This document shows, one piece after another, positions 1 to 32,431 of a stretch of DNA of 32,431 nucleotides. Source of the stretch: Flavobacteriaceae bacterium (GTDB lineage: Bacteria > Bacteroidota > Bacteroidia > Flavobacteriales > Flavobacteriaceae); assembly GCA_016744615.1 (NCBI GenBank), contig JADGEA010000020.1:1-32431 (forward strand), in the 5' to 3' direction. The translations under genes were made by a program, and so were the position numbers. How positions within the stretch are numbered: position 1 is the first letter of the stretch; each line of letters starts with the position of its first letter. The notes under the pieces are model-generated. The model was not told the DNA's origin and did no database searches. It saw only the letters and a list, made by a program, of their open reading frames with translations.

Positions 1-735
1 GGCATTGATCCAGACTCTGGAATTATTATCTTTTAACATTTTAGACAATTCTTTGGTGTAAAATTTTGAATCGATATGAACCACAGGAGGTGCATATCTT
101 GCAATTGCAGAATCTGCCATTTGAAAAGAATAGGCTCTTGGCATGATTTGAGCTGAACTTTCCATTTCTTTTATTTTATCTAATTGATGGTAATCATTGT
201 CAAAATAAAAAACATACTTATTGGTTTGCGTTTTTCGGACCATTTCAACCATTCCTTTTACATTATCTGTTTTCGTATCAATATCAACCATTATTTTCCC
301 CTTGATAATCTTCAACGCCTCCTCAAAAGTCGGAATAGTTTCTTCACTTATTCTACCATAAGGTGCTTTTAAACGAAATGTTCTTAGTTTTGCAAGAGTC
401 AAGTCTTCTACTTTTCCTTTACCGGTTGTAGTACGATCTATCTCTGAATCATGCATTAAAACCAAAAAACCATCTTTTGTTGTTTGCACATCCAGTTCAA
501 CTATATCAACACCTAATGCTATTGCTTTTTTTATAGAAGCAATAGAATTTTCAAAATTACCATTATGCGCCCCTCTGTGTGCCGTGACCAATACTGTTTT
601 TGATGATGCATTATTAAATTCATCTAAAATATTTGATATTCCTGCATTATTAACTGTATTTGTACTTGAACAAGACAAGAAAAATACAGTAATGAATACT
701 GCTACATAATTTAAAATATTTTTATTTTTTTTCAT
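1..735 (-). CDS. Glycerophosphodiester phosphodiesterase family lipoprotein (3' end cut by window edge)
   Basis: The reading frame stays open from the ATG at 735 to base 1, so the C-terminus lies outside the window; 245 codons are visible. The protein starts with a lipoprotein signal (hydrophobic stretch ending FFLSC, lipid-accepting Cys about residue 22), so it should sit on the membrane facing the periplasm or outside. The GDPD signature follows: TAHRGAHNGNFENS (His52/Arg53 and Glu61/Asn62), VELDVQTTKDG (metal-binding Glu and Asp) and LMHDSEIDRTT (catalytic His). This family hydrolyses glycerophosphodiesters to glycerol 3-phosphate and an alcohol. Its start overlaps the end of the GH31 gene by 14 nt in another frame, which suggests translational coupling. 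Substrate unknown. Family call firm. Confidence 0.88.
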   Translation of the reverse strand, partial: MKKNKNILNYVAVFITVFFLSCSSTNTVNNAGISNILDEFNNASSKTVLVTAHRGAHNGNFENSIASIKKAIALGVDIVELDVQTTKDGFLVLMHDSEIDRTTTGKGKVEDLTLAKLRTFRLKAPYGRISEETIPTFEEALKIIKGKIMVDIDTKTDNVKGMVEMVRKTQTNKYVFYFDNDYHQLDKIKEMESSAQIMPRAYSFQMADSAIARYAPPVVHIDSKFYTKELSKMLKDNNSRVWINA

Positions 736-2503
736 AATTAATTTCATAATTTCCTTTATTATAATGTTGTATTTTAATTTTTGTTTTTTGTTTTTCTTGA
801 TCGAATATCCAGTTTTCATCTTCCAATAACACTTTATCATCAAGAGTGATCTTATTTGGTTTAGTTTTAGAATGAATCGCTAAAATATGAGGGATTTGTG
901 TTCCTCGCAGTTTTACTTCCAAATCTTTATTCTCTCTTAATTTATAGGAAATTTCCGTCTTCCCTTTTGTATCTGTATGGTAAAAAATAAAATCATTTTC
1001 CCCTTTTGGATATATCAAAATGGTGGTAAATCCTTTTGAATTTTTATCTCCAATATTTGTATAACTTCTTTCAATATTCATTGGAATAATTGCTCCTTCT
1101 TTTATATAAACAGGAAACTCATCCATAGGATATTCTCTTTCAATAGTTTGGTTGCCAGGAATCAATTCAACATCATCAAAAAAGTATCTCCACTGCCCTT
1201 TTGGCAAAGAGACTTCTCTAATCATTGAATCTATATAGATCGGTGCTACTAAAAAGTCATCTCCAAACATATACTGATGTAATCCCTTTTTCAAAACAGT
1301 TTGCAACCTTCTACCTCCATTATGTGCAGTTACTACATAATGATACATATAAGGCACCAGATCGGTATGCAACCATGAAAATTTTCGGATAACTTCCAAT
1401 TCTTCCTGAGTCCTTTTCCATAATCTTCTTTCTCCATGACCTCCATTCATAAACAATCCACAAAAAGTGGAAAATTGTGTCCAACGCATGTATAATCGTG
1501 GTGGAATGGTTTTGCCAGAAAAACCGGCAACATCCGATCCAATAATATTATATCCAAGTTCAGCACTTTTTAAAACACTTTTAATAGCTGATTCAAACCC
1601 TTCGACACCTTCTAGAGCAATATCAACCTTCTCTTCTTTACTCTCATTCATCATTTCAGCAGTAAGCCATGCATGTTTCTGATCTCCCACCCAGTTAACA
1701 GGTGATGCATCAATAGGTGAAAATCCTTCTGGATGAAAACCTCGGTCAATAGATCTGGATAATGTTACAAAATCAGGATTTTGCTTTAGTCCGTGTTTAT
1801 ATTCTTCACGATAATAAAGGTCCATATATTTTCGGGTAGTCATTATTCCTTCATGAAAATTTTTATAAAAGAAAGGAATCCCTGCTACTTCTGTCCAGAA
1901 TAATGTAGCAGTTCCATCCAGTTTCCAACCATCAATTCCGTAATCAAATACATCCTGCTGTAAACCCCGCCACCATTCCATGGCTTCCGGATTTGTATAA
2001 TCCACAAAACCACCGTCTCCTTTCCACCAATGATTTGGTGTTTTTCCTGCAATTAAGTAGCCATTTTCTTTTGCTTTATGATACCAGTTCTCTGAATTTT
2101 TGATCTTCGTATCCTTACTAAAAATATTGACCATAGAAGTCATCCATAAAACCACCCGATAATCATCATCCTGTAGTTTTTTAAACCATGTTTTTGGGTT
2201 TGGATACAAAAGAGTGTCCACTTTAAAATCATTATATCTAAGTGACCACGGGCTATCTAAAATGATGGTTCTTACAGGTATATCATTTTCTTTATAGCCA
2301 TCCAATAGTTCATCCACATATGCTGCAGTATTCACATCATCTTCCCACAACCAGTTTTCTAATGCCCATGCAGGAGTCAAAGGCGGATTTCCTTGCCTTT
2401 GTGCATTGAATGGCATACCCCAAACCGGATAAATAAAATAAAAATAAGCAATTGCAACTAATAGTATTACACTGATTAATAAGATTTTAATCCATTTTTT
2501 CAT
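722..2503 (-). CDS. Glycoside hydrolase family 31, membrane-anchored
   Basis: This 593-residue protein has one N-terminal membrane segment (residues 5-25) and no lipobox Cys, so it is probably anchored with its catalytic part outside the cytoplasm. The GH31 barrel runs from about residue 45 to 390. The likely nucleophile is Asp196 in YGIDGWKLDGT, the likely acid/base is Asp274 in NWVGDQKHAW, and a typical late motif is IIGSDVAGFSG (321-330). A beta-sandwich tail follows (about 400-593). GH31 enzymes act on alpha-glucosides, alpha-xylosides, alpha-galactosides, sulfoquinovosides or alpha-GalNAc. The residues after the nucleophile (LDGTATLFW) differ from the DMNE or DFGE of glucosidases and sulfoquinovosidases, so I do not assign a substrate. 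Its start overlaps the PHP gene stop by 4 nt (ATGA), and it also overlaps the GDPD gene, so these three form a coupled unit. Confidence 0.9.
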   Translation of the reverse strand: MKKWIKILLISVILLVAIAYFYFIYPVWGMPFNAQRQGNPPLTPAWALENWLWEDDVNTAAYVDELLDGYKENDIPVRTIILDSPWSLRYNDFKVDTLLYPNPKTWFKKLQDDDYRVVLWMTSMVNIFSKDTKIKNSENWYHKAKENGYLIAGKTPNHWWKGDGGFVDYTNPEAMEWWRGLQQDVFDYGIDGWKLDGTATLFWTEVAGIPFFYKNFHEGIMTTRKYMDLYYREEYKHGLKQNPDFVTLSRSIDRGFHPEGFSPIDASPVNWVGDQKHAWLTAEMMNESKEEKVDIALEGVEGFESAIKSVLKSAELGYNIIGSDVAGFSGKTIPPRLYMRWTQFSTFCGLFMNGGHGERRLWKRTQEELEVIRKFSWLHTDLVPYMYHYVVTAHNGGRRLQTVLKKGLHQYMFGDDFLVAPIYIDSMIREVSLPKGQWRYFFDDVELIPGNQTIEREYPMDEFPVYIKEGAIIPMNIERSYTNIGDKNSKGFTTILIYPKGENDFIFYHTDTKGKTEISYKLRENKDLEVKLRGTQIPHILAIHSKTKPNKITLDDKVLLEDENWIFDQEKQKTKIKIQHYNKGNYEINYEKK

Positions 2504-3978
2504 TGCTGATCAATTTCATTGCTTCCTTTCTTAAATCTAAGAAAAGTGGTAATTCCTGAATAGACTATAAAAATGGTTCCAACAGTAAAAAGAATTGTAC
2601 TATACTCCATAAAAATATCATTTTCTGTGCCAACTAATACTTCAGCTTTTAAATAATATATAGCTCCTAACACTAGTATAAATAATGCACTCATAAGACC
2701 AAGCACAGGAATAATTTTATCAAAGGAAAAAAGATTTGATGATTTCTGATGTTCAGATATTTTATTACCAGCAATTAAAAAGAAAAACATCCAAATTACC
2801 CATGAAAGGATCTGAAATATCTGAAGTGTTCGAAAATAATTAATAAGAGTAATTATCGGACTCCAAAATAAATGATCAGGGGTATAATAGGATCTGTCAT
2901 CATACAATAAAATTTTTAATTTACTCTGATCTCTGGATCTGATAATACTTAATATAGCCTCTTCTTTTTCAATAGGATCTAATTTATTCCATTCAGGTAT
3001 CTCCATACCATTCCAAATAGAGCAAACATTTCCATAACCGTGAAAATCCAATCCTCCATTCATAATCAAATTATTCTTTTCACAAAAATCTTTGATCTTA
3101 TGGTATAACTTTCGATTATACTTTTTTTCTAATGCCGTATTTTCAATTTCAAAACCGTCAACTCCCAAATCTCTATAATACTCCAGTGATTTATTCTCAT
3201 CATCAAACCAATGATTTACAATAACAGCTCCTCCATTGGCATGTACTGCTTTAACAACTGTCTCATCAGACATACCTTTTGTCACAAATTTATTCTTTAA
3301 TCCCAATAAACTTAAATGATTGGAAGCTGAATATTCTTCACCCGTCACCACCAACGGTTCAACGGCAAATGCACTCTTTCTTTGTTTTTCAACAAATTCA
3401 AAAGTTTTTTTATGATTGGCATGATCTGTTATAAAAAATGCATCAAAATTATTTTCTTTATGCCATTTCCATAAATTTTCTTGAGAGATTAATCCATCAT
3501 GACTAAATACTGAATGCGAATGTGTGGTTACCAAAATTGTATCCTCAGCATTATTTACAATAGTATTAGCAGGAAAAAATCTGCTTAAAAAAACCAGAAT
3601 TACAAAAATCGCAAATAATAACCCACCTATAACAGGTAAAACAACTACTCTTGCAATAGTAAGTTTCTTTCTTTTCTGTTTATTTTCTATCTTAAGTATT
3701 TTAACAACCGAAAAAATAACAAAAAAGATCAATGCCCAAATTAAGGCAAACTGGATCTCTTCAATAGGGTAGATTGATCGGTTAAAATAGAGTGGAATAC
3801 CAATAAAAGGTTCAAACAAAGTTCTCCAAATAGAGATATGAATATCAAAATCTGGCAAGGCTTCTAATGTAAGGGCATCAATAATTTGAACTGGATAGTG
3901 AAAGAAAGTTGCTAAAATGATTATAAAAGCAACAAGGCTAAGCCATACCACCTTTTTAATACTACTTAATTTATTCAT
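2500..3978 (-). CDS. PHP-domain phosphoesterase embedded in a polytopic membrane protein
   Basis: This 492-residue protein has three predicted membrane segments before a soluble domain (about 10-28, 76-94, 110-134) and three after it (about 386-404, 423-443, 460-480). The central domain (about 147-345) has the PHP metal ligand pattern: THSHS (His153, His155), TDHANH (Asp185, His186), VTGEEYS (Glu214/Glu215), VNHW (His256) and GGLDFHG (Asp311, His313). PHP domains hydrolyse phosphoesters, as in histidinol phosphatase, polymerase PHP domains and TrpH-type exonucleases. With an odd number of helices on each side, the domain could face either side of the membrane. It is first in a tightly coupled set with the GH31 and GDPD genes, with 322 nt of non-coding DNA upstream, so it may start its own transcript. 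The role is inferred: removing phosphate from a glycan fragment. Confidence 0.8.
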   Translation of the reverse strand: MNKLSSIKKVVWLSLVAFIIILATFFHYPVQIIDALTLEALPDFDIHISIWRTLFEPFIGIPLYFNRSIYPIEEIQFALIWALIFFVIFSVVKILKIENKQKRKKLTIARVVVLPVIGGLLFAIFVILVFLSRFFPANTIVNNAEDTILVTTHSHSVFSHDGLISQENLWKWHKENNFDAFFITDHANHKKTFEFVEKQRKSAFAVEPLVVTGEEYSASNHLSLLGLKNKFVTKGMSDETVVKAVHANGGAVIVNHWFDDENKSLEYYRDLGVDGFEIENTALEKKYNRKLYHKIKDFCEKNNLIMNGGLDFHGYGNVCSIWNGMEIPEWNKLDPIEKEEAILSIIRSRDQSKLKILLYDDRSYYTPDHLFWSPIITLINYFRTLQIFQILSWVIWMFFFLIAGNKISEHQKSSNLFSFDKIIPVLGLMSALFILVLGAIYYLKAEVLVGTENDIFMEYSTILFTVGTIFIVYSGITTFLRFKKGSNEIDQQ

Positions 3979-4300
3979 AAACAGTTAATTAAATAATTTT
4001 ACATTTCTAATGTTTTCTATTTCAAAGGAATAACACTAGGAATCAAAATGCAAATACTATTTTATGTAATTTACATTAATTCTTAACCCTTTTATAATGA
4101 GAAATCATAGCTAATAAGTCAAAATAAAATAATACTTATTCTTTTTAATGTTTTCATTGGTTAAAATTTATACTGATAAGAATTATTTAATAATAGCCAA
4201 AACTCCCTGTGGTCTTGCTTCAGGGATAATTAATTTTAAATATTTTCTTTACTACTGTAGTTATATAGCTGTATTATAAATTGATACAACTACTACTCTT
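3979..4300. other. Non-coding interval between the sialidase-like gene and the PHP gene
   Basis: This interval of about 320 nt is very AT-rich and contains no convincing ORF on either strand. The half next to 4301 holds a possible hairpin (separate entry). The half next to 3978 presumably carries the promoter for the PHP-GH31-GDPD unit, but I could not find a clean TAnnTTTG box with a matching upstream element. No repeat or RNA gene was recognised. Confidence 0.5.
4204..4226 (-). terminator. Weak hairpin downstream of the 4301-6043 gene
   Basis: TCCCTG (4204-4209) pairs with CAGGGA (4221-4226) across an 11-nt loop, about 75 nt after the stop of the sialidase-like gene on the minus strand. 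The transcript then reads GTTTTGG, a short and imperfect U run. The position fits a terminator, but the 6-bp stem and large loop make this tentative. Confidence 0.3.
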
Positions 4301-6043
4301 TTACTTTTTGATAATATCAGAAAACAATACAGTGTTTGGTATCTCCTCTTTCTTAAAATCATTGCTACTCCATTCCATATTTAAATTACTACCTCCACCC
4401 AATTGATAATAGTAAACTTTCAATTTATGATACCCTTTGCTCATTGACAGATTTACAACTTCTTCCCTATTACTGTGTGCTCCATCATTATTAATAGCAA
4501 GTTTATCATTTAAATAAAACCTACTTCCATCATTAGAGCTCAGGTAAAAAGTATACAAGCCATCTTTTGGGATTTTAATATAACCCGTGAAAATAAAAGC
4601 ATAATTTTCATTAAAATTTTTATGAGAAAGTCCCAAATTAGAAATTTTACCAGAATTGATTTTAGGAAGATCAGCAATCTCAAATGTGTTTCTAACCTTA
4701 CCTCTAAATTCTTTATAATGCAGCCCCATTTGTACCTTTTCACTCACATCTATTGCCTTTTGAAAAATATCTGATCCAACAGTTTGTGATATAATTTTAC
4801 TCGAAGGAAATTTATTTTTTACAGAAATAGCCCTTAATAAAGTGGCTCTAGAAACTTTTATAGATCTGTTCTTATATGTGTTCCCGTTTAATACGGATGG
4901 AATACTTCCATCTAAAGTATATTTGATTTTTACGTCTTTATCCTTACATGATAATTTTATAATTCCTTCTTTATCAAAAGAAATATATGGTTTATCTACT
5001 CTTTCAAAACTATCAAATATATTCTTTAAGTTGGCAATTCTTGCCAGATAAATAGCAGTTTTCTCTTCATGAGAGGAATAGTAAGAAACGTAAAGAATGT
5101 TGTTTTTTATTAAAAATCCTGGATAGCTACAATCACCTCTACTGGGAAGAGTAAGCAACTTTGTAGTTTCTCCTTCAGGAGTTACTTTTACAATTATAGT
5201 ATGTTCTGAAAAATCAGGCAAATATTCCCGGGTTGCACAAAGCATCAAATCATTTTCAAGAATGATAAGATCCGGACCACCCAAACGCGTTTCAAGCTGA
5301 TTCCACTTCCATAATTTATACGGTGGTGCACTTATACCAATCGATCCATTTTTACTATCACCCCTTCTAACAACAGCAACCATTTCATTTTTATCATTAA
5401 ACCTAAGGGTGGTTTCATTACCTCCTGCAACATCAAATGTTGTTATATACTTATAGTTAATTCCATCCGTACTTACCACCAACTGCACAGACTTCACTTT
5501 TGAAGGTTGATACACAGTGCCATAAGATTTTCCTTTATGCCATGTTGCACGCCAAAGCCAATCCATTCCTGTCTTGATTTCAGCATCCAATTCAATATTT
5601 TTAGGTTTTGAAAAATTTCTTCCCTTAGAATCCGAAAAACTCACCTTTGGGTTCATTGCATGAAGTTTACCTCCTACATAAACTGATCCTGCAATATTGA
5701 GCATGATTTTATTATCCGGAGTTATAGATAACTCTGGATCTCTTAAATCAACTCCAAGTTCAGAAATTAAAGCTACCGAATACCAGTTTTGAGAATCATC
5801 AGAAGCGATCACTCTGATAGATCCATTGATATCAGATACATGTCCATTACTTTCCCGAAAGGTGCAATACATTTTACCATTGAATTCTATCAAACTTGTA
5901 AAAGCATTATGTATAGCTCTGTCCCAAATTCTTTCAACCGATAAAATAGCATCATGTTCAGGTGAATTTTGGGAAGCACCATCAAAAGGAAATAATAAAA
6001 TTAATATTACAATGAGAAATATATTCTGAGTTTTAAAAATCAT
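4301..6043 (-). CDS. Sialidase-fold (BNR-type) exported protein with CHB_HEX_C and PA14 modules
   Basis: This 580-residue protein starts with a signal peptide (about 1-24, ending DGASQNS; no lipobox). Residues 35-345 look like a six-bladed sialidase-type propeller: RIWDRAIHNAFTSL, CTFRESNGH (Arg63), DLRDPE (Arg101), VVRRGD and a late RGDCSYPG. The Asp boxes are degenerate (SDDSQNWY, STDGINY). Residues about 360-420 (IKYTLDGSIPS) match the chitobiase/hexosaminidase C-terminal domain, and residues about 433-575 (GLYTFYLSSNDGSRFYLND, INNDGAHS) match PA14, a carbohydrate-binding module. The same two C-terminal modules recur in the lipoprotein at 27003-28814. The family acts on sialosides or related sugars; exact specificity is unknown. 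It is the last gene of the AraC-divergent unit before a 322-nt gap. Confidence 0.75.
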   Translation of the reverse strand: MIFKTQNIFLIVILILLFPFDGASQNSPEHDAILSVERIWDRAIHNAFTSLIEFNGKMYCTFRESNGHVSDINGSIRVIASDDSQNWYSVALISELGVDLRDPELSITPDNKIMLNIAGSVYVGGKLHAMNPKVSFSDSKGRNFSKPKNIELDAEIKTGMDWLWRATWHKGKSYGTVYQPSKVKSVQLVVSTDGINYKYITTFDVAGGNETTLRFNDKNEMVAVVRRGDSKNGSIGISAPPYKLWKWNQLETRLGGPDLIILENDLMLCATREYLPDFSEHTIIVKVTPEGETTKLLTLPSRGDCSYPGFLIKNNILYVSYYSSHEEKTAIYLARIANLKNIFDSFERVDKPYISFDKEGIIKLSCKDKDVKIKYTLDGSIPSVLNGNTYKNRSIKVSRATLLRAISVKNKFPSSKIISQTVGSDIFQKAIDVSEKVQMGLHYKEFRGKVRNTFEIADLPKINSGKISNLGLSHKNFNENYAFIFTGYIKIPKDGLYTFYLSSNDGSRFYLNDKLAINNDGAHSNREEVVNLSMSKGYHKLKVYYYQLGGGSNLNMEWSSNDFKKEEIPNTVLFSDIIKK

Positions 6044-6088
6044 TTTATGTTTATTTTTTTTATGTTTATCTTTTTAATCACTTCGTAT

Positions 6089-7066
6089 TCATTCCATAGA
6101 AAACTCCATAAATCTTTCCGTAATTTGTGGTTTTACATGTTTTTTTAAATGTTCTGGGTAACCTAAATCCCATGGAGAAGGACCTACATATTCAGATTTT
6201 TTACCTGACATTTTAATATAACCTTCGGTTGATATTTCCACAACTGTATAAAGAGGATTCTTATAAGGCGCCGTATATTTGATCCACTTAAAATCTTTGT
6301 CAACCTCAGCACTATATCTAATATTCTCATACTCCTCACCAAGCCATTTATACGACATGGAATTTATAGTTATATACCAGATTCCGTTTAAGTCTTCAGC
6401 AAAATCATGGTGCGTATGCCCATTAAAACAACAAATAATATAACTGGTTTTATTCTCTCTGTTATGATCTTCAAATATTTTTCTTACTTCTTTAGAATTC
6501 TCAATGGAATATCTTTCGTTTGGATTATCAGGGTCAGTACCAATTCCCTGATGAGAAAAAATGACAATTGGATCTTTACTTATTTTCAATTCTTCTTTTA
6601 ACCAACCTAATTGTTTTTCACCAATATAAGATCTATAGTCTTTTTGGCTTATCTCTTTCTTATCGTTTCCATCCAACACAATAAACTTAAATCCATTTTT
6701 TATAAAAGAATAGTATGAATTTTTCATTTTTCTATAAGATACAGCCTTTTCTAATGAGGTTCCTCCATCCATTTCATGGTTACCAATTACATGATATTTT
6801 GGTCCCTCAAATGAATTCCATATTTCAAAGTATGGTGTATACTCCTTTTTTGGAATACAAAAATCTCCCAGTTCAATAATAAAATCTGGTTTTGCAATTT
6901 GCATACTATCCATAAAGGAAGTAATTCTTTTTTCTGCATCATGCATGGTTGGTAAGTGAACATCAGAACACATTCCAATTTTAATAGTTTTTATTTCTTT
7001 TTTAGAAGAACAACTAAAAAGTATTAAAACTGAAACTGATAAGAGTAAATATTTATACACTCTCAT
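6089..7066 (-). CDS. Calcineurin-like metallophosphoesterase lipoprotein
   Basis: This 325-residue protein has a lipoprotein signal (LILFSC, Cys19) followed directly by the phosphoesterase fold. All five metal motifs are visible: SDVHLP (Asp36, His38), ELGDF (Asp69), IGNHE (Asn97, His98), IFSHQG (His173) and NGHTHHD (His218, His220). It should therefore be an active dimetal hydrolase of phosphomonoesters or phosphodiesters outside the cytoplasm. It starts 2 nt after the stop of the aldose epimerase gene, so the two are co-transcribed and probably coupled. The CDS ends 45 nt before the sialidase-like gene begins. The substrate is not evident from sequence; context points to a carbohydrate-linked phosphate. 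Confidence 0.88.
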   Translation of the reverse strand: MRVYKYLLLSVSVLILFSCSSKKEIKTIKIGMCSDVHLPTMHDAEKRITSFMDSMQIAKPDFIIELGDFCIPKKEYTPYFEIWNSFEGPKYHVIGNHEMDGGTSLEKAVSYRKMKNSYYSFIKNGFKFIVLDGNDKKEISQKDYRSYIGEKQLGWLKEELKISKDPIVIFSHQGIGTDPDNPNERYSIENSKEVRKIFEDHNRENKTSYIICCFNGHTHHDFAEDLNGIWYITINSMSYKWLGEEYENIRYSAEVDKDFKWIKYTAPYKNPLYTVVEISTEGYIKMSGKKSEYVGPSPWDLGYPEHLKKHVKPQITERFMEFSME

Positions 7067-7068
7067 TT

Positions 7069-7956
7069 TTAGTTTTTAATTGTAATGCTGTAAGAAGCTA
7101 TAAAATTACTTTTTGAAGCCAGTTTGATAATCCCCTCTTTATTTTCAAAATTTCTATTGCTATCTACACTGTCAGCTATTCCCAACCATGGTTCAATACA
7201 TACATAATCAGCATTTGTTTTAGCCCAAATTCCCAAATATGGAAAATCTTTAAATTCCATAGAAAACACATCACCAGATCTTTTACTTTTTAAGGTCACT
7301 TTTGATGAATTAAGGTTTTTAAAAACCAATGCATCTTTGTTGAAGATTTGTGAATGCAGGTTGATTCTGTTAGGTTTATCAAAAATAGGCTGTGTTTCAT
7401 TGCCAATTAAACCATTTCCCAATACATTCCAGGTAGGGACTGTTTCAGGTTTTTCAAATTCCAGATAATACTCAGAATATTCTTCATCAGGATAGACCGG
7501 ACAAGTAAACCCCGGATGCCCTCCTAATGAAAACAACATTATCTCATTTCCATGATTTGTAATGGTATGTTCAACGGTCAATTTATTAACTTCCAAAAGG
7601 TATTTTATTTGAAACTCAAATTGAAAAGGATAAACTTTCAATGTATCCTCGCTGTATTTTAACCCAAAAGTAAGACTGTCTTCTGTTTCATCTATAAGTA
7701 AAATATGATCATTATTTCTTATAAAACCATGCTTCGGACAAGCATATTCCTTGCCCTTATATAAAAAGGCATCCTCTTTTAAGCATCCTATAATGGGAAA
7801 TAAATTAGGGGCATGAGATGCCCAAACATCTGGATCAGCAATCCAAATATATTCGATATTCCTTGATAGAGACTTGAAACTACATAGTTCTGCTCCTTTC
7901 TTTTTTATAGATACCTGAAATTTTTTATTTTTTATCGTATGCATTTCTTCTGTCAT
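7069..7956 (-). CDS. Aldose 1-epimerase family protein (LacX-type)
   Basis: This 295-residue cytoplasmic protein has no signal peptide. Mutarotase-family landmarks are HAPNLFPIIG, CPKHGFIR (His76), LFSLGGHPGF (catalytic His147) and VCIEPWLG (catalytic base Glu255). Overall layout and length match the LacX subgroup of galactose-mutarotase-like proteins, which interconvert sugar anomers. It lies 43 nt downstream of the oxidoreductase gene and 2 nt upstream of the phosphoesterase gene. Starting at Met1 or Met5 changes little. It probably readies the imported or released sugar for the next enzyme; which sugar is unknown. Confidence 0.85.
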   Translation of the reverse strand: MTEEMHTIKNKKFQVSIKKKGAELCSFKSLSRNIEYIWIADPDVWASHAPNLFPIIGCLKEDAFLYKGKEYACPKHGFIRNNDHILLIDETEDSLTFGLKYSEDTLKVYPFQFEFQIKYLLEVNKLTVEHTITNHGNEIMLFSLGGHPGFTCPVYPDEEYSEYYLEFEKPETVPTWNVLGNGLIGNETQPIFDKPNRINLHSQIFNKDALVFKNLNSSKVTLKSKRSGDVFSMEFKDFPYLGIWAKTNADYVCIEPWLGIADSVDSNRNFENKEGIIKLASKSNFIASYSITIKN

Positions 7957-7999
7957 TTTACCAATTACTAATTTTATTGACCTTAAAAAAAAACAGATA

Positions 8000-8992
8000 T
8001 TACAATCTCACACGTTTGCCTAGTCTGGCACTTTCCTTTATCTTTTCAATAACGATCATATTGTTAATAGCATCCTCCAAATTTACAGGGGTTTTTCTGT
8101 TCTCCATGATTGCAAGTGAAAACATATCTACCTGCAAAGAATACTGATCACATTTTTCAAATTCTATTTCTTTTTTTACCTTTTCCTTTATCAACCATAT
8201 TTTTACCGGTTGATCATCTGGCGGATTGAATGGAATTTCAAATTTAATACTTCCTTCTGTTCCAAATAATTGTACTTGCTGGTTTTCAATCATTTGAATT
8301 GAACTAAAAAATGTGGAGCTACCTTCTTCAAATTCCAATATCACAGACGCCAAAATATCAACCTTAAAATCAGGATGGTATTCAATACTTGCGAAAACAC
8401 TTTTTGGTTCGGAATCAAATAAAAACCTTGAAATTGATATTGGATAACATCCGATATCCATCAAACTTCCTCCACCATACTCTTCGTTGTTTACAATACT
8501 TTTTGGATTATCATCAAAAAAAGAAAAAGAAGACTGGATACTTTTTAATTTACCTATTTCATCCTTTTGAATCATCTCTTTTACCCTGATCCACTGTGGA
8601 TGGAATTTATACATAAATGCCTCCATTATTTTGAGCCTAGGATGTTTTTTAACTTCATCCAATAACTCTTTAGCTTCAAGACTTGAAATAGCAATAGGTT
8701 TTTCTATCAAGACATGTTTACCTGCTTTTAAAGCTTTGATTGCCCATTTTACATGAAGATGATTTGGTAATGGAATATATACAGCTTCTATCTCTGCATC
8801 ATCCAAAAGTTCCTGATAAGACCCATAATACTTTGGGATTTGAAACTTTATTGCAACTCTCTCTGCTTTTTTAATGTTTCTCGAAGCTATACTTGTTACC
8901 GTACTATACTCACTATGCAGCATTGCAGGCATTACACTATCTATTGCAATATTAGCCGTACTTAAAATTCCCCATTTAATGTTTATTTCCAT
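8000..8992 (-). CDS. Gfo/Idh/MocA family NAD(P)-dependent oxidoreductase
   Basis: This 330-residue cytoplasmic protein has an N-terminal Rossmann fold with the nucleotide loop GILSTANIA (8-16) and the family motif EKPIAIS (catalytic Lys98). The C-terminal domain carries GGSLMDIGCYPIS. In this motif Tyr replaces the His found in inositol dehydrogenases, as in the dihydrodiol dehydrogenase and D-xylose dehydrogenase-like branch. Such enzymes oxidise or reduce a sugar or polyol at one carbon. It lies 128 nt downstream of the symporter gene, with no recognisable promoter between them, and sits in the same catabolic unit. The specific substrate is not predictable from sequence. Confidence 0.88.
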   Translation of the reverse strand: MEINIKWGILSTANIAIDSVMPAMLHSEYSTVTSIASRNIKKAERVAIKFQIPKYYGSYQELLDDAEIEAVYIPLPNHLHVKWAIKALKAGKHVLIEKPIAISSLEAKELLDEVKKHPRLKIMEAFMYKFHPQWIRVKEMIQKDEIGKLKSIQSSFSFFDDNPKSIVNNEEYGGGSLMDIGCYPISISRFLFDSEPKSVFASIEYHPDFKVDILASVILEFEEGSSTFFSSIQMIENQQVQLFGTEGSIKFEIPFNPPDDQPVKIWLIKEKVKKEIEFEKCDQYSLQVDMFSLAIMENRKTPVNLEDAINNMIVIEKIKESARLGKRVRL

Positions 8993-9120
8993 GACAATTG
9001 TTTTAATTTATATAACACTCCAACGAACAATACCATTTATCCATACGGATAGAAGTATCTGTATCTAACCTTAGAGTAGAAGTGAAATATATTACCGAAC
9101 AATAAATTCAATAGATGTAT

Positions 9121-10608
9121 TTAAACCACCTCTTTTTTCATTTTATTTGCAACAACAAACAAAAGAGAAAGTCCTAATAAGCCTGCAGTTCCTACAGCCC
9201 CAATGATAATCGGATCTAAATTACATTCTAACCATGCATAATTTGGAGGAAGGTCTCTTAAAAAAGTTCCCCAAACAATAATCAAAACACTTAAAATAAC
9301 CGATGAAATTCCTTGATTTCGTGTGATCTTAACTTTAAAAATAGCAAGTAAGAACAAACCTAATATTCCTCCACCAAATATTCCGGAAATTTGCCACCAT
9401 ATATCCAATGCACTTTTGGCATTGATTAACAAAAAACCAAACACTATCCCAAGAAAACCCCAAAGGACTGTTGTTAAACGTAAAAAATTAATACTGCTTT
9501 TTTCAGATGCATTTGGTTTAAAATACTTTTTATAATAATCTAAGTAAAGCACAGTTGCAGAAGAATTTAATGCAGAATCCACCGTACTCATAGATGCAGC
9601 CAGTATCGCTGCAATGATCAAGCCTTTAACTCCAACAGGCAATTCATTTGCTATAAAATAAGGAAAAACCTGATCTCCTTTAACTATGGAGGGATCTAAA
9701 ACATGACCTCCACCTGAATAGAATGCAAACAAAGTAGTTCCAATATATAGAAATATTGCCGTTAATGGTAAGTAGATCAACATGGCAATCCAAACAGATT
9801 TTTTAGCCTCTTTTTCGGTTGCAACCGAACTATATTTTTGTGTATAATTTTGATCTGCCATTAAGTTTCTAATATTCTCTGTTACACCATAAATAATCAT
9901 AACCAATATAGTTCTGCTTGATAATGAAAATGATGTATCACCCAAACTAAATTTATTATCATCAAAGGCTTTTTGAATCAAATAATCAGGTTGTGAAAAA
10001 ACATTGGTGGTCAATAAATAAGCACTAAAAAGTAAACCTCCAATCATGATAACAGACTGCATTACATCTGTCCAAATAACAGCTTCCATCCCACCCATTA
10101 AAGTATAAGCAATTGTCATAACACCAATAATCAAAATCAACATTTGAATATCAATATCAACAAATGAGGTTAAAAGCAGAGATGACAGATACAAAATCAC
10201 CGCTGTTCTCCCTACCATAAATAAAACAAACGAGAAAGAAGCGTAAATACGAGCCCATTCACCTATTCTATCTTCAAGATACCTGTAAACAGAAATAATT
10301 TTATTTTTTCGGTAATGAGGTATTACATATTGTGTTACAAACCAGGTAACAGGAATAGCTGTTAAAGCAAAAATTAAAGGATGCCAGTTTGAATCAAAGG
10401 CTTTTCCGGGTACAGCAATATAGGAAATACTACTGGTATAAGCACTCATCACGGCAATACCTGCTGCCCATGCTGGTATACCTCTACCGGCTACCATAAA
10501 TTCTTCGGAAGTTTTAGTCTTCCTTAAAAAATATACACCCATTCCAACCATTACAATGCCGTAAACAACTAAAATTGCTGTATCTAAAAAACCCAATTGA
10601 TAATTCAT
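9121..10608 (-). CDS. Sodium:solute symporter (SSS family), probable sugar or sugar-acid importer
   Basis: This 495-residue protein has about 13 hydrophobic segments. SSS landmarks are SISYIAVPGKAF in the second or third helix, YTLMGGMEAVIWTDVMQ in the middle and AASMSTVDSALNSSATV in the helix that forms the Na2 site. The family uses a sodium gradient to import small solutes; some Bacteroidota and proteobacterial members carry sialic acids. It lies 9 nt downstream of the aldolase gene, so the two are co-transcribed, and linkage to an aldolase suggests that its cargo is the aldolase substrate. Sugar identity is inferred from neighbours only. Confidence 0.9.
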   Translation of the reverse strand: MNYQLGFLDTAILVVYGIVMVGMGVYFLRKTKTSEEFMVAGRGIPAWAAGIAVMSAYTSSISYIAVPGKAFDSNWHPLIFALTAIPVTWFVTQYVIPHYRKNKIISVYRYLEDRIGEWARIYASFSFVLFMVGRTAVILYLSSLLLTSFVDIDIQMLILIIGVMTIAYTLMGGMEAVIWTDVMQSVIMIGGLLFSAYLLTTNVFSQPDYLIQKAFDDNKFSLGDTSFSLSSRTILVMIIYGVTENIRNLMADQNYTQKYSSVATEKEAKKSVWIAMLIYLPLTAIFLYIGTTLFAFYSGGGHVLDPSIVKGDQVFPYFIANELPVGVKGLIIAAILAASMSTVDSALNSSATVLYLDYYKKYFKPNASEKSSINFLRLTTVLWGFLGIVFGFLLINAKSALDIWWQISGIFGGGILGLFLLAIFKVKITRNQGISSVILSVLIIVWGTFLRDLPPNYAWLECNLDPIIIGAVGTAGLLGLSLLFVVANKMKKEVV

Positions 10609-10617
10609 ATTATTAAT

Positions 10618-11538
10618 TTATACTACACTAATTTCTTTAAATTCTTCTACGTAATTCTTAATTTCATCTCGTTCCTCATCATTAAATCTACGAAGCGGAA
10701 GTGCCATATGATCATTACAAACTCCCATAGCATATAAAGCACTCTTCGTTCCTTTTGTAAATCTTGAAACATGGTTTCCTATATTATAAATAGTACTGTA
10801 TAATTTTAACACTTTATCACGAAGTTCAAAAATTGCTACTTTATCACCTGCTAAAGACGCATCATAAAGATCAACAAATAATTTTGGAAAAAAATTTGCT
10901 CCTCCTGCTACGGCTCCATGACCACCATAAATAATGGTTTCAGGCAAATATAACTCCGTACCTGCTATAATTGAAAATTCAGGGGCTTTTTTAAACTCAT
11001 CAATTAAAGAGTATAAATAAAATATATCACCTGAACTGTCTTTTATCCCTATAGCTCCCAGCTCTTTTGCTCTTTTCACAGTCTCAATAGAAAGATGCAT
11101 TTTTGTACAACTTGGCATATTATACATCATTACTGGCAAAGGTAAGGCAGGTATTAAGTTTTCCAAATAATCTATCATTTCTTCCTGAGCAATAGGAAAA
11201 TAATAAGGTGGCGCAACAACAACTGCATCTGCTCCGGCATCTTTTGAATAATTTGCTATATCTAAAGATCCCTCAAAAGAGGTATCAGTAATACCAACTA
11301 GAACGGGAACTCTTCCATTTATCAATTTACATGCTTTACTGATTAATTCTTTCCGTAAAGCGTAAGTCAAACTTGGTCCTTCACCATTCGTGCCGAGCAA
11401 GAATATTCCATGTACTCCTCCTGAAATCAGATGTTCAACTAACCTTTTTAATCCTTCTATATCTAATCCACCATTCTCTGTTAGGGGAGTGATCATTGGT
11501 GGAATAATTCCTTTTAAAGGTAAATTCATTTTTATCAT
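10618..11538 (-). CDS. DapA/NanA-superfamily aldolase (N-acetylneuraminate lyase or DHDPS-like)
   Basis: This 306-residue cytoplasmic TIM-barrel protein retains the superfamily active site: GTNGEGPS (49-56, binding the keto-acid carboxylate), Tyr139 in VMMYNMPS and Schiff-base Lys166 in IGIKDSSGD. It should split or form a bond to pyruvate. Next to a symporter and under a divergent AraC gene, a catabolic role on a nonulosonic or 2-keto-3-deoxy sugar acid is more likely than lysine synthesis. The first gene of the minus-strand unit, it is separated from the AraC gene by 131 nt. Met1 and Met4 are both possible starts. Confidence 0.87.
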   Translation of the reverse strand: MIKMNLPLKGIIPPMITPLTENGGLDIEGLKRLVEHLISGGVHGIFLLGTNGEGPSLTYALRKELISKACKLINGRVPVLVGITDTSFEGSLDIANYSKDAGADAVVVAPPYYFPIAQEEMIDYLENLIPALPLPVMMYNMPSCTKMHLSIETVKRAKELGAIGIKDSSGDIFYLYSLIDEFKKAPEFSIIAGTELYLPETIIYGGHGAVAGGANFFPKLFVDLYDASLAGDKVAIFELRDKVLKLYSTIYNIGNHVSRFTKGTKSALYAMGVCNDHMALPLRRFNDEERDEIKNYVEEFKEISVV

Positions 11539-11551
11539 ATTATATTTAATA

Positions 11552-11582
11552 CAAAGAAAATTGAATCTACCAATAGGTGCAA
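11552..11582 (-). promoter_or_regulatory. Possible promoter for the aldolase-symporter unit
   Basis: Read on the minus strand, TTG (11582-11580) is followed after 20 nt by TTTCTTTG (11559-11552), one mismatch from the Bacteroidota -7 box TAnnTTTG. It lies 14 nt upstream of the aldolase start. The mismatch makes this a tentative call. Confidence 0.3.
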
Positions 11583-11636
11583 GTACAATATTATTGAAAA
11601 TACATCAAATTTTAACCCTAATATCAATATTTTTTA

Positions 11637-11644
11637 TATTTTTG
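11637..11644 (+). promoter_or_regulatory. Probable -7 box of the AraC-family regulator
   Basis: TATTTTTG fits TAnnTTTG exactly and lies 26 nt before the regulator ATG. No clear TTG -33 element is seen at the usual distance, which would fit a promoter that needs an activator or self-regulation. Confidence 0.4.
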
Positions 11645-11669
11645 TTAAAACACAGTAATTTTATATTAA

Positions 11670-12521
11670 ATGGAGTTTATTTTTGAAAAAATATTTTTAC
11701 CAGAAAAGCATTCCTTTATTTCAAGAAAATTGCCCTTATTGTCAAGAGCTAGGGTACATTCACATCAAAATTTTGAATTAAATTTTGTTTATTCAGGAGT
11801 TGGCAGAAGAATTGTAGGTGATCATATCTCAAATTTTGAATCAGGTGAACTGGTACTTTTAAGTCCTAATTTACCCCATTGCTGGGAATTATTAGATGCC
11901 GAGAATGGTGAAGACCCCGCTTGCATTGTAACCCATTTTTCTGAAAATATTATTAAGTCTGATTTTTTTAATTTACCTGAACTTGAGCAATCTGTTGAAT
12001 TACTTAAAAAAGCCGCAAACCGAGGAATCAGATTCAAGATTAAAAACAATAGAGAATTAATCACTCTTTTGGAGGGTATGGTTGAACTGCAAGGGTTAAA
12101 GTATTATATTGCCTTATTACAATTGTTTGATTTATTGTTACATGTAAGAGATTTTGAGTTTCTTTCCAATCCTATTGATTCATCTGGTGTTTTTTCAAAA
12201 AACCTTGAAAAAATAAATGATGTATACGAATTTGTTTTTAAGAATATTCAGGAAGGTATTAAACTGGAAGAAGCTTCTGCAGTGTTAAATATGGCTCCAA
12301 GTTCATTTTGTAGGTTTTTTAAAAAGAAAACCAATGTTACATTTATGGAATATGTTGTAAGCGTAAGAATTGGGATTGCAGCAAAATTACTGGCCGAAAC
12401 AGACAAACAAATTACACAAATCTGTTTTGAATGTGGCTATAACAACCTTGCCAATTTCAACCATTATTTTAAAAAGAATATGGGAAAAACACCAACCGAA
12501 TACCGTAAGAGCTTTAGATAA
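11670..12521 (+). CDS. AraC-family transcriptional regulator
   Basis: This 283-residue protein has an N-terminal cupin-type sensing domain (about 20-90, with VHSHQNFELNFVYSG and LLSPNLPHCWE) and a C-terminal pair of helix-turn-helix motifs (about 185-283). The second motif holds the family signature ITQICFECGYNNLANFNHYFKKNMGKTPTEYR. It is transcribed away from the aldolase-symporter unit with 131 nt between them, the usual arrangement for a local sugar-responsive activator. Its own -7 box is near 11637. Convergent with the small membrane protein gene, 24 nt from its end. It probably controls the units on both sides; the inducer is unknown. Confidence 0.92.
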   Translation: MEFIFEKIFLPEKHSFISRKLPLLSRARVHSHQNFELNFVYSGVGRRIVGDHISNFESGELVLLSPNLPHCWELLDAENGEDPACIVTHFSENIIKSDFFNLPELEQSVELLKKAANRGIRFKIKNNRELITLLEGMVELQGLKYYIALLQLFDLLLHVRDFEFLSNPIDSSGVFSKNLEKINDVYEFVFKNIQEGIKLEEASAVLNMAPSSFCRFFKKKTNVTFMEYVVSVRIGIAAKLLAETDKQITQICFECGYNNLANFNHYFKKNMGKTPTEYRKSFR

Positions 12522-12545
12522 AAAAGATAATTTGATTAAATCGAT

Positions 12546-13175
12546 TTACTTTCTTCCCAATAAATTAATTATAAAACCAACAAAAAAGGTTAGAAATGAT
12601 ATTAAACTTATTGGTGGTAATCCCCCTTGCCATTTATAAACTGTGACCCATCCGGTATAGCCCATAAAGAAAAGATGAATACCTGTTAAAAGCATTCCAT
12701 AAACAACATATTTTCTGGAAGTTATCCATTTTATTATTTTTTCATCCTGTTTCAAACCGGGTTTAAAACTGATATTATAAATCCACAAAAAAATAAAACT
12801 TAAAATACCTCCCAATAAACTTAATCCACCTCTTAACGAAAGCGTACCATCTGCAACAAAAAAGACCTTATAATACTTTGGGTTTAAAATAGATAAACTC
12901 ATAAAAACATGGATCAACGCAAATAAAAATCCAGCAATACCCATTGATCTTCTGCTATTTAACCAGAAATCTGATATTTTTACTCCCATATTCTGCAATG
13001 GACCTAATGAAAAATTAATGGTCAGCAAAATCAATGACGATAGTGCAATTCCTTTGTTTAAAACAAAAAAAGGAAGGTCTTTCCATGGAACATCTCCAAC
13101 AATATTATATCTTAAAATTGCGTAAGAAACAGATATAAATATTGAAACTAAAATGATATAACGGCCATATTTCAT
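12546..13175 (-). CDS. Ferric-reductase-like (MsrQ/YedZ-type) small membrane protein
   Basis: This 209-residue protein has about six hydrophobic segments. RRSMGIAGFLFALIHVF (75-91) resembles the RR-LG-x-H motif that begins the haem-binding part of ferric-reductase-like domains such as MsrQ, and a second helix has LLTGIHLFFMG (His167). His89 and His167 are possible haem ligands, but the His expected near residue 154-160 (the LHRLVY position of MsrQ) is absent. It may have lost haem or bind it differently. It is the last gene of the long minus-strand unit, 69 nt after the 424-residue membrane protein. Family call moderate; a role in sugar use is not evident. Confidence 0.6.
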   Translation of the reverse strand: MKYGRYIILVSIFISVSYAILRYNIVGDVPWKDLPFFVLNKGIALSSLILLTINFSLGPLQNMGVKISDFWLNSRRSMGIAGFLFALIHVFMSLSILNPKYYKVFFVADGTLSLRGGLSLLGGILSFIFLWIYNISFKPGLKQDEKIIKWITSRKYVVYGMLLTGIHLFFMGYTGWVTVYKWQGGLPPISLISFLTFFVGFIINLLGRK

Positions 13176-13244
13176 CTTAAAAAATATTCAACTTATTCTT
13201 TATTATTAAAATCACTTTCCTTATCCACATTTTGTATTTTTATT

Positions 13245-14519
13245 CTAATTTACAGGAAACCTGTTATGTGCCCCTCCTAATTCTCCATGAATCTGGATGG
13301 CAATTACAGCAAGAATTACAATAAAAATCAGGATAAGAATAAGATAAGTAAACCATTTTTTTGTATTTACTTTATCTGTAACAGTTTTATATATTGCCGC
13401 CATATTTTTTCTTAACAATATGAATATCAATATAATATTTACAATATACAAATGGTGATTAAATTCTGTTCTACCTGCAAATAGCCCTGTTACAGTATAA
13501 CTAATAAAAATATAAACGGACAGATAAACAAAAAAGAATAACATCACATCTTTCTTTTTATAATTTCCATCTTTTAATTTCCAAAAGAGAAAAACTGACA
13601 TTATTAGCATAATAATTGCAACTACAGATGTACTAATCGAGGCTACAACATCTAGATTAATCAGTTCACCCAAACGTTTCATAAGATATTCATAAGTCAA
13701 AGATTCTCTGTATATGATCAATGGTATAATAACGATAAGAATGAACAATGCTATACGGTTCACCCATATTTTAGGTTTTACTTCTTCCGTTGGCCATTTG
13801 GAACTAAATACGCCATATGCCATTCCCAAACCACCAAAAAATCCAATACTGTATTCCATCACATTCCACATATTGAATTCAATTTCAAGTACATTACCTG
13901 TAATCTGTAAAAAATTACCAAAAGCAAATCCAAATCCTCCACCAAGAGTTGAAAAAATTGCCACACGAATGGCTGAATTTCTTTTTTCTCTTGCCATATA
14001 CCACAACATTGCCAGACCAGCTCCCAAAATAATTGCCCACGCTTCTGATCGCGGAGGTGTCATTTTAAAACCAATCTGTTCCACAAAGAAATAATAGCTA
14101 AGAATTCCTCCTGCCACCATTTCTGCCATGAGCGAACCCCATTTTACCTTATTCTTTTCTGTAGAATCTAAAACCAATCCAACCAATCCTCCACCAAGCA
14201 ACCCAAATAAGGCACCTATAACAAACAGCATACTTAAGCCATAAAATGCATTGATAAAATTATCGGCATGACCGTAACCAACCACCACACCATAACTAAT
14301 CATTCCTCCTGCACCCCAACCAATAGCTGAAGCCAAAGCAACCAAAACCATTTTGTTATACCAATCCTTTCTGTTTGATACCATTACAAGTGCCAGTCCA
14401 CCAATAGCACCGGCCCATGCTGCACCCTGTTCATGACCAAACTGCCCCCTAATTGCCCATGCTGTAGCTAATGACATCGCTACAATAAGCATACTTATCC
14501 ATTGTTCCTTACTTTTCAT
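13245..14519 (-). CDS. Polytopic membrane protein of unknown function, candidate transporter
   Basis: I do not recognise a family. The 424-residue protein has about 11-12 hydrophobic segments rich in glycine. A striking N-terminal motif, AWAIRGQFGHEQGAAWAG (20-37), puts Arg, His and Glu inside or beside the first membrane segments. Further glycine-rich helices follow (AIGWGAGGMISYG, GALFGLLGGGLVG, TLGGGFGFAFGNF), and the C-terminus ends in GELGGAHNRFPVN. The charged residues within helices and repeated glycine packing suggest a transporter or a membrane enzyme. It sits 52 nt downstream of the NagX-like gene and upstream of the ferric-reductase-like gene, so all three membrane proteins are likely made together. 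Confidence 0.75.
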   Translation of the reverse strand: MKSKEQWISMLIVAMSLATAWAIRGQFGHEQGAAWAGAIGGLALVMVSNRKDWYNKMVLVALASAIGWGAGGMISYGVVVGYGHADNFINAFYGLSMLFVIGALFGLLGGGLVGLVLDSTEKNKVKWGSLMAEMVAGGILSYYFFVEQIGFKMTPPRSEAWAIILGAGLAMLWYMAREKRNSAIRVAIFSTLGGGFGFAFGNFLQITGNVLEIEFNMWNVMEYSIGFFGGLGMAYGVFSSKWPTEEVKPKIWVNRIALFILIVIIPLIIYRESLTYEYLMKRLGELINLDVVASISTSVVAIIMLIMSVFLFWKLKDGNYKKKDVMLFFFVYLSVYIFISYTVTGLFAGRTEFNHHLYIVNIILIFILLRKNMAAIYKTVTDKVNTKKWFTYLILILIFIVILAVIAIQIHGELGGAHNRFPVN

Positions 14520-14571
14520 ATTTTGTTTTATTAGTTACAAGAAAACAGTTCCTTAAAGAAAATAAACTCTG

Positions 14572-15687
14572 TTAAACTCTTAAAAATATTTTATTTTTAT
14601 ATAGATAATACAATATTGCCCATTCCAAACAAATGCTACCTAAAAGGATAATCACCTGACCAAAATCTCCTATAGGATTTGCTATAAATCCAAGAAAAAA
14701 TTCTGAAATACCTTTGGAATTCATAATTCTATGCCCCATATATATTGTTATGGAATTCAATCCGATAACTCTAAAAAAGAATGTCCACTTCCTCCACCTT
14801 TTAACATCAATAACATAGTAAAATACTCCCATCAATACAAAACTAATACCCGAGGTAAGAAAGTTAAACGAAACTGTCCAAATATTCTTAATAATCGGAT
14901 AAACAGGTGATAGCACTAATGCTAAGGAAATTAATACCGCTCCAATTATCAAAAGTGATCTTGTTTTTTTCTGCTGTGTGTAGGTCTTATTTCTAAGAAT
15001 AAAACCTGCAAATGATCCAAATAAGGTAATTGCTGTTGCAGATACAATGGACAAAATTCCTTCTGGATCATATGTTCCATAAATTAATTTTCCAGGAAGA
15101 AAATTTTGATCGATCCAGGCATTGATACTTCCTTCCGGAGTAAGCACTCCGGCACCAAATCCAGGAACGGGTGTAAAAAGTTGTAAAATAGTAATTCCTA
15201 ACAGAATTCCAGCTAACCAAAATATCCTAGCCTTTATGGAATTTGAATACACTACAATCATAGAGGCAAAAAAGTATCCAATTCCTATTTGTGATAAAAC
15301 ACTTAGGTAACGTGGGTTCTCAAATCCATGTTTTAAAACACCATTATAGATTAATCCAAACAGCACTAGCAATAGCATTCTTTTAAATACTTTTTTAAAT
15401 AAAACTGATTTTTCAACCCCTTTCTCTACTCTACTTGTTAGAGCAAAAGGGATTGCTACACCCGAAATAAACATAAAAAGCGGAAATATCAAATCCTCAA
15501 AACGAAATCCTTCCCACGGAACATGATGCATTTGTTTTGCCAAAACTTCTATCCATCCCCATTCCGTGGCTTTAGCTAGAGCACCCAACAAAGCTCCACC
15601 ACCAATGATCCAGAACATATCAAACCCTCTTAAGGTATCTAAAGAATAAAGCCTTTCTTTTTGATTTTTTTTTATTTCTACAGACAT
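14572..15687 (-). CDS. NagX/HGSNAT-like membrane protein (DUF5009/DUF1624-type)
   Basis: This 371-residue protein has about ten hydrophobic segments. It opens with RLYSLDTLRGFDMFWIIGGG and HHVPWEGFRFEDLIFPLFMFISG, the hallmark region of the family that includes human heparan-alpha-glucosaminide N-acetyltransferase and bacterial NagX. The paired His54/His55 before PWEG matches the position of the active His in HGSNAT. Bacterial NagX is encoded in N-acetylglucosamine use clusters and may move or acetylate amino sugars at the membrane. It lies 20 nt downstream of the CBM9-like gene, so the two are co-transcribed. The link suggests amino-sugar chemistry in this pathway, but neither activity nor direction is proven by sequence. 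Confidence 0.8.
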   Translation of the reverse strand: MSVEIKKNQKERLYSLDTLRGFDMFWIIGGGALLGALAKATEWGWIEVLAKQMHHVPWEGFRFEDLIFPLFMFISGVAIPFALTSRVEKGVEKSVLFKKVFKRMLLLVLFGLIYNGVLKHGFENPRYLSVLSQIGIGYFFASMIVVYSNSIKARIFWLAGILLGITILQLFTPVPGFGAGVLTPEGSINAWIDQNFLPGKLIYGTYDPEGILSIVSATAITLFGSFAGFILRNKTYTQQKKTRSLLIIGAVLISLALVLSPVYPIIKNIWTVSFNFLTSGISFVLMGVFYYVIDVKRWRKWTFFFRVIGLNSITIYMGHRIMNSKGISEFFLGFIANPIGDFGQVIILLGSICLEWAILYYLYKNKIFLRV

Positions 15688-15707
15688 AATTTATTATCTT
15701 TTTTTAT

Positions 15708-17411
15708 TTATTTTATTATATAACCATAAATGACAGAACTGGAATCAGCTCCCCAATTATCTGATTTGTAATGGTCACTTGACCCCTCTACTCCTACAGC
15801 GATATCAATTTTTTTTCCAACATGTATCAAACTATTACCATTTCTATCTTTAAGAAATCCTGTCATTTCTACCCTAACTTCGACTTCTGAACCATCAGGA
15901 GAAAGTGATATAATTATATCTTCACTTGTTCCTTCTGCATAATCTTCAGTTGTAGATCTTATACCATCTCTATGAACATATTCCATTTTATACCTTTCTC
16001 GTTTCTTACCTTCACTATCCGTTCGAGAATAAAAGGATGATCCCAACTCTAGTTTACCACTCAAAATCTCTTTTTCTGCTCCAATTCCGGTAAATCCAAA
16101 AAAGGTTTTTATAAACTTATTTCCAATAAATTCAAATTGAGCTTCAGAATCATCTCCAATAGGAATTCCAAAATAACAATTATCGTCTCTTGTAGGAGGA
16201 TAGCCTGTTAACGGATTCCTATCAACATCTATATAAGTATACCAATAATACCTGCCTTTTTCCCCTGTTCTACCATGTGCTCCGGCAACTCTTGTGTAAA
16301 AATAAATAAATTTATCATCATTGCTAACCTTGAATTCAAGAAGATCTGTATCTGGATTTTTAAAAAGATAAGACACATAATCCCCTTGAATATCGCTTAT
16401 TCCTTCAATGTTTCTCCAATCCTGAAAATCACCGTCTATTACGATTTTATCTAACCTTAATGATTCTGTTTTATCACTTGCATTATTAGCACTTAGAAAA
16501 AGATCTCCTTCCATTAAATCTATACTATTAAAAAATGTGCCCTTAAAAGTTAAGGAAATCATTTCTCCTTTTCCTTGCTGACTGGCTCCTGTTATCAATT
16601 CTGGCCGAAAAGCCACTTTACTTTGAACTATATTCGATTTTTGAATATTACAGCTTGCGATCTCTATCTTTTTACTATTCAATATTCCGTATAAAATCAA
16701 ATTGGAGTTCTCTTCTTGATAACTAATTTCAAATTGAATATTTTTCAATAATCTTCCATTATTCCCAAAGAGATCTATCGGAAGATAATGACGTTTGTCT
16801 TTTATCAACTCTTTGTTCTCAGATAGTTTAAGTTTGATAAGCTTTTTGCTAAAAGGGTCGAATATAATTTGATCTGTAGGTGTTTTTAATATAGGAAAAT
16901 CATTTCCTTCCGACACTTTGAATTTAGGAATGAACCTTCCTTGTTCATCAATTATTCCGATTGGTCTTTCATTATATTTTGACGAATATCCACCAACAAT
17001 TATCTCATCATCTTCTTCGTATACCCTGCCATCCCATATAGGTATTGCTTCGTTATAGGATCGATACTTTGTATTTTTTTCAACATAAAAATCTAAATTA
17101 AACAAGCTCTCTTTTTTCTTTATCTGAACTTTTCCATTTTTATCTATAAGGTCATCTTTTAATATACTTACAATAAAATATGGATTGGATAAAATCTTTT
17201 CACTATTAGGGTTTAATCCATTCTTCTCTAAAAAAACCTCATGAGATTTATCCCCGTTTTTGTCTAGATATCTACTTTGGATAACCTCTATCTTACTTTT
17301 TTGAAAAATTCTGGACTCCTGAATCTGTCCGTTTAAGTTATCGTCTTGTGCATTGGAATGCATGGCAATAAAAAGCAACATCAAATTAATAAGTAATCTA
17401 TTTTTCATCAA
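15708..17411 (-). CDS. Secreted protein with a C-terminal CBM9/DOMON-like domain
   Basis: This 567-residue protein has a signal peptide (about 1-21, ending HSNAQ). I recognise no domain in the first 310 residues, which are rich in short charged strands (IDKNGKVQIKK, IDEQGRFIPK). Residues about 322-567 start with LDKIVIDGDFQDWRNIEG and continue with DKFIYFYTRVAG and YTYIDVDRNPLTGY, the typical shape of CBM9-like sugar-binding domains in exported Bacteroidota proteins. Asp-rich turns (DVDRNPLTGYPPTRDDN) could bind calcium. First gene before the three membrane proteins, with a likely promoter about 46-53 nt upstream. Probably a glycan-binding or weakly enzymatic surface protein. Function unknown. 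Confidence 0.72.
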   Translation of the reverse strand: MMKNRLLINLMLLFIAMHSNAQDDNLNGQIQESRIFQKSKIEVIQSRYLDKNGDKSHEVFLEKNGLNPNSEKILSNPYFIVSILKDDLIDKNGKVQIKKKESLFNLDFYVEKNTKYRSYNEAIPIWDGRVYEEDDEIIVGGYSSKYNERPIGIIDEQGRFIPKFKVSEGNDFPILKTPTDQIIFDPFSKKLIKLKLSENKELIKDKRHYLPIDLFGNNGRLLKNIQFEISYQEENSNLILYGILNSKKIEIASCNIQKSNIVQSKVAFRPELITGASQQGKGEMISLTFKGTFFNSIDLMEGDLFLSANNASDKTESLRLDKIVIDGDFQDWRNIEGISDIQGDYVSYLFKNPDTDLLEFKVSNDDKFIYFYTRVAGAHGRTGEKGRYYWYTYIDVDRNPLTGYPPTRDDNCYFGIPIGDDSEAQFEFIGNKFIKTFFGFTGIGAEKEILSGKLELGSSFYSRTDSEGKKRERYKMEYVHRDGIRSTTEDYAEGTSEDIIISLSPDGSEVEVRVEMTGFLKDRNGNSLIHVGKKIDIAVGVEGSSDHYKSDNWGADSSSVIYGYIIK

Positions 17412-17456
17412 TAGTTATTTAATTAGTTATCGTATTATGACCCATCGTAAAACATT

Positions 17457-17464
17457 CAAATGTA
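17457..17464 (-). promoter_or_regulatory. Probable -7 box upstream of the CBM9-like gene
   Basis: TACATTTG on the minus strand fits the Bacteroidota -7 consensus TAnnTTTG exactly and ends 46 nt before the start codon at 17411. I see no TTG at the expected -33 distance. It lies in the 187-nt gap after the HAD gene and suggests that the four genes 17411-12546 can form a separate transcript. Confidence 0.42.
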
Positions 17465-17598
17465 TGTTATTAACAAGTATCTAATTTCGTGCATTCTGCT
17501 TTAAATACGTTAATTATTCACCTTCTTCTAATCAACCAGAACCCTTTTATATAGTTTAATATACTGAAAATGAGATAAATCAATATGAATTATCAGTA

Positions 17599-18246
17599 TT
17601 AAACATTTTGAATATAAGTATCTGTCAATAAAGAATAGTTATCTATTATACGATCTGCTAATGTTAGTTTATTTGGATTCTCTGTATTGGAGATAGCAAC
17701 ACATTTCATTCCTGCTTTTTTTGCAGATCGAATTCCATTTTCAGAATCTTCAATCACCAAACAACTTTCACAAGCTACATTCAATTTATCAGCAGTTAAA
17801 AGATAAGGCTCCGGATCTGGCTTACCATGAACTACATCTTTTGATGTTACAATTACTTTAAAAAGATCTTTTATTCCTAACTGATTTACGACAACCTGTA
17901 CCTCATCAAAAGTTGAACTGGAGGTAAGTGCAAGTGTATATTTTTTATAAAAATTTTTAATCAATTCAATAATACCAGGATATATTTTTAAATTGCCCTG
18001 AATTAATTTTTGATATTGAACTGATTTTTTAGTGATCAAATCTTCTACATTCAAACTATGGATATCAAATGTTTTAAACAGGTCTTTAAATGCTGTAATA
18101 TCGGTTCTACCCAAACAAAATTCTCTATAATTCTTTGAAGACAAATCAATTCCTATACTTTTGAACACCTCTTTGGTTGCCAATTCATGAATATCCTCAT
18201 CATCAGTAATCACACCATTCATATCGAAAATTATTGTTGTTATCAT
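17599..18246 (-). CDS. HAD-superfamily hydrolase, beta-phosphoglucomutase-like subgroup
   Basis: This 215-residue cytoplasmic protein has the four HAD motifs in order: FDMNGVITDD (nucleophile Asp8), LTSSS (108-111), HGKPDPEPY (Lys142) and VIEDSENG (Glu166/Asp167). The helical cap between residues 15 and 85 is that of the PGMB-type phosphatases and mutases. Asn10 stands where most members have the general acid/base Asp; this DMNG version recurs in a subset of HAD proteins and may slow or alter phosphoryl transfer. It lies 19 nt downstream of the aldolase gene. It probably dephosphorylates or isomerises a sugar phosphate in the pathway. Confidence 0.85.
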   Translation of the reverse strand: MITTIIFDMNGVITDDEDIHELATKEVFKSIGIDLSSKNYREFCLGRTDITAFKDLFKTFDIHSLNVEDLITKKSVQYQKLIQGNLKIYPGIIELIKNFYKKYTLALTSSSTFDEVQVVVNQLGIKDLFKVIVTSKDVVHGKPDPEPYLLTADKLNVACESCLVIEDSENGIRSAKKAGMKCVAISNTENPNKLTLADRIIDNYSLLTDTYIQNV

Positions 18247-18265
18247 ATTAAAAGTTTGATCTTAT

Positions 18266-19189
18266 TTATGAAAATTTAACTCTCTTTTTTATTTCATTTT
18301 CATGATATAGTATCAGATCTATATGTTTATCAGCAATTTCCTGATGTAGTTTATCAAAGGGCAAAATTGGTTCTCGCACATTTGGCGTTGGATAAATTCC
18401 CTGGCGGAATAATAAACGTTTAAAAAAATGTATGGAAATATCTAAATGCTGGTTAGAAAATGCTAGTATTGGCAATATCTTATGAAACAAAACTTCTGCT
18501 TTTTCCATCTCACCCTTCTCAAACAATCTATAAATCGAAGTATAAATATAATGCATTCCGGTTGGCATAAATGCATGAACACCCCGTTGTAAACCTTCTA
18601 TCATTTGAGATACAGCCCATCCACCACTAATATTCAATTTACCACTAGTCAATTTCAAAATTCTTGAATACTTCACTCCTGCCGGAACCGTTTCAATTTT
18701 TAAACAGCGAAAAGCCTCTACATTTTCAAATAGATCATATATCAACTCATCTTCCAACCCATAGCCAGAAGCATCCCAATCCTGTAGCATAATCATTTTG
18801 GGATCAAGTGATGCCAATTCCATAAAATGATTTTTAAATTGCTCTTCATTTTTAAATGGTATCTGAAACAATACATTTTCGCAACCTATATCTATATATG
18901 CCCCTAGGATCTTTTTGCTTTTTAAAAGATCCGTTTCCCCTGCACCAGCAATAACAGGAACTTGATCTCCTACAGCTTCCAGTACAGTTTCTATCATTTT
19001 CAATCTCTCATTTTCAGACAGTTTATACACTTCAGAAGCCATTGCCGGAACTAAAAAACCAGCAACACCTGCTTTTAAAGCCTCATTGACATTTTGTTTC
19101 AATGCCTTATGGTCAATTATATTGTATTTAGTAAATGGTGTATTAAGCACCGTCACAATTCCTTTAAGAGGAAACAACTGTTTTTTCAC
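18266..19189 (-). CDS. Divergent DapA/NanA-superfamily protein with altered active site
   Basis: This 307-residue protein has the superfamily TIM-barrel pattern (PLKGIVTVLNTPFT, VPVIAGAGETD) and the Schiff-base Lys164 in RCLKIETVPAG. Two usual active-site parts are changed: the keto-acid loop GTTGE/GTNGE reads AMASE (49-53), and the catalytic Tyr-Asn pair is replaced by Gln-Asp in IMLQDWDASG (Gln136, Asp137). So it probably still forms an imine with a carbonyl substrate but may not use pyruvate in the standard way. It differs strongly from the canonical copy at 10618-11538. It lies 28 nt downstream of the lipoprotein glycosidase and 19 nt upstream of the HAD gene. Confidence 0.82.
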   Translation of the reverse strand: MKKQLFPLKGIVTVLNTPFTKYNIIDHKALKQNVNEALKAGVAGFLVPAMASEVYKLSENERLKMIETVLEAVGDQVPVIAGAGETDLLKSKKILGAYIDIGCENVLFQIPFKNEEQFKNHFMELASLDPKMIMLQDWDASGYGLEDELIYDLFENVEAFRCLKIETVPAGVKYSRILKLTSGKLNISGGWAVSQMIEGLQRGVHAFMPTGMHYIYTSIYRLFEKGEMEKAEVLFHKILPILAFSNQHLDISIHFFKRLLFRQGIYPTPNVREPILPFDKLHQEIADKHIDLILYHENEIKKRVKFS

Positions 19190-19217
19190 GAAATATAATT
19201 ATTGATTAATTGTTATA

Positions 19218-21548
19218 TTATTGCCTTAATATCCAAACATCAGTAACTCTTGATTGTTTTCTCCAGTTTAGGTGTTCTTCATCGGGTTTATCGAATGTTA
19301 TCTTTAGTTTACCTTCTTTGATCAGATTCTTAGGAAGAGGAAACTCTTTAAACTGTTCAAAACCTTTTTCATATTTACTAGATTTTAGTAACACACCATT
19401 CGCTCTTAACAAAGCCTCACCATAACCCGAAACACGAATTAAGTAATCTACTTTGGGATCAAGTTCTTCATATTCCAGTACAGGAGAAAACTGAAACAAT
19501 TGAGTGGAAAGACGTTTCCTACTTAAACCATTATTTTCCCATAAATAATCTATGGCATCATCGGTTTCAGATGTTACATGTTTGGCGTCAGCACTAGAAA
19601 TATTATCATAAAAACTTCCTTCTCCCGGGGTTTCGTAATTTCTAATAAAATCGAGTTTATCCAACTTCTCCTCTTCTGTTTTAAACTCCCTGATCTTTTT
19701 AAATTCATCCTCTAACCACCATCTATTATTTAACGGGTAATCAATAAAATCAAGAATTGCTCCCCTTTCTGCTCCTCTGGCATTATATTTTTCTACACTG
19801 GTTTGTGCTCCTACAGACTGAAAAAGATCCTCAGCATATTCAAAAACTTTTTCTTTTAAATCTTGCGAAACAAATTCTGAATCTGCCTTTTGTACATAAG
19901 TTAATGCTTTATTCATGGCCTTATCTGCTCCAATCATATTTGCTTGGGCAAGAATCTTATAGGCTTCCATTTCAAGGTTTTTTTCATAAGTTAGCCTATC
20001 TTGAATATATGCATCATAATAGGCTCTCATTACCAACTGTTGCCATCTCCAGTTACCTGATATCTCTGGATTTTCCAACTCTAGCTTCTTCCACAAAACC
20101 AAAGTTTCACCAATCATTTTATTACCCAATACGGAGCCAACCCAGTTCTGTTCTAAAGCAAATATTCCATCTGTTGCCTTTTCAGCTACATCCGAACCAA
20201 AGAAAAATCGACTATATTCCAAAATAATATTTCTTATATCTTTTTTAGAATTCCATCCTAACTGACTCCATAAAATTTTATTCACATCATCATGAGATCC
20301 ATCAGAGTAACTTATAAATCCATCTGTGAAAACAGCATCTCTGTTATGTATTTTAGCATAGGCCAGCGGCAGAGGATTACATGCTTCTCTTCCCAAAGTG
20401 AGCGCGAATGCCTGATCCCATCTTTCTACAGGATAAGAACACCTTACAGTATGTGTTATGTCAGGATAAGAACGATGCATGTATTTTTTTGGCAAGTACT
20501 CTCGCTCCAAATCAATTGGAGGACTACTGGGACCATAGACAAGACCTTTAAGCCAATCAGGACTTTCTGCTTCTAAGTATTTAAAAAAATATTTTACCTT
20601 CTCTTCATTAAATCCCTGTAAAGACACCCAAATACCTGCCTCAGGATGATACTTGTGCAGAATAACAGACAGATCTTTTAAGTAGGGAATTAAATGTGAT
20701 GGATGATTTTCTCCAGGATCGCCACCTGGCACAAAAAGACCATCTAATCGTGGGCATTTAGCAAAGAATGCTTCTTGCTCTTTCAGACCTTGCTGATGTG
20801 CAGTTTCAACTGTTAAATCATGTGGAGCTGGTGTCCAAACCCAATAATCTGCATCATATTTATCACATATTTTGCTCATTTCAACCTCCATTACCTGTGG
20901 GTTTACTTTAAAATGAACACTTGACTCAGGATCTTGAAAAGGAATATTCTCAAAGCTATTTGCTCCAAAAATAATTTGTTCTCTAAAATGCTCATCAAAC
21001 TGCTCAACAGTCCAAGCATCCCAAGAGTTAGCAGTATTTCTGTATCCAAATTGATGGCCCCGGAGAGCATATTCAGGAGAAGTTGAAAAATCTATTTTAT
21101 TTGTAATCGTAACTTGATCATGACGCATTTCTGCTGTTCGTAACAGTTTACCAATTCCATAGAGAACACCTCTTGCATCAGCTCCTGAAATCCACAAAAT
21201 ATCCTTTCCGTTTTTATATTCATGAAAAATTCGATAGCCTTCTTTTTTGAACTCTGGTAAAGTATCTCCAACTCTGTTTGGTATAGGCACTCCATACAAT
21301 TCTTCTTCTCCACTAATAATTAGAGCAATGATGGTATTATTGTTCCAGTCATCACTAATATCAAAAGTTATATTAGTTCGCTTTTCAATTTCTTCAATCA
21401 GAACATTTCCTGCGGTCTCTCGAACAGGTAATTTGATATTTGGTGAAACTAGAATGGTGGCTTCGGACAAATCTAGATATTTTTCTTTTGGTTTTGAACA
21501 AGATACAACCACTCCTACAAGAAGTATTATTACAAATTTTTTAAACAT
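19218..21548 (-). CDS. Lipoprotein glycoside hydrolase-like protein with GH67N/GH20b-type front domain
   Basis: This 776-residue protein has a lipobox (VVVSC, Cys17). Residues about 27-150 form the small alpha/beta domain seen before GH67, GH20 and related catalytic domains, ending in the typical SGADARGVLYGIGKLLR (121-137). A TIM-barrel-like region follows (about 160-430), with RGHQFGYRNTANSWD, FGANSFENIPF and VPGGDPGENHP. Asp277 and Glu280 in that last motif are the best catalytic candidates, but the spacing matches neither GH20 (Asp-Glu adjacent) nor GH67. A helical part (about 430-660) and a beta-rich tail complete it. I do not assign a CAZy family. It lies between a phosphoesterase gene (17 nt upstream) and an aldolase gene (28 nt downstream). 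Likely an exo-acting surface glycosidase releasing the aldolase substrate. Confidence 0.7.
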   Translation of the reverse strand: MFKKFVIILLVGVVVSCSKPKEKYLDLSEATILVSPNIKLPVRETAGNVLIEEIEKRTNITFDISDDWNNNTIIALIISGEEELYGVPIPNRVGDTLPEFKKEGYRIFHEYKNGKDILWISGADARGVLYGIGKLLRTAEMRHDQVTITNKIDFSTSPEYALRGHQFGYRNTANSWDAWTVEQFDEHFREQIIFGANSFENIPFQDPESSVHFKVNPQVMEVEMSKICDKYDADYWVWTPAPHDLTVETAHQQGLKEQEAFFAKCPRLDGLFVPGGDPGENHPSHLIPYLKDLSVILHKYHPEAGIWVSLQGFNEEKVKYFFKYLEAESPDWLKGLVYGPSSPPIDLEREYLPKKYMHRSYPDITHTVRCSYPVERWDQAFALTLGREACNPLPLAYAKIHNRDAVFTDGFISYSDGSHDDVNKILWSQLGWNSKKDIRNIILEYSRFFFGSDVAEKATDGIFALEQNWVGSVLGNKMIGETLVLWKKLELENPEISGNWRWQQLVMRAYYDAYIQDRLTYEKNLEMEAYKILAQANMIGADKAMNKALTYVQKADSEFVSQDLKEKVFEYAEDLFQSVGAQTSVEKYNARGAERGAILDFIDYPLNNRWWLEDEFKKIREFKTEEEKLDKLDFIRNYETPGEGSFYDNISSADAKHVTSETDDAIDYLWENNGLSRKRLSTQLFQFSPVLEYEELDPKVDYLIRVSGYGEALLRANGVLLKSSKYEKGFEQFKEFPLPKNLIKEGKLKITFDKPDEEHLNWRKQSRVTDVWILRQ

Positions 21549-21565
21549 TATTTAGGCTTTAAAAA

Positions 21566-22498
21566 TTACTTAAATCTATTCCAATCTATTGATTCTACCT
21601 TTCCTTTGATCATCTTTTGAAAAGCATAACCATTCTTTTGTAATTCTCTTGAATCGTTTTTGGTTAATTGATATTGAACAACTATTCTCATCGGATTTTT
21701 TAATACATGTACCTGTAAATATCCACTTTTAAAACTGTTTGCAATTGCACCAGTGTTTAAAGCCAGGGCTTCTTTAGCATTTTTATTATCTGAGATCTTA
21801 TATCTTTTGTACTTATGTGTTGTTGCTCCAAGAAGGAGATCTGCTTTTTTTACAAGTACAGATCTTCTTTCAGGAGAAAGAAGATTAAACCACGATCCTG
21901 TATGAGCTAATACCACAATAATATCCTTTTTCGTCTTTTTTATTCCATTGATCATATCCATCAAATACTGTCGACTATTTTCATTAAATGCAACATTCGG
22001 ATCATCTGGACTATCAGAAAAGTGCAGTTGAATGATATGCACTTTGATTCCCTCAAAGGATTCAATAGCATAATACTCACACTTGTTATCTCTTACTTTA
22101 ACATTTTCTCTTTTATACAACCCTGCATAATCCAAAATTGGAGATCCGGCACCCCAATCTGACTGATCTCTTCCCCAAAATTCATTTTCACCATCGGCAA
22201 CATTTGGATAAAAATGATTGTTCCATAAACTATCCTTTTTAATAAAATTTAAGAATGGATTTGTCCGGTTATCTTTTACATGATCTCCAAGTCCTAAAAT
22301 AAAACGATCACCAGCCTCTCTTATCCATTGATCACATTTAAAAAAGTCTTTATTTTCAATCGAACATCCCTTATTGTCACTCATGATTGCAAAACTGAAT
22401 TCTGCCATTTTATCAAGTTTTTCAATACTCATTTGAGCTGAAAGGACTTCAGCAAAAGCAAAAAAAACAAGTATTATAGATCTGATTTTTAATAACAT
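21566..22498 (-). CDS. Exported calcineurin-fold phosphoesterase-like protein with degenerate motifs
   Basis: I chose the ATG at 22498 (310 residues) over a GTG at 22522, because it puts a clean signal peptide (LLKIRSIILVFFAFAEVLSAQ) at the N-terminus; the GTG would add eight residues ahead of it. The protein follows the metallophosphoesterase order, but with substitutions: IMSDNKG (Asn for His after the first Asp), GLGDHV, VADGENEF for GNHE, LAHTGSW and GATTHKYKR for GHxH. It keeps several metal ligands and may be a weak or differently specific hydrolase, or a binding protein. It begins 23 nt after the preceding phosphoesterase gene stops, and 17 nt separate its stop from the glycosidase start. 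Confidence 0.7.
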   Translation of the reverse strand: MLLKIRSIILVFFAFAEVLSAQMSIEKLDKMAEFSFAIMSDNKGCSIENKDFFKCDQWIREAGDRFILGLGDHVKDNRTNPFLNFIKKDSLWNNHFYPNVADGENEFWGRDQSDWGAGSPILDYAGLYKRENVKVRDNKCEYYAIESFEGIKVHIIQLHFSDSPDDPNVAFNENSRQYLMDMINGIKKTKKDIIVVLAHTGSWFNLLSPERRSVLVKKADLLLGATTHKYKRYKISDNKNAKEALALNTGAIANSFKSGYLQVHVLKNPMRIVVQYQLTKNDSRELQKNGYAFQKMIKGKVESIDWNRFK

Positions 22499-22521
22499 AT
22501 TCTTATCTAAATATCTTTGCA

Positions 22522-23601
22522 CTAAAAATCTGATTTATAAGTAAATTTATCCCAGGTTTTACCATTGGTATCAATCATCTCAAAAGTCACTTTACCTCCA
22601 TCCACTTTAACAGAAACTACATAAAACATAGGTTTATTAAGAAATGTCTCTTCTTTATTAGATGCATAAAATTTGAATTCTTCTGAATCCATACCCTTAA
22701 TTCTTCCATAATAAGCATCACCAGTTATAGCATCACTTTCCCGTTTTAAATCGTAAATGGTTGCACCTGCACCGGCAGAAACTATATAATTAACTCCATC
22801 TCTTAGAGTTCTATAATAAATATGATCATGACCTGAGAAAACTGCATCTACTTTATATTTTGAAAACAATTCAGTTACAACTGTACTTTTGCCTTCTACA
22901 TCTTTATAACTTTTATGCCCTACTGTATAATAGGGTCTGTGCTTAAAAACAAAAATGTGCATGCCTTGTGCTTCAATAAGTTCTTTCTCAAGCCATTCTA
23001 AGCGCTCAGGACTATTAGAAACTTTAATCCAGTCTAATGCTATAAATTTGGCATTTCCGTAAGTAAAACTATATAGAGGATCTTTTAAACCAAAAAAGTC
23101 GCCGAAATTTTTCACACCAGAATCGTAATTCTTCTGTCTTGTATTCTTCTTTGGCCCACCCACTTCATGATTACCTAAAGTTGGCCAGGTTGGATATTTT
23201 CTAAAAAACCATCCGGCATCCTTATCCAGATCATTATACAATTTTTCTCCAATATCTCCTCCTCCTTTATTTACCAGATCTGCTGTTGTTAAACAAAATT
23301 GTGGATTTAACTGATCTGCTATTTTCAATACACTTTTTAAATGCTTGCTCCCCTTTGAATCACCAAAGACTAAAAAATGCATTGGTTTTTTCAATTTTAC
23401 TTCTCCATTCGACCTTGTTTTCTCATATTTATCCCTAAGTTTTTGCATTCCCGGTTCAGGATTATAAGGAGCTTTATTAGTTATAATACTAATTTGATTT
23501 GAAACTACTACATCATTCTTACTACTAGTAGTTTTTGTTGATTTACATGAATTGAATACTATTAAAAGTATAAAAATCATAATTATTCTAACTCTCATCA
23601 T
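22522..23601 (-). CDS. Calcineurin-like metallophosphoesterase lipoprotein (purple acid phosphatase-like)
   Basis: This 359-residue protein has a lipobox (VFNSC, Cys19) and a polar linker to about residue 72. Metal-ligand motifs are LVFGDSKG (Asp81), TTADLV (Asp108), LGNHE (Asn144, His145), FKHRPYY (His221) and SGHDHIYYR (His258, His260), the last typical of purple acid phosphatase-like enzymes. All ligands are present, so an active exported phosphatase or phosphodiesterase is expected. The next gene downstream encodes a degenerate relative, and another phosphoesterase lies upstream beyond a pseudogene remnant. Three such genes in a row suggest gene duplication and divergence on related phosphate esters. 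Confidence 0.86.
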   Translation of the reverse strand: MMRVRIIMIFILLIVFNSCKSTKTTSSKNDVVVSNQISIITNKAPYNPEPGMQKLRDKYEKTRSNGEVKLKKPMHFLVFGDSKGSKHLKSVLKIADQLNPQFCLTTADLVNKGGGDIGEKLYNDLDKDAGWFFRKYPTWPTLGNHEVGGPKKNTRQKNYDSGVKNFGDFFGLKDPLYSFTYGNAKFIALDWIKVSNSPERLEWLEKELIEAQGMHIFVFKHRPYYTVGHKSYKDVEGKSTVVTELFSKYKVDAVFSGHDHIYYRTLRDGVNYIVSAGAGATIYDLKRESDAITGDAYYGRIKGMDSEEFKFYASNKEETFLNKPMFYVVSVKVDGGKVTFEMIDTNGKTWDKFTYKSDF

Positions 23602-23641
23602 TTTATCTTATTTAATTATTCTACTTTTTTATTTGATAATC

Positions 23642-23818
23642 TTAAAACTGCAATATAGATTTAAAAGTGACTGTTCCCAAACCTATTGGAGATGTGAAAT
23701 TCTTTACTGAAATTTCGTAAATAATAAGATCTTCTATCCGGTCAGGAGCATAAAAAGCTTGATAATTCCTTTTAAAGGAAAATATAGTCAGCAAAAAAAC
23801 AAGTATTATTTATTTCAT
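23642..23818 (-). pseudogene. Decayed N-terminal remnant of a GH13-like (alpha-amylase family) exported protein
   Basis: Read from an ATG at 23818, the frame runs Met-Lys-stop and then continues open for 55 codons to TAA at 23642. The continuing peptide starts with a signal-like stretch (IILVFLLTIFS), then APDRIEDLIIYEISVKNFTSP and GTVTFKSI. The IYEISVKNFTSP...GT-TFKSI pattern is the start of the catalytic barrel in exported alpha-amylase-family proteins of Bacteroidota. The third codon TAA is one base from Lys (AAA), so a nonsense change killed the start. The remaining several hundred codons are absent, so a deletion also removed the rest. No other trace is seen between 23602 and 23641. Confidence 0.6.
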
Positions 23819-23877
23819 ACTTTCTTCTAATAGCAGGATTTAGATTAAAATAGCAATACCAAATGAAAGAAAGAGGC

Positions 23878-25005
23878 TTATTTGGTCTTTCTTCTTTTTA
23901 CAACAACGGTATCAAATTCAGTTCCGTTGATATCTATTACGTGCAAAACAGCATTATCTTCATTAATTTCTACATTTACAAAATGTTCTATTTTCTTGTA
24001 CTTAACAGTTTCAGGCTGAATTGCATCAAATTTGTAAAGTGGCGCTCCTCCGCCTGCTGAAGTTATGAAATGTACATTGTCCTTCACAGCACGATGGTAA
24101 TGATGATCATGGCCATTTAAAAAAACTTGCACTCCGTTACGAGAAAATATATCTCCCCAGAATTTACGTGCTATTTCTGCTTCTTCCACCCTATTTTTCA
24201 TAATGCTATACAATGGTTTATGTTGAAATACAAATACATAACCCGCTTCCCTATTTAGGTCGAGTACCTTTTGTAACCATTTTTTCTGCTCCACAAAATA
24301 ATCATCAAAAGCTTCATACCAGAACTCATCACTATTCTCTTCCGAAACAAAACTTGGCTCACTTATTTGAATCCCTTCACTATCCAACACAATGAAAAGT
24401 GCATCCCCTAAAGTAAAATAATAATACCGTTCATTATTTGGCAAATCAAACATATCATAATAATACGGTGAGTCTTTCTCATGATTTCCCAATACAGGAT
24501 AATAAGGTGTATTTCTCATCAGTTCTTTACTCACTCCAAAAAATGCCTCCCAATCTTCAATTGCTCTTCCATTACGAACCAAATCACCTGAATTCACAAT
24601 AAATCTAGGTTTTTTTGCCATAATTTTACCCAATATTTCACTGTGAACATCGTGTCTGTTTCTTGTGTCTCCAATAGCAACAAAATTAAAAGGAATCTTT
24701 TCATCTGGATAGGTTGTAAATTTTCCTTTTCCTTCATCAGAACCATCATTCAAAACATCATAGGAATATTCTGAATTAGGTTTTAAATCCCCTAGATGAA
24801 TTTTATGGTGTTTATATTCTCTTACAAATTGTGTTTTTCCATCTTTATCGGTTATGGTGGGTTCACTTTCAAGAGTTGACCAGCAAATAGTTGCATCTTT
24901 TGTACTCATTTGTTGGATGTAAGGTCCAAAAGCAATTTTATCCGTTTTTTGTGTATACCCGATAAATATGCTAAAAAGTATAAGAATTGTTACGAAATTT
25001 TTCAT
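23878..25005 (-). CDS. Exported purple acid phosphatase-like metallophosphoesterase
   Basis: This 375-residue protein has a signal peptide (about 1-19, FIGYTQK), then a small beta-sandwich (about 22-100) like the fibronectin-type front domain of purple acid phosphatases (FGPYIQQMSTKDATICW, LKPNSEYSYDV). The catalytic part has AIGDTRNRH (Asp113), NSGDLV (Asp140), LGNHEKD (Asn174, His175), FQHKPLY (His262) and NGHDHHYHR (His299, His301). Complete ligand set, so an active phosphatase or phosphodiesterase is likely. First gene of the long minus-strand unit, with a good promoter match 35-66 nt upstream of its start, divergent from the FGGY kinase gene. Confidence 0.88.
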   Translation of the reverse strand: MKNFVTILILFSIFIGYTQKTDKIAFGPYIQQMSTKDATICWSTLESEPTITDKDGKTQFVREYKHHKIHLGDLKPNSEYSYDVLNDGSDEGKGKFTTYPDEKIPFNFVAIGDTRNRHDVHSEILGKIMAKKPRFIVNSGDLVRNGRAIEDWEAFFGVSKELMRNTPYYPVLGNHEKDSPYYYDMFDLPNNERYYYFTLGDALFIVLDSEGIQISEPSFVSEENSDEFWYEAFDDYFVEQKKWLQKVLDLNREAGYVFVFQHKPLYSIMKNRVEEAEIARKFWGDIFSRNGVQVFLNGHDHHYHRAVKDNVHFITSAGGGAPLYKFDAIQPETVKYKKIEHFVNVEINEDNAVLHVIDINGTEFDTVVVKRRKTK

Positions 25006-25039
25006 GTGTTATTATTTTGACAAATACAATTATACAAAA

Positions 25040-25071
25040 CAAAAATACCTAATAATTAATTCATTCATCAA
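25040..25071 (-). promoter_or_regulatory. Bacteroidota-type promoter for the phosphatase-led minus-strand unit
   Basis: On the minus strand, TTG (25071-25069) is followed after 21 nt by TATTTTTG (25047-25040), an exact TAnnTTTG match, 35 nt before the start codon at 25005. It shares the 160-nt spacer with the divergent kinase promoter. Confidence 0.5.
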
Positions 25072-25105
25072 GTTAATTTTATTCTAAACATATCATATAT
25101 TAACC

Positions 25106-25134
25106 TTTGATTTATTTTATTAAATATAATTTTG
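25106..25134 (+). promoter_or_regulatory. Bacteroidota-type promoter for the FGGY kinase
   Basis: TTTG (25106-25109), a 17-nt spacer and TAATTTTG (25127-25134) fit the -33/-7 consensus TTTG and TAnnTTTG. Transcription would begin near 25140, leaving a leader of about 25 nt. Confidence 0.6.
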
Positions 25135-25165
25135 TCATTATAATCAGATTTTAGTTTTTTAAATT

Positions 25166-26833
25166 ATGCAAAATAAAATAGTATTAGGTATTGATTTTGG
25201 TTCTACAGCAGTAAGAGTACTTACTTTGGAGTTAGAAAGCGGAAAAGTTCTCCATTCAGTTGAACATGCTTATGAAAAAGGCGTAAACGGTGTATTTACT
25301 TCTGATTCAGATAGTTTATTAGCTCGCCAAAGTGCTACTGACTATATAAACTCCATGAAAATGGCTTTAAAGAAATCTGAACTTGAGAATAAAAAGGCTG
25401 GTATTGCAATGTCTTCCGTTACCGGAATTGGGGTCGATGCAACAGGTTCAACTCCATTGCCAGTCACCAAAAACATGAAGCCTCTTTCTTCACTCGATCA
25501 ATTCAAGGATAATTTAAACGCCTATTCATGGATGTGGAAAGATCATACTTCCCATAAAGAAGCAGATAAAATTACGAAAACAATTACAAAAATCAGACCT
25601 CTATATTTAACCAAAATAGGAGGTGCTTATTCCTCGGAATGGTTTTGGGCTAAAATTTTACACTGCAGAAATATAGATAAAGAAGTTTTTGATACTGCAT
25701 TTACTTGGCTGGAATTAAGTGATTTTATTCCTGCGGTTCTTGCAGGAATAACAGATGCCAATGAAGTAAAAAGAAATATTTGTGCAGCCGGACACAAAGG
25801 ATTATACAATGATGAATGGGGAGGTTTTCCAGATGCTAAATTTATAGAGGCCTTACATCCCGATTTAATAAAAATATTAAAAACCTTACCTAAAAAAACA
25901 TATTCCATTGAGTATAATAGTGGAAAATTATCAAAAGAATGGGCTGAAGAATTTGGTATGCCAGAGGGTATTCCAATTGCTATGGGTATTCTTGATGCAC
26001 ATGCTGGCGCTGTTGGATCGGGAATAAAAGATGGAAGTTTGGTTAAGATTATTGGTACTTCAACCTGTGATCTAGTTTTAGGTGATTTAGACAAAAGCAA
26101 TTCTAATATTGAAGGAGTAGCCAGTGTTGCTACCGAATCGGTATTACCCAATTATTTTGGAATTGAAAGCGGACAAAGTGCAGTTGGTGATATTCTGGAT
26201 TGGTACATCAAAAATATTTTAAAGAACAATCGTTCTCATAAAGATCTTACAGAAGAAGCGGAAAGCATTAAAGTTGGTGCAAGTGGACTTATTGCACTGG
26301 ACTGGAATAACGGGAATAGGAGTATCTTATCAGACCCAATGTTGTCCGGACTTATTATTGGTCAGAGTTTACAAACCAAAGATTTTGAAATTTACAGAGC
26401 TTTGATCGAAAGTACTGCTTTTGGTGCAAGAGTAATTATTGAGGATATGGAACGCCAGGGAGTTGTAATCAATGATATTGTTAATTGTGGAGGAATTACG
26501 CATAAAAATCCACTGTTTATGCAGATCTATGCAGATGTGATCAATAAACCCATGAAAATTGCTGCTATCGATGAAACAGTAGCGCTAGGCTCTGCATTAA
26601 TGGGTGCCTATGCTGCTTATTCAAAGGAAGGTAAAACGATCACCTACAATGAATTGCAGGACAAAAGTTGTACGGTAACCGAAAAAGTGTATCATCCAAT
26701 TTCTGAAAACGTAAAGGTCTATCATAAACTATACAATATCTATAAAAAATTACATGATGCCTTTGGAATTGAAGGGAGTAAAATTGAATTATATCCTGTG
26801 ATGAAAGATCTCATAAAGATCAAAAACGGATAA
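25166..26833 (+). CDS. FGGY-family carbohydrate kinase, ribulokinase-like
   Basis: This 555-residue cytoplasmic protein has the N-terminal phosphate loop LGIDFGSTAVRVL (Asp10). The ribulokinase-type WKDHTSHKEA (124-133), GAYSSEWFWAKILH and catalytic base Asp277 in GILDAHAGAVGSG follow, then the late NCGGITHKNPLFMQIYADVI. Length and motifs match ribulokinases (AraB), which phosphorylate L-ribulose and some other ketopentoses. No L-arabinose isomerase or ribulose-phosphate epimerase gene is seen in the window, so it may serve another ketose or polyol made in this pathway. Own promoter and terminator, opposite strand to almost all neighbours. Confidence 0.9.
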   Translation: MQNKIVLGIDFGSTAVRVLTLELESGKVLHSVEHAYEKGVNGVFTSDSDSLLARQSATDYINSMKMALKKSELENKKAGIAMSSVTGIGVDATGSTPLPVTKNMKPLSSLDQFKDNLNAYSWMWKDHTSHKEADKITKTITKIRPLYLTKIGGAYSSEWFWAKILHCRNIDKEVFDTAFTWLELSDFIPAVLAGITDANEVKRNICAAGHKGLYNDEWGGFPDAKFIEALHPDLIKILKTLPKKTYSIEYNSGKLSKEWAEEFGMPEGIPIAMGILDAHAGAVGSGIKDGSLVKIIGTSTCDLVLGDLDKSNSNIEGVASVATESVLPNYFGIESGQSAVGDILDWYIKNILKNNRSHKDLTEEAESIKVGASGLIALDWNNGNRSILSDPMLSGLIIGQSLQTKDFEIYRALIESTAFGARVIIEDMERQGVVINDIVNCGGITHKNPLFMQIYADVINKPMKIAAIDETVALGSALMGAYAAYSKEGKTITYNELQDKSCTVTEKVYHPISENVKVYHKLYNIYKKLHDAFGIEGSKIELYPVMKDLIKIKNG

Positions 26834-26872
26834 TTACAACTGTTATTTTAAATCTTTTATTGTTAAGAAACA

Positions 26873-26902
26873 CTGATGGTTGTGCTTTTGCACAACCATC
26901 AG
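26873..26902 (+). terminator. Strong hairpin terminator after the FGGY kinase
   Basis: CTGATGGTTGTGC (26873-26885) pairs perfectly with GCACAACCATCAG (26890-26902) around a TTTT loop. This 13-bp stem lies 39 nt after the kinase stop. The plus strand has no T run after it (AAATTCAA). On the minus strand the hairpin is followed by TGTTTCTT, so it may also stop transcripts arriving from the sialidase-like gene at 27003, about 100 nt away. Confidence 0.72.
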
Positions 26903-27002
26903 AAATTCAATAATTTACAACAAAATTATATAGCCCAGATTGAATTATATAATGTTTGAATCTATTTGTTTCATCAATAAATCTTATGTTTTATAGGCTA
27001 TT

Positions 27003-28814
27003 TTACTTTTCCACCAATTCTTCTTTATGATAAAGTACTGATTCTGGTATCTCTTCTTTTTTAAAATCAGATCCATCCCATAAAACTTTTAAGGATTTTC
27101 CTCCTTCCTTTTGAAAATATTTAACTTTTAATCTGTGTAGCCCCTTTCTCAAAGATGTAGAAACACTTTTTGTATAAATGCCATGAGCTCCATCATTGTC
27201 AATTAATTTATGATCATTTAAAAACAGTACACTTCCATCATTGGATTCTAGATAAAAAGTATATAATCCATCTTCATTAATTTTTATGTACCCATCAAAA
27301 ACATAAGCAAAATTTTGAAGTATTTTACTCTCTTCTATTGAGAATTGAGAGATAACACCTGATTTTATGACTATTGAAGAATCAATTTCACTCGTTTGAT
27401 CAAAACTATCTTCAAAATAATTGAAATATAATCCTTGTTTTAAGTTAAATGTAACTTCTTGTGCCGATTGAAAAATATGACTACCTACCTGTTTATATAC
27501 GATTTTACTAGGAGTTTTATCCATATGAAATGCCTGCATATATAAAGGGGTTAAGCTATCTATAACTATTGGATCTCGATAGATTAAACCAGTATCCTCT
27601 GAAGGAAGACTTCCATCTAATGTATATCGAATTTGAGTATTTTTATCCGAGCATGTCAAAACAAGAGTTTCATTATCAAATTTAACTGTGGGCTCTGAGG
27701 TTGCTTCTTTATAGACCCAATCTAAACTTAAACGGGTGATCTGAGTAGTAGACAACCCATTGTTTGTTTTTGTATCTCCTGCACAATGTCCCAGTAAAAT
27801 ATGATTATCAGTAAAATCAATAGCGGTATAACAATACCATCCTGCAGGATCACTTTCTACTGTTTTAATTTTCTCCCAGGTTTTACCCTCATTTTTTGAA
27901 ATAGCCAAACTAAAAGGAGTACGTTTTCCACCATCTCTCCCTTTTTCATAATTATTATTCCATAGCAATAACAGATCCCCGGTAGAAGGAATTCTTTCTA
28001 TAGATGCTGGTGATAAAGGGGATCTGATATTTCCCGGTTCAATTTCAGACCATGTTTCTCCGTGATCATCAGAAAAAGAAAAATATTGAACACCAGATTC
28101 TGTTCTGCAAAACAACATCAGGTTACCATTCTTTAACTCAACAATTCCAGGCTCTTGTAATGTAATATTCTCAGGGTTAGCTACTTGTTCTGATTTTCTC
28201 CATGTACCCCCATTGTCATCAGAATAATAGGAAAAAATCTTGCCTTTTGACCATACAGGAGCTGTATGTAAAGATGTTGAAAAAATAATTCTTCCGTTTA
28301 CCAGCTGTAAAAATCTATCATTATTTACTACATGATAACCCTGGTTGGGAATACATCTTTTTGGTTCACTCCATGTTTTTGCTTCATCTGTTGATATTCG
28401 CATAAAGGGAATACAATCTGTTTCTGAATTTTTTCTTAAATAAAATAAAGCTATATCATCGTTCTCTAATCGCAATAAGGAAACCGACATAATATTCATT
28501 CCTCCTTCATTGGAGAGAATTTTGACATCTTTGCTAGTCCAGGTTTTTCCATGGTCATATGAAAATCTACCTGCTAAATGTGCAGTTGCATTATCTCCTG
28601 TTCCACTTGTAAAATGCGTATACATAAATAAAATGCTTCCATCTTTTAATTGAATAAAATCACCTTCACTGTTTCTGGGGTTTCCATTACTAGGCTCCAG
28701 CCTCAAAACAATTTCCTTACCGGAATCTTTTTGACTTCTCTTGTTTGCACACCCCAAAGTAATTCCCACAAGAAAAAAACTAACAACAAAGCACTTAATG
28801 ATATAGATCTTCAT
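27003..28814 (-). CDS. Sialidase-like (BNR) lipoprotein with CHB_HEX_C and PA14 modules
   Basis: I chose the ATG at 28814 (603 residues), because it begins a proper lipoprotein signal (KIYIIKCFVVSFFLVGITLGC, Cys22); an open frame extends upstream to 28898, but it would bury this signal. Five clear Asp boxes mark the propeller: SYDHGKTW, STDEAKTW, SDDNGGTW, SDDHGETW and SKNEGKTW. EPGIVELKNGNLMLFCRT and GDFIQLKDGSI are typical of sialidase-family blades. Residues about 378-440 (IRYTLDGSLPS) are a CHB_HEX_C domain and about 458-590 (GLYTFYLESNDGSVLFLND, DNDGAHG) a PA14 module. Probably a surface exo-sialidase or relative. It is a single-gene unit with the strong hairpin downstream. Confidence 0.82.
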   Translation of the reverse strand: MKIYIIKCFVVSFFLVGITLGCANKRSQKDSGKEIVLRLEPSNGNPRNSEGDFIQLKDGSILFMYTHFTSGTGDNATAHLAGRFSYDHGKTWTSKDVKILSNEGGMNIMSVSLLRLENDDIALFYLRKNSETDCIPFMRISTDEAKTWSEPKRCIPNQGYHVVNNDRFLQLVNGRIIFSTSLHTAPVWSKGKIFSYYSDDNGGTWRKSEQVANPENITLQEPGIVELKNGNLMLFCRTESGVQYFSFSDDHGETWSEIEPGNIRSPLSPASIERIPSTGDLLLLWNNNYEKGRDGGKRTPFSLAISKNEGKTWEKIKTVESDPAGWYCYTAIDFTDNHILLGHCAGDTKTNNGLSTTQITRLSLDWVYKEATSEPTVKFDNETLVLTCSDKNTQIRYTLDGSLPSEDTGLIYRDPIVIDSLTPLYMQAFHMDKTPSKIVYKQVGSHIFQSAQEVTFNLKQGLYFNYFEDSFDQTSEIDSSIVIKSGVISQFSIEESKILQNFAYVFDGYIKINEDGLYTFYLESNDGSVLFLNDHKLIDNDGAHGIYTKSVSTSLRKGLHRLKVKYFQKEGGKSLKVLWDGSDFKKEEIPESVLYHKEELVEK

Positions 28815-29190
28815 ATTTTTTATATTTAACTTCTGTTTTACACAAATTATTCTTCCACATTTCCTATTTGACAATCCTTTCTTCTTTAAAAGATACATGC
28901 TTGATTGCTTTTTTATTTTCCTTTAAAAAATAAGAATAGGTTATATAAATTTTATCGTTTTTTGATTGAATTAGAAAAAAATAGAAGCATAGCCTCAATT
29001 ACAATTGTGTTTTTAAACGAAATGCAAGCAAAAAAGAAACGATTTATATACGACATTATGTTGTTAAATTAGTATTACTCATACTTACTCGATGTTGTAA
29101 AATATTATTCATGATTTTCTATAATTGAAAAAAACCATTGATAATCTATTTATTATTAAATAAGTAAATATTAACCATTGTTAAATTCAG
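28815..29190. other. Non-coding interval upstream of the sialidase-like lipoprotein gene
   Basis: This interval of about 376 nt is AT-rich and separates two same-strand genes. It must hold the lipoprotein gene's promoter, but I found no exact TAnnTTTG box. I found no RNA gene, repeat or credible ORF other than the in-frame upstream extension that I rejected as coding. Confidence 0.5.
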
Positions 29191-30015
29191 CTACTGGTTT
29201 AATCGCTTAATACCCATTTCTTCTGCAACTTCAAGCATTTGTTCAAGCTTATTCGTTAAAACAAAATCAACACCATTATCAAATAACTCCTTAACCTCTC
29301 TTTCGGTATCACCAAAATAATAGTTCACCTTGATCTTATTTTGTTTGAGTATTCTTATATTTTCTTGCAATCTATCGTCATTTCTCTTTTTCAACAATTG
29401 AATAAAAGGATATTTCTCCTGAATAGTTTTTTGAACATATTCATTTCTATCTGACTGACGCTCCATATTACAAATCAGAATTTTCTGACTAACATTTTTT
29501 ACACCAGTAGCTGCAACTTCACCACAAGCTATAACTCCCTGATGCATTCTATCTTCAGCAACAAGAACTATGGCAGTCGCTTCCCCCAGCTCCTTGTTTC
29601 CCTTTAAATGAATATTGAGCCAGATGTTTTTTGGAAATACGGCAAGTGCTTCCTTTAAAGTAGGAACTTTTTCATCTTTAAACTCTTTTGATTTCCAGCT
29701 ACCTGCATCTAGTTCTTTAATTTCTGCCAAGGTCAATTCACTAATTAAGCCCTTGCTATTTGTTGTTCTATCAACTGACTTATCATGTATAATTACCAAT
29801 TTTTTATCTTTGGTAATTCGCACATCAAATTCCACCATCTGAGCTCCTAAGCGAACTGCCTCTTTAAATGCAGCCAAGGTATTCTCAGGATGTGTTTCAC
29901 TTGCTCCTCTATGTGCACAAATGCCTCTATCAGGTAACTTTACCTCTCCTTGTGAAAACAGCAAGGGAGATTGCAAAAGTGATAATAATGTTAATATACC
30001 AATGATTTTCCTCAT
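29191..30015 (-). CDS. Exported glycerophosphodiester phosphodiesterase family protein
   Basis: This 274-residue protein has a signal peptide (about 1-22, LLFSQGEV). GDPD landmarks are ICAHRGASETHPENTLAAF (His35, Arg36, Glu44, Asn45), VEFDVRITKD (Glu62, Asp64) and IIHDKSVDRTT (catalytic His77). The C-terminal part keeps the closing strand FVLTNKLEQ. It should release glycerol 3-phosphate or a related product from a phosphodiester outside the cytoplasm. It lies 14 nt downstream of the propeller/toroid gene, so the two are made together. It is the second GDPD in the window, the first being the truncated one at the left edge. Unlike that one it has no lipid anchor. Confidence 0.9.
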   Translation of the reverse strand: MRKIIGILTLLSLLQSPLLFSQGEVKLPDRGICAHRGASETHPENTLAAFKEAVRLGAQMVEFDVRITKDKKLVIIHDKSVDRTTNSKGLISELTLAEIKELDAGSWKSKEFKDEKVPTLKEALAVFPKNIWLNIHLKGNKELGEATAIVLVAEDRMHQGVIACGEVAATGVKNVSQKILICNMERQSDRNEYVQKTIQEKYPFIQLLKKRNDDRLQENIRILKQNKIKVNYYFGDTEREVKELFDNGVDFVLTNKLEQMLEVAEEMGIKRLNQ

Positions 30016-30029
30016 CCGTAATTCATGAA

Positions 30030-32237
30030 TTATTTTTCAACAGGAGCACTAATTGCATCCACATATCTACCCATCCAATATGGCAATAACCAAATATATG
30101 GTGCCACTTCTTCACGGCCGGCACCATTAGAATTATTTCGATATGCACCATTGTGAAAACGAACGGGTTGTTCAGATGGTGGGAGCACTTCTTTATATGT
30201 TTGGTTCCTAAAATTAGAGGCTATTTTTTCAAGGTCTCTTCGCTGGGTATTATCAATGGTCCAAGAAATCAGGTCCAGTGGAAATTCTTGTAACCACCAT
30301 ACAGATTCATCCAGATCATAATCGGTTCCCCCAGTCATGGCGTATAAAAAATTCCAAACAGGGTTCTTTTCAGATCGCTCTATTTCCCAGTGACTTTTAG
30401 CAGCAGCAAATTGTTTCTCTTTTTGCTCTTCTGTAAAAGAATAATTCACAAAGGCAGGAATGGACAAAAAATACATTTGGTCATCTGAATGATTCCAACG
30501 ATCACTTAATGGTTCTCCTTCCACATGTTGGATCACAGAAGCCAGGCGATTTGCATTATCACCATAACCATATTTATCCATTAATTCATAAGCCTTTTTT
30601 TTGTAGATCTTATCTCCGGTGAAGTGATAAGCTGTTTGAAGAAATGCCAATATAAGTGTAGAATTCAAACGCCTGTCTCCAACATTAATTGGGAAACTAT
30701 TTACATATTCCGGGCTCCAGTTACCCCACCTGGTTGGTTTTCCATTCCAGGTTACCAAATGCCAGTCGTTTTCAATGATATGATCCATTTGAAGCTTGAT
30801 CTGACGAATTGCTCTATCTCTCCAAACTTTATCCGGTGCCAGTTCAGCAAAAAGCGCATAAACAAAAAAGTGTCCAATTGATTCATCACTACTGGTAGAA
30901 ACTTTCCATTTCCACCTACCTGTCTTATCAAATTGCCATGTTTTACCATTTTCTTTTTGCCAGGCAATCATTTGTTCCTCTGAAAATCCATTTGATCCTT
31001 CATCTAATTCAACTCCCTCTCTTTCAATAGCTCTAGCAGGAAAACCACTAACCCCTGAAATATCCGTAAGTCTTTCCATAGCTTCAAATGCATCATATGC
31101 ATTCAATTTTGCATCTTCCGATTTAGTAACTGCATATCTAAACAATTCACCTGCCAGATACATTGAGGTCCAAAGACCGTCATTATCCGTATCATGATAA
31201 AACCCTGAAGAAATATCACCCGGAATTGTTAATGAAAGATTTCCTGTATATCCATGTCTTATATGTCTTGAACGTTGAATTTTCTGAAAATAATCTGCCT
31301 TTTCTGCCAAGGTCATTTTAGAAAAATTGATCTTACTTAATCCTTTTTTGGTAAGTATTAAAACACTGTTATCCGATCCGGCTGCAATATCAACAACCTC
31401 ATTATCTACCAACCAACGTTTGGATGCGTAATAATCATATTTACCATCTTTACAAAGTTTAAAAACTCCTTTTGTAGAACCAAACCAAAGTTGACCATTT
31501 ATATTTTTAACAGTTGTTATTTCTGTCCATGGTAATTTTTGATCGATCGTACCTGCTTTAAATGTTTTTCCGTTAAGAGTCAATAAACCATTTGTAGTAC
31601 CGAGAATTAAGTTGTTTTCAAAAACAGTTATTGCTGTTAAGTTCTTACCGGAAAATACTTTAGAAAATTTATTACCAGAATTAAGTTGATATACCTCTTG
31701 TTTTGTCAATATCAAAAAACGATTGTTCACTTTATCAAAAACTACCTCAATTGGTTTAAAACTAGTCAGGGATTTACTCCATGCTTTTTTCTCATTTTGA
31801 AGTAATTTTAGCTGTCCATTTCCTACAACTAAGGTTTTAAAGTCTTTTCCTATAGCAAAATGAGTAGGACTTTTCATTCCGTGATCCATGTAAAACTTTC
31901 CTGCAAAAGCATTGCTTAAAACAGCCTTGTCTGTCAGATAAATAATCTGATTTTTATAGCTTGCGGTAGATATAACCTTCATGTTTTCAAAAGGACGGTA
32001 ATGCATATCTTTTACTATTTTCTTATCCCAGGGTTGTAATAAACCATTGGAAGAAACAATACTTACATCTTTATCTCTACTACTTGCAACACTCCATAAA
32101 TTTGCATTTACAGTATTTCCACTTAATTCAAATTTGTCTGCATAATCCTGTATAAAAGGTTTATCCGTGTGTATTTTCTGAGCTGAAATACTTAGCGAAA
32201 TAAGAATACTAAAAAGGAAGATTATTTTTTTCATCAT
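30030..32237 (-). CDS. Exported propeller plus alpha-toroid protein of unknown activity
   Basis: This 735-residue protein has a signal peptide (about 1-20, SLSISAQK). Residues about 35-310 are repeats like regulator-type propeller blades (LILGTTNGLLTLNGKTF, LWFGSTKGVFKLCKDG, VLILTKKGLSKI). Residues about 320-735 look like an alpha/alpha-toroid seen in glycosidases and lyases: SGFYHDTDNDGLWTSMYLAGELFRYA, SSDESIGHFFVYALFAEL and NHSDDQMYFLSIPAF. Asp-rich turns around DTDNDG and HSDDQ are possible catalytic or metal sites. I cannot name a CAZy family. It shares a transcript with the GDPD gene. Probably an extracellular glycan-active or glycan-sensing enzyme. Confidence 0.7.
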   Translation of the reverse strand: MMKKIIFLFSILISLSISAQKIHTDKPFIQDYADKFELSGNTVNANLWSVASSRDKDVSIVSSNGLLQPWDKKIVKDMHYRPFENMKVISTASYKNQIIYLTDKAVLSNAFAGKFYMDHGMKSPTHFAIGKDFKTLVVGNGQLKLLQNEKKAWSKSLTSFKPIEVVFDKVNNRFLILTKQEVYQLNSGNKFSKVFSGKNLTAITVFENNLILGTTNGLLTLNGKTFKAGTIDQKLPWTEITTVKNINGQLWFGSTKGVFKLCKDGKYDYYASKRWLVDNEVVDIAAGSDNSVLILTKKGLSKINFSKMTLAEKADYFQKIQRSRHIRHGYTGNLSLTIPGDISSGFYHDTDNDGLWTSMYLAGELFRYAVTKSEDAKLNAYDAFEAMERLTDISGVSGFPARAIEREGVELDEGSNGFSEEQMIAWQKENGKTWQFDKTGRWKWKVSTSSDESIGHFFVYALFAELAPDKVWRDRAIRQIKLQMDHIIENDWHLVTWNGKPTRWGNWSPEYVNSFPINVGDRRLNSTLILAFLQTAYHFTGDKIYKKKAYELMDKYGYGDNANRLASVIQHVEGEPLSDRWNHSDDQMYFLSIPAFVNYSFTEEQKEKQFAAAKSHWEIERSEKNPVWNFLYAMTGGTDYDLDESVWWLQEFPLDLISWTIDNTQRRDLEKIASNFRNQTYKEVLPPSEQPVRFHNGAYRNNSNGAGREEVAPYIWLLPYWMGRYVDAISAPVEK

Positions 32238-32267
32238 TTACATATTTAACAATTGTTTATTCTGACA

Positions 32268-32275
32268 CAAATTTA
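32268..32275 (-). promoter_or_regulatory. Possible -7 box for the propeller/toroid gene
   Basis: TAAATTTG on the minus strand is an exact TAnnTTTG match 31 nt before the start codon at 32237. No TTG is seen at the usual -33 distance. The rest of the stretch to the window end (32238-32431) shows no other gene. Confidence 0.38.
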
Positions 32276-32431
32276 CAATTACCCATCTATAAGTATTTCG
32301 TGTTTTTTGATTATTACCTATGTTTATTTACCTTAAGGCAACCTCTATTAATTGATTTTTCAGAGGATGTTATCCTTATCAGAGGAAAATCTGATTTAGT
32401 ATTTTCATTTTATTTTTTACAATTTATTCCA

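What the first reader, a model, noticed from the sequence alone, without database searches (positions are those of the whole stretch)
1..30015. Seven exported or membrane phosphoester hydrolase-like genes interleaved with glycosidases
Two GDPD proteins (1-735, 29191-30015), four calcineurin-fold proteins (6089-7066, 21566-22498, 22522-23601, 23878-25005) and one membrane PHP protein (2500-3978) lie among sialidase-like, GH31 and GH67N-like genes. The motifs are seen in the sequence; the families' chemistry is established. I infer a substrate with phosphomonoester and glycerophosphodiester groups on a sugar backbone, such as a teichoic-acid-like or glycerophosphoglycan polymer. Usual glycan loci carry sulfatases here; none is present.
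Basis: partly seen in the sequence, partly recalled or inferred. Interest (0 to 1): 0.7.

Follow-up and report, generated by a model that had tools for sequence, protein, structure and literature searches.

The report
Glycan-degradation gene island with built-in phosphoesterases
A flavobacterium and its relatives carry a large sugar-breakdown gene island in which enzymes that cut phosphate bonds sit inside the same operons as sugar-processing enzymes, which suggests a food glycan that carries phosphate, though which glycan is not known.

Summary
Two GDPD proteins with the canonical motif are present, one cut off by the window's end. Three calcineurin-fold proteins exceed the Pfam cut-off; a fourth (21566-22498) is divergent with altered metal-ligand motifs; the membrane PHP protein barely passes its cut-off. 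Clustering is beyond chance: 3 of 17 Metallophos and 2 of 5 GDPD genes of the genome lie in 0.7% of it. The lack of sulfatases is uninformative (0.17 expected). The window is part of a larger accessory island of Flavobacteriaceae. In 10 relatives, stretches picked by the GH67N-like and PHP genes hold Metallophos genes 7.6 times more densely than the rest of those genomes. 23 of 33 phosphoesterase ORFs there lie within 100 bp, same strand, of another island gene. GDPDb's ortholog occurs in 8 of 11 GH67N-positive and 0 of 45 GH67N-negative genomes. Two of the seven proteins (6089-7066, 21566-22498) lack such linkage. I favour a glycan-utilisation island whose phosphoesterases unblock phosphate-decorated oligosaccharides in the periplasm. 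Teichoic acid in particular has no support; phosphate scavenging remains a serious rival.

The parts
1..735 (-). GDPDa: lipoprotein-type GDPD, C-terminus cut off by the window's end; overlaps GH31 by 14 bp
   Evidence: PF03009 109.8 bits; lipobox-like FLSC ending at residue 22; orthologs 60-66% beside PROP735-like genes in G184, G172, G011, G129 and also present in G225
722..2503 (-). GH31 glycosidase, N-terminal membrane anchor
   Evidence: PF01055/PF21365; 65-70% orthologs beside the PHP protein in G225, G184, G212, G129, G135
2500..3978 (-). PHPm: multi-pass membrane protein with PHP domain
   Evidence: PF02811 29.6 bits; strong matches in 8 of 299 family genomes (own included), 7 of them GH67N-positive
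4301..6043 (-). SIA1: exported protein of unknown family with C-terminal Fn3_assoc/CHB_HEX_C_1 and PA14
   Evidence: two 68-69% orthologs lack the C-terminal cassette
6089..7066 (-). MPP1: lipoprotein-type calcineurin-fold phosphoesterase, 2 bp from the aldose-epimerase gene, 45 bp from SIA1
   Evidence: PF00149 47.6 bits; gaps; no specific co-occurrence
7069..7956 (-). aldose 1-epimerase-like
   Evidence: PF01263
8000..8992 (-). Gfo/Idh/MocA dehydrogenase
   Evidence: PF01408/PF22725; conserved next to SSS
9121..10608 (-). sodium:solute symporter (SSS)
   Evidence: PF00474; TIGR00813 over cut-off; orthologs 74-88%
10618..11538 (-). DAPA1: DapA/NanA-superfamily aldolase or dehydratase
   Evidence: PF00701 190 bits; below every NCBIfam cut-off listed
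11670..12521 (+). AraC-type regulator
   Evidence: PF12833; 69-73% orthologs in the same place
12546..13175 (-). TM209 membrane protein
   Evidence: no family; conserved beside TM424 in G225 and G212 and G129
13245..14519 (-). TM424 membrane protein of unknown function
   Evidence: no family over cut-off; 59-71% orthologs
14572..15687 (-). NagX-like membrane protein (acetyltransferase-like)
   Evidence: NF046061 320 bits, below cut-off 480
15708..17411 (-). exported protein, unknown
   Evidence: no Pfam or NCBIfam hit
17599..18246 (-). HAD phosphatase or beta-phosphoglucomutase-like, no export signal
   Evidence: PF13419, TIGR02009 129.7 bits, below its cut-off 153.35
18266..19189 (-). DAPA2: second, divergent DapA-superfamily enzyme
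   Evidence: PF00701 85 bits; often next to GH67N-like genes
19218..21548 (-). GH67N-like lipoprotein: TIM-barrel glycosidase-like protein of unassigned family
   Evidence: AF2 pLDDT 92; Foldseek GH115/GH84/GH20/GH67
21566..22498 (-). MPP2: divergent calcineurin-fold protein, 17 bp from the GH67N-like gene
   Evidence: hhalign E 3e-4, probability 40%; only in the own genome of 299, plus L088 at 78%
22522..23601 (-). MPP3: lipoprotein-type calcineurin-fold phosphoesterase
   Evidence: PF00149 55.8 bits; orthologs 61-69% in G129, G225, G212, none in 45 GH67N-negative genomes
23878..25005 (-). MPP4: exported phosphoesterase, distant kin of purple acid phosphatases
   Evidence: PF00149 57.5 bits; PDB purple acid phosphatases E 4e-5; orthologs 64-73% in G212 (row flagged with one TAA), G129, G225
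25166..26833 (+). FGGY kinase, ribulokinase-like
   Evidence: NF003154 568.7 bits, over cut-off 428; TIGR01234 488.3, below its cut-off 583.25
27003..28898 (-). SIA2: GH33-like BNR protein with CHB_HEX_C_1 and PA14
   Evidence: PF13088 105.7 bits; PDB sialidase B E 1.8e-12
29191..30015 (-). GDPDb: exported GDPD, 14 bp from PROP735
   Evidence: PF03009 146.1 bits; orthologs 53-57% in 7 of the 10 other GH67N-positive genomes and 0 of 45 GH67N-negative
30030..32237 (-). PROP735: N-terminal beta-propeller plus helical C-terminal part, function unknown
   Evidence: AF2 pLDDT 87; Foldseek matches propellers, among them those of BT4663/BT4673

Best explanation
The window is one block of a large accessory glycan-utilisation island of Flavobacteriaceae. 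Exported or membrane-anchored glycosidase-like proteins (GH67N-like, GH31, sialidase-like) cut an imported oligosaccharide. Exported lipoprotein-type and soluble phosphoesterases (two GDPDs and the calcineurin-fold enzymes) remove phosphodiester-linked groups and phosphomonoesters that would otherwise block glycosidases or sugar uptake. The freed sugars enter through the SSS symporter and are split by two DapA-superfamily enzymes with help from the Gfo/Idh, HAD, epimerase and FGGY-kinase genes. Phosphate release is a by-product. Shown: the genes, their operon-like packing, and their conservation with phosphoesterases in relatives. Inferred: periplasmic location, order of steps, and that the substrate carries phosphate. 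Unknown: which glycan.
For: Packing in the window: MPP3-MPP2-GH67N-DAPA2-HAD (gaps 23, 17, 28, 19 bp), GALM-MPP1-SIA1 (2, 45), PHPm-GH31-GDPDa (overlaps 4, 14), PROP735-GDPDb (14). In relatives: GH2-DegT-GDPDb-GFO2-HAD in a tight run in G018 and G184, GH2-DegT-GDPDb-GFO2 in G172 and G011, GH2-BNR-DegT-GDPDb-GFO2 in G212, looser in G225; PROP735-GDPDa in G184, G172, G011 (104 bp apart in G129); GH67N paralog-Metallophos in G225, G212, G129, G189, G018; MPP4-(PAP768)-DAPA2-HAD in G225 and G129; SSS-GFO-PAP482 in G018 and G184. 23 of 33 phosphoesterase ORFs in relatives lie <=100 bp from a same-strand labelled island gene. Metallophos density in stretches chosen by GH67N/PHPm: 14 against 2.0 expected, 19.0 against 2.49 per Mb. 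GDPDb ortholog in 8 of 11 GH67N+ and 0 of 45 GH67N- genomes (Fisher 1.2e-7). SusC/D-like pairs in the stretches of all 10 relatives (three such proteins pairs' members of G184 confirmed by Pfam). AraC-type regulator conserved in the island. Own contig C16, carrying GH2 and SSS orthologs of the island, also has an organophosphate-antiporter-like MFS gene (TIGR00881 199 bits, below cut-off 407.75).
Against: No activity or substrate is shown. MPP1 and MPP2 are not conserved with the island. G289 has the GH67N-like gene but no Metallophos or GDPD hit in the 40 kb fetched. Of 80 public GH67N-like loci only 9 hold a Metallophos and 4 a GDPD gene. 10 of the 33 phosphoesterase ORFs in relatives lack a close island neighbour. 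The window has no SusC/D pair, so import is argued from relatives. The relatives are related to one another, so the Fisher values overstate independence. Assignment of C16 and C349 to the same organism rests on a bin with 8.35% contamination.
Confidence: 0.5

Rival explanations
1. Phosphate scavenging: the phosphoesterases feed the cell with phosphate (as in the phosphate-utilisation, PUS, loci of Flavobacterium johnsoniae) and are merely carried by a sugar island.
For: Flavobacterium PUS loci pair SusCD-type transporters with phosphomono- and diesterases and are induced by phosphate depletion (PMC8115612, section 16 and passages read). Two phosphoesterases of the window lack a specific link to the island.
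Against: The conserved phosphoesterases mostly sit inside aldolase, dehydrogenase and glycosidase gene runs, with a conserved AraC regulator. The paper sets PUSI and PUSII apart from traditional PULs with CAZymes (though two other PUS lipoproteins resemble a polygalacturonase); this island holds several glycosidases. No SusC/D-type pair lies in the window. I ran no search for Pho boxes or PhoX/PafA genes near the island.
Confidence: 0.2
2. The substrate is a glycophospholipid or glycosyl-inositol-phosphate head group (GIPC- or GPI-like): GDPDs cut the lipid-phosphate bond, ceramidase-like and esterase genes remove lipid parts, Gfo/Idh enzymes oxidise inositol or sugar.
For: Ceramidase-like genes (PF04734; L123:18131-19537 50.6 bits and own L194:3527-4771 36.8, cut-off 32.1), YdjC and esterases run with the island in relatives and on own contig C349. 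GFO matches inositol 2-dehydrogenase at 121 bits, below cut-off 355.
Against: Two of the four PF04734 matches scored here are below cut-off (31.3 and 18.7 bits); no enzyme is specific for inositol or sphingoid bases. The window itself has no ceramidase-like gene. The link of GDPDs to GIPC cleavage is recalled only; the one search for it found no paper.
Confidence: 0.13
3. The folds mislead: calcineurin-, PHP- and GDPD-fold proteins of this island do other chemistry (for example ester, lactone or glycoside-related hydrolysis), and no phosphate is involved.
For: MPP2 has altered metal-ligand motifs. PHPm is weak to PHP and to the CehA/McbA hydrolase family (38.7 of 80 bits). The calcineurin-fold and PHP proteins reach no curated NCBIfam cut-off (the GDPDs were not run there).
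Against: GDPDa and GDPDb keep the canonical motif; MPP1, MPP3 and MPP4 keep GNHE and GHxH. Two unrelated phosphoesterase folds recur in the same gene runs.
Confidence: 0.12

Closest known systems
Polysaccharide utilisation loci (PULs) of Bacteroidota
   Same: exported glycosidases, sugar importer, AraC regulator, sugar catabolic enzymes; SusC/D-like pairs in the stretches of all 10 relatives
   Different: SusC/D not in this window; phosphoesterases take the place that sulfatases have in many marine loci (the last part recalled); the main glycosidase-like protein is of no named family in Pfam or NCBIfam
Phosphate utilisation systems (PUS, PusCD) of Flavobacterium johnsoniae (PMC8115612)
   Same: exported phosphomono- and diesterases in PUL-type clusters of a flavobacterium
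   Different: PUS loci are low-phosphate-induced and PUSI/PUSII are set apart from CAZyme-bearing PULs; here phosphoesterases are spliced into glycosidase, aldolase and dehydrogenase gene runs
NtdA/NtdB/NtdC 3-amino-sugar enzyme set of Bacillus (PMC8788734, passages)
   Same: in G018 and G184 a DegT aminotransferase, a Gfo/Idh dehydrogenase and a HAD protein stand together with GDPDb; the matching of families to NtdA/C/B is recalled
   Different: the set is biosynthetic in Bacillus; here with GH2 and GDPDb; substrate unknown; no DegT gene in this window
Sialic-acid (Nan) catabolic clusters
   Same: sialidase-like gene, DapA/NanA-superfamily enzymes, SSS symporter; AGE epimerase in a relative
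   Different: DAPA1 and DAPA2 far below the NanA cut-off (84.5 and 34.8 of 382 bits)

Membership tests
Polysaccharide utilisation locus (PUL) | SusC/SusD-type pair in the locus | tested here: not met
   No SusC- or SusD-type protein among the window's 24 genes; such pairs lie in the fetched stretches of all 10 relatives by BLASTP to G184's, whose TonB-receptor/SusD families Pfam confirms
Polysaccharide utilisation locus (PUL) | co-located exported glycosidases, importer and regulator | tested here: met
   GH31, BNR, GH67N-like, SSS and AraC genes
Phosphate utilisation system (PUS) | PusC/PusD transporter beside phosphoesterases | tested here: not met
   no such pair in the window
Phosphate utilisation system (PUS) | induction by phosphate depletion | not testable with these tools
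   needs transcript data
GDPD family (GDPDa, GDPDb) | PF03009 over cut-off and HRG/E.D/HD motif | tested here: met
   (motif recalled)
Metallophos (MPP1, MPP3, MPP4) | PF00149 over cut-off | tested here: met
Metallophos (MPP2, 21566-22498) | PF00149 over cut-off and canonical ligands | tested here: not met
   no Pfam hit; distant hhalign match E 3e-4, probability 40%, ligand motifs changed
PHP family (PHPm) | PF02811 over cut-off | tested here: met
   29.6 against 26.4 bits; phosphoester activity not testable
GH67 alpha-glucuronidase (19218-21548) | GH67 Pfam domains | tested here: not met
   no Pfam hit up to E 0.001; fold similarity only, GH67 ranked behind GH115, GH84 and GH20, TM about 0.4-0.5
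N-acetylneuraminate lyase (DAPA1, DAPA2) | NanA equivalog cut-off | tested here: not met
   TIGR00683 84.5 and 34.8 bits against 382
GH33 sialidase (SIA2) | BNR/sialidase domain over cut-off | tested here: met
   PF13088 105.7 bits, PDB sialidases; activity unknown
GH33 sialidase (SIA1) | BNR/sialidase domain over cut-off | tested here: not met
   only PA14 and Fn3_assoc/CHB_HEX_C_1 matched; in hhalign against SIA2 the strong part is the shared C-terminal cassette

The most novel reading that the evidence does not exclude
A dedicated phosphoglycan-utilisation system: Flavobacteriaceae degrade a phosphate-decorated, perhaps amino-sugar- or keto-acid-containing glycoconjugate with operons in which GDPDs and calcineurin-fold enzymes act as obligate de-capping enzymes, as sulfatases do in sulfated-algal-glycan loci, and with an unassigned glycosidase family (the GH67N-like protein) at its core, thereby coupling carbon and phosphorus cycling.
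Probability: 0.28. Interest if true: 0.75.

Novelty: new variant of a known kind. Interest (0 to 1): 0.5.

Why it matters
Marine glycan loci are usually read through their sulfatases (recalled). A conserved island that uses phosphoesterases in that position would point to a pool of phosphorylated glycans that is seldom considered, and would join carbon and phosphorus recycling in one gene set. The core gene also occurs in named isolates, so the idea can be tested without the unnamed bin.

Tried and rejected
Rejected readings. (1) Sulfatase absence as a signal: 25 sulfatase matches elsewhere in the genome give 0.17 expected in the window. (2) Sialic-acid catabolism: DapA enzymes far below the NanA cut-offs. 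(3) GH67 alpha-glucuronidase: no domain hit, fold only. (4) GIPC/GPI degradation: kept as a rival only; one search found no paper joining the terms. (5) Kdo/ulosonic-acid catabolism (GH33-like + DapA-type aldolase + ribulokinase-like kinase): a lead from memory; the paper search listed nothing on it, and I made no further test. (6) Promoter scans: sigma-70-like hits 73 against 84.6 in shuffles, window 14400-32431 only; Bacteroidetes-type -7 box 18 against 23.7: no information. (7) The PROP735 model's PDB matches are to propellers in general; they do not name an activity.

Limits. The 80 public loci are the best 80 of 99, +-10 kb at most, and many contigs are short. ORFs in relatives were called mechanically, >=90-100 aa. 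Families there were assigned by home-made HMMs built from proteins of the window's genome and by BLASTP to labelled ORFs; Pfam was run on 35 proteins of relatives and other own contigs (all 30 of relatives, 5 of G184) and on 9 of own contigs. MPP2 entered the iterated HMM through its L088 ortholog, so its score there is circular and is not used. Stretches were chosen partly after GDPD and MPP hits, so the density statistic uses only the stretches, without G135; the count of 14 was made by hand's places, and recounted. Two genomes with weak GH67N matches (G003, G226) were not fetched. When I fetched the GH67N-paralog stretches I had seen that some had a Metallophos neighbour; all six genomes' paralog hits were fetched, with or without one. 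Contigs C16 and C349 were found through MPP and GH2 hits, so the binomial value for three contigs is biased and is not used. In some searches, 56 of the 299 handles were given, among them all 11 strong GH67N-positive genomes.

Literature: ten searches of the held library. Phosphoesterase or phosphorylated-glycan terms together with PUL terms gave zero papers; two searches listed papers, of which I opened one (PMC8115612). PMC8812569 was seen only in a listing.

Full report
What is there. The window is G000:C60:1-32431 of a 4.64 Mb bin in 565 contigs, 97.8% complete and 8.35% contaminated. Named holders of its GH67N-like gene at 70-74% include Arenibacter, Maribacter, Kriegella and Zobellia; unnamed Flavobacteriaceae bins reach 76-89%. 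That these genera are marine is recalled. I count 24 genes, 22 of them on the minus strand (my selection from 28 mechanical ORFs). Pfam and NCBIfam confirm two GDPD and three Metallophos proteins over cut-off and one PHP protein barely over. The fourth 'calcineurin' protein, 21566-22498, has no direct hit; it aligns to a profile of 16 Metallophos proteins of the same genome with hhalign E 3e-4 (probability only 40%) and has altered ligand motifs. I therefore count two solid GDPDs, three solid calcineurin-fold proteins, one divergent one, and one PHP protein of uncertain chemistry.

Chance. The genome has 17 Metallophos (15, plus 6089-7066, plus a fragment on C349), 5 GDPD and 25 sulfatase matches. 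Three Metallophos and two GDPD in 0.7% of the genome have binomial P of 2.2e-4 and 4.8e-4; zero sulfatases has P 0.84. So the clustering is real and the missing sulfatases say nothing for this window alone.

Operon-like packing. Gaps: MPP3-MPP2 23 bp, MPP2-GH67N 17, GH67N-DAPA2 28, DAPA2-HAD 19; GALM-MPP1 2, MPP1-SIA1 45; PHPm-GH31 and GH31-GDPDa overlap by 4 and 14; PROP735-GDPDb 14. Six of the seven proteins are thus packed with sugar-related or other island genes; MPP4 stands 276 bp upstream of MPP3. Lipobox-like sites are seen in GDPDa, MPP1, MPP3, GH67N and SIA2, and hydrophobic anchors in GH31 and PHPm (a crude scan); export is inferred.

The island in relatives. Among 299 family genomes the GH67N-like protein is found strongly (E = 0, 65% identity or more) in own plus 10; two more have only weak matches. 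PHPm is found strongly in 8, own included, 7 of them GH67N-positive. Stretches around these genes in the 10 genomes (and G135) were fetched. They show the window's genes as a mosaic of a larger island: GH67N-DAPA2, DAPA1-PHPm-GH31-TM424-TM209-AraC-DAPA1-SSS-GFO and others recur, orthologs at about 46-88% identity. In G018, G184, G011 and G172 the pieces lie on one contig over about 50-80 kb; in G212, G129 and G225 they lie at two or three places. The stretches of relatives add SusC/D-like pairs (in all 10), and in G184, G225 or G018 GH2, GH92, an AGE-type epimerase, SIS, ROK, PfkB-HAD, HpcH/HpaI aldolase, DegT aminotransferase, ceramidase-like, YdjC, PhoPQ-related and esterase genes. The two genomes of the same genus in the draw (G025, G253) lack the GH67N-like gene, PHPm, MPP3, MPP4 and GDPDb: the island is accessory.

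Phosphoesterases belong to it. In stretches chosen by GH67N and PHPm hits, 14 Metallophos genes were found where 2.0 were expected from the genomes' own totals (137 in 50.1 Mb): 19.0 against 2.49 per Mb. Of 33 Metallophos or GDPD ORFs in all fetched stretches of relatives, 23 have a same-strand neighbour among the labelled island genes within 100 bp; 10 do not. Recurrent runs are listed: GH2-DegT-GDPDb-GFO2(-HAD), PROP735-GDPDa, GH67N paralog-Metallophos, MPP4-(PAP768)-DAPA2-HAD, SSS-GFO-PAP482. In a set of 56 genomes (11 GH67N-positive, 45 negative), GDPDb orthologs (>=53% over >=244 residues) occur in own plus 7 of 10 positives and in 0 of 45 negatives; MPP3 (>=61%) and MPP4 (>=64%) in own plus the same three positives, 0 of 45. 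More distant homologs occur in both groups for GDPDb and MPP4, and one weak one in G135 for MPP3. Relatedness among the positives makes the Fisher values too small.

Results against. MPP1's best homolog is 46% and homologs occur in GH67N-negative genomes as well. MPP2 was found in the own genome only, of 299, and in one public contig, L088, at 78% with much the same gene order. Of 80 public GH67N-like loci (1.42 Mb; best 80 of 99), 9 contain a Metallophos gene (10 genes) and 4 a GDPD gene, none a sulfatase: about 7 Metallophos per Mb, a modest excess over 2.49. G289 has no hit of either kind in the 40 kb fetched. Two sulfatase-like ORFs lie in G018's and one in G225's later stretches, plus one weak match in G080, so the island's borders may touch sulfatase genes.

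Other parts of the same genome. Contig C16 carries an MPP4 paralog (51%, at the contig edge), a second Metallophos, two GH92-like, GH78-type, GH3 and DUF4838/GH67N proteins, the island's second symporter (84%) and GH2 (69%), and an MFS protein whose best model is the organophosphate-antiporter-type subfamily TIGR00881 (199 bits; cut-off 407.75). Contig C349 carries orthologs of the PhoPQ-related, esterase, YdjC and ceramidase-like genes (59-68%) and a purple-acid-phosphatase-like protein (47%). No SusC/D-like gene was labelled on C16 or C349. These contigs fit one island broken by assembly, but the bin's contamination leaves doubt.

The core glycosidase-like protein. The AlphaFold2 model of the GH67N-like protein (44 sequences, pLDDT 92) resembles GH115, GH84, GH20 and GH67 by Foldseek (E 8e-19 to 1.5e-9 in the 50 rows shown, TM about 0.34-0.51 by query length, 8-13% identity, large rmsd for GH115). 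It has no Pfam or NCBIfam family. Whether CAZy has placed it I could not test. PROP735 (pLDDT 87) is a beta-propeller like, among others, those of glycan-sensing hybrid regulators, with a helical C-terminal part.

How it most likely works. Oligosaccharides enter the periplasm (SusC/D in relatives). Exported glycosidases trim them; GDPDs and calcineurin-fold enzymes remove phosphate-linked groups. Sugars are taken in by SSS and split by DapA-type enzymes; Gfo/Idh, HAD, epimerase and kinase finish the work; AraC regulates. All steps beyond gene identity and conservation are inferred. In G018 and G184 DegT, Gfo/Idh and HAD stand together with GDPDb, recalling the NtdA/C/B set for 3-amino sugars (PMC8788734, passages); this suggests, no more, an amino sugar. 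The closest prior art for phosphoesterases in such clusters is the PUS loci of F. johnsoniae (PMC8115612, section 16 and passages), which are phosphate-starvation systems that the authors set apart from CAZyme-bearing PULs.

Verdict. Partly confirmed and strengthened: a glycan island with phosphoesterases as conserved operon members in one flavobacterial lineage. The teichoic-acid idea is one of several and has no specific support. A new variant of a known kind; interest 0.5.

Noticed in passing
window 4301-6043 and 27003-28898; L192:15908-19378: A C-terminal Fn3_assoc/CHB_HEX_C_1 plus PA14 cassette is shared by two window proteins and a GH78-type protein on own contig C16; the two SIA1 orthologs compared (339 and 342 aa) lack it, which suggests domain shuffling within this genome.
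   Followed up: partly
window 19218-21548; L026-L103: The GH67N-like family reaches from Bacteroidota to records titled Acidobacteria, Planctomycetales, Hydrogenedentota and Omnitrophota, with 43-76% identity to the window's protein in the 43 rows aligned, and no Pfam or NCBIfam family for the window's member: a candidate new glycosidase family.
   Followed up: partly
L122:11147-12798 and L125:136-3031: Near GH67N-like genes in relatives stand a SIS protein (GmhA-like by recall), a ROK kinase and a PfkB-HAD fusion, an unexplained sugar-phosphate set.
   Followed up: no
window 13245-14519: TM424, a membrane protein with no family over cut-off, is strongly conserved in the island (59-71%).
   Followed up: no
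window 26873-26902: A 13-pair hairpin with a T-containing tail lies between the convergent kinase and SIA2 genes, perhaps a terminator.
   Followed up: no
G000:C16 (L192:5398-6675): An organophosphate-antiporter-like MFS gene lies between a Metallophos gene and GH92-like genes on another contig of the same bin.
   Followed up: partly
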